Source: Pleurocapsa sp. PCC 7319
Lineage (GTDB): Bacteria; Cyanobacteriota; Cyanobacteriia; Cyanobacteriales; Xenococcaceae
Reading direction: 5' to 3'
DNA: 64,000 nt
NCBI RefSeq assembly: GCF_000332195.1
Contig: NZ_KB235922.1
Location: forward strand, 2,628,211-2,692,210
The position numbers were made by a program, and so were the translations under genes. Positions 1-64,000 of the stretch are shown one piece after another. Each line of letters begins with the position of its first letter. Positions within the stretch are counted from its first letter, which is position 1. The notes under the pieces are model-generated. The model was given only the letters and a program-made list of their open reading frames with translations. It was not told the DNA's origin and ran no database searches.

Positions 1-56
1 CAATTGTGCGCAACGGTCGTCAACATTTAGAACCTTAATCTTGAATCTTAGCACTA

Positions 57-857
57 GTGGATTAGGGCGCAAATAAAGATACCATTAATCAGGAGTAAAA
101 ATAAGAGAAGAAAGCAGATGCCAAGACTAGCTCCTAAACCAGTAAAGTTAGACAATGAAGAGAAACAAGAATTAGAAAAGATTTTGGCTCGTCATAGTAC
201 CAGTCAACAAGTTGCCAAGAGAGCCAAAATTATACTTTTGGCATCTCAAGGAAAAAATCATCGCACTATTGCAAAAGAATTAGACATTAGCCGAAAAATG
301 GCAAGACTGTGGCGAGAAAGATGGTTACAGTTGAAGCAAAAAGATGCACTCGTCAAGGAAAGACTATTGGATGCAGAAAGACCAGGGTCACCGACTAAAT
401 TTACGACGGAACAAGTATTACAATTATTTGCCATTGCTTGTGAGTCACCAGAAAAATATGGCAGACCAATCAGTCATTGGACATCAAGAGAATTAGCAGA
501 AGAGATGGTCAAACAAGGAATAGTCGGAAGTATTTCCACAAGGCACGTGGGCAGATTACTCTCCGAAGCCACCTTAAAACCCCATGTCTCAGAATATTGG
601 TTGAATCCCCCCCCGACGAAAAGTTTGATGAAAAAATCAAAAACATCTGTTGGTTGTACAAACAAGCACAAGATTTAAGAAAAAGGGAAGAAAGAGTTAT
701 CAGTACCGATGAGATGACAGGGATTCAAGCTCTGGAGCGAAAATATTTTGACAAACCAATGAAACCAGGTCAGCCAGCCAAAAGAGAGTTTGAATATATT
801 CGACACGGCACTCAAACTCTAATTGCTAGTTTTGATATTAGTAGTGGCAAAATCATA
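57..857 (+). mobile_element. IS630-type insertion sequence, 3'-truncated copy
   Basis: The left end starts GTGGATTAGGGC after a TA at 55-56. It matches one end of the complete copy at 61278-62619. The copy stops at 857, where a small element with its own inverted repeats begins. The right inverted repeat and the last third of the transposase are missing, so this copy cannot transpose unless a complete copy supplies both transposase and an end. Confidence 0.85.
118..857 (+). pseudogene. IS630-family transposase, two frames joined by a -1 shift, C-terminus lost
   Basis: The first frame (118-678) is an N-terminal helix-turn-helix region with ISRKMARLWRERW near residues 58-70. The second frame carries the first catalytic Asp in STDEMTG. 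The frames overlap at a run of eight C (607-614), where a -1 slip gives WLNPP then PDEKFDEKI. The same run occurs in the complete copy, so it looks like programmed frameshifting and not damage. The real damage is at 857: the protein ends after SSGKII and reads into foreign sequence, losing the second Asp and the Glu of the DDE triad. Confidence 0.85.
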
Positions 858-1034
858 AGACCTCTTGCAAAAGTCTTTTATGATATAATGAAGGACTATA
901 GTTTTTTCAGCAATGTCTTTGTTGGCGATCGCTAAATTCTTTCAAAATTGACTTGGAAAAGATTTGCTACCAAGAGTTGTCATAATTTTTGGACAATCCC
1001 CTATTGTACCACGAATTATTTTTGCAAGAGGTCT
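858..1034. mobile_element. 177-bp MITE-like element with 15-bp perfect terminal inverted repeats
   Basis: AGACCTCTTGCAAAA at 858-872 is the exact reverse complement of 1020-1034. The interior is AT-rich, contains one HIP1 site and has no credible gene. Ends of the form AGACCT-TTGCAAAA recall those of cyanobacterial IS5-type elements (established knowledge, by eye). It therefore looks like a non-autonomous derivative. It sits exactly between two transposase genes that are both cut at its edges. Confidence 0.75.
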
Positions 1035-1449
1035 AATGATGCCCTGTGAGTCTTTCGCCCCTATCTGCATTGCCACTATGATCTTTCCAGAGTTGAATTC
1101 CTGACATTTTCTGGCCATTTTTCGGAATTAATAAGGTATCTAGCCCAGCCAGATATCCCCCATGAACTTGAAGTTGAGCTTCTAGCTTTTGCCGCAGCAG
1201 AATGACTAAAGTTTTTCCAATGGCATTAAGATCCCACAGATTCTCAGAGAGAAAACGTTCCCAACTCGATAGAGACCGTTCAACCCAGAAACAACAGTGA
1301 GCAATATTGTTCATTGTTTGGCGACCTCTGGCTAGCAACAGTCCCCATAAATAGGCTTGGAAATAGACAAAATTTGGCTTTGAGAAATGACACTGAAAAA
1401 CCAGAAAATAGCTGAACAATTCCAGAGGAATAAACTGTTGCATACCCAC
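1035..1449 (-). pseudogene. IS4/IS701-like transposase, N-terminal fragment
   Basis: About 138 codons remain. They include GRQTMNNIAHCC, the SSWERFLSE region, and a stretch reading GLDTLLIPKNGQKM then DHSGNADRGERLTGHH. That pattern is typical around the first catalytic Asp of cyanobacterial IS4-superfamily DDE transposases. The frame ends abruptly at the edge of the 177-bp element (1034), so the catalytic core and C-terminus are missing. The upstream end of the original insertion sequence was not found with confidence. Confidence 0.7.
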
Positions 1450-1896
1450 ACCTCGCTGATTGAGATAGCCAGGTTCACTCTACCATTAGGGTCTCTGACA
1501 ACCAGTCCTTTCAACGTGATCATTTGTACTAATATAATTGGCGATCGCCAATATAAAAATAGGGATTTCAGACATCAGGAAATTACTCCTTATTTAAGCT
1601 CAAATAAATTTCTCCTGATTAGTAATGCTCAATTTCAGCTTGGCGATCGCGGAGATATAGCGGGAATACGAACAAACCGTTGATAGTTCATTTGTACCTC
1701 TTGAAAGGGCTGGTCTCTGACAACTCCTTCGGCTATGGTATTTCTCCAGATTCTTGAGTATAAATACTCAGGCAGCGAGGGCAAAATCTGCAAAAGTATA
1801 GTAAATTAAGACTTTATTATTTAGATCAGATGTAGATCAATAATTTTTAAATATTGATACAACTGCTTCTATATATGCTATACAAAATTCAATTTA
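1450..1896. other. Gene-free stretch with an imperfect hairpin
   Basis: No credible coding sequence was seen in this 447-bp stretch. It contains two HIP1 octamers. An imperfect inverted repeat lies at 1574-1619 (ATCAGG to CCTGAT, with an inner TTATTT/AAATAA stem). The word GGTCTCTGACAAC occurs twice, near 1490 and 1711, and may mark decayed insertion-sequence ends. The short plus-strand open frame here runs antisense to the transposase fragment and has no recognisable content. Confidence 0.5.
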
Positions 1897-1951
1897 GCGG
1901 ACTGTAAATCCGCTGGCTATGCCTACGCTGGTTCAAATCCAGCTCGGCCCA
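1897..1951 (+). pseudogene. 3' fragment of tRNA-Tyr(GUA)
   Basis: The anticodon arm is complete: GCGGA / ctGTAaa / TCCGC, with anticodon GUA. A class-II variable arm follows (GGCTATGCCTACGC), then a T arm (CTGGTTCAAATCCAG) and the acceptor 3' strand CGGCCCA. The 5' acceptor strand and D arm are absent; the upstream bases are AT-rich and do not pair. This is the part of a tRNA gene usually duplicated at the far end of an element integrated at a tRNA 3' end, so it may be an old attachment site. Confidence 0.8.
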
Positions 1952-1960
1952 CTACATAAT

Positions 1961-1987
1961 AAAAAAGAGGTTTAGAGCCTCTTTTTT
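1961..1987 (+). terminator. Rho-independent terminator-like hairpin after the tRNA-Tyr remnant
   Basis: AAAAAAGAGG (1961-1970) pairs with CCTCTTTTTT (1978-1987) across a 7-nt loop. The A-tract/T-tract symmetry means it could terminate in either direction. Its position just after the CCCACTA end of the tRNA fragment suggests it is the original tRNA terminator carried along. Confidence 0.7.
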
Positions 1988-2039
1988 ATTGCTCGAATAA
2001 ACTTTCCAGCATTGGAACAAGCACTTTAGTTATAATAAA

Positions 2040-2519
2040 CTAGGTATTAAACTTCAGCCCCTGGTTATTCGAGGTCCACAACCAGGAGGTCAGTTGGTCA
2101 TCACAACGAATGTGGAGAACTATCCAGGCTTTATCAATGGAATTCTGGGACCAAAGCTGATGCGATGTTTTGAGGCCCAAGCAGCTCGATTTGAAACTGA
2201 GCTAAGGTTGGGGACGATTACCACAGTGGACTTTTCACAACGGCCATTTCATCTGACCGTAGATCGGGAAAAGTCTTTGTTTGCCGATACCGTAATTATT
2301 GCCACTGGGGCTGAACCACGATACTTGGGATTGAAAAATGAACAACAGCTATTAGGGCGAGGCATATCATTCTGTGCTACCTGTGACGGATTTTTCTTCC
2401 AGTCGTTACCAGCTGCTGGTAGTGGTTGTATGGCAGCGATAGATGCCGAACGTTGGCTACAGACTCAGAATCGAACTACAGTCTTCCAAGTTCAAGATCT
2501 GAGACTGGCTCGCAAATAA
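2040..2519 (+). pseudogene. trxB: Thioredoxin reductase remnant, both nucleotide-binding regions damaged
   Basis: The frame reads LQPLVIRGPQPGGQL, ENYPGF, then IIATGAEP and the redox motif CATCDGFF. All of these are diagnostic of the FAD-binding half of NADPH-thioredoxin reductase. The N-terminal FAD GxGxxG segment is missing. Directly after CATCDGFFF the frame jumps to AAGSGCMAAIDAERWL, which is the C-terminal FAD motif. The whole NADPH-binding domain, over 100 residues, is therefore deleted in frame. There is no normal start codon and no useful ribosome binding site. The redox Cys pair survives, but the protein could not work as a reductase. Confidence 0.85.
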
Positions 2520-2571
2520 CCCCAAAATTCGACTACATTCCTGACTAACTACGGTTTAGGTTGTTCTGGAT

Positions 2572-2651
2572 GTCAAATGCATAAAATCCTGGACAAGTAT
2601 AGCTTTCATCCCATACCCTCTCTTGATTCCGATCGAGTCAAATGCATAAAA
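2572..2651. repeat. Pair of short direct repeats
   Basis: GTCAAATGCATAAAA occurs at 2572-2586 and again at 2637-2651 in the non-coding stretch between the trxB remnant and the sigma-like pseudogene. It has no obvious function and may be the footprint of a deletion or insertion. Confidence 0.5.
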
Positions 2652-2728
2652 AATTTGGGGGTTCCCCAATAAGTTATTAGATTATCTCAATTTAACTATT
2701 GATGTCCTTGGCATTATAGGAGCAGGAC

Positions 2729-3253
2729 ATGAGCGATAAATTTTCCACATTTCACGATTTCACCAAAACAATGGTTATCCACTATTTAAAGCTTTAGTGC
2801 AATATAAATTAAGAAAGAGAATAGAAAGACTAGCTAACTTACATCCAGAATGGAATGAGTCTGATTATGTCCAATATTTTGTCGAAAATTTTCTAAATAA
2901 GCCAGAATCTGATTCGGAAAGGCGTTTTGCTCATTGGCATTTCTTAGCTTATCTCGATTTAGACCGCTGTTATTTAATTTGGAGAAATTTTCATTATTTT
3001 CCATTTTATGCAGCCAAGTTAGAAGAGTTTTATGGTCTGACCAATGAGATTTTATGTCAATCACACAAATTAAAAAAATATCTGAATAAGTATAATCCTC
3101 AAAACGATAAAAAGGCTTCAATTAAAACTTATATTTTAAGTATACTTAAAAACTCGATTAGAGAAAAAATAGATTTACAATCAGATTGGCATTTGTTGTG
3201 TAATGTAGATATAAATAGTCTCAGAAAATTAAATAATTTTGGAATAAAATTGC
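2729..3253 (+). pseudogene. Sigma-factor-like protein, frameshifted and truncated by IS66
   Basis: A good start lies at ATG 2729, with AGGAGCAGGA just upstream: MSDKFSTFHDFTKT. The frame is lost near 2770 in an A-rich run (ACCAAAACAATGG). The continuation, NGYPLFKALVQYKLRKRIERL, lies in another frame and runs on as HPEWNESDYVQYFVENFL, AHWHFLAYL and SILKNSIREK to the IS66 end at 3253. The pattern recalls small sigma-70-like proteins that in cyanobacteria sit before DUF1822 and CHAT/CHASE2 genes (recognition by eye, not certain). The C-terminal part, where a DNA-binding region would lie, is gone. Confidence 0.5.
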
Positions 3254-4775
3254 GTAAGAATTCAGGTACTAAATTGAGGGATTAAAGAAGGGCGATCGAT
3301 AACACCGATAGTTGCCAATAAAGCTTGAGTGAAAAAATCCATCACAGAGCGACCCTGAAAACGGCAGGTTTGAATCACACTCAATAAATTAGCTGTATCT
3401 TGAAATCGTGTCATGCTGCGAGAACCACCACTTATTTTTCGTTTAGTGACTGCCAATCTTAAAGCACGTTCGGCGAGATTGTTATCAGGCGAAATTTCTG
3501 GATGGTCTAAGAAATACCACCATTGGTCTGCTTTTAATTTCAAATTCCGTAATAATTTACCAGCTTCATAACCTGCCTTCTCACTCCACTTACTCAAAGC
3601 TAAATTGATTTGAGTTTTTAATTGCGTAGTAGAATCGAGATATTGCTGCCGATGATTATTTTCACGCCATAATCGATGTTGTCGAAAAGCAGAATCCGCA
3701 ATTTCGGTCAAAGCTAGTCCCATTGATCCATTGTCAATTCCTGGTGTTTTCATGAGTCTTTGACAGTGACGACGTAAGTGAGCCTGACATTTTTGTTGTG
3801 CTGCGACCGGATAGCCATTGTACACGCTGAAATCATCGGAGATAATGATTCCCGAATACTGCGCGCCTAGTTGGTCTTCTATTTCTTTTCTCGAACGAGT
3901 ATCCCCCGCTCGAAATAAGCAAAAATTCGGATTAGCAAACACCCACAACCATTCTTTTAATCCTCTTACTGACCAAGGTGTTTCATCAATATTTAAGGTT
4001 GGATGATTCTGATTAATCCATTCTTCTAGTTCACTAATGCTGGGCTTAATAGCTGCTGAAATTCTTTGGTTACTGGCAACTAAAGTTCCTAATCCAACTT
4101 CAATTTGACCTAACTCCCGCAATAGTTCCTGCTGCTTTTGATAGGGTAGATGCCCATAGTTTCCTAGCCATCCTAGTAATCCCTGTAACTTAATTCCCAA
4201 GTCTTGTCCTGGTACAATCTGATGAGACCATTGTGGCGATGTTATTTCTCCACAACACTGACATAGAGAGTGATGACGTTGATACTCAACTATTTCTATT
4301 GGTCTTTCTACTAATACTGCTGCTGAGTTGGTTTCAATCTTGATTGATTCTGCTGAGGCTAACAGTTCTCCACAACTCAAGCACTTTTCTGCTTTGAGTA
4401 CTTCGCAGCGATCTACTCGCCCAAATCCTTTTCTTGTTTTCCCTTGATGTCCTAATTGCCCCCCGGGACTTTTTTTCGGTTTTTGAGACGATGACTTTTC
4501 TTTTCTTTCTGGTTTTTTGAGTAAATCTGATGATGGAGGCTTTGACGATATTTTACTGTCTAGGCTTCTGCTTATTTTTAGCTTCTCTATTTCTATTTTT
4601 AGCTGCTCGATGATTTCTTGTTGACTCAGTATGAGCTTCACCAGTTCCTTTTTTGACAACTGGTTGAGTTTTTCTAGTTCGTTTAACTCAGGTTCCTGGT
4701 TCATCTTACCGTTACATTACCCAGTTTTCTTAACGAGTGCAACCTTATCTCTCTTTTTAATACCTGAATCCTTAC
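3254..4775 (-). mobile_element. IS66-family element (ISBst12-like, single transposase gene)
   Basis: The imperfect ends are GTAAGAATTCAGGTACTAAA at 3254-3273 and, on the other strand, GTAAGGATTCAGGTATTAAA ending at 4775. The only gene inside is the tnpC-type transposase. The expected 8-bp target duplication is absent: AAAATTGC on the left, GTTACCCC on the right. The left end lies in the sigma-like gene and the right end in a DUF1822 gene, so DNA next to the element was probably deleted after insertion. Confidence 0.8.
3262..4704 (-). CDS. IS66-family transposase
   Basis: This 480-aa protein has the normal length for the family. In order it shows an N-terminal coiled coil (residues about 5-45), the basic linker with SKPPSSD and GGQLGHQGKTRKG typical of IS66, and a zinc-finger-like region with CLSCGELL and CQCCGEIT. 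The DDE core follows, with LNIDETPW, IISDDFSVY and the Glu in NNLAERALR. All catalytic residues appear present, so it may be active. TnpA and TnpB are absent, as in the ISBst12 subgroup. The start is ATG 4704. Confidence 0.92.
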   Translation of the reverse strand: MNQEPELNELEKLNQLSKKELVKLILSQQEIIEQLKIEIEKLKISRSLDSKISSKPPSSDLLKKPERKEKSSSQKPKKSPGGQLGHQGKTRKGFGRVDRCEVLKAEKCLSCGELLASAESIKIETNSAAVLVERPIEIVEYQRHHSLCQCCGEITSPQWSHQIVPGQDLGIKLQGLLGWLGNYGHLPYQKQQELLRELGQIEVGLGTLVASNQRISAAIKPSISELEEWINQNHPTLNIDETPWSVRGLKEWLWVFANPNFCLFRAGDTRSRKEIEDQLGAQYSGIIISDDFSVYNGYPVAAQQKCQAHLRRHCQRLMKTPGIDNGSMGLALTEIADSAFRQHRLWRENNHRQQYLDSTTQLKTQINLALSKWSEKAGYEAGKLLRNLKLKADQWWYFLDHPEISPDNNLAERALRLAVTKRKISGGSRSMTRFQDTANLLSVIQTCRFQGRSVMDFFTQALLATIGVIDRPSLIPQFST

Positions 4776-5386
4776 GTTACCCCAACCAATTATGGTTGAA
4801 AATAACAGAGGAAATACAGCAGAAATCTTGGCAGCGATCGCAATTGTATTCTAATCCTACCAGTCGATGTCAAGCGCACCTAAACGATCTCTGCTGGCAA
4901 ACTTTTATCCCTTGGTTTGAAGAAGACAGCGATCGGTCTAATTTAATTCAAACAGAGACATCTTTACTCGATCTTTGGCAATTTGTTAACGGTAGTGTTA
5001 TTAATTTAGGTCAAACTAAAATAGCATTAATTCCCAGTGAGACGACTGACATTGAAGAGTTTGATATACCTCAAGAATGGGTTGATATTCCTCAGTGGCA
5101 AGCAGATTATTATATCGCTATTCAAGTAAATTTAGACCTTTCTGATGAAGCTTGGATGAGAGTCAGAGGATACGTCAGTTATCAACAATTGAAAGATCGA
5201 GGAGTATACGAACCAAGCGATCGCTCTTACTATATCAGTCAGGAATATTTAGAGTCAGATATCACAGAGATCTTATTATCTCCACAACCAGTTGCTCAAA
5301 CCAAACAGGAATTAGTAACGACAACGGAATTATCTTTAGCAACAGCTGATCGGTTGTTAGACTCAAGAAATACGGTTAATAATTAA
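4776..5386 (+). pseudogene. DUF1822-family protein, N-terminus lost to IS66 and C-terminus deleted
   Basis: The conserved body includes LNDLCWQTFIPWFEED, LDLWQFVNGSVINLGQTK, FDIPQEWVDIPQWQADYY and MRVRGYVSYQQL. These mark the cyanobacterial DUF1822 family, whose function is unknown. The apparent start inside the insertion sequence is an artefact; native sequence begins at 4776. The protein ends soon after LATADRLLDS and the next gene fragment starts mid-domain about 10 bp later, so one deletion seems to have removed this C-terminus and the N-terminus of the CHAT gene. DUF1822 genes typically sit next to CHAT/CHASE2 genes, as here. Confidence 0.7.
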
Positions 5387-6074
5387 AGCTCGAAAAGAAG
5401 AACTATGGAAACTACCTTGGCATGTATGGGATTTGTTATCAGATTATCCCGACGTAGGTATTGGTTATAGTACTAATGAAAACTATACACCCTCTTTAAT
5501 ACAAACAATTCATAATAAAGTTAGCATTCTAGCCGTTTTTGGAGATAGTAAAAATATCGATTTAACAGAAGATCGACAAGCAATTAATAATTTAAAAAAT
5601 ACAGAACCAGTTTTTTTACACCAGCCTATTTCCAGAGAACTAATTCAACAGTTGCGCAGTCGTAGAGGTTGGGATGTGTTCTTCTTTGCCGGTCATAGTC
5701 AGAGGGAAATTAATGTTGGTAGAATTTATCTTAACGAAAGAGAAAGTTTAACGCTCGATCAGTTTAAAAATGCTCTAACAGAAGCAATTAGTAACGGCTT
5801 AAAAATAGCTATTTTTAACTCCTGTGACGGTTTAGGACTCGCCCAAAGACTAGCAGATCTCCATATTCCAGTAGTTATTGCTATGCAAGAGATAGTACCA
5901 GATCTAGTTGCTCAATCCTTTTTAAAAGAATTTTTAACCGAATATAATTGCGGACTGCCTTTATATACTGCGGTTCGCAGGGCACAAGCTAGACTAGAAG
6001 AATTTACTGATTACCCTGGTGCAACTTGGTTACCGTTGATATTCCAAAATCCAAATGTAATACCGCCCCAATGA
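5361..6074 (+). pseudogene. CHAT (caspase-like) domain, first half of a broken CHAT-CHASE2 protein
   Basis: The open frame begins without a normal start (the upstream stop is TAG 5358-5360) and enters at LWKLPWHVWDLLSDYPDV, which is normally internal in these proteins. The CHAT fold follows, with the candidate catalytic His in FFFAGHSQ (about 5692) and Cys in IFNSCDG (about 5820). CHAT domains are caspase/separase-like cysteine peptidases. The frame ends at TGA 6072-6074 after NVIPPQ. The same frame continues into a CHASE2 domain. Relatives have PPxW at this point, so the stop is probably a Trp TGG to TGA change. Confidence 0.75.
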
Positions 6075-7370
6075 AATGATTTTTTGAGTACAATTTCAGA
6101 CAAGTTACCACCACGATCTAGCCAAGTAGTTCTTTTCCAGCGAGCAAGATCTCAATGGTATCGACTTTTTCAAGCAGCTCTCAATAGTTTAGCGATCGCT
6201 AGTTTGGTGATCGGAGTGCGCTGGTTAGGTCTATTACAACCATTAGAATTATATGCGTACGATCGCCTAATGCAATTACGTCCTGGAGAAGTCAAGCCAG
6301 ATCCACGTATTTTGGTAGTTACTGTCGATAATTCTGATATCAAATATCAAGAACAGGCAGGAATGAAGTACAAAAGTTCCTTAGAATCTTTATCAGATCC
6401 AGCCCTGAACAAATTATTAGATGAACTGGAAAAGCTAAATCCTACTTCTATTGGCTTAGATATTTATCGTCCAGCCGGTTTTGATTCGGATTTATCTATC
6501 CGTCTTCAAAAAGATGAGCGTTTTTTTGCTATCTGTAAGGCTTATTCTGTTGAAAATAATAAAAACTATTTTGGAACTCCTCCACCTCAAGATATACCAA
6601 AACAACAATGGGGTTTCAGTGATGTTCTTCTGGATCGGGATCGAGTAGTCCGTCGCCATCTTTTAAGTATGATTCCCAAACCGACAGACCCCTGTGATAC
6701 TGACTATTCCCTAAGCTCATTACTTGCCTTGCATTATTTATCTGAGAAAAAAGATATCACAGCCAAACTTACCTCGGAAGGAGAATGGCAGCTTAAAAAT
6801 CTAATTCTGAAGAGATTAAATAATCATAACAGCGGATATCAAAAACTAGATGACCGTGGTTACCAAATACTTCTTAATTACCGTTTCTACTCCTCACCTA
6901 AAACCGTTGCCAATAGTATTTCACTACAAAAAGTACTAAAAGATGGAATTCCTCCTCCCCTGTTAAAGAGAATGCAACAACCAATCGTTCTGATCGGTAC
7001 TATTGCAAGGGGAGAGAATTATGATGATTTCTTTGACACACCTTACGGAAAAGAAATTCCAGGAGTTTTTCTCCAAGCACAAATGGTAAGTCAAATTATT
7101 AGTGCAGTTTTAGATGAACGTCCCATGCTGTGGTGGTGGAGCGATTTGGGTGAAGCACTTTGGATTTGGGGATGGTCAATTGTAGGAGGGATATTAGTTC
7201 TTACTAGTGCCCATAGATTATATCTGGCTTTCAACGTAACTGGCAGTTTAATAGGAATATTTGCTATCTCGTTGGTTATCTTTATTCACGGTGAATGGAT
7301 ACCTCTAATACCTCCAGTATTAGCTTTAGTAACTACTACAATAATAGTCTCTAAAACGCTACATCTTTAA
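6075..7370 (+). pseudogene. CHASE2 domain plus membrane segments, second half of the broken CHAT-CHASE2 protein
   Basis: This is in the same frame as the CHAT half; a TTG at 6084 could restart translation but has no convincing ribosome binding site. The order is a membrane helix (ALNSLAIASLVIGVRWLG), then the extracytoplasmic CHASE2 sensor starting LELYAYDRLMQLRPGE and RILVVTVDNSDI, including ANSISLQKVL and PIVLIGTIARGENYDDFFDTPYG. About three closing membrane helices follow (residues about 350-425). CHASE2 is a periplasmic sensor of unknown ligand. Unbroken relatives join CHAT and CHASE2 in one chain, so signalling to the peptidase domain should be lost here. Confidence 0.75.
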
Positions 7371-7478
7371 TAACTATTTAAATAGCATACTTTGAACAGA
7401 AAAAGCATATTTAATTAAATAACTTCTTTTTTATCATTAGCAATTTTTAATAATTATTTTTAGTTTGGAAAAAGGAAA

Positions 7479-8300
7479 ATGTCTTTATTTAAATTATCTC
7501 GACAGAGGATAATAATCGGTTTGACTATTACTTTAACCGCGATCGCTTCGCTCGTTAATGCTTCAGAAGGAAAAGCACAATCTCGACAACCAATCGACGA
7601 TATTTCTCGAACTATAAAAGTATCTTTTAATCCACCTCCTGTAGCAGACAATGGTGCTCCTGGAGGTCGCAGGAAAGGTGCAGGAAGCCATAGCTTATGT
7701 AAATTTACTAAACAAGCAACAGAGATTACTCCTCTGATTGCTCTAATGCCTGAAATACCCATAGAAACGGAAACAAAAAGTAAAACTTATGTCTGGGGAA
7801 AAACAGCTGTTGACCATCCAAATTTTTGGTTTTACGTTGCTTATCCAGCTAATACTTATGCTGAATTTGTTCTTCAGGATGAAGCGGAAAATGAAATTTA
7901 TCAAACTACTTTTACCTTAAATAAAACATCTGGGATAGTCAGCTTAACTCTTCCTAAAGATAAGATTACATTAGAAATTGATAAAAGTTATCATTGGTAT
8001 TTCAATATTATGTGCGATTCAGAAGATACAACTGATGATTTTGTAGAAGGATGGATCGAAAGAGTAAGATTGAATCCATTTATTAATAATCAACTAGAAT
8101 CAGTTCAACCCATAGAGCGTATATCTATTTATGCAGAAAATGGGCTTTGGTACGATACTTTAACTAATCTTGATCGCCTGCGACAAATAGAGCCAGAAAA
8201 TAAAGCGATCGCTAATTTATGGAGTGACTTATTGCAACAAGTTGGTTTAGATGAAATCAGTCAAAAGCCAATTGTGAAACGTTACAATTTGGAAAATTAA
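7479..8300 (+). CDS. DUF928-family exported protein
   Basis: 273 aa. The start ATG 7479 follows AAAAAGGAAA. The N-terminus is a signal peptide ending near NASEGKAQS (about residue 35). The body has GAPGGRRKGAGSH, TYVWGKTAVDHPNFWFYVAYP, the FVLQDEAENEIYQ region and YHWYFNIMC, diagnostic of the cyanobacterial DUF928 family. The role is unknown; the protein is probably periplasmic. DUF928 genes recur beside CHAT/CHASE2 and haemagglutinin-type TpsA genes, and this one lies between the two halves of such a locus. The frame is intact, unlike its upstream neighbours. Confidence 0.85.
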   Translation: MSLFKLSRQRIIIGLTITLTAIASLVNASEGKAQSRQPIDDISRTIKVSFNPPPVADNGAPGGRRKGAGSHSLCKFTKQATEITPLIALMPEIPIETETKSKTYVWGKTAVDHPNFWFYVAYPANTYAEFVLQDEAENEIYQTTFTLNKTSGIVSLTLPKDKITLEIDKSYHWYFNIMCDSEDTTDDFVEGWIERVRLNPFINNQLESVQPIERISIYAENGLWYDTLTNLDRLRQIEPENKAIANLWSDLLQQVGLDEISQKPIVKRYNLEN

Positions 8301-8337
8301 TAGAATAAATCTAAGTCATCATTACAACGCATAATCC

Positions 8338-8550
8338 ATGAAAAGAGATCGAGTAGTATCGATTTTGAATGCCCATCAAGCCGAATTGCACGATCTTGGT
8401 GTTAAGTCTCTGGAAATCTTTGGTTCAGTGGCACGAGACGAAGCCAGCCCTGATAGTGATGTTGATTTTTTAGTTGAATTAATACTAGTCTACACTTCAG
8501 TTGGGATAAGATCGGGAAAAGCGATCGCTGAAAAAAGGGCTCAAGAGTGA
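8338..8550 (+). pseudogene. MNT-type nucleotidyltransferase, C-terminally truncated
   Basis: The first 50 codons carry the nucleotidyltransferase signature IFGSVARDEAS then DSDVDFLVEL (GSxxR and SDxDxxV). This is the minimal MntA/COG1669 type that usually pairs with a HEPN toxin and AMPylates it. After FLVEL the sequence becomes ILVYTSVGIRSG and stops at 70 aa, whereas family members run to about 95-100 aa. No HEPN gene follows. It is most likely an orphaned remnant. Confidence 0.75.
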
Positions 8551-8657
8551 GCGCCATAACTGAAGAAGAAAGAATAGATTTAGATGGCTTGTTGATAGCG
8601 CGATCGTCTAAAATAATTAGGATTATAAAAAAGCGATTTCTAAAGCAACAATAGAGT

Positions 8658-8784
8658 GATCGCCTGCGACAAATAGAGCTAAAACAAAGTGATCGCTACT
8701 ACTTGTACTGACTGATTACAACAAGTAGGATTAGATGAGATTAGCCAAGAACCAGTTGTCGAACGTTACAACTTGGCAAATTAA
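8658..8784 (+). pseudogene. 3' remnant of a second DUF928 gene
   Basis: Positions 8658-8784 closely repeat the last 43 codons of the intact DUF928 gene (8172-8300): DRLRQIE at the front and the end of the type EPVVERYNLAN. Small deletions and stops break the frame. Tandem DUF928 genes occur in related loci, so a second copy was probably here and lost all but its tail. Confidence 0.7.
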
Positions 8785-8803
8785 TTAGTTTTCTCTGAGC
8801 CTA

Positions 8804-9589
8804 CTATGCCGCTGCTAGCTTATCTGTCAACTCAAGCTGATTCCTTGGTGTAATCCCCATCCAAATTTGCTCTTGGTAAGAGAGTTGTTTAACCTGCTCT
8901 TGAAACCAGGCTTCAAACTTTTCCTGGAGCAATCGTTGACGCATTAAATCATTGAATTGTGCGGGGATAAACTTTTCAACGCGCACGATTATCTGCCATT
9001 CTCCCACGGACACGGGAGGACGAATTTCGCTGATTTGACTGCTAGATAGTAGATAAGCCAGTGTTGGGTGAAGCGTGCCTAACTCAACTGGACCCATCAG
9101 CCCATTTGTTAATGCTTCTGAACCTTTAGAATATTCGCGAGCCAGTTCGGCAAAGGATTGTTCTCTCTCTTGAAGACGAAAATAAAGTTCAGTGGCAATT
9201 CCGTTATCTTTAGTCTGAATCAAGGAATAAACTACGCGATCAAGCTGCTTTTTGCGTTTGGAGAAGTAAGAACGCAACTGACTACCCCAAGTAGATTCTT
9301 TGAATTTTTCAACTCTGAGCCTTCGAGTTACCAAGAGTTTTAACTGTTCTTGGTTCAGACCGCACTGTTCTCCCCAGGCTTGCCTTTCTGCTTCGGAAGT
9401 CAGCCCCCAATGCCGATCAAACTCCTGGTAAGCAAGAGCTATCTCCTCCGGTGTATAGCTGATCTGCACAATTGCTTGGTCAATGATCAATTCGCACAGC
9501 AATTGGGGAATGAGCTTGTAACTAGCTAGAAGAGGAATAATTTCCTCAGCAGTGAGAGTATGATTACCGATTTGTAAAATTGCATTCAT
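8804..9589 (-). CDS. Parvulin-type peptidylprolyl isomerase (SurA/PrsA-like)
   Basis: About 261 aa from ATG 9589 (MNAILQIGNHTLTAEEI); an earlier in-frame ATG would add 14 unlikely residues. A helical chaperone-like N-terminus (residues about 1-110) precedes a rotamase segment with SFAELAREYSKGSEALTNGL, GPVELGTLHP and ISEIRPPVSVGEWQIIVRVE. There is no signal peptide, unlike SurA. In cyanobacteria this type often lies with type I secretion genes (HlyD and a peptidase-containing ABC exporter). None is present here, but the next gene on the same strand is a PPC-repeat protein that could have been a client. Confidence 0.75.
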   Translation of the reverse strand: MNAILQIGNHTLTAEEIIPLLASYKLIPQLLCELIIDQAIVQISYTPEEIALAYQEFDRHWGLTSEAERQAWGEQCGLNQEQLKLLVTRRLRVEKFKESTWGSQLRSYFSKRKKQLDRVVYSLIQTKDNGIATELYFRLQEREQSFAELAREYSKGSEALTNGLMGPVELGTLHPTLAYLLSSSQISEIRPPVSVGEWQIIVRVEKFIPAQFNDLMRQRLLQEKFEAWFQEQVKQLSYQEQIWMGITPRNQLELTDKLAAA

Positions 9590-9720
9590 GATTGGACTTT
9601 TGGTGGGAAGCGAAGCTAGCATCAGGTACATCCCTAGCTCCGCTTACTGTCAATTAGAGTGGCAATAAGCGCTAAGTTTTTAGGTGCTTATCTGGGTTGA
9701 ACCACTGCTATGAAATACTT

Positions 9721-10440
9721 TCAATAACTAGCGTCTACCTGCAACTGATAGCTGGTGTCTTCAGTGTATTGATAGACTTGGACGTAGAAGGGGTTGTCAC
9801 CGTGTAAGCTAAAGGAAAATTCTTCATCTGATATGCCTCCATTAGTTGAAGTAAAATTAGAGTCAACCTCACCTGCCTCAACAATGTTATTGTCGTTAAA
9901 ATCCTGAATTAGTTGGATATCGGCATCACTGCTCAATCCAGTGAGACTAACATTAACATTGCTGTATCGGTCAAGAATAAATCTGTAGACATCAGATGTA
10001 TCACTATCACCCACCCAGCCATTGTAGGTAAACTGGTCCCCGCGGGATAAAACTCCACCATCGACCTCGTTCGGAAGCAAGTTAGGAGGTTCTGTGAGTG
10101 CAGGATAGGGACGGCCTGGAGTAGCAGACAAGTCCAGCTCGTAGTCTAAACGACTGTTACTACTTGGAGCATAGCGCTCAACTACGGCGAAGTAATTACC
10201 TGCCGAAGCCAAATAGTTAATTGAGTCGTCCATGTTACCTCCAAGACGGGAACTTTCAATTTGTTGGTCGCTTGAATCAAACACTCTGTTGTTGTTGCTG
10301 TCTTCATACAAATAAAGATCCGCATCATCACCGGAAGTAATATTGTGGAGGTTCAAATTGATGCTGCTGGTATCACTGATGTTAAAACTGTAGACATCAT
10401 CGGTGTAAGTTTCATTTAAGTAAGTACTTCTATTGATAGG
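9721..10440 (-). pseudogene. PPC-domain (pre-peptidase C-terminal) repeat protein, cut by an insertion sequence
   Basis: At least two PPC-like beta modules are visible, with calcium-type acidic motifs: DDVYSFNIS, SGDDADLYLYEDSNNN, then NEVDGGVLSRGDQF, SDTSDVYRF and LSSDADIQLIQDFNDNN. The frame is open up to the IS630-type element at 10445. If the insertion sequence is removed at its TA duplication, the frame continues without a stop to two adjacent ATG codons ending at 11632. The protein would be secreted or surface-bound by family, but no signal peptide is seen. Confidence 0.65.
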
Positions 10441-10444
10441 ACTA

Positions 10445-11610
10445 AGTACCTAGACAAAATTAATTGTATATTCCGTACCAAAGTTTTTGAGAATATTTTC
10501 GACAGCATCTACTAAAGCAGAATAACTTTCATAAGCATCACTTTCTAACCACTTATACTTAATAAAACGCCAGAGAATTTCTATGATATTCAAATGAGGG
10601 GAATAAGTTGGTAGAAAGAAAATCTCTAGTCCTTTTTCTGACCACTCTGCTTCCTTATTCCAGAGAAAGTTATTTTGATGGATTGAAGCATTATCCATGA
10701 TTAGAATGGTCTTTTTGGTGATTTTTTCACAAAATTGGTCTATACAGGCTACAATGACGTCACTATTAATACTGCATTTAAAAGTGTATACTTCTAGTTC
10801 ATTTTGTCTGCTTAAAAAGCCTAAGACATTTAATCTTTTACTTTGTTGACTAGGGACTTCGATTTTTTGTTTTCTTTCTTGCCAGGCATAAGGGATATAT
10901 GGAATTAAACAAAAACCACTTTCATCTACGTATCTAATTTCAATTTCTCCTGTTGACTCTTGTTCTTTTAATTTGTCTAATTCCTTGACTTTTCGGTCGT
11001 AAAATTCAGGGATAGGATTTCCTCCTACCCTTCTTTTGATTCTAGACCAACCCATATAAGCTGATTTGATTATTCTTTTTATAGTCTTTTTACTTACGGT
11101 GTTTCCCCATTCTCTTAAAATTTTTGATTGGACTTTTTCCAGATTTTTGGGCGTGTCTTTTACCCAATTTTTTATTTGTTGCTGTTGCTCAACAGTAAAT
11201 AGCTTTTTTCTTCCCCGACCAGGACTATTATAAAGTCCCGAAAATTTAGATGATTCCCAAGCATTAAACCAATTGTAAATTGTATTGCGACTTACTTGAA
11301 ATATTTCCCTTAATTCTGAGATTTTATAGCCTTGATAACTTAATTTAATACAATGGGCTCTCTGTCTTACTTGATAATATTTACTCTGCTGGTAAATTCT
11401 CTTTAAAAGTTTTAATGTATCTTTGTTTAAACCCTTAATATATCTCATCTTAATCTGGTTTCTTTTATTTAGGCGATCGCCGAGCACTTTGGGTTCTCCC
11501 GAACTTTCAGCGATTGCCTCAACTTCTCCTATAATGACCCCTTAATTTAACCTGAAAATAGTCACTTAAAACTTTATCTTAAAATATACAATTAATTCTG
11601 TCTTACTACT
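10445..11610 (-). mobile_element. IS630-type insertion sequence, about 1.17 kb, complete
   Basis: TA flanks both ends (10443-10444 and 11611-11612). The ends form an imperfect inverted repeat of about 30 bp: AGTACCTAGACAAAATTAAT on the left and, reversed, AGTAGTAAGACAGAATTAAT on the right, both continuing TGTATATT. It differs in sequence and length from the frameshifting IS630 at the window ends. Confidence 0.85.
10450..11448 (-). CDS. IS630-family transposase
   Basis: About 332 aa from ATG 11448 (MRYIKGLNKDTLK). Upstream in-frame residues are unlikely because they would lie in a HIP1-containing leader. Two N-terminal helix-turn-helix regions (GYKISELREIFQVSRNTIYN and the KKLFTVEQQQQI region) precede a DDE core. 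The core has RYVDESGFCL (first Asp), TILIMDNASIHQ (second Asp) and FLPTYSPHLNIIEILW (Glu). It is a single uninterrupted frame of full family length and may be active. Confidence 0.92.
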   Translation of the reverse strand: MRYIKGLNKDTLKLLKRIYQQSKYYQVRQRAHCIKLSYQGYKISELREIFQVSRNTIYNWFNAWESSKFSGLYNSPGRGRKKLFTVEQQQQIKNWVKDTPKNLEKVQSKILREWGNTVSKKTIKRIIKSAYMGWSRIKRRVGGNPIPEFYDRKVKELDKLKEQESTGEIEIRYVDESGFCLIPYIPYAWQERKQKIEVPSQQSKRLNVLGFLSRQNELEVYTFKCSINSDVIVACIDQFCEKITKKTILIMDNASIHQNNFLWNKEAEWSEKGLEIFFLPTYSPHLNIIEILWRFIKYKWLESDAYESYSALVDAVENILKNFGTEYTINFV

Positions 11611-11800
11611 TAAATACAGTAGTTATCATCATGAGATGATTACATGGTGACAGATTTATTGAGCGTACAGAAGATTTTTACGTGGTCAACATCGAATTCG
11701 CATCGGTACGTATTGAATTATCTATTCACGTTTCATTAGTACTACAGTCCGAATTGAATCTCTCTCTGACTAAATGCCAGTTGTCATTACGTTAGTATTG

Positions 11801-11956
11801 TTAACCTATTAGCATTACTACATTCTTGTCAAAATTGTTTTCAAACACGAACTCGCTGTAGTCAGCTAAGTCATCAATTCCCGCGAAGTTGAATAAAATT
11901 TCCGTTGCTAACCAAATTACTGTTTTAGCGATTAACTTATTTTTTAACCAACACAT
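11801..11956 (-). CDS. Short 51-aa protein with a strong Shine-Dalgarno sequence
   Basis: The start ATG (11956-11954) follows AGGAGGTGAAT with ideal spacing. The protein begins MCWLKNKLIAKTVIWL and continues with NFAGIDDLADYSEFVFE. It has a basic N-terminus, a short hydrophobic stretch (residues about 9-26) and an acidic, aromatic C-terminal half. I do not recognise a function, although short cyanobacterial proteins with an IDDLADYSEFVFE-like patch seem familiar. It lies alone between an insertion sequence and the two-partner secretion operon, on the opposite strand. Confidence 0.65.
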   Translation of the reverse strand: MCWLKNKLIAKTVIWLATEILFNFAGIDDLADYSEFVFENNFDKNVVMLIG

Positions 11957-12307
11957 TGGTATTCACCTCCTGAAAGAAGTAGGGCGATCGCCTGAGTTTT
12001 CTCTAATTACCTACTAACTTTGTTGGTTTCATTTAGTTATTGGGGTAAGGTTTTGGCATTTATGTATTTAAATGAGTGATAAGGGAATAGCTTTTTTAAT
12101 CAGTAACCTGAGAGATTTTTTCCAGATTATGGCAGAAATGTTATAAAATGTTACAAAAATTAAACATTTAAGGTGAAATAAACTAAGAATTATCTTCTTT
12201 TCGGAAATTTCTGGAGAATAAAGGTATCGGTCTGAAAAGAGAATTAACTTTTCTGAGAAATCTGACTGATTCACTTCGTAATCCCCGTCTTTCTTGAGGC
12301 TTTAGCT
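11957..12307. other. Intergenic region upstream of tpsA
   Basis: This stretch should hold the promoters of the 51-aa gene (leftward) and of the tpsA operon (rightward). It is AT-rich with one HIP1 site near 11983. No clear -10/-35 pair, operator or terminator could be assigned. A 68-aa minus-strand open frame here has no recognisable content. Confidence 0.4.
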
Positions 12308-15151
12308 ATGAGTAGAGACTGGCGAGCTAGATTTAGGAAATTCGCGATCGCGATCGCTTTGGGCGGCGTTACTATTTCTTGTTGGGAAAGTATAGTTTTG
12401 GCGCAAATTATTCCTGACGAGACTCTGGATGATGAAAGTTCTGTGGTGACTCCTGATACCATCGAAGGAATTGAGAGCGATCGCATTTCAGGAGGGGCAG
12501 CTAGAGGGAGTAATCTCTTTCACAGTTTTCGCGAATTTAGTATTGGTGAAGATAGAGCAGGATATTTTGAGAATCCAGCGGCGATCAAGAATATCTTTAG
12601 TCGCGTAACCGGTAGTGACCCTTCTAACATCTTAGGAAGGTTGGGGGTACTGGGTAATGCCAATCTGTTTTTTCTAAACCCTAATGGTATCCTGTTTGGA
12701 CCGAATGCCAGTTTAGATGTTCGAGGTTCGTTTTTAACGACTACTGCAGATGGCATTCTCTTTCCTGATGGAAATCAGTTTAGTGCGACTAACCCAGAAG
12801 CACCGCCAATTTTGACGGTTAACGTTCAGCAGCTGATTGGATTGCAGTTTGAAGGTAAAGAAGGAAAAATTGTTAATCAGGCAAAAATATTTTTAGATTC
12901 AGAGCAAAACTTAGCTTTAATTGGTGGAGAAGTCTTAATTGATGGGGGATATTTGGCTACACCTGGAGGTCGTATTGAAATAGGTAGTGTTGCGAAAAAC
13001 AGTATTGTTAGCCTGACTGAAATTAAAGAAGGATTGGATATTGGCTATGAAGGAGTCGAAAATTTCCAAGACATTAGCCTTGCTTTTGGCGCGTTGGTCC
13101 AAAGTTATGGCGAAAATACTGGGGATGTTCAAGTTCAAGGTAGAAATATTAGTCTTACTGAAGGTAGTGCAATTTCTCTTAATACTGAAGCAGGTCAAGC
13201 TGGTGATGTAAACATTATTGCTTCTGAATCGTTAACATTAGATGGTAATGCCGCAGAAGTAGAGCTTGGAAAATTTAGAACTTTAATTTTCATCGACGTT
13301 CTCGATGATGCTACTGGAGAAGGGAGCAGTATTAATATTAATACCCCAAAACTAGCAGTTACAAATGGAGCTCAAATAGCTACCACTAATGATTTTGGTC
13401 AAGGAGCAGATATCAATATCAATGCTTCTGAGGTAATTGTCGAAAAATCTTTCATTTTTGAAGATCCCATTGAAGATCCAGAAGATTTTAAAGCTTCAGG
13501 TATTTTTGCCAACGTTTTTGACGATGGGACTGGAAATGGGGGCAATTTAACTATCACTACGGAAAAACTTACTATAAATGAAGGAGCACAAATTTCTACT
13601 TCTACTGTTGGGGCTGGTAATGCAGGAGATTTACTGGTTAATGCAATAGAATCTGTAAGACTAATTGGCACAATACCAGGAACTAATAATCCTAGTTCCT
13701 TAGGTGCTGATGTAGGAGATTTAGTAACTGCAATAGGAGATGCTGGAGATTTGACTGTGAATACTCCTAAACTTGAAGTAAGAGATGGAGCACAAATCGG
13801 AACAATTGCCCAAAATGAGGGGAATGGAGGTAATTTAACTCTAAATATCTCGGATTCAATTTTGCTAACGGGTACTTCTCCCTTAGCAGAATTAGGAGGA
13901 GAAGGAAGAAGTGGTATTTTTGTTAGTGTCGAGCCATCACTAGAAGATGAATTTGGAACAATAATTCAGTCGACTGGAAATGGAGGAAATTTAAGTCTTT
14001 CCACCAAAGAATTAATTATCGAAAAAGGTGCATTAATTTCTGCTGATACTTTTAGTGTGGGTGATGCAGGTGATGCAGATATTAATGTCAATAATTTAAT
14101 CCTACGCGATGGCGGACAAATAGGCGCAGGTTCCTTATTCGGAGTCAATAATATCGATACTGAAAGAGGTAATGGTGGCACTCTCAATATTGATGCTACC
14201 GAATCTGTAGAAATTACTGGTATTGGAGATATTAACGGAGAGCCAGTAAATAGTAGTATATTCACCCTGGCTGAAAGCAATGGCAATGCAGGAGATATCA
14301 CCCTGAAAGTGGAAGACAGTATTTTCCTAGCTGGAGATAACAGCGGTCTGTTTGCCAACACTGAAGAGAATTCTACTGGCAACAGTGGTAGTATATTCAT
14401 CGACCTTACTACCGTAGTTGTTAGAGATGAAGCGCAAATAGCAGTCAACAGTGATGGTAAAGGTATAGGCGGAAATATTGATTTACAAGCAGATTTTCTC
14501 ACCCTAGATCAAGGAACTATTACTGCTGAAACTGTCAGCAGCCAAGGCGGAAATATTAACCTGACCCTTTCAGATTTATTAACGTTACGCAATAACAGTC
14601 AAATTACTGCTACCGCTGGTACTGCTCAATCAGGAGGAGATGGGGGCAATATTACAATAGATGCGCCGTTTATTATTGCTTTTCCCCAGGAAAATAGTGA
14701 TATTAGTGCCAATGCCTTTGAAGGAGATGGTGGGAATATTAGGATTAATGCCAATGGCATTTTTGGGATAGAGTTTCGCGACCAAGAAACTTCTCTGAGC
14801 GATATCACAGCATCGTCGAAATTTGGACAGCAAGGAGAAGTAGAAATTAATACCTCTGTCATCGATCCCACTCGCGGTTTAAATAACTTACCCCAAGACA
14901 CAGTAGAAGCTAAAGTTGCCGAAGGTTGCCAAACAGCAGGAGGTCAGCCAACATTAGAATTTTTCGATATTGGCACAGGGGGTTTACCGCCTAGCCCTGA
15001 CGAGCTATTCAGTAGCGAAATGGTCATCGCTGAATGGATTCCGCTCGATCTTGCAGACAAGAAGATACAAGCACCAACTTCAGAAAAAAGTTTTACAGGA
15101 GATGAGGTTAGTAATGTAACTCTGCTCAACAGTTTTCCTTGTCAGAAATAA
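12308..15151 (+). CDS. Filamentous-haemagglutinin-type TpsA exoprotein (two-partner secretion)
   Basis: 947 aa. A signal peptide (residues about 1-33, ending VLAQ) is followed by the TPS secretion domain (about 34-190) with GGAARGSNLFHSFREFSIG, YFENP, the hallmark NANLFFLNPNGILFGPNA, and LDVRGSFLTTTADGI. The rest is a long beta-helix of repeats such as GNGGNLTI, GDAGDADI and RDGAQI. The end carries GCQTAGGQPTLEF, usual in cyanobacterial members. It should be exported by Sec and threaded through the TpsB pore encoded next. No peptidase or adhesion domain is evident beyond the helix. Confidence 0.93.
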   Translation: MSRDWRARFRKFAIAIALGGVTISCWESIVLAQIIPDETLDDESSVVTPDTIEGIESDRISGGAARGSNLFHSFREFSIGEDRAGYFENPAAIKNIFSRVTGSDPSNILGRLGVLGNANLFFLNPNGILFGPNASLDVRGSFLTTTADGILFPDGNQFSATNPEAPPILTVNVQQLIGLQFEGKEGKIVNQAKIFLDSEQNLALIGGEVLIDGGYLATPGGRIEIGSVAKNSIVSLTEIKEGLDIGYEGVENFQDISLAFGALVQSYGENTGDVQVQGRNISLTEGSAISLNTEAGQAGDVNIIASESLTLDGNAAEVELGKFRTLIFIDVLDDATGEGSSININTPKLAVTNGAQIATTNDFGQGADININASEVIVEKSFIFEDPIEDPEDFKASGIFANVFDDGTGNGGNLTITTEKLTINEGAQISTSTVGAGNAGDLLVNAIESVRLIGTIPGTNNPSSLGADVGDLVTAIGDAGDLTVNTPKLEVRDGAQIGTIAQNEGNGGNLTLNISDSILLTGTSPLAELGGEGRSGIFVSVEPSLEDEFGTIIQSTGNGGNLSLSTKELIIEKGALISADTFSVGDAGDADINVNNLILRDGGQIGAGSLFGVNNIDTERGNGGTLNIDATESVEITGIGDINGEPVNSSIFTLAESNGNAGDITLKVEDSIFLAGDNSGLFANTEENSTGNSGSIFIDLTTVVVRDEAQIAVNSDGKGIGGNIDLQADFLTLDQGTITAETVSSQGGNINLTLSDLLTLRNNSQITATAGTAQSGGDGGNITIDAPFIIAFPQENSDISANAFEGDGGNIRINANGIFGIEFRDQETSLSDITASSKFGQQGEVEINTSVIDPTRGLNNLPQDTVEAKVAEGCQTAGGQPTLEFFDIGTGGLPPSPDELFSSEMVIAEWIPLDLADKKIQAPTSEKSFTGDEVSNVTLLNSFPCQK

Positions 15152-15180
15152 GCTGGTAAACATCGAATTTGATGGTTGCA

Positions 15181-15220
15181 GCACTATGGGGGAGCTAGGG
15201 AGGAGCAGGGGATTTAGGGG
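15181..15220 (+). repeat. G-rich purine stretch before tpsB
   Basis: Lies between tpsA and tpsB: a GGGGGAGCTAGGGAGGAGCA-type tract. G-rich runs of this sort (GGGAGC / GGGG) are common in cyanobacterial intergenic regions. Here it could be mistaken for coding sequence and is the reason the longer tpsB start is doubtful. Confidence 0.5.
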
Positions 15221-15254
15221 GCTAAATGAATTATTGAGCAAAAATGAGGAAACA

Positions 15255-17057
15255 ATGATTAGATTCCCGCGCTACTGGCTATACTCACTGTTAGTAGTTT
15301 TAACCAGCACCACCAATACTGGTTATCTTAGGGCACAAACTAGCGAAATTACTCAAAATAGCCTTGATTCTCGCGACAGACCTCAAATACCACCACAGGA
15401 TATCATTCCGCCATCTTCACCTCCTTCTCTACCCGAAGAACCTCCCTCTTTACCACCACCGCCAGAAGAATTACTTCCCTCTCCCAGAATTCCATCAGAA
15501 GAATTTCTCAATACAGAAGAAACAATTACTGTTACTAAATTTATCTTCACTGGCAACACAGCTGTTACTAGTGAAGAATTAAGCAAAAAATTTACTACAG
15601 ATTTAACGAACAAACCGGTTTCTTTAACCAGATTGCTCCAAATTGCTTCGGATATTGCTAGTCTTTATGCCAAACGAGGATATAGTACCTCCGGTGCAAT
15701 TATTTCGATTCCTAAAGCAACTCAACAACAAGGAACAGGAATTGTTGAAGTAATAGTTATTGAAGGGGAGTTGGCAGAAATAAGAATTCTTCCTGGGAAA
15801 GACTCTCTGAAGCTAAATAGTAACTATATCCGTTCTCGTTTAAACCGAGCTGTATCTAAGCCTTTAAATATCTACGAACTTCAAGAAGCCTTACAATTAC
15901 TACAGCTCGATCCTTTAATTGACAGTATCTCTGCTACCTTATCTGCTGGTTCTCGTTCAGAACAAAGCATACTAGAAGTAAAAGTATCAGAAGCAGACTC
16001 TTTTAATCTTCAAATTTTTGGTGATAACAATCGTTCTCCCAGTGTGGGAAGTTTTCGGCGCGGCGGCATAATTACAGAAGCAAATTTATTAGGATGGGGA
16101 GATAAAGTTAGCTTAGGTTATACCAATACCGATGGTAGCGATGCCTTTGACGTTGCTTACACAATTCCGATTAATCCCGATAACGGTACCCTGAGTTTTA
16201 CCTTCAATAACACAGAAAATGAAGTAGTTGAGTCTCCTTTTGATACCTTAGATATTGAATCAGAATCTCGTTCTTATGAACTAAGTCTGCGTCAACCCAT
16301 AATTCAAAACATCGATCGCGATACTCGCACTTTTGACGAGGTTGCTTTAGGTGCAACAGCTTTTTGGCGTAACAGCGAATCTTCTTTAGGGAACAACCCT
16401 TCTCCCTTATCTCCTGGTGCGGAAGCCGACGGCGATATTGGGATTTTTGCCCTGCGGTTTGCCCAAGAATGGACGAGACAAAATGCTAGTTCAGTTTTCG
16501 CCTTGCGTTCGGAGTTTAGCTTTGGTCTAAATGTTTTTGATGCTACTACTAACGAACAGATCGCCGGGGTTGAAAGAATTCCCGACAGTCGCTTTTTTTC
16601 TTGGCGAGGACAAGCCCAGTGGGTAAGCTTGTTAGCCCCAGATACTCTATTATTGCTCAGGAGTGGACTGCAACTAGCAAATGATGCACTGTTACCTTCG
16701 GAACAATTTAGTATTGGTGGTTTTGATACTGTCCGAGGTTATCGACAAGATCGACTGCTTACTGATAATGGTTTCTTAGCTTCAGCCGAACTTCGCATTC
16801 CTATTATTGAAGGTTTTTCCGAACCAAGAATTGTACAAATCATTCCTTTTTTTGATTATGGCCTTGGCTGGAATAACTTTGATGTACCTAATCCAGATCC
16901 TCAAAATTTGGCATCTCTAGGTATTGGCTTGCTTTGGCAAGAGGAGAATTTTAATTTTCGCTTTGATTACGGTATTCCTCTAATAGATACAGATTCGAGC
17001 GATCAAACCTTACAAGAACAGGGCTTGTATTTCTCTCTGCAATGGAATCTTTTTTGA
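15255..17057 (+). CDS. TpsB outer-membrane transporter (ShlB/FhaC/HecB family)
   Basis: About 600 aa from ATG 15255 (MIRFPRYWLYSLLVVL), preceded by GAGGA. An in-frame ATG at 15186 would add a 23-residue leader encoded by a G-rich repeat and spoil the signal peptide. The order is signal peptide, Pro/Glu-rich linker (residues about 45-85), POTRA domain starting ITVTKFIFTGNTAVTSEEL (about 90-165), second POTRA-like part, then a 16-strand Omp85-type barrel. The barrel has the motif QFSIGGFDTVRGYRQ (VRGY is the conserved tip motif) and ends LYFSLQWNLF with a terminal Phe. It secretes the TpsA protein. Confidence 0.93.
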   Translation: MIRFPRYWLYSLLVVLTSTTNTGYLRAQTSEITQNSLDSRDRPQIPPQDIIPPSSPPSLPEEPPSLPPPPEELLPSPRIPSEEFLNTEETITVTKFIFTGNTAVTSEELSKKFTTDLTNKPVSLTRLLQIASDIASLYAKRGYSTSGAIISIPKATQQQGTGIVEVIVIEGELAEIRILPGKDSLKLNSNYIRSRLNRAVSKPLNIYELQEALQLLQLDPLIDSISATLSAGSRSEQSILEVKVSEADSFNLQIFGDNNRSPSVGSFRRGGIITEANLLGWGDKVSLGYTNTDGSDAFDVAYTIPINPDNGTLSFTFNNTENEVVESPFDTLDIESESRSYELSLRQPIIQNIDRDTRTFDEVALGATAFWRNSESSLGNNPSPLSPGAEADGDIGIFALRFAQEWTRQNASSVFALRSEFSFGLNVFDATTNEQIAGVERIPDSRFFSWRGQAQWVSLLAPDTLLLLRSGLQLANDALLPSEQFSIGGFDTVRGYRQDRLLTDNGFLASAELRIPIIEGFSEPRIVQIIPFFDYGLGWNNFDVPNPDPQNLASLGIGLLWQEENFNFRFDYGIPLIDTDSSDQTLQEQGLYFSLQWNLF

Positions 17058-17078
17058 AATACCAATTTAAAACTAATT

Positions 17079-19796
17079 ATGAAAATTTTTCGTTTAATCT
17101 TAATTTGGTTTTTACTGGGTTTATTCCTTACTGCTGGAATCCTACCAGGGCGATCGCAAATACCCCAATCTCACCTAGCCAATGCCCAAAACCTGGTACA
17201 ACAGGGAAAAAAATACTACCAAGCAGAACAATTTAGTGCAGCGGTAAATAATCTACAACAAGCTGCCGATACCTTTGCTGCTTTAGGAGAAGAACAGAAA
17301 GAAGCTATCACTAGAGGCAATCTTTCCTTAGCCTATCAACGACTAGGAAACTGGCAAGAAACCCAAGCTGCGATCGCCAAAAGTTTAGCTCTTCTGAACT
17401 TTAAATACGATTTAGATACACCACAAACTTGGCAAATTTCCGAGCTAGATCCAGAAAAACGGCAAATACTAGCAAGAATAATTAATATTTATGGTCGTCT
17501 TCGGTATCTTCAAGGTGATGCAGACAATGCTTTATCTAGTTGGCAACTAGCTACTAATATTTATCAACAATTAGAAGATAGACAAGGAATTGTTACCAAT
17601 CAGATTAATCAAATACAAGCTTTACAAACTCTAGGACTTTATCAAGAAGCGACGAAAATCGGAAAAACAGTCGAACAAAATCTCGATCATCTTCCAGACA
17701 ATCTCAAATTTCAAGTATTACTCAGTTTAGGTAATGTTTATCGTTCTGTTGGCGATTTAGCAAATTCCGAAAAATATCTCCAAGCAAGTTTGAAACTAGC
17801 CAAAAATTCTAATTCTTCTAAAAATATAAGTAATATTCAACTTAGTCTGGCTGATACTTGGCATTCTTGGGGAAATTTAGAAAGAGAAAGACTATTGCCT
17901 ATTCGTTATGAATATATTCCTTGGCGTTGCGATCGCAACGTTTCCTTATCCCTTCCCCAAAAAGCTCAGGAATTGTATGACAAAGCCGAGAATAAGTATC
18001 GACAGATGTTAGAAGCAGAGCGATCGCAATTCTCTACTACAGCAATCAAAGCACAGCTTAATCTCTTAAAACTATTAATTACTAATGGTCAGTGGTCAAA
18101 AGCTCAGACACTATCTCAGAAGATAAAATTGTCTGATTTACCGAATAATAGAACCAAAGTTTATAGTCAAATTAATGATGCCAAAAGTCTAGCCTGTATT
18201 AAACAACACTATTCTCCAGAAGATATCGCGTGGAACAAAATTACTCGCTTAATAGAAACAGCAATTCATGATACAGAAGGCTTACAAGACAAGCGGGCAA
18301 AATCTTATGCTATTGGCAATTTAGGTGGATTATATGAATATTTGGCACTATTAGCACAACAGCAACAACAAAAAGTTAAAGCGCAGCAATGGATACAGCA
18401 AGCACAACAATTGACTCAGAGAGCTTTATATTTAGCACAACCTAGTCAACTACCTGATATAGCTTATCAATGGCAATGGCAATTAGGACGTTTATTAGAG
18501 GCACAAGGAAAGACACGGGAGTCTATTGCTTATTATCAATCCGCTATTCAAACTCTTGAATCTGTAAGAGGTGACTTATTAACCATCAATTCTGACGTAC
18601 AGTTTTCTTTTCGAGATAATATTGAACCAGTTTATCGACAACTCGCTCAATTACTTTTACAACAACCAATTCCTAATCTAGCTCAAACCCTCCAAATTAT
18701 AAAAAATCTTCAATTAGCAGAATTAGAAAACTATTTACGCTGTAACATCAAAAAAACCCAAGCATTAGACAAAATCGTTAATCGCACTCATTCTACAGAA
18801 GCAGTTATCTATCCAATTATTCTCGACGAACAAATTGATGTTATTCTCAAACTGCCTCATTCTGACGAACTACAATACCACAATAACAAACTATTTAAAG
18901 GAGAAGTAGTAGACGTATTGCAACGACTACAAGATAACCTAGCTAAACCCCACACTAAGAAAAAAGTTCAAGCAGATGCTGGTCAAATTTATCAATGGCT
19001 CATTGCACCTTTTGCTGTAGATTTAGAACGAGCTAAAGTTGATACCTTAGTTTTTTTTCTCGATACTCCTCTAAGAAATATTCCGATGGCTGTTCTTTAT
19101 GACGGCAAGAACTATTTAATTGAGAAATATGCAGTAGCGGTAACTTCGGGTTTAGAACTGCGAGAACCAAAAACTTTACAACGAGAACAATTAAACGCTA
19201 TGTTAGCCGGTTTGACGGAATCTCGCCAAGGCTATCCTCCTCTCAAAAATGTAGATCTACAATTGAACCAAATTAGTGCAGAAATTCCCAGCCAAATCCT
19301 TTTAGATAGAGAATTTACTGTCTCAAGTTTCCAAAATCAGCTTCAATCGCTTCCTTTCTCTGTGGTTCACATTGCAACTCATGGTCAATTTAGTTCTCAA
19401 CCCGAAGAAACCTTTATCATTGCCTGGGATAATCGCATTAATGTTAACGAATTGAGTAATTTCCTCAAAAGTCGACAAGAAACTGAATCTGAACCAATTG
19501 AGTTACTTGTTTTAGCTGCCTGTCAAACTGCTAAAGGAGATAAGCGAGCTACTCTAGGATTAGCTGGTGTTGCTATTAATGCAGGAGCCAGAAGTACTCT
19601 GGCAACTCTGTGGAAAGTTTCTGCTGATGAGTCTCCTGGCGATCTCTTAGGTCAATTTTACCGAGAGTTAAGTGCCAATCCCCATCTAACCAAAGCAGAA
19701 GCCCTACGTCGCGCTCAACTAGAATTTTTGAAGGATGATAGTCGTAATCGTCCCTATTTCTGGGCTCCCTATATTTTACTTGGCAATTGGCTGTGA
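17079..19796 (+). CDS. TPR-CHAT caspase-like protein
   Basis: 905 aa, starting 21 nt after tpsB stops, so almost surely co-transcribed. A signal peptide (residues about 1-25, GLFLTAGILPGRSQ) suggests export to the periplasm. Tetratricopeptide-like helical repeats fill about 30-510. The C-terminal CHAT domain (about 590-905) has the putative catalytic His in VVHIATHGQF (about 768) and Cys in LLVLAACQTAKGD (about 813), then the GLAGVAINAGARSTLATLW and YFWAPYILLGNW motifs. CHAT peptidases are caspase/separase relatives. In this operon it may process, regulate or protect the TpsA-TpsB pathway (inference). Confidence 0.92.
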   Translation: MKIFRLILIWFLLGLFLTAGILPGRSQIPQSHLANAQNLVQQGKKYYQAEQFSAAVNNLQQAADTFAALGEEQKEAITRGNLSLAYQRLGNWQETQAAIAKSLALLNFKYDLDTPQTWQISELDPEKRQILARIINIYGRLRYLQGDADNALSSWQLATNIYQQLEDRQGIVTNQINQIQALQTLGLYQEATKIGKTVEQNLDHLPDNLKFQVLLSLGNVYRSVGDLANSEKYLQASLKLAKNSNSSKNISNIQLSLADTWHSWGNLERERLLPIRYEYIPWRCDRNVSLSLPQKAQELYDKAENKYRQMLEAERSQFSTTAIKAQLNLLKLLITNGQWSKAQTLSQKIKLSDLPNNRTKVYSQINDAKSLACIKQHYSPEDIAWNKITRLIETAIHDTEGLQDKRAKSYAIGNLGGLYEYLALLAQQQQQKVKAQQWIQQAQQLTQRALYLAQPSQLPDIAYQWQWQLGRLLEAQGKTRESIAYYQSAIQTLESVRGDLLTINSDVQFSFRDNIEPVYRQLAQLLLQQPIPNLAQTLQIIKNLQLAELENYLRCNIKKTQALDKIVNRTHSTEAVIYPIILDEQIDVILKLPHSDELQYHNNKLFKGEVVDVLQRLQDNLAKPHTKKKVQADAGQIYQWLIAPFAVDLERAKVDTLVFFLDTPLRNIPMAVLYDGKNYLIEKYAVAVTSGLELREPKTLQREQLNAMLAGLTESRQGYPPLKNVDLQLNQISAEIPSQILLDREFTVSSFQNQLQSLPFSVVHIATHGQFSSQPEETFIIAWDNRINVNELSNFLKSRQETESEPIELLVLAACQTAKGDKRATLGLAGVAINAGARSTLATLWKVSADESPGDLLGQFYRELSANPHLTKAEALRRAQLEFLKDDSRNRPYFWAPYILLGNWL

Positions 19797-19802
19797 TATC
19801 AT

Positions 19803-19820
19803 TTTGACTAAATAGTCAAA
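19803..19820 (+). terminator. Short hairpin after the tps-CHAT operon
   Basis: TTTGACT / AAAT / AGTCAAA forms a 7-bp stem with a 4-nt loop, 7 nt after the CHAT stop codon. There is no T-run after it, so its role as a terminator is weakly supported. Confidence 0.3.
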
Positions 19821-20116
19821 TGGCTAATAAGCGAAACTATACGAGGGCGGGAGCCAAATACGCTATTCGTACTTGGTGCAAACGAGTGCGTCAAAGTAAA
19901 ATCTCTCAGTTTGATAGCTTCCTGGGGACGATTGAAACCTGGCTTGACCAAATTACCAACTATTTTCTGGAGCGACTAACCAGCAGCTTTGTCGAAGGGT
20001 TTAACAACCGAGTTAAAGTTCTCAAGCGTCCTTGCTATGGCATTTTTGATGTCGACCATCTTTTTCAACGACTCACACTCGATATTCATGGTTGTCAAAG
20101 ATTTAGTCTTACCTGA
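19820..20116 (+). pseudogene. ISL3-family transposase, C-terminal fragment
   Basis: About 95 codons match the end of ISL3 transposases: LDQITNYFLERLTSSFVEGF, NNRVKVLKRPCYGIFDVDHL and FQRLTLDI. These are the SGxVEGxNNxIKxLKRxxYGxxN block containing the catalytic Glu. The first three quarters of the gene, including both Asp residues, are absent. It starts directly at the end of the CHAT operon, so an old insertion was followed by deletion. Confidence 0.8.
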
Positions 20117-20191
20117 CCACCCACTATATATAGCGCTTACCACGGCAATTCCGGTAGAGCCAAAAATCCTCGCAATGCTCCTTGTTATCGA

Positions 20192-20843
20192 GCGATCGCA
20201 ACTTGGATAGAATTATTAAACCGTTAGTTAATAAAAGCCGATGACTACAACTAATGTAAAATCCAAACTTACTTTTGAAGAATATCTCAACTATGACGAT
20301 GGCACGGATAATCGCTATGAATTTGTGGATGGAGAATTGCTGCTAATGAATCCTCCTATTGGTCGCCATTCCTTAATTATTAGATTAATCGGTAAAATTT
20401 TTGAAGCCGAAATTGAGCGATTAAAATTAGATTGGTTAACTCTTACTGATATCGGTATTCGCACAGCTTTTAGTCGCTCTCGAATTCCCGATTTAAGTTT
20501 AGTAACCCGCGAACAAATACAGCCATACATAAATGTCTCGGCAGTATTAGAAACTCCTCCAATCTTAGCTATAGAAGTTGTCAGCTCAGAATCAATTAAT
20601 CGAGATTATCGATACAAACGCTCTGAATATGCTGCAGCAGGAATATCCGAATATTGGATTATCGATCCAGCCGAAAAGAAAGTGACCGTTTTAAAACTAG
20701 TTGAGGGTTTTTATGAGGAGCAAGTTTTTCACAACAACGAGCAAATAGTTTCATCTACTTTCCCCGACCTAGTTATAACTGTCGAGCAATTATGGAAGGC
20801 TTGATTGAAAAAATCATGCGATCGCAACTTGGATAGAATTATT
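20192..20843. repeat. 26-bp perfect direct repeats flanking the Uma2 gene
   Basis: The same 26 bases, beginning GCGATCGCAACTTGGATAG, occur at 20192-20217 and 20818-20843. In both places they could encode AIATWIEL as part of a short open stretch. The left copy ends a degraded frame (SGRAKNPRNAPCYR then AIATWIELLNR and stop). The Uma2 gene lies exactly between the repeats. Confidence 0.8.
20241..20804 (+). CDS. Uma2-family (DUF820) endonuclease-like protein
   Basis: 187 aa, the usual length. It opens with KLTFEEYLNYDDGTDNRYEFVDGEL. The PD-(D/E)XK-type core has the Asp in SRIPDLSLV (about residue 90) and the Glu in PILAIEVVSSES, followed by RYKRSEYAAAGISEYWIIDP. This is a very abundant paralogous family in cyanobacteria. 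Nuclease activity is assumed from the fold, and its biological role is unknown. The gene is bracketed by 26-bp direct repeats, consistent with its having moved in as a cassette. Confidence 0.9.
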   Translation: MTTTNVKSKLTFEEYLNYDDGTDNRYEFVDGELLLMNPPIGRHSLIIRLIGKIFEAEIERLKLDWLTLTDIGIRTAFSRSRIPDLSLVTREQIQPYINVSAVLETPPILAIEVVSSESINRDYRYKRSEYAAAGISEYWIIDPAEKKVTVLKLVEGFYEEQVFHNNEQIVSSTFPDLVITVEQLWKA

Positions 20844-21002
20844 TAGATCAGATCCGTTGCCATTTTTGGAAATAAATATTGATTTGCTTCATGACCCAGT
20901 TTAGTAAACTAAGTTGATTTTAGCCCTTGTAATAGGACTAGTATTCAACCAAAAACCTAGAGATGATGTAGCATCTAAAGAAGATTTTGGGGAGATGAAT
21001 TT

Positions 21003-22127
21003 ATGGCAAAGCAAAAAGTTGGCTTATTATTCGGTGGTTGTTCTGGAGAACATGAGGTGTCTATAACTTCAGCCAGAGCGATCGCATCTGCCTTGAAAGA
21101 AGGTGATAATCAAACTAAATACGATATCCTGCCTGTCTATATAGATAAAAGTGGAACCTGGCAATCTAGTAATCTAGCCCAAAAAGTACTGGAATCAGGA
21201 GAGCCATTATTACTAGAAAGAGAACAGACAAAAACTGTTACTCAAGAAAGCAACAGCAATCTAACCGTCACTGGTTTTTCCTCTTTAACTCCCGCAGGAC
21301 AAAATTTTAGTTACTCAGAAATTGATGTTTGGTTTCCTATTTTGCATGGTCCTAATGGGGAGGATGGAACAGTACAGGGTTTACTCAGTTTGATGAATGT
21401 TCCCTTTGTCGGTTCGGGAGTATTAGGCTCGGCTTTGGGCATGGATAAAATTGCCATGAAAATGGCATTCACCCAAGCAGGATTACCTCAAGTAAAATAT
21501 GTGGCAGTAAATCGATCGCAGGTATATTCCAGTCCCTGTGTCTTTCCCAAACTCTGTGATGATATTGAAGCTCAGCTAGATTATCCTTGTTTCGTCAAAC
21601 CCGCTAACCTTGGCTCATCAGTGGGAATTGCTAAAGTGCGATCGCGTGCAGAGCTAGAAGAAGCTTTGGACAATGCTGCTAGTTATGACCGTCGCATTGT
21701 CGTAGAAGCGGGAGTAACTGCCAGAGAAGTCGAATGTGCCGTATTAGGTAACGATAATCCTAAGGTTTCAGTGGTGGGAGAGATTACCTTTGATAGCGAC
21801 TTTTATGATTACGAAACTAAATACACTGACGGTGCAGCACAGCATCATATCCCTGCCAATCTGCCTGATGCTGTTATCACTCAAATACAAGAGATGGCAA
21901 TTAAAGCATTTTTAGCAGTTGATGCAGCAGGACTTGCCAGAGTGGATTTCTTCTACTTAGAGGATAAGGGAGAAGTATTTATTAACGAAATCAATACCTT
22001 ACCAGGTTTTACCACTACTAGTATGTATCCACGACTTTGGGCGCATAGTGGGGTTGCTTTTCCCGAACTAGTAGATCGCTTAGTCAAGCTCGCCGTGGAG
22101 CGTTATCGAGAAGCCAACGCCAATTAA
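21003..22127 (+). CDS. ddl: D-alanine--D-alanine ligase
   Basis: 374 aa; start ATG 21003 after GGGGAGATGA. ATP-grasp ligase making D-Ala-D-Ala for peptidoglycan in the cytoplasm. It shows the N-terminal [20 protein letters not shown], then [46 protein letters not shown] and the metal-binding [12 protein letters not shown]. Length and motifs are typical of the Ddl A/B family with the longer cyanobacterial insert. The gene stands alone, with ndk about 90 bp downstream. Confidence 0.96.
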
Positions 22128-22218
22128 ATTTTTAATCCCTCAACAAAAAAGTTGAAAAAGAAAGAATCTAGGTTACTCTGAAGTTTGTGACATTTTGTAA
22201 CCGAATATTGAGGAGAGT

Positions 22219-22668
22219 ATGGAACGCACTTTTATCATGATCAAACCTGATGGCGTACAGCGTCATCTAACAGGAGAAATTATGCATCGCTTTGAACGTA
22301 AAGGTTTTACTCTAGTAGGACTAAAAATGATGCAGGTTTCCCGTGAATTAGCTGAAAAACATTATGGTGTCCATAAAGAAAGACCTTTTTTCAATAGCTT
22401 AATTGAATTTATTACTTCTGCACCTGTAATTGCTATGGTTTGGGAAGGTGAAAATGTGGTTAGTGCAGCTAGAAATATAATTGGTGCAACTAATCCTACA
22501 ACTGCTGCACCTGGTTCAATTCGTGGTGATTTTGGTGTTAGTATTGGACGCAACTTAATTCATGGCTCTGATGCGATCGAAACAGCTCAAACAGAAGTTG
22601 CTCTCTGGTTTACAGAAGAAGAACTATTGAACTGGAAACCAGTAAGACAATCTTGGCTCTACGAATAA
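22219..22668 (+). CDS. ndk: Nucleoside diphosphate kinase
   Basis: 149 aa, standard length; start ATG 22219 after TTGAGGAGAG. It transfers the gamma phosphate from ATP to NDPs through a phospho-histidine. The active-site His is 115 in RNLIHGSDA. Other family blocks are [30 protein letters not shown] and [17 protein letters not shown] strong terminator follows at once, so it ends its transcript. Confidence 0.97.
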
Positions 22669-22687
22669 ACAAGAATTAGACCGGATT

Positions 22688-22735
22688 GGATCAAAGATTA
22701 CTCTACTATCTTAGGAAGGTAGAGTAATCTTTGAT
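22688..22735 (+). terminator. Rho-independent terminator after ndk
   Basis: ATCAAAGATTACTCTAC pairs perfectly (17 bp) with GTAGAGTAATCTTTGAT across a loop of about 12 nt. It is very stable. The following T-run is short (TGTTAG), but it also stands between ndk and an oppositely oriented gene and could serve both. Confidence 0.75.
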
Positions 22736-22773
22736 TGTTAGTAAATCCTACTGGTTGTCTATCTTTAAGTTCC

Positions 22774-23163
22774 CTATTCTTCTTGGTCATAATCCTGATT
22801 TGCTAAAGCGAATAAGCTGCATAAAGCACAGGTCATTGTTCCTAAAGCGATCGCCCAACTGCTTCCACCAAAGCTAATATTAACTACCCAGTTGGTAAAT
22901 GCTCCCGCAATCAAAAAAGGAACAATGCTCAAAACCGAAGCATAAAAAGCATTTTGAGATTCTCTTGCAGGACGTGTTTTCTCAAATTCCTCCACAGAAG
23001 TATAGAGCCAGCCCTCAGCATAATTAAACCATCTTGCTAACTGATTGCTAATCCAAATTTTAGTGGAATCTAGACCGATATAAAGAGCGAGTGACCAGAT
23101 ACAACTACCAGCAAGATCAATAGTGTCTAGTTCAAATGAAAAAGGGATAATATCTAGTCTCAT
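22774..23163 (-). CDS. Conserved-looking membrane protein of unknown function
   Basis: 129 aa, starting ATG 23163 (MRLDIIPFSFELDTIDLAGS). It shows a possible first hydrophobic segment (SCIWSLALYIGL), a soluble middle with FNYAEGWLYTSVEEFEKTRP, and two clear membrane helices (ASVLSIVPFLIAGAF and SSWAIALGTMTCALCSLFAL), ending in an acidic tail DYDQEE. I do not recognise a family. Coding quality looks good and it does not overlap its neighbours. Confidence 0.65.
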   Translation of the reverse strand: MRLDIIPFSFELDTIDLAGSCIWSLALYIGLDSTKIWISNQLARWFNYAEGWLYTSVEEFEKTRPARESQNAFYASVLSIVPFLIAGAFTNWVVNISFGGSSWAIALGTMTCALCSLFALANQDYDQEE

Positions 23164-23546
23164 TTTGCTTATAAATAGTTATTTTGCATGTATTTTATCA
23201 ATTGCGGAATTTTTGAATAATTTCAACAAAACTTTAATCAATAGACCTCCAGTTTAAAGCTTTGATTAATATCAGTACAAATACTTATGTAAAATATTGC
23301 TAGTGAGAAAATTAAACAGTATATTTGTAAGGAAAGTCACAGGTCACTCAGCGATATGACGATTGAGTAACTTGTGGCTACTAGTCAAATTTATGAGAAA
23401 TACTATTTATTCTATTAGTTTATCTCCTAGGTATTACTTAAAAATTATCTATTGCTTTGCTAAATTGTGATGGGAAACTTTGTGTATTTAATTTCCATCA
23501 ACGAGGCTAATAAACAGAAACTAATATATTGATTGAGCCAAGATAA
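23164..23546. other. Intergenic region with a 13-bp near-perfect hairpin
   Basis: AT-rich region between divergent genes. A stem of 13 pairs (one mismatch, one G-U) lies at 23338-23350 / 23364-23376 with a 13-nt loop. There is no T-run, so it may belong to the leader of the peptidase gene or to a small RNA. No coding sequence was seen. Confidence 0.4.
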
Positions 23547-24188
23547 ATGATCTACAGATTTAGAGTTCGGTTGAGTCGCCTATTAGCCATTGCTGCTGCG
23601 GCTTTTGTGATCTCCTTTGGATTTCAGAACTGGAGTATTTTTTCTACACAAGCATCAGATTTACCAGAAAATAACTTGGTAGCTCAAGATGTTTCTGCTA
23701 TTTGGGAAAAAGGCTCTTTTCCTGTGGAGAATTTTCAATCTTATACGTCTCCCTTTGGTTATCGTATGTCTCCAGTTACTGGAAAAAGGCAGTTTCATAA
23801 CGGCTTAGATTTAGCTGCCCCCCGTGGTAGTTATATTCGTAGTTGGTGGGCAGGTCAAGTCACTGAATTATCAGATGGCACTGCATGTGGTACCTCAATG
23901 ACCATTGACTCAGGAGAATGGCAACACGTCTATTGTCATATGGAAGGTCACATAGAGGATTCACCTAATGGAACCTATCTAGTCGATCGAGATGGGGGAA
24001 TTCAAATTGCTCAAGGGCAAGATATACCCGTAGGAGCAAGAATTGGTCGTATTGGCATGAGCGGACGCACTACAGGTCCTCATCTGCATTGGGTACTCAA
24101 GCATAATGGTAGTTATATCGATCCTGCTTTAGTCCTAAAAGAAATGTTTAAGCGTCAAGCTGTTTCTGCTGCATCAAAAAACTCGTAA
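23547..24188 (+). CDS. M23-family (LytM-type) peptidase
   Basis: 213 aa. An N-terminal membrane/signal segment (residues about 10-30: LLAIAAAAFVISFGF) is followed by a short linker and the LytM fold from about residue 68. It begins FGYRMSPVTGKRQFHNGLDL (zinc ligands HxxxD), and GPHLHW supplies the HxH ligands. It should cleave peptidoglycan cross-bridges in the periplasm, or act as a scaffold for an amidase. An N-acetylmuramoyl-L-alanine amidase gene lies 1.3 kb downstream on the same strand. Confidence 0.92.
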   Translation: MIYRFRVRLSRLLAIAAAAFVISFGFQNWSIFSTQASDLPENNLVAQDVSAIWEKGSFPVENFQSYTSPFGYRMSPVTGKRQFHNGLDLAAPRGSYIRSWWAGQVTELSDGTACGTSMTIDSGEWQHVYCHMEGHIEDSPNGTYLVDRDGGIQIAQGQDIPVGARIGRIGMSGRTTGPHLHWVLKHNGSYIDPALVLKEMFKRQAVSAASKNS

Positions 24189-24245
24189 TAGACTGAAACT
24201 CTTAGCTCTAAAGTTTACTTTTGTAGAAAGCTAAATACTTTAACA

Positions 24246-24293
24246 GCCCTTAGCTATGACCCCTAACCCCTTTAAGGCTTATATCTAAGGGCT
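24246..24293 (+). terminator. Terminator-like hairpin after the M23 peptidase gene
   Basis: AGCCCTTAG pairs with CTAAGGGCT across about 30 nt, followed by TTGTTCTTTT. The loop is long, with an internal CCCCTAACCCC run. Placement at the end of the gene supports termination. Confidence 0.5.
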
Positions 24294-24350
24294 TTGTTCT
24301 TTTAATGGTAGTTTTAATTATCAAACTATTGAGAATATTTAGCAAAAAAA

Positions 24351-24369
24351 GTTATGATAATGAGGCTAA
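24351..24369 (+). promoter_or_regulatory. Possible Fur box before futA
   Basis: GTTATGATAATGAGGCT lies about 45 bp before the start codon. It contains one good GATAATGA half of the Fur consensus and a poor second half. FutA genes are normally iron-repressed by Fur, which makes the site plausible but not proven. Confidence 0.3.
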
Positions 24370-24407
24370 ATATCTCAAATTTCTGAACAGAACTAAGCTA
24401 AATATTT

Positions 24408-25481
24408 ATGAGTAATCGTATAAGTAAATTTTCACGTCGTTTATTTATTAGTATCGGTACTGCTGCTTTAATAGTTGCTTGTAACCAAGCTCAGGTAAAT
24501 CAATCTCAGAGTGAACAGCAAACTGAAACAGCGCCAACCCAGAATGGACAGGTAAATATTTATTCTTCTCGTCATTACAATACTGATGATGAGCTTTATG
24601 ACGGTTTTACGGAACAAACAGGAATTAAAGTTAATTTGATTGAAGGAAAAGCTGATGAATTAATCGAAAGAATTAAAAGTGAAGGTGCCAATAGCCCGGC
24701 AGATATTCTCATTACCGTAGATGCGGGGCGATTGTGGCGTGCGCAACAAGCTGATATTTTTGCCCCTGTAGAGTCGGAAGTTTTAACGCAAAACATTCCT
24801 GCTCATCTTAGAGATCCTAATAATCTTTGGTTTGGCTACAGTAAGAGAGCACGGGTAATTATATATAACAAAGATCAAGTAGATCCAACGCAAATTTCTA
24901 CTTATGAGGACTTAGCCGATCCCAAATGGAAAGGGAAGTTAATCGTGCGTTCTTCCGGCAATATTTATAACCAATCTTTAGTGGCCGGAATGATTGAAGA
25001 GAAAGGAGAACAGGGCACAGCAGAATGGATTAAAGGAATAGTTGCCAATTTTGCCCGTCCTCCTCAGGGTAATGATACGAGTCAAATTGAGGACATTGCT
25101 GCTGGAGTGGGAGATGTCACTATTGCTAATACCTATTATTTGGCTAGATACGAAGATAATCCAGAAGTATTCGACAAAGTTGGTATAATTTTTCCCAATC
25201 AAGAAGATAGAGGATCTCATGTCAATATAAGTGGAGCGGGATTACTGAAAAATGCACCCAACAAGGACAATGCGATCGCTTTTTTAGAGTATCTTGCTAG
25301 TCCCAAAGCTCAAGAATTTTTTGCATTAGGTAATAATGAATATCCTGTAGTTGAAGGAACTCCAGTAGACCCCGTTGTAGATAGCTTTGGTGAGTTTACG
25401 GACGATACCACTAACGTTTCTTCCTACGGAAAAAATAACGCTGCTGCTGTTAAGATTATGGATCTCTCAGGATGGAAATAA
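24408..25481 (+). CDS. futA: Iron(III) ABC transporter substrate-binding protein (FutA/IdiA type)
   Basis: 357 aa. The N-terminus combines a twin-arginine-like SRRLFISIG with a lipobox-like ALIVACNQ (Cys about 25), so it is probably exported and possibly lipidated. The mature part starts VNIYSSRHYNTDDELYDGF, the hallmark of FutA/IdiA, with SPADILITVDAGRL, a tyrosine-rich iron-binding stretch ANTYYLARY and the closing DLSGWK. It binds Fe(III) in the periplasm for the FutBC importer, whose genes are not in the window. I cannot tell FutA1 from FutA2. Confidence 0.93.
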   Translation: MSNRISKFSRRLFISIGTAALIVACNQAQVNQSQSEQQTETAPTQNGQVNIYSSRHYNTDDELYDGFTEQTGIKVNLIEGKADELIERIKSEGANSPADILITVDAGRLWRAQQADIFAPVESEVLTQNIPAHLRDPNNLWFGYSKRARVIIYNKDQVDPTQISTYEDLADPKWKGKLIVRSSGNIYNQSLVAGMIEEKGEQGTAEWIKGIVANFARPPQGNDTSQIEDIAAGVGDVTIANTYYLARYEDNPEVFDKVGIIFPNQEDRGSHVNISGAGLLKNAPNKDNAIAFLEYLASPKAQEFFALGNNEYPVVEGTPVDPVVDSFGEFTDDTTNVSSYGKNNAAAVKIMDLSGWK

Positions 25482-25501
25482 TCTAGTTCTTAAGCAAACC
25501 A

Positions 25502-27337
25502 ATGAAACAAGTTTTCGGTCTAGCAGCCTTGACAGACATTATGCTGATAGGAGGTATGATGACCATACCATTGTCAGCTCATGCAGAATCACCTCTAACA
25601 GTTGTGTATCCGCCTCCAGACCATCAGACCACCGCTGAGCAAATTTTTTTCATTGGTACAGCTCCCTCTCAAGAGCAAGTTTTTATTAATAACCAACCCA
25701 TCAAAAAACGTAGCCATGCTGGACATTTCGCTCCGAGTTTACCTTTGAAGATGGGAGAAAACATTTTTACCATCCGTCATCAAGACGAAGAAATTAAGAT
25801 TAAAGTTACTCGCAATAGCGAGCAACCTGAAGTTCCGAAAACATTGGCTTTTGCTCCTGATTCTCTGACTCCTGGAGTAGATATTACCCGCATGCCCCAT
25901 GAACCAATCTGTCTTGGTGCAGTTGCTCCACCTAATGCCAATGTCTCTGCCATGGTGGGCAGAAGTAAAATTTTACTATTACCCCAATTAGAATCGATCG
26001 ATTTACCACCCAACTCTGCGGTACTAACAGCCGAAAATAGACCCTCTATCAACTCCAATTCAGGAAAGTACCAAGGATGCACTACTCTTGAGATTTCCAG
26101 AAATTATGGTAAGCCAGTATTTGAACTAGAACGAGATGGCAAAAAAGTAACTAAACAAGGTCGAGGTCAAATTGAGATTCTTTCTCCCAAAGATATTCAA
26201 GTAGTTGAAGTAATTGCTGATGCTGGAGTAGCTAGAACTGGAGCCAGCACCAACCATTCCCGTTTAACCCCTTTGCCCAAAGGGACGAGAGCCAGAGTGA
26301 CAGGAAAAGAGGGAGAATGGTTGCGGTTAGATTATGGAGGTTGGCTCAAAGCTGAGGAAACTAAGTCCGTTCTGGGTAATATACCTCCTCAGTCTATAAT
26401 TCGGGGGATCACTGCTAGACAAGTAGAATCAGCAACAGAAATTATTTTTCCGTTGCAATTGCCTGTACCTGTAGAAGTTAAGCAAAAAGAAACCAGTATT
26501 ACTCTTACTCTGCACAATACCACCGCTCAAACCGATACCATCCGTCTAGATGCCAATCCCATAATTAAACGTCTTGATTGGCAACAGGTATCACCAACTC
26601 AAATTGACTATACTTTTGAACTTCATCAGCAACAACAATGGGGTTACGATCTGCGCTATGAAGGAACAAGTTTGATTTTTACTCTGCGTCATCCCCCTCA
26701 AGCTTTATTGCCCTCTGATATTAATACAGCCAAATATCAAGGAAGTAATTTAGCAGAAAGCAAAGTTACTCAGCTACAGTCTCTGAACAACATAGAAATA
26801 TTATTAGATCCCGGACATGGTGGTCAGGAATCCGGTGCTAAAGGTCCCACTGGCTATCCAGAAAAAGATGTTAATTTACTACTGTCTAAGTTAATTGAGC
26901 AAGAATTAAACCAATTAGGGGCAAAGGTCTATTTAACCCGAGAGGAAGATGTCGATGTTTCTCTCAAAAAACGAGTAGCGATGATCGATAAAATTAAACC
27001 TGATTTAGCAATTTCGATTCACTATAATGCTCTACCTGATAGTGGTGATGCAGAGAATACTCAGGGAATAAGCACTTTCTGGTATAACACCCAAGCCCAT
27101 GATCCAGCCATGTTTCTGCATAATTACTTAGTTACTCAATTGAATCGTCCTAGCTATGGCACATTTTGGAATAACTTGGCTTTGACTCGTCCCCATACGG
27201 CACCAACGTTTTTATTAGAATTAGGCTTTATGATTAATCCTGAAGAATTCGAATGGATTACCAATACTCAAGAACAACAAAAATTAGCTAAGGCAATTGC
27301 TCAAGGAATTAAAGAGTGGTTTGTTACAGTTGAATGA
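25502..27337 (+). CDS. N-acetylmuramoyl-L-alanine amidase with SH3-like domain
   Basis: 611 aa, 20 bp after futA. A signal peptide (about 1-27, ending LSAHA) precedes a beta-rich N-terminal region. An SH3-like segment (about 235-290) reads ARTGASTNHSRLTPLPKGTR. The C-terminal Amidase_3 domain begins at about 430: ILLDPGHGGQESG (zinc His), PEKDVNL (zinc Glu), LAISIHYNALP (second His) and FLLELGFMINPEE (catalytic Glu). It cleaves the amide between MurNAc and the stem peptide, acting at septa or during cell separation. Confidence 0.93.
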   Translation: MKQVFGLAALTDIMLIGGMMTIPLSAHAESPLTVVYPPPDHQTTAEQIFFIGTAPSQEQVFINNQPIKKRSHAGHFAPSLPLKMGENIFTIRHQDEEIKIKVTRNSEQPEVPKTLAFAPDSLTPGVDITRMPHEPICLGAVAPPNANVSAMVGRSKILLLPQLESIDLPPNSAVLTAENRPSINSNSGKYQGCTTLEISRNYGKPVFELERDGKKVTKQGRGQIEILSPKDIQVVEVIADAGVARTGASTNHSRLTPLPKGTRARVTGKEGEWLRLDYGGWLKAEETKSVLGNIPPQSIIRGITARQVESATEIIFPLQLPVPVEVKQKETSITLTLHNTTAQTDTIRLDANPIIKRLDWQQVSPTQIDYTFELHQQQQWGYDLRYEGTSLIFTLRHPPQALLPSDINTAKYQGSNLAESKVTQLQSLNNIEILLDPGHGGQESGAKGPTGYPEKDVNLLLSKLIEQELNQLGAKVYLTREEDVDVSLKKRVAMIDKIKPDLAISIHYNALPDSGDAENTQGISTFWYNTQAHDPAMFLHNYLVTQLNRPSYGTFWNNLALTRPHTAPTFLLELGFMINPEEFEWITNTQEQQKLAKAIAQGIKEWFVTVE

Positions 27338-27343
27338 TTCGTC

Positions 27344-27383
27344 TGGTCATTAATCTATTATCTGGTCATTAATCTATTATTGA
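27344..27383 (+). repeat. Short tandem duplication after the amidase gene
   Basis: The unit TCTGGTCATTAATCTATTA occurs twice back to back just after the stop codon. It looks like replication slippage and has no evident function. Confidence 0.7.
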
Positions 27384-27516
27384 TTGTTCAATTATCTCAA
27401 CGCTTCCTAAAAATGGTTCTGAGGAAATCTCTCCTAAGTTCACATGGCGATCGCTTAAAAATTGGTTACCTTTTGAATCAAATTTCAAATTGCTATCCAT
27501 AATAATTTATCAAGCG

Positions 27517-27554
27517 AAAAGAAAGCTTTCAATGGTTGTCAAAAGCTTTCTTTT
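27517..27554 (+). terminator. Rho-independent terminator after the amidase gene
   Basis: AAAAGAAAGCTTT pairs over 13 bp with AAAGCTTTCTTTT across a 12-nt loop. The stem ends in a T-run. It lies about 180 bp beyond the amidase stop and separates it from the NRPS promoter region. Confidence 0.7.
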
Positions 27555-28333
27555 ATCTGCTCAAATTTAGATTTTCTTCGTAATTACACTGAATATTTTA
27601 TTGAGTTATTTTTATTTATTTCAAGTATTCAACTACGATCATTTATGTGAACTTTAAGTAACTTCTTTAAAATGTATTGCTTTTGTAAAGATGCTGTATC
27701 AGCAATAGAAATTCTTTAATATTTGTGCAATTATATTTATGAGAACTACAAACTTTTTTAAAAAGATAACTTCTAAATATCGATCTTAAACAAACAGATT
27801 TAATGAGCTTGATATTACAATTAATTTTGAAGCAAACACAGATGTAAATTATTTTAAAGAGAATATGAGCAGCTTATTATCATCAATAATAATGAGCTGT
27901 TTAGACATACAAGTTAATCTCAATATAAGTTCAACAAGCCTTTAAAAGCTAGGTTGAATTGATTAGACAACAACTGTATTCTTCAGGAGTAAAACCAGAA
28001 AATACTAGTAATGTCTATGTTCGCTCTCTCTTGGGCATATTTATACAGCTAAATTTTATCGCATATATATGATTAGAAACCATCAATCGCTCAAAAATAT
28101 CAATTCTATTAAAACTAGAGATTTTAATTTATTGAATTGCTTAGTAATTCACTACATAAACTAATCAATATTTTGACCAAGTATTGAAATTAAGTAAATT
28201 GTTCCAGATTGACTGAATCAAGAAAATAATTTGACTGAATTATAAGGCGATCGCTCTGCACTTTGCTTAACTCAGAGTTGCTGTCAGAAATCTTTAACTA
28301 CATACAACTATTCTTCAAATTTATATTATCGAC
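27555..28333. other. Long AT-rich upstream region of the NRPS gene
   Basis: No coding sequence longer than about 25 codons looks real. The region is very AT-rich, with one HIP1 site near 28249. It should carry the NRPS promoter and a long leader, but no promoter elements could be assigned. No transporter, regulator, MbtH-like or phosphopantetheinyl-transferase gene is present. Confidence 0.4.
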
Positions 28334-31300
28334 ATGAATCAGATTGTACCGTTAACCTGCAAGGAAGAATTTTCTTTGTCTTTAGCTCAACAGAGACTGT
28401 GGGTTCTCCATCAACTCGAAGGAGCTAGCTCCACCTACAATATGCCTACTGCCTGGCAGGTAACAGGTAGATTAGAGCTGACAGCATTAGAGCAAGCAGT
28501 CTCGGAAATTGTGCGTCGTCACGAAATACTACGTACCAATTTTCAGGTGGTCGATGGTACTGCGGTACAAGTGATTCGCCCCCATACCCCCATATCTCTA
28601 CCCCTAATCGACCTACAACACCTGTCCGAGGGTGAGAGTGAGGCACAATTACAACGTATACTCACCGAAGAAGCCGAGCGACCCTTTGACTTGAGTCAAG
28701 AACCCTTATTGCGTCTCCTTCTGATCGAGTTAGCTGCCGATTCCCAGGTGCTGCTGGTGAATATGCATCATATTATCTCCGATGGCTGGTCGATGGGAGT
28801 TTTTACTCAGGAGCTATCAGCTCTCTACAATGCTTATATTCAAGGACAACCATCTCCTTTACCAGAACTGTCAATTCAATATGCCGACTTTGCTCATTGG
28901 CAACGAGAGTGGTTACAAGGAGAAGTCTATCAACGTCAACTCGATTACTGGCAACAACAACTAGCAGGAATTCCTGAACTATTAGAACTACCCACAGACC
29001 GAGCAAGACCGGCAGTGCAAACTTTTCATGGGGGTGTGGTCCGATTCGAGCTATCACGAGAATTAAGCCGCAAACTAGAGGCTATTAGTCAACAGGCAGG
29101 AGCAACCCTGTTTATGACCCTGTTGGCTTCCTTCTCCATCCTGCTGTCTCGTTATAGTAACAGCGAGGATATTGTGATTGGTTCTCCCATTGCCAACCGC
29201 AATCATCGTCAATTGGAGTCCTTAATCGGCTTTTTGGTGAACACTTTGGTATTGAGAACCAATGTGGAAGGGTCGTCTAGTTTCTGGGAACTACTGCAAC
29301 AGGTGAGACAGACTACCTTAGATGCCTATGGTCATCAAGATTTACCCTTGGAGAAATTGGTGGAGGTACTGCAACCAGAGAGAAGTCTGAGCCACAATCC
29401 CCTGTTTCAAGTGATGTTTGCCATGGAGAATGGCACCGATGAAACTCACCAGATGTCGGATTTAACTCTGACTCCCCTACCGGTAAATAAAGTTACTGCA
29501 CAATTCGACCTGACTCTATCGATGTCAGAGACTCCAGAGGGATTGACAGGATTATGGGAATATAACAGCGATTTATTTGACCCAGAGACGATTCAACGTC
29601 TAGCAGGACATTTTCAGGTCTTGTTAGAAGGGATTGTGGCAGCTCCGGAACAATCGATTTCCACTTTGCCTCTCCTGACATCAGCCGAACGTCATCAGTT
29701 ATTGTTTGAGTGGAATGACACCGAGCAAGAATATCCTCAGGATAAGTGCATTCATCAGTTATTTGAAGAACAGGTAAAACTTCATCCTGATTCTATAGCC
29801 GTAGTTTTTGAAGACCAACAGTTAACTTATGAAGAACTTAATATTAAGGCTAATCAATTAGCACATTATTTACAAAAACTGGGGGTACAGCAAGAACAAC
29901 TGGTGGGTATTTGTGTCGAACGTTCGTTAGACACGGTTATTAGTATTTTAGGGATTCTTAAAGCAGGTGGAGCTTATGTACCTTTAGATCCAGCCTATCC
30001 CTCAGAAAGAATAGCTTACAGCATTTCTGATTCGGAGGTTAAAGTTCTATTAACTCAAGAGAAATATGTAACTAAATTGCCAAAACATCAAGCAAAAATT
30101 GTTTGTTTAGATAGAGACTGGCAAGAAATCGCCAATTGTAATCTTGGAAATCCTAAGAAGGAGGTTCAACCCACCAATGTAGCTTATGTAATTTATACTT
30201 CTGGTTCGACGGGCAAGCCAAAAGGAGTATTAGTGAAGCACTTCAACGTAGTACGTTTATTTACTGCTACTCAAGACTGGTATAAGTTTGATCGCAATGA
30301 TGTCTGGACACTTTTTCATTCCTATGCATTTGACTTTTCCGTATGGGAGCTTTGGGGAGCTTTAATCTACGGTGGAAAATTAGTAGTAGTTCCCTATTTA
30401 GTCAGTCGTTCTCCAGAAAATTTTTGGCAACTGTTAAGCAACGAAGGGGTAACAGTTCTCAACCAGACTCCTTCTGCATTTTTACAGCTAATTCAGGTAG
30501 AAGAAAATGCTAATATCGCTCCTCAATTAAATCTGCGTTATGTCATTTTTGGTGGAGAAGCTTTGGAAGTTCAAAGTCTTAGACCTTGGTTCAAGCGACA
30601 CGGCGATCGCTCACCTCAGCTAGTAAATATGTATGGTATTACTGAAACTACGGTTCATGTTACCTACCGTCCTATTTCGATGGAAGATTTGGAAAAGTCA
30701 AGCAGTGTCATTGGCTATCCAATTCCTGACTTGAAGCTATATTTACTCAATAGCCATTTACAACCTGTTCCTATTGGAGTTACGGGAGAAATGTATATTT
30801 CAGGTGCAGGTTTAGCCAGAGGCTATCTTAATCGTGAAGATTTAACTAAAGAGAGATTTATTCACAATCCATTTAGTACCGATCCAGAATCAAAGCTTTA
30901 TAAATCTGGAGATTTGGCACGTTATCTGCCTAACGGAGAGCTAGAATATTTGGGTCGTATCGATCATCAAGTAAAAATACGTGGTTTCCGGATTGAATTA
31001 GGTGAAATAGAATCCCATCTCAGTTCACACCCCTCAATTGGTAATTGTCTGGTCACTGCTCGAGAAGATCTTCCTGGAGATAAGCGATTAGTAGCTTACT
31101 TAGTGGCTACAGAGAACTTCTCGCCAACCACTAAAGAACTGCGCAGTTTTCTCCAGCAAACTCTGCCACAATATATGATTCCATCTCATTTTGTCTTGAT
31201 GGAGCAGTTTCCTCTAACTCCCAATGGCAAAATCGACCGTCGGGCATTGCCAGCCCCAGAGCAAGTTAGAGGAGAAAGCGCAGCTACCTATGTGGCACCG

Positions 31301-34300
31301 AGCACCCCCATCGAACAACAATTAGTCAGTATTTGGACTCAAGTCCTTCAATTAGAACCCATTGGTATTGAAGATAACTTCTTCGAGCTGGGTGGACATT
31401 CACTACTAGCAACCCAAGTCATCTCTCGTATTCGAGAAACACAGAACACAGAAATATCCCTCAAAAACCTGTTTGAATCACCCACCATTGGCGAGTTAGC
31501 CCAACAGCTAGAAAGACTGGAAACCCAGAGCACGACGGTGGCACCAATTGTGACGGTTTCGAGAAATGAACCACTAATTCTCTCCTTTGCTCAACAGAGA
31601 CTGTGGTTTCTCCATCAACTCGAAGGAGCTAGCTCCACCTACAATATGCCTACTGCCTGGCAGGTAACAGGTAGATTAGAGCTGACAGCATTAGAGCAAG
31701 CAGTCTCGGGAATTGTGCGTCGTCACGAAATACTACGTACCAATTTTAAGATGGTCGATGGCACTGCGGTACAAGTGATTCGCCCCCATAACCCTCTATC
31801 TGTGCCGATAGTCGACCTACAACACCTGTCCGAGGGTGAGAGTGAGGCAGAATTACAACGTATACTCACCGAAGAAGCCGAGCGACCCTTTGACTTGAGT
31901 CAAGAACCCTTATTGCGCCTGCTCCTGATTAAATTAGCTGCCGATTCCCAGGTGCTGCTGGTGAATATGCATCATGTTATCTCTGATGGCTGGTCGATGG
32001 GAGTCTTTACTCAGGAGCTATCAGCTCTCTACAATGCTTATATTCAAGGACAACCATCTCCTTTACCAGAACTGTCAATTCAATATGCCGACTTTGCTCA
32101 TTGGCAACGAGAGTGGTTACAAGGAGAAGTCTATCAGCGTCAACTCGATTACTGGCAACAACAACTAGCAGGAATTCCTGAACTATTAGAACTACCCACA
32201 GACCGAGCAAGACCGGCAGTGCAAACTTTTCAGGGGGGTGTAGTCCGATTCGAGCTACCAAGAGAATTAAGCAGCAAGCTCGAGGCACTCGGTCAACAGG
32301 CAGGAGCAACCCTGTTTATGACCCTGTTGGCTTCCTTCTCCATCCTGCTGTCTCGTTATAGTAACAGCGAGGATATTGTGGTTGGTTCTCCGATTGCTAA
32401 CCGCAATCATCGTCAATTGGAGTCCTTAATCGGCTTTTTGGTGAACACATTGGTATTGAGAACCAATGTGGAAGGGTCGTCTAGTTTCTGGGAACTACTG
32501 CAACAGGTGAGACAGACGACTTTAGATGCCTATGGTCATCAAGATTTACCCTTGGAGAAATTGGTGGAGGTACTGCAACCAGAAAGGAGTCTGAGCCACA
32601 ATCCCCTGTTTCAGGTGATGTTTGTCTTGCAAAATGCTATGGAACAAACCAGGCAGATGTCGGATTTAACTTTAACACCTCTAGCGGTCGACAAATTTAC
32701 GGCACAATTCGACCTAACTCTGTCGATGTCAGAGACTCCAGAGGGATTAACAGGATTATGGGAATACAACAGCGATTTGTTTGACCCAGAGACGATTCAA
32801 CTTCTAGCAGGACATTTTCAGGTCTTGTTAGAAGGGATTGTGGCAGCTCCCGAACAATCGATTTCTACCTTGCCTCTCCTGACACAAACCGAACGTCATC
32901 AGCTCTTAATCGAGTGGAACGACACTCACGACACTCAGCAAGAATATCCTCAGGATAAGTGCTTCCATCAATTATTTGAAGCTCAAGCGCAAAAGACTCC
33001 TGATGCGATCGCTGTCATTTTTGAAGACCAGCAGCTAACTTATCGAGAATTAAATCAAAAAGCTAATCAATTAGCCCATTATCTAAAACAACTGGAAGTG
33101 AAACCAGAGACCTTAGTTGGAATCAGCATGGAGCGATCGCTTTTAATGATCATCGGATTTCTAGGAGTCTTAAAAGCTGGTGCTGTTTATGTCCCTCTCG
33201 ATCCGAGCTATCCCCCAGATCGTCTCAGGTATATTATCGAAGATTCTCAACTATCAGTCTTATTGACCTGTTCAGGAGTTCTGAGTCCAGAATTAACTGC
33301 AGGTTGTATGGCGATCAATTTAGAAAGTCAGCAAAATACTATTGCTGAATATAGTACCGACAATCTTGACCTTACTTACTCCTTAGATGCTCTTGCTTAT
33401 GTCATCTATACTTCTGGCTCTACCGGTAAACCAAAGGGAGTCTTAGTTTCTCATCGAGGAATTGGTAATCTGGCTCTTGCTCAAAGCCATGCTTTTGGTA
33501 TTAAAGCTGATAGTTGTGTATTACAGTTTGCTTCTTTTAGTTTTGATGCTTCGATTTCAGAAATTGTCATGACTTTTGTAGCTGGAGCAAAACTCTGTTT
33601 AGCCACTTCCGAATCTTTATTACCGGGAATGAATCTGCTCGAACTTCTACGTCAAAAGCAGATTACCCACGTAACTCTGCCGCCTTCAGCTTTAGCCGTA
33701 TTGCCCCATGAGCCACTTCCAGAGCTAGAAGCCATTATTGTCGCGGGAGAAAGCTGTCCTCCAGAGTTAGCTGCTCAATGGTCACAAGGTCGTAAATTCT
33801 TCAATGCCTATGGTCCTACAGAAACTACAGTCTGCGCTACTATCTGTCTATATGACCATCACAATAATAATCTACCTATTGGTCGTCCGATTGCTAATAC
33901 GCAGATTTATATTCTAGATGAATTATTGCAACCAGTTCCTATTGGTGTGGTAGGAGAAATTTATATCGGTAGTGTCGGTATTGCTAAAGGCTATCTAAAT
34001 CGACCTGAGCTTACCGAGCAGCGATTTATTATCAATCCTTTTGATGATTCTGAAAAACTGTATAAAACCGGAGATTTGGCACGTTATTTGCCCAACGGAG
34101 AGCTAGAATATTTGGGTCGTATCGATCATCAGGTAAAAATACGTGGTTTTCGGATTGAGTTAGGTGAAATAGAATCCCATCTCAGTTCACACCCCTCGAT
34201 TAGCAATTGTCTGGTCACTGCTCGAGAAGATCTTCCTGGAGATAAGCGATTAATAGCTTACTTTGTTGCTACAGATGACTCCTCACTAACCACCAAAGAA

Positions 34301-37300
34301 CTGCGGAGCTTTCTACAGCAAACTCTGCCACAATATATGATTCCATCTCATTTTGTCTTGATGGAACAGTTTCCTCTAACTCCTAATGGCAAAATCGACC
34401 GTCGGGCATTGCCAGCACCAGAGCAAGTTAGGGAAGAAAGCGCAGCCACTTATGTTGCCCCTCAAACTCCAATCGAACAACAATTAGTCAGTATTTGGAC
34501 TCAAGTCCTTCAGTTAGAACCCATTGGAATTGAAGATAATTTCTTCGAGCTGGGTGGACATTCTCTCTTGGCAACCCAAGTCATCTCTCGTATCCGAGAA
34601 ATACAGAACACAGAAATATCTCTCAAAAACCTCTTTGAATCACCCACTATTTGTGAATTAGCTCAACAGCTAGAGATATTACAAACACAGAACACGACGG
34701 TGGCACCAATTGTGACGGTTTCTAGAAATGAACCACTGATTCTCTCCTTTGCTCAACAGAGACTGTGGTTTCTCAATCAACTCGAAGGTGCTAGCTCCAC
34801 CTACAATATGCCTACCGCCTGGGAGCTAAAAGGTTTATTGCAAGTGACAGTACTAGAGCAAGCAGTCTCGGAAATTGTACGTCGTCACGAAATACTACGT
34901 ACCAATTTTGAGATGGTCGATGGCATCGCGGTACAAGTGATTCGCCCCCATACCCCTATATCTCTACCCCTAATCGACCTACAACACTTGTCCGAAGGAG
35001 AGGGAGAAGCAGAATTACAACGTATACTCACCGAAGAAGTCGAGCGACCCTTTGACCTGAGTCAAGAACCCTTATTGCGCCTCGTCCTAATCAAGTTAGC
35101 TACCGATTCCCAGGTGCTGCTGGTGAATATGCATCATATTATCTCCGATGGCTGGTCGATGGGAGTCTTTACTCAGGAGCTATCATCTCTCTACAATGCT
35201 TATATTCAAGGACAACCATCTCCTTTACCAGAACTGTCAATTCAATATGCCGACTTTGCTCATTGGCAACGAGAGTGGTTACAAGGGGAAGTTTATCAGC
35301 GTCAACTCAATTACTGGCAACAACAACTAACAGGAATTCCTGAACTATTAGAACTACCCACAGACCGAGCAAGACCGGCAGTGCAAACTTTTCAGGGGGG
35401 TGTAATCAGATTCGAGCTGCCAAGAGAATTGAGCCGCAAACTAGAGGCTATTAGTCAACAGGCAGGAGCAACTCTGTTTATGACCCTGTTGGCTTCCTTC
35501 TCCATCTTGCTATCTCGCTATAGTAACTTGGAAGATATTGTGATTGGTTCTCCCATTGCTAACCGCAATCATCGTCAATTGGAGTCCTTAATCGGCTTTT
35601 TGGTAAACACGTTAGTGTTGAGAACCAATGTGGAAGGGTCGTCTAGTTTCTGGGAACTACTGCAACAGGTGAGACAGACAACTTTAGATGCCTATGCTCA
35701 CCAAGATTTGCCCTTGGAGAAATTGGTAGAAGTACTGCAACCAGAGAGAAGTCTGAGCCATAATCCCCTGTTTCAGGTGATGTTTGCCATGGAGAATGGC
35801 ACCAATCAAACTCAGCAAATGCCGGATTTAACTCTGACTCCCATACCAGTAGAGCAAGCCACTTCTCAGTTTGACCTAACTCTGTCGATGTCCGAAACTC
35901 CAAAAGGATTAACGGGATTATGGGAATATAACAGCGATTTATTTGACCCAGAGACGATTCAACGTCTGGCAGGACATTTTCAGGTCTTGTTAGAAGGGAT
36001 TGTGGCGACTCCGGAAAAATCGATTTCCACTTTGCCTCTCCTGAGAGAAGCCGAACGTCATCAGCTCTTAATCGAGTGGAATGACACTCAGCAAGAATAT
36101 CCTCAGGATAAGTGCTTCCATCAATTATTTGAAGCTCAGGTAGAAAAGACTCCTAATGCGATCGCCGTCGTCTTTGAAGATCAACAGCTAACTTATCGAG
36201 AATTAAATCAAAAAGCCAATCAATTGGCACATTATCTCCGCTCTCTCGGTGCTAAAGCTGACTCATTTGTAGGTATTTATCTGGAGCGTTCCTTAGATAT
36301 GGCGATCGCTTTCTTAGGTATTTTCAAAGCTGGAGCCGCTTATTTACCTTTGGATCTTAGTTATCCATCAGAGCGCATCGCTTTGATGATTGAAGATTCC
36401 CAAACTCCAATTATTTTAACCCAGCAGAAGCTGCGAGAATCTTTGCCCGAAAATACTGCCACCGTCGTCTGTCTCGATCGCCATTGGTCTTCTATTGCTC
36501 AGCACAGCTCATCCAATCCAGTTAATCAAACCTACCCGGAAAATCTGGCTTATCTAATTTATACTTCTGGCTCCACTGGTAAACCCAAGGGGGTAATGAT
36601 TCCTCATCGCGGTTTGGTTAACCATAATCTGGCTATGATTCAAGAATTTGACCTCCAGCCAGGCGATCGCGTCTTACAATTTGCCTCAATTAGTTTTGAT
36701 ATTGCGGTAGAAGAACTTTTCCCTAGTTGGATTAGCGGTGCCACTGTTGTCTTCCGTCCCGAAGATCTGCTCTTAGCTGCCACTGATATTCTTCAGTTTG
36801 TGCAACAACAGGAAGTGACGATTCTCAACCTTCCCACTGCTTTTTGGCATCAGCTAGTGACGGAAATTTCTCAGTTGGAACTGGTCTTACCCCAGACAGT
36901 TCGTTTGTTGGTAGTGGGGGGTGAAAAAGCATCCCGTTCTCTTTATGACCGATGGGTCAAGTTGGTAGGAGAGCAATGTCGCTGGCTTAATACTTATGGT
37001 CCCACGGAAACTACTGTCACAGCAACAGTCTACGAGCCGGCTGCTAACCCAGAAACTGAGCAATCTGTCTCGGAAATTCCCATTGGTCGTCCCATTGCCA
37101 ACACCAAGACTTATATCTTAGATCGACAGTTAAAACCAGTGCCCATTGGTGTCCCTGGAGAACTGCACCTGGAAAGTTGGGGTATCGCTCGAGGATATTT
37201 TAATCGACCAGAGTTGACAGCCCAAAAGTTCATCAGCAATCCTTTCAGCAGCGATACCAACAATCTGCTTTATAAAACGGGAGACTTAGTTCGTTATTTG

Positions 37301-40300
37301 CCCGACGGTAACATTGAGTTTATGGGACGCATTGATTACCAAGTCAAGATACGTGGTTTTCGGATTGAAATTGGTGAGATTGAAGCTTTATTAGAACAAT
37401 ATCCCGCCATCCAGCAGACAGCGGTTTTGGCTTGTGAAGGAGTCTCTGGTAAACGTTTGGTGGCTTATTTAGTGCCCCATGATGAGCAGGAAGTCAGCAC
37501 CAGCGAATTACGTCAGTTCTTAAAGCAAAAACTGCCTGACTACATGCTGCCTTCAGTCTTTATGCAACTCGAGAGTTTCCCTCTAACTCCTAATGGCAAA
37601 ATCGACCGTCGGGCATTACCAGCACCAGAGCAAGTTAGAGGAGAAAGCGCAGCTACCTATGTTGCCCCGAGCACCCCCATCGAACAACAATTAGTCAGTA
37701 TTTGGACTCAAGTCCTTCAATTAGAACCCATTGGCATTGAAGATAACTTCTTCGAGCTGGGTGGACATTCACTACTAGCAACCCAAGTCATCTCTCGTAT
37801 TCGAGAAGCACAGAACACAGAAATATCCCTCAAAAACCTGTTTGAATCACCCACCATTGGCGAGTTAGCTCAACAGCTAGAAAGACTGGAAACACGGAGC
37901 GCGACGGTGGCACCAATTGTGCCAGTTTCCAGAAATGAACCACTAATTCTCTCCTTTGCTCAACAGAGACTGTGGTTTCTCCATCAACTCGAAGGAGCTA
38001 GCTCCACCTACAATATGCCTACTGCCTGGCAGGTAACAGGTAGATTAGAGCTGACAGCATTAGAGCAAGCAGTCTCGGAAATTGTGCGTCGTCACGAAAT
38101 ACTACGTACCAATTTTCAGATGGTCGATGGCATCGCGGTACAAGTGATTCGCCCCCATACCCCTATATCTGTGCCGGTAGTCAACCTAAAACACTTGTCC
38201 GAAGGAGAGGGAGAGGCAGAATTACAACGTATGCTCACCGAAGAAGTCGAGCGACCCTTTGACCTGAGTCAAGAACCCTTATTGCGCCTCCTTCTGATCG
38301 AGTTAGCTGCCGATTCCCAGGTGCTGCTGGTGAATATGCATCATATTATCTCCGATGGCTGGTCGATGGGAGTCTTTACTCAGGAATTATCCGCTCTCTA
38401 CAATGCTTATATTCAAGGACAACCATCTCCCTTACCAGAACTGTCAATTCAATATGCCGACTTTGCTCATTGGCAACGAGAGTGGTTACAAGGAGAAGTC
38501 TACCAGCATCAACTCGATTACTGGCAACAGCAACTAGCAGGAATTCCTGCACTATTGGAACTACCCACAGACCGAGCAAGACCGGCAGTGCAAACTTTTC
38601 AGGGGGGTGTAGTCCGATTCGAGCTACCAAGAGAATTAAGCAGCAAGCTCGAGGCACTCGGTCAACAGGCAGGAGCAACCCTGTTTATGACCCTGTTGGC
38701 TTCCTTCTCTATTCTGCTGTCTCGCTATAGTAACTCGGAAGATATTGTGGTTGGTTCTCCCATTGCCAACCGCAATCATCGACAATTGGAGTCCTTAATC
38801 GGCTTTTTGGTAAACACTTTGGTGTTGAGAACCAATGTGGAAGGGTCGTCTAGTTTCTGGGAACTACTGCAACAGGTGAGACAGAACACTTTAGATGCCT
38901 ATGCTCACCAAGATTTGCCCTTGGAGAAATTGGTAGAAGTACTGCAACCAGAAAGGAGTCTGAGCCATAATCCCCTGTTTCAGGTGATGTTTGCCATGGA
39001 GAATGGCACCGATGAAACTCACCAGATGTCGGATTTAACTCTGACTCCCCTGCCGGTAAATAAAGTTACTGCACAATTCGACCTGACTCTATCGATGTCC
39101 GAAACTCCAGAAGGATTAACGGGATTATGGGAATATAACAGCGATTTGTTTGACCCAGAGACGATTCAACGTCTGGCAGGACATTTTCAGGTCTTGTTAG
39201 AAGGGATTGTGGCAGCTCCCGAACAATCGATTTCCACTTTGCCTCTCCTGACACAAACCGAACGTCATCAGCTCTTAATCGAGTGGAACGACACTCAGCA
39301 AGAATATCCTCAGGATAAGTGCTTCCATCAATTATTTGAAGCTCAAGTACAAAAGACTCCTGATGCGATCGCTGTCGTCTTTGAAGATCAACAGCTAACT
39401 TATCGAGAATTAAATCAAAAAGCCAATCAATTGGCACATTATCTTCGCTCTCTTGGTGCTGGGAAAGATATATTCGTGGGTATTTATCTAGAGCGTTCCT
39501 TAGATATGGCGATCGCTTTCTTAGGTATTTTCAAAGCGGGAGCCGCTTATTTGCCTCTGGATACCAGCTATCCATCAGAGCGCATCGCTTTGATGATTGA
39601 AGATTCCCAAACTCCAATTATTTTAACCCAGCAGAAACTGCAATCATCTTTGCCCGAACATAATGCCACGGTCATCTGTCTCGATCGCCATTGGTCTTCT
39701 ATTGCTCAGCACGGTCCATCCAATCCAGTTAATCAAACCTCTCCGGAAAATCTCGCTTATCTAATTTATACTTCTGGTTCTACTGGTAAACCCAAGGGGG
39801 TAATGATTCCTCATCGCGGCTTGGTTAACCATAATCTGGCTATGATTCAAGAATTTGATCTCCAGCCAGGCGATCGCATCCTACAATTTGCCTCAATTAG
39901 TTTTGATATTGCGGTGGAAGAGCTTTTCCCTAGCTGGATTAGTGGTGCCACTGTTGTCTTCCGCCCCGAAGAGTTGCTCTTATCTGCCACTGATTTCCTC
40001 CAGTTTGTGCAACAACAGGCAGTGACGATTCTTAACTTGCCCACTGCTTTTTGGCATCAACTGGTGACTCAAATGTCTCAGCTGGAACTGGTCTTAACCC
40101 AGACAGTTCGTTTGTTGGTAGTGGGGGGCGAAAAAGCATCTCGTTCTCTCTATGACCAATGGCTTAAGTTGGTAGGAGAACAATGTCGCTGGCTTAATGC
40201 TTATGGTCCAACCGAAACTACTGTCACAGCAACAGTCTATGAACCTGCTGCCAATTCAAAAACCGAACAAGCTGTATCGGAAATTCCCATTGGTCGCCCC

Positions 40301-41911
40301 ATTGCCAACACCAAGACTTATATCTTAGATCGACAGTTACAACCAGTGCCCATTGGTGTCCCTGGAGAACTGCACCTGGAAAGTCGGGGTATCGCCCGAG
40401 GATATTTTAGTCGACCGGAGTTGACAGCCCAAAAGTTCATCAGCAATCCTTTCAGCAGCGATACCAACAATCTGCTCTATAAAACGGGAGACTTAGTTCG
40501 TTATTTGCCCGACGGTAACATTGAGTTTGTAGGTCGTATTGATTACCAAGTCAAGATACGTGGTTTTCGGATTGAAATTGGTGAAATTGAAGCTTTATTA
40601 GAACAACATCCCACCATCCAGCAGACAGCGGTTTTGGCTTGCGAAGGAGTTTCTGGTAAACGTTTGGTGGCTTATTTAGTGCCCGATGATGAGCAGGAAG
40701 TCAGCAACAGCGAATTACGTCAGTTCTTAAAGCAAAAACTGCCTGACTACATGCTGCCTTCAGTCTTTATGCAAATGGAGAGTTTCCCTCTGACTCCCAA
40801 TGGCAAAATAGACCGTCGGGCATTACCAGCACCAGAGCTTAACCAGCACTATCTAGATAGTGATTTCGTTGCCCCACGAAATGAATTAGAACAAAAGCTA
40901 GCTCTGATCTGGCAAGAGGTTTTGAATATTCAATCGATTGGTATTCAAGATAACTTTTTCCATCTTGGGGGGCATTCTTTGCTAGCTATTCAGCTATCTA
41001 CTAAGCTGAAACAAACTTTTGAAGTTAATTTACCTTTGGCGGCATTATTTCAAATGCCGACCATTCAGCAGCAGGCTAGTTTCTTAGAACAGAAAGCCAA
41101 TTCTCAATCTTGGTCTCCACTAGCATCTATTCAACCTAATGGTTCTAAAACTCCTCTATTTTTATTTGAAGGGGTTGGTATTTACTATCCTCTATCATCT
41201 TGTCTGGGTGAGAACCAACCTGTTTATGGCTTGTCAATTGAAATGATTGATGATTCCAAGCACTGGTTTGATGATATAGAAGGCTTAGTAGAACTCTATA
41301 TTAAGGAAATTAGAACTGTTCAGCCTCAAGGACCTTACTATTTTGGTGGTATATCTTTCGGTGGCATGGTGGCTTTAGAAGCGGCTCAACAACTTCAAGC
41401 CCAAGGCGAAAAAGTTGCTCTCTTAGCTTTGTTCGATACTTGGGGACCTAATGCCTATGTTCGACACCCTCTTTATAAGAGACTTGGGACTCATTTACGT
41501 AAATTTTCTCGTTTGGGACTTGAGTATCTTGCATCCAAGAACAATTGGCTCCAAGGGAATGTAGATCAGGTTCAACAGCAATCTTGGACATCAATCAATA
41601 AGTTTAATTTGAATTTAGCCGAGGAAAATTATCAAGTTCAAAAAGAGCGACGATTAATTAAAGTAAATCAAATATACGATCGAGCTACACAAAACTATAT
41701 ACCGCGACCATATTCAGGTGATATTACCCTATTTAGGTCTATACAAATGGATGAAATGCTGGAATTTGGAGATGTAGATCCTCAATTGGGTTGGGGTAAT
41801 CTAGCCGTAGGAGGATTGGAAATTATTGATATTCCTGGCGATCATCTCGGAATTTTAAAAGAGCCTCATGTTGCTAAATTAGCTCAAGAATTAGAAATTC
41901 GCATAGATTAA
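28334..41911 (+). CDS. Four-module nonribosomal peptide synthetase with terminal thioesterase
   Basis: 4,525 aa; start ATG 28334. Order with rough residues: C1 8-450, A1 479-970, T1 about 1013; C2 1080-1515, A2 1540-2020, T2 about 2067; C3 2130-2570, A3 2595-3090, T3 about 3136; C4 3200-3640, A4 3665-4165, T4 about 4207; TE 4270-4525. Every C has HHIISDG or HHVISDG. T domains carry LGGHSLL. The TE has GGISFGG and GDHLG. Ten-residue A-domain codes read by alignment to GrsA (final Lys assumed): A1 DFWNIGMVHK (Thr), A2 DASTIAAVCK (Tyr-like aromatic), A3 DIENVGTVTK and A4 DIENVGAVTK (unassigned). There are no epimerase, methyltransferase or ketosynthase domains. A starting C domain suggests an acylated N-terminus or an upstream donor. 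Predicted chain: Thr-Tyr-X-X, released or cyclised by the TE. Confidence 0.96.
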   Translation: MNQIVPLTCKEEFSLSLAQQRLWVLHQLEGASSTYNMPTAWQVTGRLELTALEQAVSEIVRRHEILRTNFQVVDGTAVQVIRPHTPISLPLIDLQHLSEGESEAQLQRILTEEAERPFDLSQEPLLRLLLIELAADSQVLLVNMHHIISDGWSMGVFTQELSALYNAYIQGQPSPLPELSIQYADFAHWQREWLQGEVYQRQLDYWQQQLAGIPELLELPTDRARPAVQTFHGGVVRFELSRELSRKLEAISQQAGATLFMTLLASFSILLSRYSNSEDIVIGSPIANRNHRQLESLIGFLVNTLVLRTNVEGSSSFWELLQQVRQTTLDAYGHQDLPLEKLVEVLQPERSLSHNPLFQVMFAMENGTDETHQMSDLTLTPLPVNKVTAQFDLTLSMSETPEGLTGLWEYNSDLFDPETIQRLAGHFQVLLEGIVAAPEQSISTLPLLTSAERHQLLFEWNDTEQEYPQDKCIHQLFEEQVKLHPDSIAVVFEDQQLTYEELNIKANQLAHYLQKLGVQQEQLVGICVERSLDTVISILGILKAGGAYVPLDPAYPSERIAYSISDSEVKVLLTQEKYVTKLPKHQAKIVCLDRDWQEIANCNLGNPKKEVQPTNVAYVIYTSGSTGKPKGVLVKHFNVVRLFTATQDWYKFDRNDVWTLFHSYAFDFSVWELWGALIYGGKLVVVPYLVSRSPENFWQLLSNEGVTVLNQTPSAFLQLIQVEENANIAPQLNLRYVIFGGEALEVQSLRPWFKRHGDRSPQLVNMYGITETTVHVTYRPISMEDLEKSSSVIGYPIPDLKLYLLNSHLQPVPIGVTGEMYISGAGLARGYLNREDLTKERFIHNPFSTDPESKLYKSGDLARYLPNGELEYLGRIDHQVKIRGFRIELGEIESHLSSHPSIGNCLVTAREDLPGDKRLVAYLVATENFSPTTKELRSFLQQTLPQYMIPSHFVLMEQFPLTPNGKIDRRALPAPEQVRGESAATYVAPSTPIEQQLVSIWTQVLQLEPIGIEDNFFELGGHSLLATQVISRIRETQNTEISLKNLFESPTIGELAQQLERLETQSTTVAPIVTVSRNEPLILSFAQQRLWFLHQLEGASSTYNMPTAWQVTGRLELTALEQAVSGIVRRHEILRTNFKMVDGTAVQVIRPHNPLSVPIVDLQHLSEGESEAELQRILTEEAERPFDLSQEPLLRLLLIKLAADSQVLLVNMHHVISDGWSMGVFTQELSALYNAYIQGQPSPLPELSIQYADFAHWQREWLQGEVYQRQLDYWQQQLAGIPELLELPTDRARPAVQTFQGGVVRFELPRELSSKLEALGQQAGATLFMTLLASFSILLSRYSNSEDIVVGSPIANRNHRQLESLIGFLVNTLVLRTNVEGSSSFWELLQQVRQTTLDAYGHQDLPLEKLVEVLQPERSLSHNPLFQVMFVLQNAMEQTRQMSDLTLTPLAVDKFTAQFDLTLSMSETPEGLTGLWEYNSDLFDPETIQLLAGHFQVLLEGIVAAPEQSISTLPLLTQTERHQLLIEWNDTHDTQQEYPQDKCFHQLFEAQAQKTPDAIAVIFEDQQLTYRELNQKANQLAHYLKQLEVKPETLVGISMERSLLMIIGFLGVLKAGAVYVPLDPSYPPDRLRYIIEDSQLSVLLTCSGVLSPELTAGCMAINLESQQNTIAEYSTDNLDLTYSLDALAYVIYTSGSTGKPKGVLVSHRGIGNLALAQSHAFGIKADSCVLQFASFSFDASISEIVMTFVAGAKLCLATSESLLPGMNLLELLRQKQITHVTLPPSALAVLPHEPLPELEAIIVAGESCPPELAAQWSQGRKFFNAYGPTETTVCATICLYDHHNNNLPIGRPIANTQIYILDELLQPVPIGVVGEIYIGSVGIAKGYLNRPELTEQRFIINPFDDSEKLYKTGDLARYLPNGELEYLGRIDHQVKIRGFRIELGEIESHLSSHPSISNCLVTAREDLPGDKRLIAYFVATDDSSLTTKELRSFLQQTLPQYMIPSHFVLMEQFPLTPNGKIDRRALPAPEQVREESAATYVAPQTPIEQQLVSIWTQVLQLEPIGIEDNFFELGGHSLLATQVISRIREIQNTEISLKNLFESPTICELAQQLEILQTQNTTVAPIVTVSRNEPLILSFAQQRLWFLNQLEGASSTYNMPTAWELKGLLQVTVLEQAVSEIVRRHEILRTNFEMVDGIAVQVIRPHTPISLPLIDLQHLSEGEGEAELQRILTEEVERPFDLSQEPLLRLVLIKLATDSQVLLVNMHHIISDGWSMGVFTQELSSLYNAYIQGQPSPLPELSIQYADFAHWQREWLQGEVYQRQLNYWQQQLTGIPELLELPTDRARPAVQTFQGGVIRFELPRELSRKLEAISQQAGATLFMTLLASFSILLSRYSNLEDIVIGSPIANRNHRQLESLIGFLVNTLVLRTNVEGSSSFWELLQQVRQTTLDAYAHQDLPLEKLVEVLQPERSLSHNPLFQVMFAMENGTNQTQQMPDLTLTPIPVEQATSQFDLTLSMSETPKGLTGLWEYNSDLFDPETIQRLAGHFQVLLEGIVATPEKSISTLPLLREAERHQLLIEWNDTQQEYPQDKCFHQLFEAQVEKTPNAIAVVFEDQQLTYRELNQKANQLAHYLRSLGAKADSFVGIYLERSLDMAIAFLGIFKAGAAYLPLDLSYPSERIALMIEDSQTPIILTQQKLRESLPENTATVVCLDRHWSSIAQHSSSNPVNQTYPENLAYLIYTSGSTGKPKGVMIPHRGLVNHNLAMIQEFDLQPGDRVLQFASISFDIAVEELFPSWISGATVVFRPEDLLLAATDILQFVQQQEVTILNLPTAFWHQLVTEISQLELVLPQTVRLLVVGGEKASRSLYDRWVKLVGEQCRWLNTYGPTETTVTATVYEPAANPETEQSVSEIPIGRPIANTKTYILDRQLKPVPIGVPGELHLESWGIARGYFNRPELTAQKFISNPFSSDTNNLLYKTGDLVRYLPDGNIEFMGRIDYQVKIRGFRIEIGEIEALLEQYPAIQQTAVLACEGVSGKRLVAYLVPHDEQEVSTSELRQFLKQKLPDYMLPSVFMQLESFPLTPNGKIDRRALPAPEQVRGESAATYVAPSTPIEQQLVSIWTQVLQLEPIGIEDNFFELGGHSLLATQVISRIREAQNTEISLKNLFESPTIGELAQQLERLETRSATVAPIVPVSRNEPLILSFAQQRLWFLHQLEGASSTYNMPTAWQVTGRLELTALEQAVSEIVRRHEILRTNFQMVDGIAVQVIRPHTPISVPVVNLKHLSEGEGEAELQRMLTEEVERPFDLSQEPLLRLLLIELAADSQVLLVNMHHIISDGWSMGVFTQELSALYNAYIQGQPSPLPELSIQYADFAHWQREWLQGEVYQHQLDYWQQQLAGIPALLELPTDRARPAVQTFQGGVVRFELPRELSSKLEALGQQAGATLFMTLLASFSILLSRYSNSEDIVVGSPIANRNHRQLESLIGFLVNTLVLRTNVEGSSSFWELLQQVRQNTLDAYAHQDLPLEKLVEVLQPERSLSHNPLFQVMFAMENGTDETHQMSDLTLTPLPVNKVTAQFDLTLSMSETPEGLTGLWEYNSDLFDPETIQRLAGHFQVLLEGIVAAPEQSISTLPLLTQTERHQLLIEWNDTQQEYPQDKCFHQLFEAQVQKTPDAIAVVFEDQQLTYRELNQKANQLAHYLRSLGAGKDIFVGIYLERSLDMAIAFLGIFKAGAAYLPLDTSYPSERIALMIEDSQTPIILTQQKLQSSLPEHNATVICLDRHWSSIAQHGPSNPVNQTSPENLAYLIYTSGSTGKPKGVMIPHRGLVNHNLAMIQEFDLQPGDRILQFASISFDIAVEELFPSWISGATVVFRPEELLLSATDFLQFVQQQAVTILNLPTAFWHQLVTQMSQLELVLTQTVRLLVVGGEKASRSLYDQWLKLVGEQCRWLNAYGPTETTVTATVYEPAANSKTEQAVSEIPIGRPIANTKTYILDRQLQPVPIGVPGELHLESRGIARGYFSRPELTAQKFISNPFSSDTNNLLYKTGDLVRYLPDGNIEFVGRIDYQVKIRGFRIEIGEIEALLEQHPTIQQTAVLACEGVSGKRLVAYLVPDDEQEVSNSELRQFLKQKLPDYMLPSVFMQMESFPLTPNGKIDRRALPAPELNQHYLDSDFVAPRNELEQKLALIWQEVLNIQSIGIQDNFFHLGGHSLLAIQLSTKLKQTFEVNLPLAALFQMPTIQQQASFLEQKANSQSWSPLASIQPNGSKTPLFLFEGVGIYYPLSSCLGENQPVYGLSIEMIDDSKHWFDDIEGLVELYIKEIRTVQPQGPYYFGGISFGGMVALEAAQQLQAQGEKVALLALFDTWGPNAYVRHPLYKRLGTHLRKFSRLGLEYLASKNNWLQGNVDQVQQQSWTSINKFNLNLAEENYQVQKERRLIKVNQIYDRATQNYIPRPYSGDITLFRSIQMDEMLEFGDVDPQLGWGNLAVGGLEIIDIPGDHLGILKEPHVAKLAQELEIRID
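28384..39330 (+). repeat. Four near-identical C-domain repeats inside the NRPS gene
   Basis: About 1.35 kb recurs near 28384, 31580, 34740 and 37950. Long tracts are identical at the DNA level, for example the segment encoding LPELSIQYADFAHWQREWLQ. The T-domain and linker segments (near 31255 and 37620) and the whole A3/A4 regions (36120-37610 and 39330-40825) are also near-duplicates. Such repeats favour recombination and can confuse assembly. Confidence 0.9.
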
Positions 41912-42019
41912 TCCAATTTATCTTTTCAAGTTTTCAGCTAACGGCTAAAAGCTTCTAATAATCTGGAACTACTTATCTGCGTAAAGTTCTAATAGCAAGT
42001 ACCTATTGGGTATAATTCG

Positions 42020-43657
42020 ATGAAAAATATATTTCTTTTTACTTTATCTTGCATCCTAATTGGTGCTAGAGCTTCTAATGCCGAAAAACTAAAAGTTGAT
42101 GGCAACTTTCTTTCTCCTGCTCAAAAATCTTTAACCTTTTCTCATTCCTTAGCAGGAAATTCAGCCCTAAAGGATAAATTTGCTTTTTCCGGTAAATTTC
42201 CTCTAGGGATTAACCTTGCAAAAGATGTGAGTTGGTCAAATAGCAAAATGTGGGTCAATGTAGTCAAAGGTGCCAGAGATTGGGGATATGTAGATAGACC
42301 CTATGAGAAAGATCCTAATCTTAAATTGTCAGAAAAAGGATATCCTCTATCCGATGCTGGACTATGGTTTGAGGGACTTGAGTACCAGCCGGGGGTGTGG
42401 CAATTTTCCTATAAGGGAAGTGGCGATATTTCTTTTACCTTTGGTGGAACCTTGCTTTCTACCACAAGAGAAGCGGATGGAACTGTAACTGGTACTTTTC
42501 TAAGGTCTGATCGCAAAACTTCTGATGGTGAGTTGGATTCAGTGCATTTAATAATGCGAAATATAGACCCTGATAATCCACCATACGATTTAAAAGTTGT
42601 TGCCTCAGGTTATGATTTAAACTCCCCAGATGTATTCACTACAGAGTTTCTGGATTTTGTGAAACCTTTTAAAATTTTGCGATACATGGATCTTCTGGAG
42701 ACTAATCACAGCTCTGTTAAAACCTGGAGCGATCGCATTAAGCCTGATGCACCAGGGTCAGGTGTTGCCTATGAAGATTTAATTGAACTGTCAAATATTA
42801 CTAACAAAGAAGCCTGGATTACTTTGCCACATCTTGCTGATGATGAGCATATACGCCAAACTGCAAGATTATTTGCTCAAAAATATGATCGCGACTTGAA
42901 TCTATATCTGGAGAACAGTAACGAGTTGTGGAACTGGGTCTTTGACCAAACCTATGACTTGCACAATTCAATTCTCGATCAATTGATGGCAGCAGAAAAT
43001 TTAACAGAAGCAGAAGCAATTGCTAACAAAGACCATGAGCAATTGCCACAAAAAGCAGTTGTTGACCGACTTTGTCATATTGCTGATATCTTTCGTCAGG
43101 AATTTGGTGACCGCGCAGATCGAATCAAACCGGTTCTGGCAGGGCAAGCCTCCAATAGTTGGCATATTAGCAAAGGCTTGGAACATCTTACTGCGACAAG
43201 TAGACAAAGTTCGTGTAATCTTCATGCGATCGCCATTGCCCCTTATATCGATACTTACGATGGTGAGGATTTTAACCCCAATTCTGTGGATGAAGTTTTC
43301 TCCTCAATGCGCGAATATTACGAAGCAGAAATTAAACCACAAATTACGGAACACGCAGAATTAGCGAAAAACTATAATTTGAAACTTTATGCCTATGAAG
43401 GTGGACAACATCTTACTGGTTCTGATGCTCTGGAGATCAAGACTGCCGCACAAAACGATCCGAGAATGGGTCAACTACTTCAAGATTATTTTTGCTTCTG
43501 GAAAGAATCTGGTGGGGAAGATTTTGTTTATTACTCCAGCATCAGCGGCAACTCAGAAGATGGTCATTGGGGTGTAAAAACTAGTATTAGTCAGAAAGAA
43601 AGCGTCAAGCACCAAGCCCTTATCGATACCATTGAGAAAGGAGCTTGCACCAAATAA
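42020..43657 (+). CDS. Secreted glycoside-hydrolase-like protein (TIM-barrel type)
   Basis: 545 aa with a signal peptide (about 1-20). After a beta-rich N-terminal part (PLGINLAKDVSWSN, then GVWQFSYKGSGDISFTFGG) there is a barrel-like region. LYLENSNELWNW (about residue 297) has the Asn-Glu pair typical of the acid/base in clan GH-A, and LYAYEGGQHL (about 459) offers a second Glu that could be the nucleophile. I recognise the overall pattern but not a numbered family. It lies about 110 bp after the NRPS on the same strand; co-transcription is possible, but a link to the peptide is not shown. Confidence 0.6.
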   Translation: MKNIFLFTLSCILIGARASNAEKLKVDGNFLSPAQKSLTFSHSLAGNSALKDKFAFSGKFPLGINLAKDVSWSNSKMWVNVVKGARDWGYVDRPYEKDPNLKLSEKGYPLSDAGLWFEGLEYQPGVWQFSYKGSGDISFTFGGTLLSTTREADGTVTGTFLRSDRKTSDGELDSVHLIMRNIDPDNPPYDLKVVASGYDLNSPDVFTTEFLDFVKPFKILRYMDLLETNHSSVKTWSDRIKPDAPGSGVAYEDLIELSNITNKEAWITLPHLADDEHIRQTARLFAQKYDRDLNLYLENSNELWNWVFDQTYDLHNSILDQLMAAENLTEAEAIANKDHEQLPQKAVVDRLCHIADIFRQEFGDRADRIKPVLAGQASNSWHISKGLEHLTATSRQSSCNLHAIAIAPYIDTYDGEDFNPNSVDEVFSSMREYYEAEIKPQITEHAELAKNYNLKLYAYEGGQHLTGSDALEIKTAAQNDPRMGQLLQDYFCFWKESGGEDFVYYSSISGNSEDGHWGVKTSISQKESVKHQALIDTIEKGACTK

Positions 43658-43724
43658 GTAAACAGCTATTAGCTATTAGCTATTAGCTGACCTCACCCTT
43701 AAATTACCTTAACCCAAACTGAGG

Positions 43725-44309
43725 TTAATTAGACACTTCCGCCATTTCAATTGTACGGTTGTCTATGTCTTTAACTAAAAAATTCAAAGGGCGATCGCGA
43801 CGTATTTTGTATCTCAAACGTCTTGACTGAATTCGCAATAAAAGAGCCTCTAAGCAATCTCGATCAAAGCAAACATGACGTTGACGATCTTTATAGCCCC
43901 CACTTGCACCCGCAATAATATGAAGTTGGGTATTTTTTTTCAGTTGATACCACAGTCCTTCTGAGCCACTTAAACCAGTACCACCAGGAGTTGTTGACAT
44001 GTATAAAGGGTCAAGTCCCCCAGCTCCCATCGCCTGTTCGTAATTGTAGTAATAGTGCAAAGGGATATCTGCTGCGGGAAGCTCTAGTAAACCTTCATAA
44101 AACTGTTGGGCGTTTCGTAGGTCTGACACCATCACAGTATATACTTTGGGTGCGCTACGGAGGAACATCCACATCGCGCCAGCATAGGCTACTAATAGCA
44201 TTACCATAATACCTTGAGTAGAAAACAAACTATCCAAAGCAATGGGAGGTAAAAACGCACCTAAGAAAGTTGTTATTAATGTACCTGAGAAAATGGTGTT
44301 AGCTATCAT
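43725..44309 (-). CDS. VOC (glyoxalase-like) domain protein with N-terminal membrane helices
   Basis: 194 aa from ATG 44309. Two hydrophobic segments (TFLGAFLPPIALD and GIMVMLLVAYAGAMWMFL, within residues 1-52) precede a VOC-type fold. That fold begins KVYTVMVSDLRNAQQFYEGL and includes LHYYYNYEQAMG, WYQLKKNTQLHIIAGASGG, HVCFDRDCLEALLLR and a closing FLVKDIDNRTIEMAE. No metal-site pattern was established, so the reaction is unknown. The domain probably faces the cytoplasm on a membrane anchor. Confidence 0.7.
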   Translation of the reverse strand: MIANTIFSGTLITTFLGAFLPPIALDSLFSTQGIMVMLLVAYAGAMWMFLRSAPKVYTVMVSDLRNAQQFYEGLLELPAADIPLHYYYNYEQAMGAGGLDPLYMSTTPGGTGLSGSEGLWYQLKKNTQLHIIAGASGGYKDRQRHVCFDRDCLEALLLRIQSRRLRYKIRRDRPLNFLVKDIDNRTIEMAEVSN

Positions 44310-44366
44310 CTTGAACTAAAAAAAATATTTATATTTTTATTTATTTTTTCCTGTTACAGGTAGATC

Positions 44367-45074
44367 TTATTGAGTTAAGCCATGCTGTAAGGCAAAACGG
44401 ACTAATTCTGTACGACTGTTGGTACCAGTTTTACCAAATAGACGACTGACATATTTTTCGACATTTCTCACGCTAGTATTTAAGTCACGGGCAATTTCTT
44501 TATTCATTAAACCCTGAGCAACTAAATCTAAAACACTTTGCTCTCTTGGGGTTAAATCAATTTTAATCGGCGGCGGCGTAACCGCAATTCCCGAATTTCC
44601 ACCTAATTTATTGTCTAACTTGGCTTTAATTTCTACTAACTCTTTGGCAATTTTTTCTAATTCCGAACTATTGTCTTGATTATCTGTAGCGACTTGATTT
44701 TTGGATAGTAAATTTTTGACGATCGCTTCTAGTTCTTCAGGATCAAAAGGTTTAGCCAAATAAGCATCGCAACCCGCTTCGTATCCTTGAATGCGATCGC
44801 TAGTCATACCTCTAGCTGTCAGAAAAACTACAGGAATAGAACGGTAGCGTGGATCGTCCCTGAGTTTTTGTAAAAATTCATAACCATTGACTTGAGGCAT
44901 CATAATATCTGAAATAATCAGATCGGGAGCTTGAGATTCTATTGTTTGCCAAGCTTCTTCGGCATTGCTGGCAGCGGTCACGCTCCATGCTTCATTATCT
45001 TCTAAGTATGCTTGTACGGATTCTCTGATACCAGGTTCATCGTCTACTAATAATAGTTGTTGTTTTTCTGACAT
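44367..45074 (-). CDS. rre1: Response regulator, Ycf29/Rre1 type (receiver plus LuxR helix-turn-helix)
   Basis: 235 aa. The receiver domain (about 1-125) has LLLVDDEPGIRE, the phospho-acceptor Asp in LIISDIMMPQVNGY, VFLTARG and AYLAKPFDPEEL. A linker of about 50 residues leads to a LuxR/NarL DNA-binding domain, LTPREQSVLDLVAQGLMNKE then IARDLNTSVRNVEKYV. The sequence agrees best with Rre1 (Ycf29), the stress-response regulator partnered with Hik2 in cyanobacteria (from memory). It follows pstS but is probably a separate unit, because a terminator-like hairpin lies between. Confidence 0.78.
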   Translation of the reverse strand: MSEKQQLLLVDDEPGIRESVQAYLEDNEAWSVTAASNAEEAWQTIESQAPDLIISDIMMPQVNGYEFLQKLRDDPRYRSIPVVFLTARGMTSDRIQGYEAGCDAYLAKPFDPEELEAIVKNLLSKNQVATDNQDNSSELEKIAKELVEIKAKLDNKLGGNSGIAVTPPPIKIDLTPREQSVLDLVAQGLMNKEIARDLNTSVRNVEKYVSRLFGKTGTNSRTELVRFALQHGLTQ

Positions 45075-45162
45075 AAGGTTTCTAAATTAAGCTTTGTCGC
45101 TATATAGACCATAGCTATTTCCATAATAAGACTTATGAGCAAAATTAGAGGCTCAACAAAAC

Positions 45163-45190
45163 AATTCCCCATCAATATTGACAGGGAATT
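45163..45190 (-). terminator. Terminator-like hairpin after pstS
   Basis: On the minus strand AATTCCC pairs with GGGAATT across 14 nt, followed by GTTTTG. It lies about 30 bp after the pstS stop. The T-run is weak. Confidence 0.5.
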
Positions 45191-45217
45191 TAATAAAGGT
45201 TTAAATTTCCAACGATT

Positions 45218-46300
45218 TTATTTTGATTCAATCGTATCTAGTTTTGCCTGAACTTTCTCCACTACGTTATCAGGTAGAGGTATATAGCCTAATTCTTCGG
45301 CAAAAGCTTGTCCATCAGTGAGAGACCAATTAACCACATCTTTGAAAGCCTGTAGTTTATTGGCATTATCGTAACTTTGATACGCTAGTAGCCAAGTGTA
45401 GGTAACAATTGGATAGGAATCTTCTCCTTCAGGATCCGTGACAAAAGCACGTAAGTTTTCTGGTAGGGTAGCTGCTCCCAGAGCTGCAGAAGCAGATTCA
45501 CTAGAAGGCGCAATATAATTCCCGGCATTATTCTCTAAAGTGGCGGTAGGAATATCTTGCTGTTTGGCATAGCCATACTCAATATAACCAACAGACCCTT
45601 CTGTTTGCAAAATTTGTGCTGTTACCCCTTCGTTTCCTTTAGCTCCAATACCAGTGGGCCATTCGACAGTTTTTCCCTCACCAACTTTTTCTTTCCATTC
45701 AGGGTTGATTGCGCTGAGATGTTTGGTAAATACCCCTGTAGTACCGCTACCATCGGAGCGATAAACAACTGTTATGTTGCTATCTGGCAAATTAGCATCA
45801 GGATTCAAGCTGGCGATCGCCGGATCATTCCATTTAGTGATTTTGCCCAATAAAATATCTACATAAGCTTGACGAGATAGCTTCAATTCGGGAACATCAG
45901 GTAAATTGTAAGCTAATACAATACTTCCTGCAGTCATAGGTAATAAAGAGACACCCCGTTCAACCTGAGCCATTTCTTCGTCTTTCATGGCTACATCACT
46001 GGCACCAAAATCAACAGTCCCTTGAATAAACTGTTCAACTCCCGCACCGCTACCTACAGATTGGTAAGCAACTTGAACATTAGGATTTTGTTTATTGTAT
46101 TCTGAAAACCAGCGTTGATATATAGGAGCAGGAAAACTTGCTCCGGCACCAGTCAGAGATACTGATTTTCCTCCAGCATTATCTCCTCCTGCTGTAGATT
46201 CAGAATCGGTCGGACTACCTCCACAAGCAGTAAGACTTAACGTGATGGCTAGCACAGGAGCTAACCAAGCTTTTCTTTTAAGAGAAATTGTAGAAACCAT
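45218..46300 (-). CDS. pstS: Phosphate ABC transporter substrate-binding lipoprotein
   Basis: 360 aa; signal peptide with lipobox LSLTACGG (Cys about 26). The mature part starts VSLTGAGASFPAPIYQRWF, the PstS hallmark, with YQSVGSGAGVEQFIQGTVDFGASD, TVVYRSDGSGTTGVFTKHLS and EGSVGYIEYGYA. It binds phosphate in the periplasm for PstCAB, which is not in the window. A Pho-box-like repeat lies about 150 bp upstream, and the regulators sphR, sphS and phoU are on the same strand further up. It could also be the SphX paralogue. Confidence 0.94.
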   Translation of the reverse strand: MVSTISLKRKAWLAPVLAITLSLTACGGSPTDSESTAGGDNAGGKSVSLTGAGASFPAPIYQRWFSEYNKQNPNVQVAYQSVGSGAGVEQFIQGTVDFGASDVAMKDEEMAQVERGVSLLPMTAGSIVLAYNLPDVPELKLSRQAYVDILLGKITKWNDPAIASLNPDANLPDSNITVVYRSDGSGTTGVFTKHLSAINPEWKEKVGEGKTVEWPTGIGAKGNEGVTAQILQTEGSVGYIEYGYAKQQDIPTATLENNAGNYIAPSSESASAALGAATLPENLRAFVTDPEGEDSYPIVTYTWLLAYQSYDNANKLQAFKDVVNWSLTDGQAFAEELGYIPLPDNVVEKVQAKLDTIESK

Positions 46301-46446
46301 ATATATTGTCTTGTAAGTTAACTGCTTGAAAGCAAGATGAATAAGTTATCTGCCATCAATTACTCAAAAAAATAAGCACAAAATAGATTTTTTGCTTATG
46401 TAGCTACAATAATTTATCTTGTTTCGATTACTTATAGATAAAGACA

Positions 46447-46476
46447 AGGTTAACAAAGAGTTAACCTAGAGTTATT
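46447..46476 (-). promoter_or_regulatory. Pho-box-like triple repeat before pstS
   Basis: Three 8-bp units spaced by 3 bp, read on the minus strand: AATAACTC, GTTAACTC and GTTAACCT. They resemble the cyanobacterial Pho box (tandem PyTTAAPyPy-type octamers at 11-bp period) bound by SphR/PhoB. The site is about 150 bp upstream of pstS and beyond the terminator of the porin gene. Confidence 0.65.
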
Positions 46477-46490
46477 AAGCTAAATAAAAA

Positions 46491-46517
46491 AACAAGGTCT
46501 GCATTACAAACCTTGTT
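46491..46517 (-). terminator. Rho-independent terminator after the porin gene
   Basis: On the minus strand AACAAGGT pairs with ACCTTGTT across 11 nt, then a run of seven T. It lies about 30 bp after the porin stop and just before the Pho box. Confidence 0.75.
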
Positions 46518-46545
46518 TTCACACAATATTAATTAAATCCAGAAC

Positions 46546-48216
46546 TTAGAATTTGAATGTAGTACGAATTACACCAACATATACATTATCGTTGTCTTCG
46601 TCATGGTTAGGATTGAAGACAACATAAGCACCAGGAGTGATAGCAATGTTATCGTTGACAGGGAAACTGTAAAGCGCCTCGACAAGGTAAGATGTGTCTC
46701 TGTCTTCTTGAAGACCATTTTGATTCTCATTTACAGCGTCATCAGAAATAAACTTAGGTAGCATACCACCAGCGATAGATAGTTTAGAACCTTCCCTTCC
46801 CAAATCTAGGAAAGAAACATTAGCACCCCAAGTCCAGATTTCACCATCCAGGTTATTGTCATTGCCATCAACTAAACCTGTAACATCAGAGAAACCACCC
46901 CAACCGGCGATGATCATTCTTTCGTTTAAATCGAAGGTCACACCTGCACCGATTTTATTAGCTGTAGTATCAGTCTCACCAAAAGGTTGAGCGGCGAAAC
47001 CCTCTGTTAGTACATCAGGTGTATTCACATCATTATCAATATCTTCAAATAAACCTACAGTATCACCTGCTTGATCGACATCATCACCTGATTGGAAATT
47101 ACGAACATAAGTTGCACTTACTTCCAAAGCCTCGAAAGGAGAGAAGACGACTTGCCCACCAGCACTAAAAGAACCATTAAATAGTCCTTCTCCATTGCCA
47201 GGATCATTAGCATCATTAGCCAAATATAAAGCGTTGACACCTAATTTATCTTCAATGAGTTCTAGATTAACACCAGCACCAGCACCTTCTGTACCACGGA
47301 ACAATAAAGGATTGCGACGACTGAAACGAGATAATGCACCACTACCACTGCTCTCTAGCATAGGATTTGCAACGTCAAAGATATCATCTAAATCTAAGCC
47401 AGCAGTTCCGACCCAACCTCGAATTCGATCATTAAGGGGGAAGCGATAATGAAGGTCGCTAACTTCAATATCGTTGTCTCCACCGGCATCATGACCCAAA
47501 CGAGTTGAAGCTGTACCAGTTACATCTCCGTCAAGTTGCTCGAAATTACCTGCTTCGAGTCTTGTTCTTAAGCGGTCTTCACCATAGAAGCTAGTATCAA
47601 AGTTCAAACGAACTCGATCGCTGAAAGTAGTTTGAGCGTCGCTAACACTGTCAATGTTTCCAACTTCATCACCAAATACATCAGCTATAGTGAAGATTAC
47701 TTCACCATTTAATTTAGTAGTTGTAGAAAATTGATTGTCTTCCAAGATAGCAGTACGACTTTCTAATTCATCGACTCTGCCACCAAGAGTAGCAAGTTCT
47801 GCTTCAAACTCTTGGGTTAGACGGTTGATAGTATCTAAGTCTTCTTGGCTAACAGCTTCCGAAGATGCAATTAGACGCTCAATTTGATTTAAACAGGAGT
47901 TTAAACCAGCCGCAAATTCGTAACGAGTTAGAGCCTGACTTCCACGATAAGTTTGGTTAGGAAAACCAGCAATACAACCGTAACGATCTACTAAACTGCG
48001 GAGAGCTTCATAAGCCCAGTCTGTAGGAGATACGTCACGCAGTTGGTTGACGTTAGTTACCTGAGATAGAGAATCGTTTTGATCTTGAGTTTGATAATTA
48101 TTGATTTGTTGCAGAGTGTCATTTACTGCTTGTGCACTCGCACCGCTAGCCGCAAATAATGATGCTGCAAATAATACGGGAGCAACTTTTAACGCTTTCC
48201 AAAATAGTTTATTCAC
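46546..48216 (-). CDS. SLH-domain outer-membrane porin (OprB-like, iron-uptake-porin type)
   Basis: 556 aa from a GTG start at 48216, with GAGGA eight bases upstream. A signal peptide (ending GASAQA, about 30) is followed by an SLH domain: VSPTDWAYEALRSLVDRYGC then GSQALTRYEFAAGL (about 62-110). A short coiled coil follows (EEFEAELATLGGRVDELESR-like, about 125-160), then a beta-barrel ending VIRTTFKF with terminal Phe. This is the common cyanobacterial porin type; SLH anchors it to peptidoglycan-linked polymer. Between phoU and pstS it may serve anion/phosphate entry (inference). Confidence 0.92.
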   Translation of the reverse strand: MNKLFWKALKVAPVLFAASLFAASGASAQAVNDTLQQINNYQTQDQNDSLSQVTNVNQLRDVSPTDWAYEALRSLVDRYGCIAGFPNQTYRGSQALTRYEFAAGLNSCLNQIERLIASSEAVSQEDLDTINRLTQEFEAELATLGGRVDELESRTAILEDNQFSTTTKLNGEVIFTIADVFGDEVGNIDSVSDAQTTFSDRVRLNFDTSFYGEDRLRTRLEAGNFEQLDGDVTGTASTRLGHDAGGDNDIEVSDLHYRFPLNDRIRGWVGTAGLDLDDIFDVANPMLESSGSGALSRFSRRNPLLFRGTEGAGAGVNLELIEDKLGVNALYLANDANDPGNGEGLFNGSFSAGGQVVFSPFEALEVSATYVRNFQSGDDVDQAGDTVGLFEDIDNDVNTPDVLTEGFAAQPFGETDTTANKIGAGVTFDLNERMIIAGWGGFSDVTGLVDGNDNNLDGEIWTWGANVSFLDLGREGSKLSIAGGMLPKFISDDAVNENQNGLQEDRDTSYLVEALYSFPVNDNIAITPGAYVVFNPNHDEDNDNVYVGVIRTTFKF

Positions 48217-48225
48217 TTTTATCTA

Positions 48226-48234
48226 TCCTCACAC
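48226..48234 (-). promoter_or_regulatory. Possible Yfr1 small-RNA target in the porin leader
   Basis: The porin mRNA leader contains GUGUGAGGA, exactly complementary to UCCUCACAC, the core of the conserved single-stranded motif of the cyanobacterial small RNA Yfr1 (ACUCCUCACAC). The match overlaps the ribosome binding site, 10 nt before GTG. In Prochlorococcus, Yfr1 represses outer-membrane porin mRNAs this way (established knowledge). No Yfr1 gene is in the window. Confidence 0.45.
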
Positions 48235-48476
48235 ACCTAATATAAATTTAACTACAAAACAGTAGTATTTTTAACAATCAAAGTTGGACTTTGATGATAA
48301 CTATTGTAGCCAATATTTCGACTAGTATATTCAATCTTTAGTTATAAAACCAGAAAATCGTGACATTTTAGTGACCGCACACTAGAAAGAAAAATTTATA
48401 TTAAATTCGACTATCATAATCCCAGTAAAAAGAGATCAGTGAGATTAGCAAAAAAACTCCTAAGATTTGGAGTGAC

Positions 48477-49145
48477 TCAGTTTCTTTTGCCAGTCACAAT
48501 GTAGGTTACTCTTTGACTAATATTTGTGGCATGGTCTGCCATTCTTTCTAGGTGACGGATGATTAATCCTAACAGCAAAATTGGTTCAACTACTCCGGGA
48601 ACATCTTTTTGAAAAGCCAAAATATTGTAGATTCGTTCATAGGCATGATCCACAATGTCATCAAGCTCCTTTACTCTTTCTCCTGCACTAGAATCTAAAT
48701 CTGCCAAGGCAACCAGACTGGTAGCTAGCATCAGTTGGGCTTGTTCTGACATTCGAGCAATTTCGGGCAAAACAGAGTGAGCCGGATATTTCATCAGTTT
48801 AACTGCCATTTCAGTTAAATCTTGCGCATAATCGCCAATGCGCTCTAGATCTCGTACCAACTGCATAAAGGCACTAAGTAAACGCAAATCTTGAGCTACA
48901 GGTGCTTGGAGGGTCATCAAGGTGGCACAGTTAGATTCGATTTGACGATAGTAAAGGTCAATTTCTTTTTCGATAATCAGGATTTTTTGAGACGCATCAA
49001 CTTCTCGCTCAAACAATGATTGATGGCTTAAGCGAAATGATTGTTCAACTAAAGTGCCCATGCGGAGAACCTCTTGTTGTACTCGCCGAAGAGAACGCTC
49101 TAATTGGTTTTCCTCTGAGCTATTAGCTTTGGGAGATAAAGTCAC
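48477..49145 (-). CDS. phoU: Phosphate signalling protein PhoU
   Basis: 222 aa, normal length. Two PhoU three-helix repeats: the first around LRRVQQEVLRMGTLVEQSFR and DLYYRQIESNCATLM, the second around ARMSEQAQLMLATSLVALAD and ending IIRHLERMADHATNISQRV with the metal-binding ERxxDH motif. It links the Pst transporter to the SphS kinase and keeps the phosphate regulon off when phosphate is ample. About 120 bp downstream of sphS on the same strand. Confidence 0.95.
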   Translation of the reverse strand: MTLSPKANSSEENQLERSLRRVQQEVLRMGTLVEQSFRLSHQSLFEREVDASQKILIIEKEIDLYYRQIESNCATLMTLQAPVAQDLRLLSAFMQLVRDLERIGDYAQDLTEMAVKLMKYPAHSVLPEIARMSEQAQLMLATSLVALADLDSSAGERVKELDDIVDHAYERIYNILAFQKDVPGVVEPILLLGLIIRHLERMADHATNISQRVTYIVTGKRN

Positions 49146-49265
49146 TGATTATTTAAAAAATTGTTGAATTTTAAAGTTGATCGTGTTTTCTCTATTAATA
49201 ACAAATAAAGTTTAAGTTCTGCTTAGAAATTGTATGTTGTGTAACCAAAATTGGTTATTGGAATT

Positions 49266-50594
49266 TTAGTTTTGTGTTATCGGCAGTAATACTTCCAACC
49301 AGGCACCGCCAACTTGGGGATGATTTTTAGCTGAGATCGTCCCACCATGAGCTTGAATAATCTGTTCCACGATCGCCAAACCCAAGCCACTACCATCGGC
49401 AGAAGGTAAAGAATTATTCTTTTGTTCTCTCTTGCGGGATTTGTCTCCTCGATATAGTCGTTCAAAAATATAGGGAAGATCTGACGCATTAAATCCTGCA
49501 CCAGAATCGATGACATCAATCTTGAGCTGCTCTAATGTTGAATCTGCTGATTTATAGGGTAATACTTGAACTAATATCTCTTTTTGTGGCGGAGTATGTT
49601 TAATCGCATTGTCTAAAAGATTAAGAAAAACTTGAATCAAACGGGAACGATCTGCTGAAATTGTGAGATTCTGATCACCTTTATAGGTCAAGGTTACTTG
49701 TTTTCGGTTGGCAATTGGCTCTAGTGTTTGCCACACGGAGTTTATCAGTTCATGTAGCTGAATAGTTTTATAGTTTAAAGCTCGTTCAGGAGCAGCTTGT
49801 AATTGAGTTAAATCTAACCATTCTTGAACCAGTTCAATTAGGCGATTGATTTCTTGGCTCATTTGCTCTACCCAACGTCGCTCAGGATCTTGTAGACGTC
49901 GTAGCAGATTTTCAGCTACTAAGGAAATTGAAGTGAGAGGGGTACGAAGTTCGTGGGTAAGATCGGAAAAAGTGCGATCGCGTGATTGAGCTAACTCGAC
50001 CAAGGTTTGCCGATCTTCAAGAAAAATTCCTACCTGTCGATTGGATAAAGGAAACCCATAACCCTTGAGAGCGATCGATTCTACTGTTTGGCGACTGGCT
50101 AATTTTTGAGTATCAAGATCCTGCTTTTGATCCTGAGGCAGTGTATAACGAGTAAAATAATATACCCATTCTTTTGATTGCGGATGTTGAGTTCTGCGGG
50201 TTTCTTCGATCAGGCTATCTAAATCATAGGAGCGTACCACTTCTAACAACAGACGAATTTTTAGCGATCGCCGACTATCAATTCTCAGTAAATCTTTAGC
50301 TGTTTGATTACAACCTAAAAGTTGATTTTCCGCATCTACTTGTAAATAACCAATTGGTGCTTTCTCAATTAGTTCTTGCCAATTACGTTTATCTTTTTTG
50401 AGCTGTTGGCGCTGGCGGTCTAAATCAAGCAACTCTCGACGAATTAGAGAGTGTAAAGGGAGAGCAATCTCTTCATCTATATTGGTTCCATAAGATCTCA
50501 GGGTTTTTTTTAGCTGCTTTTTAAAGCGATATTGCTGCCCGGCAAAAATTCCCAAGCCAACTGCTAGTCCTAAGAAAAAATATAGAGCTGCCAT
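49266..50594 (-). CDS. sphS: Phosphate-sensing histidine kinase SphS (PhoR type)
   Basis: About 442 aa from ATG 50594 (MAALYFFLGLAVGLGIF). A longer in-frame ATG would add 22 polar residues ahead of the membrane anchor and is less likely. One N-terminal membrane helix is followed by a coiled linker and a PAS domain (ELIEKAPIGYLQVDAENQL, about 75-180). HisKA follows with SDLTHELRTPLTS (phospho-His), then HATPase with NLLDNAIKHTP, DSGAGF and GSGLGLAIVEQI. It phosphorylates SphR, encoded just upstream; the SphR stop lies about 30 bp before the longer start. Confidence 0.9.
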   Translation of the reverse strand: MAALYFFLGLAVGLGIFAGQQYRFKKQLKKTLRSYGTNIDEEIALPLHSLIRRELLDLDRQRQQLKKDKRNWQELIEKAPIGYLQVDAENQLLGCNQTAKDLLRIDSRRSLKIRLLLEVVRSYDLDSLIEETRRTQHPQSKEWVYYFTRYTLPQDQKQDLDTQKLASRQTVESIALKGYGFPLSNRQVGIFLEDRQTLVELAQSRDRTFSDLTHELRTPLTSISLVAENLLRRLQDPERRWVEQMSQEINRLIELVQEWLDLTQLQAAPERALNYKTIQLHELINSVWQTLEPIANRKQVTLTYKGDQNLTISADRSRLIQVFLNLLDNAIKHTPPQKEILVQVLPYKSADSTLEQLKIDVIDSGAGFNASDLPYIFERLYRGDKSRKREQKNNSLPSADGSGLGLAIVEQIIQAHGGTISAKNHPQVGGAWLEVLLPITQN

Positions 50595-50687
50595 AGGGTT
50601 TTTGTTAATCCTGACTGAGTAACTATAGTTATAGTTAATTGCGGTTAAGCTATCAATCAAAATTAATTAACAATATGTGTGGGAGTG

Positions 50688-51446
50688 TCAACCAAAGCGA
50701 TAACCAAATCCCCTGACTGTAATTAGATATTCAGGCTGGCTAGGCTCTTCCTCAAGCTTTTCTCTTAACCAACGAATATGAACATCAACAGTTTTAGTAT
50801 CTCCCAGAAAATCTGGACCCCATACCTGCTCTATGAGCTGCTCTCGTGACCAAACTCGGCGAGGATAGCTCATAAACAACTCCAGCATACGAAACTCTTT
50901 GGGTGACAAATTAACTTCAGTACCGCGAACCACAACTCGGCACTCCTGAGTAAATAAACTGATGTCGCGATACTTCTGGATCGAAGTTGGCACAGAATTA
51001 CTGTATCTTTGGCGACGTAGTAGTGCACGGCAACGAGCAACCAACTCTCTCATGCTAAAAGGCTTAGTTAAATAATCGTCTGCCCCAACCTCTAATCCCA
51101 ATACTCGATCTGTTTCACTACTTTTAGCACTAATTACTAAGATCGGAGTAATATCTCCCTGGAAGCGCAACAGACGACAGATATCTAGTCCATTAACTTC
51201 CGGTAGCATTAAGTCTAAGATAATTAAGTCTGGAATTAATTTTGTGCGAGCCAAGTCCGAATTTTGCAACGTATTTAGTGCCGTTCTACCATTAATGGCA
51301 GTATGCACCTCATAGCCTTCTTCCTCTAATGCAATTACAATCATGTCTCTGATCAAATCTTCATCCTCAATCAGCAAAATTCGGTTTTTTTGCGTTAATT
51401 TGGATTCAGTTGAGGCTTTATCGGTTTCTAGAGAAAGCATAGACAA
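50688..51446 (-). CDS. sphR: Phosphate-regulon response regulator SphR (OmpR/PhoB type)
   Basis: 252 aa. The receiver has ILLIEDEDLIRDMI, the phospho-acceptor Asp in LIILDLMLPEVNGLD, VISAKSSETDR and YLTKPFSMRELVARCR. The winged-helix output domain has LSPKEFRMLELFMSYPRRVW then REQLIEQVWG and VHIRWLREKLEEEP. It should bind Pho boxes such as the one before pstS. It is first in the sphR-sphS-phoU run, so it probably carries the operon promoter; none was resolved in the 100 bp upstream. Confidence 0.92.
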   Translation of the reverse strand: MSMLSLETDKASTESKLTQKNRILLIEDEDLIRDMIVIALEEEGYEVHTAINGRTALNTLQNSDLARTKLIPDLIILDLMLPEVNGLDICRLLRFQGDITPILVISAKSSETDRVLGLEVGADDYLTKPFSMRELVARCRALLRRQRYSNSVPTSIQKYRDISLFTQECRVVVRGTEVNLSPKEFRMLELFMSYPRRVWSREQLIEQVWGPDFLGDTKTVDVHIRWLREKLEEEPSQPEYLITVRGFGYRFG

Positions 51447-51549
51447 GTACTTTGAATTGTTCTTAATATTACATATACACTAAAACTGTTTCTTAGGCAG
51501 ATTTTAACCAAAATGAAAACCAATTTTTGATGTAAAAATTACATTAACT

Positions 51550-52158
51550 TTAATATTTTCCTGCATAGCGTTCTTCCTTCCAAGGCTCTCCACGATGATG
51601 ATAGCCATTGCGTTCCCAAAAACCAGGCCGATCGTGGTCGAGAAATTCAATACCACTGATCCACTTCGCACTCTTCCAAGCATAGAGGTGAGGTACTACT
51701 AATCTCATAGGACCACCATGTTCGGCGGTGAGGGGTTCCCCATTGAGAGTATGGGCAAAAAAGTTTTCAGCTCGCGCAAAATCTTTTAAAGCTAAATTAG
51801 TGGTGTAACCACCATAGCAATGTTGAAGAAGATGTGTGGTTTTCGAGTTGAGGTCAATTTCCTGAAGAAAATCTGTGACTTTGATTCCTGTCCACTGGAC
51901 ATCTAGCTTTGACCACCTGGTAACACAGTGAAAATCGGCAGTAAAGTCCTGCTGAGGCAAACTCATGAAATCTGACCAAGTAAAAGTTTTGGGTTCGGCT
52001 AACCCCCACACTTTAAACTGCCAGTCTTTAGTATTTATTTTGGGTGTTTCTCCATAGGTGAGAACGGGAAACCCTTTGGCTAAATACTGACCGGGAGGAA
52101 CGCGATCGCTTTGAGATGAATCTGGTTTGGAAAAAAACTTTCTCGGCATAATCGCCAT
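51550..52158 (-). CDS. Sulfite-oxidase-like molybdopterin oxidoreductase
   Basis: 202 aa (or 199 from MPRKFFSKP). A single SUOX/MsrP-type molybdopterin domain: FKVWGLAEPKTFTWSDFMSL, then the cofactor-binding Cys in DFHCVTRWSKLDVQWTG, HCYGGYTTNLAL, EHGGPMRLVVPHLYAWKSAK and a Trp-rich end. There is no haem domain, dimerisation domain or signal peptide, so it is a short cytoplasmic member. The substrate is unknown. Confidence 0.88.
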   Translation of the reverse strand: MAIMPRKFFSKPDSSQSDRVPPGQYLAKGFPVLTYGETPKINTKDWQFKVWGLAEPKTFTWSDFMSLPQQDFTADFHCVTRWSKLDVQWTGIKVTDFLQEIDLNSKTTHLLQHCYGGYTTNLALKDFARAENFFAHTLNGEPLTAEHGGPMRLVVPHLYAWKSAKWISGIEFLDHDRPGFWERNGYHHRGEPWKEERYAGKY

Positions 52159-52269
52159 CGGAGCAAGCTAAAAAATAATGATGTGTACCATTTAAGGAAA
52201 CACACCACTCATCATTTTACCGATTTAATCACTCAGAATCCAACAAGGTAATTAATCTATTCTTCTAAT

Positions 52270-52446
52270 CTATTCTTCGTCATCATCGTCATCATCCTGA
52301 GGATAAACAAAACTATTAGAACGTCCAGTCAAGACGGATTTTCCTAAAGACAAAGCTTTTTGGGCTTCCAAAGCTGCTTTGCGCTTCCAAGTAGCTTTGC
52401 GACTATTACGTTTTGATTTAGAAGTTTTCTTCTTGGGTACTGCCAT
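52270..52446 (-). CDS. rpmF: 50S ribosomal protein L32
   Basis: 58 aa. Starts [20 protein letters not shown], the universal L32 N-terminus, and continues with [17 protein letters not shown] and an acidic DDDDDDEE tail typical of cyanobacterial L32. The zinc Cys residues of some bacteria are absent, as usual in this group. It stands alone between the sulfite-oxidase-like gene and an unknown gene. Short length makes it easy to miss. Confidence 0.93.
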
Positions 52447-52501
52447 AATTATTTAATTTAAAAGGACAACCTTTCTATTGTAATTGTTCGACAAAAAAAA
52501 G

Positions 52502-53278
52502 CTAGAGAGTTTGACCAGGAAATAAACTAGTTTCACCAATAGACTGCCCAAATTCCCCATTATCAGATTCTAAAAACTTTTGATGCACTATTTCTCTAAA
52601 CTCTTCTAAATCTGTTTTCCAGTTATTGAGGAAATTAGTTATTTGAATCGCTTTATTTTCTTGATTTTTACCCACATTCACACTGTAATTAAAACTACCG
52701 GCGAACAAAATTGCTATGATGGGCTGCTTCTGGGGTTGCTGCAATCTGGCTTCTGAGATGTTGATTGTTAGTTGGCATCTATCTAAGAGATACATTAAAT
52801 TGATACCTGCCTGTACGGGGACTCTACCAATTTTTTTCCAAGCACCGGAGCCAAGTAAATTGCCACTTATATATTGCCGTACGGTTTGAGGAGCATTGGG
52901 GAACGGAATCAAAATTTTAGGGCTAATACTCAAGCCCATATATTCAGCATGGGGTAACTTGTGGATATATTGACTAGCTACAGTGGCGACTGCCAACTCT
53001 GATAATTCTTTCGACCCCAGTGATTCACTAATGCTGATGGTGCGGGGTTGAGCGGTAAGACCAACACCATTAGAAAAACTTAATTGAGCAAAATTAGGCT
53101 TTTGTATCGGTTGCTGGGAAAACTTCCATTCTTTAGGAATAATGCCACTAAATTTGAGAAAATCTTGACTCAACATAGATGGAGTAAGATCTTGGGCAGC
53201 AATAATTATGGAGATTTCTTCAATAGATCTGGTTTCACTAGTCGTGTTGGCGGCGGATGTTACATTGAAGCTTGACAT
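52502..53278 (-). CDS. Hypothetical protein, 258 aa
   Basis: Not recognised. No signal peptide or membrane helix. It has a Ser/Thr-rich start, then PNFAQLSFSNGVGLTAQPRT, a segment LPHAEYMGLSISPKILIPF, GSGAWKKIGRVPVQAGINLM, and an alpha-rich end with LNNWKTDLEEFREIVHQKFL. The composition and clean boundaries suggest a real gene. It is probably a cytoplasmic protein confined to cyanobacteria. Confidence 0.7.
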   Translation of the reverse strand: MSSFNVTSAANTTSETRSIEEISIIIAAQDLTPSMLSQDFLKFSGIIPKEWKFSQQPIQKPNFAQLSFSNGVGLTAQPRTISISESLGSKELSELAVATVASQYIHKLPHAEYMGLSISPKILIPFPNAPQTVRQYISGNLLGSGAWKKIGRVPVQAGINLMYLLDRCQLTINISEARLQQPQKQPIIAILFAGSFNYSVNVGKNQENKAIQITNFLNNWKTDLEEFREIVHQKFLESDNGEFGQSIGETSLFPGQTL

Positions 53279-53528
53279 GAAAATTTAATCAACAAAAACG
53301 ATTTCTTTAGGTATATATCAGTAAGTTGCCCAAAATAAGCTGCTAAATTCACAATATACCAGAATCTCATCAGTAGTTTTTTAGCCATTAATTACTGACT
53401 AAGGGCTGATTTTGTCATGCCAAACTCTTCAATTTCTGGTTTTTTCTTGAGCCAAAAACCCATCTACATCCCTGTTAGTCAATTTACTTAATGAATTTAT
53501 ATTTTAGATTGGGATTGCTGGGAAAGGT

Positions 53529-54875
53529 TTAGCGAGTTGTGAGCGGTGCTGAAAAATCACTACCCGTTTTGCTAATGAACTCATTTTTAAGTATGGTGAT
53601 CGCTCTAGCATATTGACGATCTGCTTTAGTACCAATCAAATCTGGATTGACACTTAAAGTAGTTTGCTCTTCCCGACTCAAGTCAACTTTAATATCAGGA
53701 GCTATACCTTTTTGGTTAATATCCATACCGCTGGGAGGGTAATAGCGAGCAATAGTAACTGCCAAACCCGAACCATCAGAAAGGGCATGAACCGACTGTA
53801 CTGTTCCCTTGCCATAAGTACGACTACCCACAACTTTTGCCCGATGATTTTCTTTTAAGGCTCCGGCTAAAATTTCACTAGCACTAGCCGAGTAGCCATC
53901 TACTAAGACCACCAAAGGCAAATTAGTTAATGCCTTACCATTGGCAGAAAATTCTTGATTGCCCCCTTTACGATCAATGGTAGAGACAATTGCTCCTTTT
54001 TCCATCCACATACGAGCAATTTCAACACTGGAAAATAGTAAGCCTCCAGGATTACCTCGAAGATCGAGAATAAAGCCTGAAGCTTGTTTCGCGCTTAATT
54101 CTTGGATTGCTTTCTGCATTTGTTCCGCCGCATGGGAACTAAATTCATCAAGCTTGATATAGCCTACCTTAGAATCTTGCTCTTGATTGAGGGTATAGCT
54201 AACAGAGGGTAATTCAATTTGTGCTCTAGCTATGGTGACATCAAACGCAGGTTGTTCTGACCGAGAAATCTCTAATATGACTTCAGTGCCGACTTCCCCC
54301 TTGATTTCTGCAGAGGCTTGTTCTAAGGTCATCAACTTGGTTGATTTTCCATTGACGCTAACAATATGATCCCCTGCTTTAAGTCCTGCTTCACTTGCTG
54401 GAGAATTAGGGATAGGCTCAACTACAATTAATTTACTCGTTTTTTGGTCAATTCCCAAGCGAATACCAATCCCCGAAAGCTCTCCGGAAGTCTGGCTAGT
54501 TAACTCCTCATACTCTTCTGGAGCTAAAAATCTAGTATAAGGATCCCCCAAGTCTTTTAGAGACCTACGAATAGCTTTGTAAGCAGTTTTTTGATCGGTG
54601 TATTCTGCTCGAAGCAATTCTTGTCGTTTTATTTTCCAGTCAATATGATTAAATTCGCGATCGACAAACTCACTGTTAACAATTTGCCATACTTCATCAA
54701 TGATGGTTTTGGGACTATCTTCTAGTGCGGCTACTACCGGAGAACTACTATGGGATACCAATAAAGAAGTGGCAGCAAAAACTGCTGTTAATTTTATCGC
54801 CTTGAGACGATAGTTTTTGGATTTTAAAAAGCCTAAAATCAAACCAGAACGTCTGGAGGAATAATTCATGAGCAA
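53529..54875 (-). CDS. C-terminal processing peptidase (S41 family)
   Basis: 448 aa. Signal/anchor segment (about 25-50), N-terminal helical part, PDZ domain about 130-215 (GIGIRLGI, SEAGLKAGDHIVSVNG), then the S41 core with ILDLRGNPGG. The Ser-Lys dyad lies in DGYSASASEIL (about 329) and TYGKGTVQ (Lys 356). It belongs to the Ctp family; one cyanobacterial paralogue matures photosystem II D1, but I cannot say whether this is that one (CtpA) or CtpB/CtpC, so no symbol is given. It acts in the thylakoid lumen or periplasm. Confidence 0.93.
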   Translation of the reverse strand: MLMNYSSRRSGLILGFLKSKNYRLKAIKLTAVFAATSLLVSHSSSPVVAALEDSPKTIIDEVWQIVNSEFVDREFNHIDWKIKRQELLRAEYTDQKTAYKAIRRSLKDLGDPYTRFLAPEEYEELTSQTSGELSGIGIRLGIDQKTSKLIVVEPIPNSPASEAGLKAGDHIVSVNGKSTKLMTLEQASAEIKGEVGTEVILEISRSEQPAFDVTIARAQIELPSVSYTLNQEQDSKVGYIKLDEFSSHAAEQMQKAIQELSAKQASGFILDLRGNPGGLLFSSVEIARMWMEKGAIVSTIDRKGGNQEFSANGKALTNLPLVVLVDGYSASASEILAGALKENHRAKVVGSRTYGKGTVQSVHALSDGSGLAVTIARYYPPSGMDINQKGIAPDIKVDLSREEQTTLSVNPDLIGTKADRQYARAITILKNEFISKTGSDFSAPLTTR

Positions 54876-55184
54876 GGTAAACTTATATAGAAATTATGAT
54901 TACAATACAGTCTCAAAAAATCAGATTTCTGAATGGTAGTTCGGAGTTAAAGTAGAGCAAATTATCTTCACGAGCAAATTATGTAAAATACTTTTAATCA
55001 ATTTATCCCACGATAGTATCAACAGGTAAACCGGAGTTTGCAGATTATAATTATTGAGTTTTTGATCTTTACTTCTCTCGTCAGTACATAATATAAGGGT
55101 TAATCTTTTATATATGTATAACATTTTGCTGTAACTCTCTGCTGACAATGCTGACAAGTTGTCAATAAAATTAAATATCTAATT
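54876..55184. other. Gene-free stretch between the Ctp protease and Nudix genes
   Basis: 309 bp, AT-rich. It should carry the promoter of the protease gene (minus strand). A 78-codon minus-strand frame is present but has no recognisable content or ribosome binding site. No repeat or hairpin was seen. Confidence 0.4.
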
Positions 55185-55640
55185 CTAATCATCTGCCAAA
55201 TCTGAAGCCATAAAATTGAGCAAAATTTGACGGTGAATGCCTCCTATTGGTCTTGACTCGCCTGCTTTAGCAGAATAAGCGTAACCAAGCTTAATCTCGG
55301 TAGGAGTTAATAGACCCAGATCCCATCCTTCATTTAATTCTAATTCATCGATAGTAACGATTAGAGGGCAAAAAAATAGATAGCGTTTAATATTTTGCTC
55401 TGTATAACAGCCAAGTTCCTTCAGTTGTTGGGGCTGATAATTAATTTCTTCAATTAACTCTCGTTTAAGTCCTGCTTCTGGTTTTTCTCCCGGTTCTAAA
55501 TGACCCCCAAATAAACCCCAAACCCCAGGATGAACAATAGTAGGAATATTATCTCGTAATTGCATCAAATATTTACCATCTTGATGAATTATTGCCAAGG
55601 TTACGGATATGGGCTGTAAAGATTGAGAGCAATCATTCAT
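55185..55640 (-). CDS. Nudix hydrolase
   Basis: 151 aa. The complete Nudix box lies at about 42-64: GGHLEPGEKPEAGLKREL followed by IEEINY (GX5EX7REUXEE). Flanking features are LAIIHQDGKYLMQLR and HPGVWGLFG. It hydrolyses a nucleoside-diphosphate-X compound; the substrate cannot be told from the sequence. Confidence 0.92.
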   Translation of the reverse strand: MNDCSQSLQPISVTLAIIHQDGKYLMQLRDNIPTIVHPGVWGLFGGHLEPGEKPEAGLKRELIEEINYQPQQLKELGCYTEQNIKRYLFFCPLIVTIDELELNEGWDLGLLTPTEIKLGYAYSAKAGESRPIGGIHRQILLNFMASDLADD

Positions 55641-55722
55641 AAAATTTAGCTTATGTTTAAATTATTTAGAGATTGTCTGGGCAATTTTTACTTATAAATT
55701 TTTTTTGCTATTGTACTAACTT

Positions 55723-56148
55723 TTAATTATTGTTAATTGACTGGGGACTATCTAGCTGTTCTAGTTCAACCAGATACAGATCTCCTAACTCTTGCTCAGC
55801 AAAAGGCAAACTTTGATATTCAATCTTACCCTTAATAGTTATTTGCTGCCCCAGTTGAGGACTAGTTTGGGATGTAACGATCCAGATCTTGCCTGTGGCA
55901 TCTTCTATCTGATATGCAGCATTATCGACAAAAGGAGCTAAATGCACCACCTTACCTGTTACGTATATAGTTTTGCCGATATTTTGGGTCGAGATTTTAT
56001 CAATAGAAATAAATGCTGTTTTACAACTTACTAAGCTGCCCAGTAATATTGTGCCAAGGCTAATTAGCAACAGTTTGCTTATAACTGGCTTAAACTTGAT
56101 CTTGGAAATTAGCATGGGCAAATATATTTTTTTCCCAGTCATCAACAC
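55723..56148 (-). CDS. Putative lipoprotein with OB-fold-like domain
   Basis: 141 aa. The signal segment (LLLISLGTILLGSLVSC) ends in a lipobox LVSC (Cys about 42 from the first Met; a later start may be used). The mature domain, IGKTIYVTGKVVHLAPFVDN then YQIEDATGKIWIVTS and GQQITIKGKIEYQ, has the beta-barrel rhythm of OB-fold proteins. Function unknown; probably a membrane-anchored periplasmic protein. It lies back to back with folD. Confidence 0.7.
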   Translation of the reverse strand: MLMTGKKIYLPMLISKIKFKPVISKLLLISLGTILLGSLVSCKTAFISIDKISTQNIGKTIYVTGKVVHLAPFVDNAAYQIEDATGKIWIVTSQTSPQLGQQITIKGKIEYQSLPFAEQELGDLYLVELEQLDSPQSINNN

Positions 56149-56193
56149 CCAGCTTAACCTGTTTAATTTTTAGTTTAATTTTTACAAGTACTT

Positions 56194-57066
56194 ATGTCTG
56201 CTCAATCACCTTGCCTATTGGATGGTAAAGCTTTAGCCCAAAAAATTCAGTTAGAGTTAAAAACTAAAGTCGCCCAGCTAGAATCTAAAATGGGTCGTCC
56301 TCCTGGCTTGGCTGTATTGATGGTGGGTGATAATCCCGCCAGTGCCGTCTATGTCCGTAATAAAGAGCGAGCTTGTCAGAAGGTAGGGATTGCTTCGATG
56401 GGTAGACACTTTGCTGCCGATACGACTCAAGAGGAGTTAGAACAGGTAATTGCCCAATTAAATCAGGACGAGAAAGTAGACGGTATTTTAGTCCAACTGC
56501 CCTTACCAAGTCATCTAGACTCAATTGCTCTTTTACATCGCATTGATCCTGATAAAGATGCTGATGGTTTACATCCAGTCAATTTAGGTAAGCTAGTGCG
56601 TTCAGAGTCTGGTTTACGTAGTTGCACTCCCGCTGGGGTTATGCGACTTTTGCAGGAATATGATATTTCTCTTTCGGGTAAAAAAGCTGTGGTGATAGGA
56701 AGAAGTATTTTAGTTGGTAAACCGATCGCTCTGATGCTGCTGGAGAAGAATGCCACGGTGACTATTGCTCATTCACGAACTCAAGATCTAGGTGCGGTGT
56801 GTCGTGAGGCAGATATTTTAGTGGCGGCAGTGGGTCAACCAGAAATGATTACCCACGAGATGGTGCAACCTGGTGCAGTAGTAATAGATGTAGGTATTAA
56901 TCGACTAGAAAATAGTGAGGGAAAATCGAAATTGGTTGGTGACGTAGATTTTGAGGGAGTAGCAGCGAACGCCAGCTACATTACCCCTGTACCTGGAGGT
57001 ATTGGTCCCATGACGGTAGCAATGTTACTCAGCAATACGGTGCAGAGTTATAGCCAAAAAGTTTAG
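56194..57066 (+). CDS. folD: Bifunctional methylenetetrahydrofolate dehydrogenase / methenyltetrahydrofolate cyclohydrolase
   Basis: 290 aa, standard length. The catalytic Lys lies in [17 protein letters not shown] (about 57). Substrate and NADP motifs are [27 protein letters not shown], the Rossmann stretch [20 protein letters not shown], and [16 protein letters not shown]. It interconverts methylene- and formyl-tetrahydrofolate for purine and one-carbon metabolism. Confidence 0.97.
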
Positions 57067-57140
57067 TAACACTACTGTTGCTTCTTCCAAGATTTTAGAT
57101 TAGATAGTATATAATCTTATTTTTCAGATAATTAAATTAA

Positions 57141-57653
57141 TTGAGTGAAAAAGCTAAATTTATGCTGCTGCTTATTTTTTGCTTCTTACTAGCTTTTATT
57201 TGGTCAAGTTTTATTGAATACTGGCTGCATCGCCTAATGCATATATATCCTCGCTTTGGTCGAGATATTATTCCTCACTATAGGCACCACAAAGAAAACT
57301 CAGCTCAAGGGGTTATACCAGAATTTAAAGATTATTCAATGGCAGTACCTTCAGGTTTGCTTGCCTTTTTGATCTCCGTTCCTGTAGGAATTAGTTTTAT
57401 TTTGGGAAGCTTAGTTTATGCTATTTTTGCCGCCTATGCCCATCAGTTACAGCACGAAAACCCAACCAAATGTGTTTGGTTGAAGATGCCTGTTCACTAT
57501 GTACATCATAAATACAATCAGTGGGATTATAATTTTGGTTTGGCGGTAGATTGGTGGGACAAGGTATTTGGTACTTATAAAGCAGTCGATTGGTTAACAG
57601 AAGAAGAACTTGAAAGACCCGAACAAGGCTATCTACAATTAAAGTGGTGGTAA
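57141..57653 (+). CDS. Sterol-desaturase / fatty-acid-hydroxylase-like membrane protein
   Basis: 170 aa from a TTG start (57141); no ATG is nearby in frame except Met 8. About four membrane helices. The di-iron histidine motifs are present: EYWLHRLMHIYPR, HYRHHKENS, HQLQHENP and VHYVHHKYNQWDYN, followed by WWDKVFGTYK. It is probably an oxygen-dependent lipid hydroxylase or desaturase; the substrate is unknown. Downstream of folD by about 75 bp. Confidence 0.85.
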   Translation: MSEKAKFMLLLIFCFLLAFIWSSFIEYWLHRLMHIYPRFGRDIIPHYRHHKENSAQGVIPEFKDYSMAVPSGLLAFLISVPVGISFILGSLVYAIFAAYAHQLQHENPTKCVWLKMPVHYVHHKYNQWDYNFGLAVDWWDKVFGTYKAVDWLTEEELERPEQGYLQLKWW

Positions 57654-57819
57654 GTAGATCCACTTTATTAAATATGGAATGGTTAAGATCGGGGTTAGGT
57701 GATAGGGGTTAGGGATTAGGGAGAATCATCTTCAATTTTTTTACTGTTCTATTAGACGTTTTATAGGTGGAGCTACTTAATACTTAGTTGTGTTCTCAAA
57801 AACCGTAATTTTTTAATTG

Positions 57820-59196
57820 TTACTTGCCAATACAAAAACGACTAAAGATGCGATCTAAGACTGATTCAGTCACTTCTTCTCCAGTTATTTCACCTAAAGC
57901 CTGAATCGCACCACGGAGGTCGATAGTCCAAAAATCTAGTGGCAGTTGATTAGTAATGGTTTCTTGCACTTGTTGCAGGGCGATTTTAGCTCTAGTTAAG
58001 GCGGAAGCCTGTCTTTGATTAACTGCTACTTCGGAATTGGTAGCTAAAATTTTCTTTTGCGCCACTGATGCTAAAATCGCCAATTCCAAATCATCAATCC
58101 CCTCATTTTTGGCAGCACTGGTATGAACTACTTGTTTGATTTCTGGAGGGTAATTAATAGATTGAGGAGCGATTAAGTCAGTTTTGTTGACTATCAGTAT
58201 TAGTGGTTGATGTTTTACTTGTTGATATATTTTTTGGTCAGCAATAGTCCAACCTACCGAAGCATCAATAGTTAATAAGATTAAATCTGCTGCTTCGGCA
58301 GCATCGCGCGATCGCTCGACACCAATTTTTTCTACAGCATCTATCGTTTCTCTGATTCCTGCGGTATCCAGGACTTTAATCGGAATTCCCCCCACTACCA
58401 AAGTAGACTCAATCACATCACGAGTTGTACCGGGTAAATCAGTGACAATGGCGCGATCACTTCGACTCCAAGCGTTAAGCAAACTGGATTTCCCCACATT
58501 GGGGCAACCCACAATAGCAACTTTTAAACCACTCCTTAATAATTCTCCTTGTTCCGCTGTTGCTAAAATAGCTTCTACTTGGGTTAAGGTCCCAGTTAGT
58601 TGTTGCTTTATTTCCTTTTCATCTAGGGGTGGTAAGTCGTCGGCAAAATCAATGCGGGCTTCTACTTCAGCCAAAATGTCTAAGCAAGTAGCCCGCAAAT
58701 CGCGAATCGGACTAGCTAACTTACCTTGTAATCCTGCTAAGGCTATTTGAGAAGCTGCTTGAGATTGGGCGGCAACTAATTCGGCAATACTTTCTGCTTG
58801 GGTTAAATCAATTCTGCCATTGAGAAAAGCTCTCTGGGTAAACTCTCCTGGTTGAGCTAATCTTGCCCCCTCAGCAATACATAACTGTAAGACTTCTTGT
58901 ACGGCAATAATACCTCCATGACAGTGAAATTCCACTACATCTTCCCGCGTAAAAGAACGAGGTCGCAGCATTAACAGTAATAAAGCCTCATCTACGGTTT
59001 GTTTAGTTAGAGGGTGACGAATATAACCATAAAGAATACGATGACTTGACCATTCCTGCTTACCAGCCCCCTTGAATAAGATACGGGCAATACTCAGGGC
59101 TCTTTCTCCTGAGAGGCGTACTATACCCACACTTCCCTGTTGAGGCACAATAGCAGTGGCGATCGCCACTATGGTTTCTCCCTGAACTAAAGACAT
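57820..59196 (-). CDS. mnmE: tRNA modification GTPase MnmE
   Basis: 458 aa, normal length. N-terminal tetrahydrofolate-binding domain ([29 protein letters not shown]), helical domain, inserted G domain with P-loop [15 protein letters not shown] (about 228), [14 protein letters not shown] and VNKTDL, and the C-terminal catalytic FCIGK with the conserved Cys. With MnmG it modifies wobble uridine (cmnm5U) in tRNAs. Confidence 0.97.
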
Positions 59197-59341
59197 TTAG
59201 GTAAAATATATGCTTGCTTCGTATTAAACTATAAAACTTTCTAATCGTTTCTTTATTGTGTAGCATTTATTATTTATCATTGTCATTTATCATTTAAACC
59301 ACTTCTACGTTGGAAATCAGCAGTTTTCGATTATTAAATTC

Positions 59342-60034
59342 ATGAATAAAGCCGTAGTCTTACTCTCTGGGGGATTGGATTCCGCCACCACCGCAGCTAT
59401 TGCCATTACAGCAGGATATGAGGCGATCGCGCTTTCTTTTCGCTATGGTCAACGTCACCAGAAAGAATTAGATGCTGCGACCAATATAGCTAAGATATTG
59501 GGGATCGCAGAACATTATGTAGTGGATGTTAATCTCTCACAATGGGGTGGCTCGTCGTTGACAGATGAATCTCTGACTATTCCCCAAAAGGGACTACAAC
59601 CAGATATTATTCCTTCTACCTATGTACCGGGACGCAATACAGTTTTTATCGCGATCGCCCTTTCTTTGGCGGAGGCGAAAAATGCTCAGGCTATTTATTT
59701 AGGAATTAATGCGGTAGATTATTCTGGCTATCCTGATTGTCGCCCTGAATATTTGCAAGCCTATCAACAGCTAGCCAATCTCTCTTCCAAAGTTGGCATC
59801 GAAGGCAATACTCCTCAGTTAGTCGCCCCCTTAGTGAATGATTCTAAAGTGGATATTGTACGTCGCGCTCTCGAATTAAATGTACCAATTGCCGATACTT
59901 GGTCATGTTATCAAGGGGGAGAAACTCCTTGTGGATTGTGTGATTCTTGTCGAATTCGCGATCGGGCTTTAATAGAAGTTGGTCGTTTTGATTTAACCAG
60001 TGAAGCTAGTAAATCACTAAAAGCTGATAATTAA
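59342..60034 (+). CDS. queC: 7-cyano-7-deazaguanine synthase
   Basis: 230 aa. PP-loop [16 protein letters not shown] (about 6-21), [35 protein letters not shown], and the zinc cluster [18 protein letters not shown] (about 186-204). It converts carboxy-deazaguanine to preQ0 in queuosine synthesis, using ATP and ammonia. It stands alone; no other queuosine gene is in the window. Confidence 0.97.
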
Positions 60035-60139
60035 TTATGATAATTAATTAAATATCAATAATTTTGGGTTTATTAACTAAAAAATCATAAATATCTATAA
60101 ATAAACACAAATGAATTATATTAATAAGTACTGGATTGA

Positions 60140-61246
60140 TTGCGCATATTAGTATTTATAATCAAATTGGGCGTGTTTAAGTATAAGGATTTTAACTGGT
60201 ATTTTTTTTTAGCAACATTAATGGTTGTAATTGCAATTCAGCAGATAAATTTAACTTCGGCAACAGTTATAACTACTAATAGTCATTTAACTCAGGAAGT
60301 AATTACTCTCAACGATCAAGCCAAAACAACTACTCAGAACACCAAAGCATTAACATACTTAGATCAGGTTTCTAATAAGTTTAATGTAGAGTTAGCTGTA
60401 GCTTCTTCAGAAAATCAATCTAACTTAACTAATTATCATGCTGCTCAAGTTGAGCGTATTGACGAGAAGGCTAACCCCAACACTAAAGAAGTCAAGATAG
60501 CCTCTTTGTCTATTTTTTTACTACTGTTTATTTCTATTGTTGTCTTTTATGCTTTCTTTTTATTCTACAAATGGCTTTTAGGAGTCGATAGTCATAAGCT
60601 AGTTAGATTACAAGACAGTTACAATGCAGAACAGCCCTCGGCTTTTTTAAATCCCGAAAACCAAGATGTCGTTCCAGCCAAAGATAATCACCAAGCAACG
60701 GTATCTAAACTACAAATTGCCTTTTCTTCTCAGGCTAATAATCTACAAGAAAAATTAGCCCAAGCCGTTTTAAGTGTTGAGATTAGACAAGATCAAGGGT
60801 TAATCGAATTGATGCATAAAACTCTATCAGTTTTAATCGATCAAGAGCATTGGACTCATGTGAACCAGACTTCGGTATCTCTTCCTCTACAAGATGTCAA
60901 AGCAGAATTTGAGGCAATTATTGATACCGAATATAACAAATCAGTTAGAGAAAAGATAAATACTAGTAATAGCAACACCCAAGTGGAAAAATCTTCAGAG
61001 TCTAGTGAAGATGACATTTTTAAATATATTGTAGTTACTTTAGTTATATGTACAGCCCACAAAAAACTTTTACATAACACAATTCATACTAAGGAACAGT
61101 TAAATGAGGAATTAATAGAACTTAGTCAGATGGAAAAGGATAAGTTAATTAAATTTGATTTAGTTTGGAATCCAGGAACAGCAGGTAATTACATTACCAA
61201 CAATCAATTGCTTAGAGAGTATGGCGATCTGCTCAGGCTTTTTTAA
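60140..61246 (+). CDS. DUF1517-family membrane protein
   Basis: 368 aa from a TTG start, or shorter from an internal Met. Hydrophobic segment near the N-terminus (WYFFLATLMVVIAIQQ), a polar stretch, a second membrane helix (SIFLLLFISIVVFYAFFLFY, about 116-135), then a cytoplasmic domain. That domain has VSKLQIAFSSQANNLQEKLA, the DDIFKYIVVTLVICTAHKKL block and the closing VWNPGTAGNYITNNQLLREY. These agree with the DUF1517 family of cyanobacteria and plastids. Function unknown. The gene ends about 30 bp before an insertion sequence. Confidence 0.75.
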   Translation: MRILVFIIKLGVFKYKDFNWYFFLATLMVVIAIQQINLTSATVITTNSHLTQEVITLNDQAKTTTQNTKALTYLDQVSNKFNVELAVASSENQSNLTNYHAAQVERIDEKANPNTKEVKIASLSIFLLLFISIVVFYAFFLFYKWLLGVDSHKLVRLQDSYNAEQPSAFLNPENQDVVPAKDNHQATVSKLQIAFSSQANNLQEKLAQAVLSVEIRQDQGLIELMHKTLSVLIDQEHWTHVNQTSVSLPLQDVKAEFEAIIDTEYNKSVREKINTSNSNTQVEKSSESSEDDIFKYIVVTLVICTAHKKLLHNTIHTKEQLNEELIELSQMEKDKLIKFDLVWNPGTAGNYITNNQLLREYGDLLRLF

Positions 61247-61277
61247 TCAAAAGCATTGATAGTCTAAAAAACTACTA

Positions 61278-62619
61278 GTGGATTGGGGCTTAAATAAGGT
61301 AACTATTAAACAGTTAAAACCTTACCTTTATAAGTCCATTTGAAAGGCTTTGCCATCTTATCGTTGTAGTAAGCAATAAAATCAAGAATCTTCGTCGCTA
61401 AATCTCCTGTACTTAGAAAACTGCTTCGCTTGAGAAGTTTACGCATTAAAATACTGAACCAAATTTCAACAACTCGATTGGTCATGGCGGGGAAACCCCG
61501 CCGACCCTCTCGTTCAATTTGATTTAACCAAGAACAGTGTTTTGGAGTGTAATGAAAGACGACCTCATGCTCAGGATTGCTTAAAAATTTGGCTCGAGTT
61601 TCCATTGACTGAAGAATTCCCGACTGACCTTTTTTACCCAATGTTACGGCGGGAATTCCCTCATTAGACGCAATCCAACGAACCAAAGATTCAGAGACAT
61701 GGATATTTAAACAATCCATGACTAAATGCCACTTTTTAACTCTTTGGTTAGCTTTAATCATTCGCTGCACATGGACAATAAAATCTAACTCCGTTCTAGT
61801 TTGACCAATACTTTCATATATGATTTTGCCACTACTAATATCAAAACTAGCAATTAGAGTTTGAGTGCCGTGTCGAATATATTCAAACTCTCTTTTGGCT
61901 GGCTGACCTGGTTTCATTGGTTTGTCAAAATATTTTCGCTCCAGAGCTTGAATCCCTGTCATCTCATCGGTACTGATAACTCTTTCTTCCCTTTTTCTTA
62001 AATCTTGTGCTTGTTTGTACAACCAACAGATGTTTTTGATTTTTTCATCAAACTTTTCGTCGGGGGGGGATTCAACCAATATTCTGAGACATGGGGTTTT
62101 AAGGTGGCTTCGGAGAGTAATCTGCCCACGTGCCTTGTGGAAATACTTCCGACTATTCCTTGTTTGACCATCTCTTCTGCTAATTCTCTTGATGTCCAAT
62201 GACTGATTGGTCTGCCATATTTTTCTGGTGACTCACAAGCAATGGCAAATAATTGTAATACTTGTTCCGTCGTAAATTTAGTCGGTGACCCTGGTCTTTC
62301 TGCATCCAATAGTCTTTCCTTGACGAGTGCATCTTTTTGCTTCAACTGTAACCATCTTTCTCGCCACAGTCTTGCCATTTTTCGGCTAATGTCTAATTCT
62401 TTTGCAATAGTGCGATGATTTTTTCCTTGAGATGCCAAAAGTATAATTTTGGCTCTCTTGGCAACTTGTTGACTGGTACTATGACGAGCCAAAATCTTTT
62501 CTAATTCTTGTTTCTCTTCATTGTCTAACTTTACTGGTTTAGGAGCTAGTCTTGGCATCTGCTTTCTTCTCTTATTTTTACTCCTGATTAATGGTATCTT
62601 TATTTGCGCCCTAATCCAC
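61278..62619 (-). mobile_element. Complete IS630-type insertion sequence, 1,342 bp
   Basis: TA flanks both ends (61276-61277 and 62620-62621). The inverted ends are GTGGATTGGGGCTTAAATAA (left) and GTGGATTAGGGCGCAAATAA (right, reversed). It shares its transposase frames with the truncated copy at 57-857. The target was the centre of the palindrome AACTAC-TA-GTAGTT. Confidence 0.92.
61306..62558 (-). CDS. IS630-family transposase made by -1 frameshifting
   Basis: The first frame (62558 down to 61998) encodes the helix-turn-helix half. The second (from about 62070 down to 61306) encodes the DDE half with STDEMTGIQ (first Asp), WHLVMDCLNIHVSES (second Asp) and YTPKHCSWLNQIERE (Glu). The frames meet at a run of eight G on the plus strand (62062-62069), read as C8 in the mRNA. 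A -1 slip gives a fused protein of about 417 aa. The same arrangement in the other copy argues for programmed frameshifting or polymerase slippage. Confidence 0.88.
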
Positions 62620-62621
62620 TA

Positions 62622-62858
62622 GTAGTTGCGCATTTCAATAGAATCTGGTCAAATATTTGCCTAGGAACTACAGCAGCACAAAGGGCTGGATTAACCTCAA
62701 GACAATGGAATTGGAATAATATCGTTACCTATGCCATAGTTTTTTGATTCACCACCCGTTGCTTCAACTCAGTTGCAATGGCGAGATTTGATCGTTGCCC
62801 CAATTCCTAAAATGCCCATCAATTATTGACCTCCAGTGTTTTGTAAAGATTATCTGTA
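62622..62858 (+). pseudogene. Short degraded coding remnants between the insertion sequence and the tape-measure gene
   Basis: Two short open stretches look like gene ends: FNRIWSNICLGTTAAQRAGL then TSRQWNWNNIVTYAIVF and stop (about 62634-62748), and ASTQLQWRDLIVAPIPKMP then INY and stop (about 62763-62828). Neither has a start codon. I do not recognise either; they may be tails of lost genes from the neighbouring cluster. Confidence 0.3.
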
Positions 62859-64000
62859 TTACCATTCGACATGAAGAATCTGAAGCATGTAAGGAAGCTT
62901 GATGATACGAATACTCCAAGGCATTTGATCGATTAAAATATCGTGAGTTTTATGTTCGACTTGTAGTAAAAGATGGTCATTTTTGAATTTCAAAACTCCA
63001 TTTCTTTGCAAAAAACCTCTTTTGAGACCATCAATTGAAATGTTTTTCAGAACTGACCAATTTTGAATGACTGCACAGAGAAGCTCTTCACATTCATTCT
63101 GCTCATCTTTTGATAAAACTAAACTGTTAGGAATAGGTTCTTCAAGACTTTTGCCACACAAAAGTTTATTTAAAGGTAATAAATACTCTAAGGATTCAGT
63201 CGAACCGTCTACTAAATACTGAAGTATCAGTATTGCTCGGTGAGCAGTCTGAGATGTTATGAATTTTCCTGATTGGACTAGGCTTAAGGTTTCAAAAAAT
63301 CGATTAAGAAATGGCCACAATAAAATTAATCCAGAATTTTGGATGTAAATTTCGGAATTGTTTCTAAAAGCGACAGATGAATTATTGAATGGGTCAGCTT
63401 CAATTCTTTCGTCTAACTTCTTATGGAGGAGGGATTCGCTAGTTGTTAATGGAAAAATTTCTGGCTGAGATATTAGCTGAGATATTGGATTTTGGGTCGT
63501 TAGAGAATGATCGAAGATCGCCTGAATAACAGTTTTGATTTCCGACAGGATTTGATTCAGGCTAGGGGATCTTGCTTGTTTTTCTAGTGCAGTAATTTGA
63601 GTTTCGCAGGTTAAAATTAGTTGTGGCAGATATTTTAATTGACTATCTAAAGAAATAGAAGATTCTTGAGTAATTAAATTGTTGATTTGTTTTAGAGTCG
63701 TTTTGATACTGGAATTATAGGAAGCTATATTCGGTACAGTAAAGTCTAAATCTTGAAGTTTAGTTAATAGCTCGATCAGGTTTTTAATGTTTTTTATTAT
63801 CTTGCTTTCTGGGCTTGATAATTGTCTTATTCTCTTTGGGGATGAATTAATTAATGTTTGCGGTAATTCACTGGAAAATTTAGTTCCTGATGCTGTCAAA
63901 ATTGCTATTGCAGATTGCAATTCTGCTATGAGAGATCGCCACTCTATTTTTAACTGAGTCGCAATATGTAACAGGTTTTCCCTGAGAATGATATCTATGC
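62859..64000 (-). CDS. Contractile injection system tape-measure protein, C-terminal part (runs off window)
   Basis: The frame is open to the window edge (upstream residues read ENLLHIATQLKIEWRSLIAE), so this is a partial gene of at least 380 codons. The conserved C-terminal block reads SGLILLWPFLNRFFETLSLV, HRAILILQYLVDGSTESLEY, LLPLNKLLCG, NWSVLKNISIDGLKRGFLQR and VEHKTHDILIDQMPWSIRII, ending KLPYMLQILHVEW. I recognise this as the tape-measure family of extracellular/thylakoid contractile injection systems (Afp14-like). It sets tube length. The rest of such a cluster should lie beyond 64000. Confidence 0.8.
   Translation of the reverse strand, partial: IDIILRENLLHIATQLKIEWRSLIAELQSAIAILTASGTKFSSELPQTLINSSPKRIRQLSSPESKIIKNIKNLIELLTKLQDLDFTVPNIASYNSSIKTTLKQINNLITQESSISLDSQLKYLPQLILTCETQITALEKQARSPSLNQILSEIKTVIQAIFDHSLTTQNPISQLISQPEIFPLTTSESLLHKKLDERIEADPFNNSSVAFRNNSEIYIQNSGLILLWPFLNRFFETLSLVQSGKFITSQTAHRAILILQYLVDGSTESLEYLLPLNKLLCGKSLEEPIPNSLVLSKDEQNECEELLCAVIQNWSVLKNISIDGLKRGFLQRNGVLKFKNDHLLLQVEHKTHDILIDQMPWSIRIIKLPYMLQILHVEW

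Follow-up and report, generated by a model that had tools for sequence, protein, structure and literature searches.

CHASE2 is a widespread receptor domain of bacteria. Two papers, in the parts available, still describe its ligands as unknown. The closest described relatives of the locus analysed here are the EACC2-caspase systems of Kaur et al. 2021 (PMC8195603), which, in the part of that paper available, share with it a constant N-terminal region, a caspase-like domain, a variable C-terminus (CHASE2 included) and genes for an ECF sigma factor and DUF1822; DUF928, two-partner secretion (TPS) exoproteins and a second, exported TPR-CHAT protein are not mentioned in the same part, and the copy described here is broken. 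A Trichodesmium protein in which CHASE2, flanked by transmembrane helices, comes after a caspase-like domain has also been read as a membrane receptor (PMC3501461), although that account, as far as available, concerns a single protein architecture and mentions neither neighbours nor a partner. A sequence-only reading of the locus had held the joint function of its genes to be undescribed. This stands for the links to DUF928, TPS and TPR-CHAT, which were not found in literature searches except for one Nostoc cluster noted to hold CHASE2 and DUF928 (PMC5587647), but not for the ECF sigma/DUF1822/EACC2-caspase-CHASE2 part, which the available text of Kaur et al. already describes.

Organisation and decay of the locus

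The window (the whole 64,000-nucleotide stretch of Pleurocapsa sp. PCC 7319 that was analysed) carries sigma, DUF1822, CHAT-CHASE2, DUF928, TpsA, TpsB and TPR-CHAT genes in the order given by the sequence-only reading (Table 1). The first three are broken and the last three whole, as it had stated; DUF928 is whole too, and the remnant of a second DUF928 gene was recovered (128 bp, 81% identity), while the 'giant' TpsA shrinks to 947 aa.

Table 1 Features of the CHAT-CHASE2/DUF928/TPS locus in the window.
Feature	Coordinates	Strand	Basis
sigma-70/ECF-like gene, N-terminal remnant, IS-interrupted	2740..3252	+	profile of ~400-aa relatives
IS66-family element between sigma remnant and DUF1822 (transposase 3262-4704)	3253..4776	-	PF03050 3.6e-35
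DUF1822 gene, C-terminal half deleted	4778..5383	+	PF08852 2.6e-41
CHAT part of EACC2-CHAT-CHASE2 receptor, lacking ~120 residues at the N-terminus through deletion	5361..6071	+	PF12770 1.3e-10; alignment to intact L132, L024
CHASE2 part of receptor, frame still open	6075..7367	+	PF05226 3.3e-58
DUF928 gene, intact; proposed CHASE2 partner	7479..8300	+	signal-like N-terminus, Ig-like sandwich and four helices
second DUF928 gene, 3' remnant	8657..8784	+	blastn 81% over 130 columns, E 3e-31
IS630-type transposase, between DUF928 and tpsA	10450..11487	-	PF13358 1.6e-34
tpsA, two-partner-secretion exoprotein, 947 aa	12308..15151	+	PF05860 8.9e-54
tpsB, outer-membrane transporter with POTRA	15186..17057	+	PF03865 5.8e-26, PF08479 1.8e-9
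TPR-CHAT protein, signal-like N-terminus, intact His/Cys dyad	17079..19796	+	PF12770 1.7e-51, TPR

Searched alone, the sigma remnant has no match in Pfam and reaches only 0.069 against NCBIfam sigma70-ECF. It was detected with a profile built from relatives of ~400 aa (E 1.3e-33, covering 27-172 of the 391 model positions), two intact members of which match NCBIfam sigma70-ECF (TIGR02937; 3.7e-32 and 6.7e-29). The gene is interrupted by the IS66-type element, which is bounded by 30-bp terminal inverted repeats (3253-3282 and 4747-4776). DUF1822 covers only positions 1-189 of the 370 of PF08852 and, as it now joins the CHAT-CHASE2 gene out of frame near 5360-5390, a single deletion would most simply have removed both its C-terminal half and ~120 N-terminal residues of the receptor. 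An in-frame TGA (6072-6074) then splits CHAT from CHASE2, which share one frame here and form single frames in 15 relatives. Both the His and the Cys of the dyad are present in the CHAT part, and the open frame of the CHASE2 half spans the entire Pfam domain (AlphaFold2 model, pLDDT 93.5). Receptor relatives carry an N-terminal region, the corresponding part of which is deleted in the window according to the alignment. Judged by its genes, the copy in the window is related to the EACC2-caspase/ECF sigma/DUF1822 systems but degraded: a caspase-superfamily domain is fused to a variable C-terminal domain (CHASE2) near remnants of both the sigma and the DUF1822 gene, and the sensor genes have been disrupted by IS66 insertion, deletion and a stop codon. 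Insertion sequences are plentiful in the window, and other unrelated orfs accompany the IS630-type transposase between DUF928 and tpsA. The locus is probably one copy, now in decay, of a cyanobacterial cassette for envelope signalling that is modular in build.

DUF928 and its bond to CHASE2

Within 500 bp of 119 DUF928 genes, CHASE2 was found in 54 cases, on receptors with varied outputs, followed by CHAT (32), TPS (15), TpsB (6) and DUF1822 (0). In 68 of 78 loci (a set biased toward this arrangement) DUF928 lies directly 3' of the CHASE2-CHAT receptor, and DUF928 and CHASE2 genes are adjacent, mostly on the same strand, in 19 of 25 genomes. Counted against 12 of the 14 CHASE2 matches in the window genome, CHASE2 lies no more than 5 kb from nine of its 12 DUF928 genes (mean of random draws 0.19; 9 reached in 0 of 5000), and three have no listed CHASE2 at that distance. 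Agreement between DUF928 and CHASE2 trees (53 pairs) exceeded that obtained by within-genome shuffling (0/2000), whereas none was seen for the neighbouring CHAT (604/2000), for which 32 pairs were compared. Such agreement can arise through joint inheritance of linked genes, with no contact between the products. At 38 of the 119 DUF928 genes there is no CHASE2 within 5 kb and no TPS, TpsB or CHAT within 10 kb, and no family recurs among the genes nearest to these orphans (at most 3/62). On gene arrangement and co-inheritance, the tightest link in the set is that of DUF928 with CHASE2, which the earlier one-system reading did not single out.

The DUF928-linked receptors have exchangeable cytoplasmic outputs, encoded beside DUF928 genes and, by the tree comparison, co-inherited with them. 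A cyclase is the commonest single type (17/55); kinase, GGDEF, TIR, AAA_35 and trypsin-like domains are also found. One output type, as these gene neighbourhoods show, is the caspase-like CHAT with DUF1822 and, at some loci, an upstream sigma-type gene, which lies immediately upstream in 38 of the 78 receptor loci; 23 of the 38 belong to a short family for which neither Pfam nor NCBIfam confirms a sigma identity. The classing of EACC2-caspase-CHASE2 with ECF sigma and DUF1822 among conflict systems (PMC8195603, available in part), together with the TIR, AAA_35 and trypsin-like domains, would fit a cassette serving chiefly cell suicide or phage defence, with exported parts as bystanders, but the prevalence of cyclases, the kinase and GGDEF outputs and the regular position of DUF928 after the receptor make this unlikely.

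Among structures, the best match reported for the DUF928 model is MtxA of Magnetospirillum, with pilus chaperones among the weak fold matches; in Foldseek, 4z29 was second (E 5.4e-4, TM 0.33 on query) and a glucuronidase first. No 4z29 chain was listed for the DUF928 profile against the PDB at E up to 10, and the likeness of the modelled DUF928 to MtxA is one of fold only. MtxA is an exported protein, followed by the gene for a CHASE2-adenylate cyclase (PMC4439547); in the available part of that source it resembles DUF928 in its signal peptide, its Ig-like sandwich and TPR fold (in DUF928, a predicted sandwich then TPR-like helices) and the adjoining CHASE2 receptor gene, seen here both in the window (6075-7367 and 7479-8300) and in the 54 cases above, but differs in having no detectable sequence similarity, in phylum and in its study context, magnetotaxis. 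DUF928 is not the sole partner, since a CHASE2-cyclase in Rhizobium adjoins a FecR-like protein rather than DUF928 and the neighbour of a CHASE2 receptor in Burkholderia is, according to a source available in part, a LysM-FecR protein. We propose from these arrangements that DUF928 is the partner with which CHASE2 works in the periplasm.

DUF928 could instead be a two-partner-secretion accessory (a periplasmic TpsA chaperone), its closeness to CHASE2 being secondary. TPS and TpsB lie within 5 kb of 36 and 18 of the 119 DUF928 genes, per-genome DUF928 and ShlB counts correlate (partial 0.77 on genome size; 0.79 for DUF928-CHASE2) and the pilus chaperones point the same way. This is nevertheless improbable, none of the other four families lying within 500 bp as often as CHASE2, and 19 of the 20 long-flank receptor loci (of 47) that lack TPS/TpsB within 10 kb having DUF928.

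TPS and TPR-CHAT modules

TpsA carries a TPS domain and the adjoining TpsB POTRA/ShlB domains, as predicted for two-partner (type Vb) secretion. The His/Cys dyad is present in all 46 TPR-CHAT frames compared. A signal caller was positive for the window TPR-CHAT and for 42 of the 46, but this caller is crude, being positive in 13/22 TpsB frames (the window TpsB negative) and 3/8 TPS-CHAT fusion frames. TPR-CHAT thus looks exported, so that the two CHAT proteins would occupy opposite sides of the membrane, and its signal-like N-terminus makes a host-protein target unlikely if export occurs.

The gene families cluster far above chance, as the sequence-only reading had expected. L048 has, on one strand and in window order, a long-type sigma gene, DUF1822, receptor, DUF928, TPS and CHAT, only TpsB missing; L218 and L220 (the latter Nostoc favosum) are complete and ordered on one strand from DUF1822 to TPR-CHAT, with an upstream gene of a different, shorter family not confirmed as sigma. 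Receptor, DUF928, second CHAT and TPS/TpsB come together at nine other annotated loci, and DUF1822 is present at eight of these. As annotated, TPS exoproteins cluster with the CHASE2-DUF928 pair, and so does a further TPR-CHAT with a signal. In the window genome, however, L028, L032, L034, L036, L037 and L038 (broken) have TPR-CHAT with TpsA and/or TpsB, and DUF928, CHASE2 and DUF1822 are all absent from the 20-kb stretch. Of the 47 long-flank receptor loci, 13 are free of TPS/TpsB and of a second CHAT out to 10 kb, and TpsB is near only 3/47. Co-occurrence and the order kept in L048 favour the single system of the earlier reading, but the finding that this reading had itself named as counting against it was made in part, as TPS-CHAT loci without sensor genes, and the whole is therefore a set of modules and not one obligate system. 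Mere gathering of envelope and mobile-like genes in shared variable regions, with no joint function, would suit the abundant insertion sequences, the separate TPS-CHAT pairs and sensors and the orphan DUF928 genes, but is improbable given the mostly same-strand DUF928-CHASE2 adjacency, the agreement of trees, which CHAT at similar closeness does not show, the existence of TPS-CHAT gene fusions, and the order retained in L048 and, from DUF1822 onward, in L218 and L220.

Proposed mechanism and known systems

In the envelope-signalling explanation, exported DUF928 would use its Ig-like sandwich and its short repeat of helices to act as a periplasmic co-receptor or ligand of CHASE2, its binding or release altering the receptor and switching on the cytoplasmic output. 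Where the output is CHAT, this cytoplasmic domain would cleave itself or the DUF1822 protein and free the ECF sigma factor, whose targets would include the adjoining surface exoprotein; exported TPR-CHAT would work on the outer side, its simplest substrate being TpsA, either while this crosses TpsB or afterwards. The window would have lost the receptor switching and CHAT/sigma release steps, leaving DUF928 and the outer half. We favour this explanation as a whole, its mechanism being inferred from sequence and analogy. More tentatively, and with rather less confidence, Ig-TPR proteins that are exported might be periplasmic CHASE2 partners across phyla, with DUF928 in this part in cyanobacteria and MtxA in magnetospirilla; the cyanobacterial pair, with interchangeable outputs, might govern surface proteins of the two-partner type that either contain an exported caspase-like peptidase or encounter one, and CHAT proteases would then act in one pathway both inside and outside the inner membrane. 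A specific exported partner of CHASE2, suggested by gene order, co-inheritance and the MtxA fold match, makes the ligand question testable by binding assay, and exported CHAT proteins and TPS-CHAT fusions would put caspase-like proteases beyond the cyanobacterial cytoplasm.

The cleavage and sigma-release step is drawn by analogy with craspase (Csx29 TPR-CHAT, Csx30 and CASP-sigma; PMC10028731), which, in the available part of that source, shares a CHAT protease, an ECF-like sigma factor and a third protein, and in which the TPR-CHAT protease cleaves the sigma-factor inhibitor and so relieves sigma; craspase is however RNA-guided rather than a membrane receptor, whereas the window TPR-CHAT appears exported, and only the working logic is compared. 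In the BiofilmReg operon (PMC5192318, available in part) an exported LysM-FecR protein is likewise encoded beside a CHASE2 receptor, a histidine kinase whose output controls surface behaviour, but FecR and LysM domains take the place of DUF928 and the output is two-component. Dgc2, a CHASE2-GGDEF protein of Leptolyngbya boryana, has no partner protein reported in the available part of its description (PMC10581220), but likewise has a CHASE2 receptor, there with an unknown ligand and control of motility and biofilm.

Gene order and decay of the locus

In the window (C7:2628211-2692210; genome size 7.39 Mb) Pfam finds half of DUF1822, then CHAT, CHASE2, DUF928, TPS (the TpsA secretion domain), ShlB (a TpsB domain) and TPR-CHAT, in the order given by the sequence-only reading. 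That reading also correctly took the sigma-like, DUF1822 and CHAT-CHASE2 (receptor) genes to be broken and tpsA, tpsB and tpr-chat to be whole. DUF928 is whole too: the cytoplasmic half of the cassette is broken, and DUF928 and the exported half are not. Damage is of three kinds, IS insertion, deletion and an in-frame stop codon (Table). An IS66-type element cuts the sigma-70/ECF-like gene past position 172 of the 391-position family profile. DUF1822 lacks its C-terminal half and the receptor ~120 residues of its N-terminus; a single deletion that fused the two genes out of frame is the simplest explanation. The CHASE2 frame is still open, which may reflect selection or chance. TpsA, previously called giant, is not, since it has 947 residues. 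Judging from the transposase-like fragments and partial oxidoreductase nearby, the region is eroding.

Table. Positions of features in and around the locus (window coordinates).
Feature	Position	Remarks
Transposase-like fragments	118-1449, 19820-20116	helix-turn-helix, DDE_5 and ISL3 types
Pyridine-nucleotide oxidoreductase	2094-2519	partial
IS66-type element	3253-3282, 4747-4776	30-bp inverted ends; interrupts sigma-70/ECF-like gene, far end at DUF1822 start
TGA stop	6072-6074	between CHAT and CHASE2 parts of receptor
Second DUF928	8657-8784	remnant
PpiC-type rotamase ORF	8804-9631	minus strand, between DUF928 and tpsA
PPC-domain ORF	9721-10356	minus strand, between DUF928 and tpsA

More complete relatives are found in Nostoc sp. 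XA010 (L218) and Nostoc favosum (L220), where DUF1822, receptor, DUF928, TpsA, TpsB and TPR-CHAT all lie on one strand and follow each other as in the window. Identity to the window is 38-48% for DUF928, TpsB and TPR-CHAT, 44% for CHASE2 and 30-32% for TpsA; DUF1822 of these loci gave no BLAST alignment with that of the window. Their DUF928 and TPS frames are ~10 bp apart, and the rotamase and PPC-domain ORFs are therefore outside the cassette there. L048 (G006) carries long-type sigma, DUF1822, receptor, DUF928, TPS and CHAT on the plus strand in the window's order, TpsB being absent from this stretch. Nine further loci combine receptor, DUF928, a second CHAT and TPS or TpsB.

Clustering of the gene families

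The window's genome has 29 CHAT, 7 DUF1822, 12 DUF928, 38 TPS, 14 CHASE2 and 10 ShlB matches. Clustering was compared with random DUF928 placement (5000 draws), using the 12 of 14 CHASE2 and 36 of 38 TPS matches listed. Among the listed matches, CHASE2 lies within 5 kb of 9/12 DUF928 genes (random mean 0.19; 9 reached in 0/5000 draws) and TPS within 5 kb of 4/12 (5/5000) and within 12 kb of 7/12 (0/5000). Full-length CHAT (n = 19) is within 5 kb of 4/12 (0/5000) and DUF1822 within 5 kb of 3/12 (1/5000); ShlB is not significant within 5 kb (1/12; 724/5000) and significant within 12 kb (4/12; 1/5000). The proposal of one system is upheld as to clustering above chance, but six loci of this genome count against it (L028, L032, L034, L036, L037 and L038 (broken)): TPR-CHAT is found there with TpsA and/or TpsB, and their 20-kb stretches contain no sensor gene.

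Among 40 genomes of the class searched for DUF928 and CHASE2, 32 have DUF928, all with CHASE2, and five have CHASE2 without DUF928. Per-genome DUF928 counts correlate with those of ShlB (0.77) and CHASE2 (0.79; partial correlations on genome size). The 20-kb stretches around every listed DUF928 match in the 24 less fragmented genomes, plus those from the window's own genome, contain 119 distinct DUF928 genes (25 genomes). CHASE2 is within 500 bp of 54 (same strand in 45), CHAT within 500 bp of 32, and TPS, TpsB and DUF1822 within 5 kb of 36, 18 and 13, respectively. The 38 with neither CHASE2 (5 kb) nor TPS, TpsB or CHAT (10 kb) may have their receptor, if any, encoded elsewhere; no Pfam family occurs more than three times among their 62 nearest genes. 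These 38 sit among unrelated genes, and three of the flanking ones are alanine-racemase-like. Of 72,556 plasmid records, 26 hold relatives of the window's CHASE2 and 20 hold relatives of its DUF928, 18 being common to both sets.

The survey of 78 receptor loci, from named genomes and mostly Nostocales, leans towards DUF928, since all but one of its 13 query sequences were taken from DUF928-bearing loci. In this sample DUF928 is directly downstream on the same strand in 68/78 and within 10 kb in 73/78 (46 of the 47 flanked by 9 kb or more on each side). Within 10 kb, those 47 have TPS in 26, another CHAT in 23 and TpsB in three, and neither TPS/TpsB nor further CHAT in 13. DUF1822 is immediately upstream in 54/78. 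A sigma-type gene lies within 2.5 kb upstream in 38/78, and two distinct families occupy this position upstream of DUF1822: a long one (15 loci), which matches sigma70-ECF and includes the fragment in the window, and a short one (23), which precedes DUF1822 in L218 and L220 and whose sigma identity was not confirmed by Pfam or NCBIfam, with no clear family match. The long ECF-like sigma gene of L048 (4406-5629) has a weak, sub-cut-off match (4.2e-6, 26.8 bits; cut-off 100) to NF041236, the NCBIfam type III-E CRISPR-associated sigma family.

The DUF928-CHASE2 pair and the export route

The pairing of DUF928 with CHASE2 is independent of output type (the domain joined to CHASE2). Outputs of the 55 CHASE2 proteins encoded no more than 5 kb from DUF928 include cyclase (17), CHAT (14), histidine-kinase ATPase (5), GGDEF (4), AAA_35 (3), TIR (2), protein kinase (2) and trypsin-like (1) domains. 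With 12/53 lumped as 'other', parsimony gives 18 output-class changes on both the CHASE2 and the DUF928 tree (shuffled mean 31.3, minimum possible 6). Tree distances agree (r 0.56, 53 pairs), a value reached by 0/2000 within-genome partner shuffles (mean r 0.20). Linkage alone could explain this agreement, but CHAT, about as close to DUF928, has none beyond that of shuffled partners, albeit over fewer pairs (r 0.22, 32 pairs; 604/2000 shuffles).

A crude signal-sequence caller, which flags 144/600 background frames, flagged 42/46 TPR-CHAT, 92/119 DUF928, 28/36 other TPS and 13/22 TpsB proteins, 3/8 TPS-CHAT fusion frames and 0/15 receptors, and in the window TPR-CHAT, DUF928 and TpsA, with TpsB unflagged. 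The His/Cys pair is present in 46/46 TPR-CHAT and 16/16 receptor CHAT domains. TPS and CHAT share an open frame in at least 19/60 TPS matches, from 10 genomes and seen in 10/10 (e.g. L116:6932-11014; L060:4063-9042, ordered TPS-TPR-CHAT); these are putative exoproteins with their own caspase-like domain. From the signal flags, the kept His/Cys pair and these frames, CHAT domains are common on the export route here. TPR-CHAT would more probably act on an exported protein, for example TpsA, than on a cytoplasmic or host protein, and the two CHAT proteins of the cassette, receptor and TPR-CHAT, are predicted by the crude caller to lie on two sides of the membrane. A 1476-residue frame at L101:1204-5631 joins TPS, POTRA and ShlB barrel, a one-protein two-partner secretion system.

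Proposed mechanism and known systems

The sequences show gene order, decay, co-inheritance and domain make-up, and the models a fold match. In the mechanism inferred here, DUF928 in the periplasm would bind to CHASE2, and the CHAT domain of the receptor would cut itself or DUF1822, so that the ECF sigma factor is freed; the surface exoprotein would be among the targets, and exported TPR-CHAT would process TpsA. The sigma-release step is copied from the logic of craspase, where TPR-CHAT Csx29 cleaves Csx30, a protein that inhibits an ECF-like sigma factor (PMC10028731, in part).

The joint function was held to be undescribed. The sigma/DUF1822/EACC2-caspase/CHASE2 combination is in fact known (PMC8195603, in part), but the searches made found no paper joining DUF928, TPS and TPR-CHAT to it. 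With papers on CHASE2 in cyanobacteria covered in part, no literature joining the DUF1822, DUF928, CHASE2, CHAT and TPS families was found beyond that source and the following, each seen in part: a 2012 paper noted a membrane protein that combines caspase and CHASE2 parts (PMC3501461), one Nostoc cluster of WD40 genes includes CHASE2 and DUF928 (PMC5587647), and two kinds of exported partner encoded beside a CHASE2 receptor have been documented, MtxA, a fold match of DUF928 (PMC4439547), and LysM-FecR proteins (PMC5192318). In Rhizobium (L142), a CHASE2-cyclase gene (5065-7368) and a gene for a FecR-like secreted protein (7405-8502; named by eye) are convergent, a pairing reminiscent of the LysM-FecR protein and its CHASE2 kinase in the last source.
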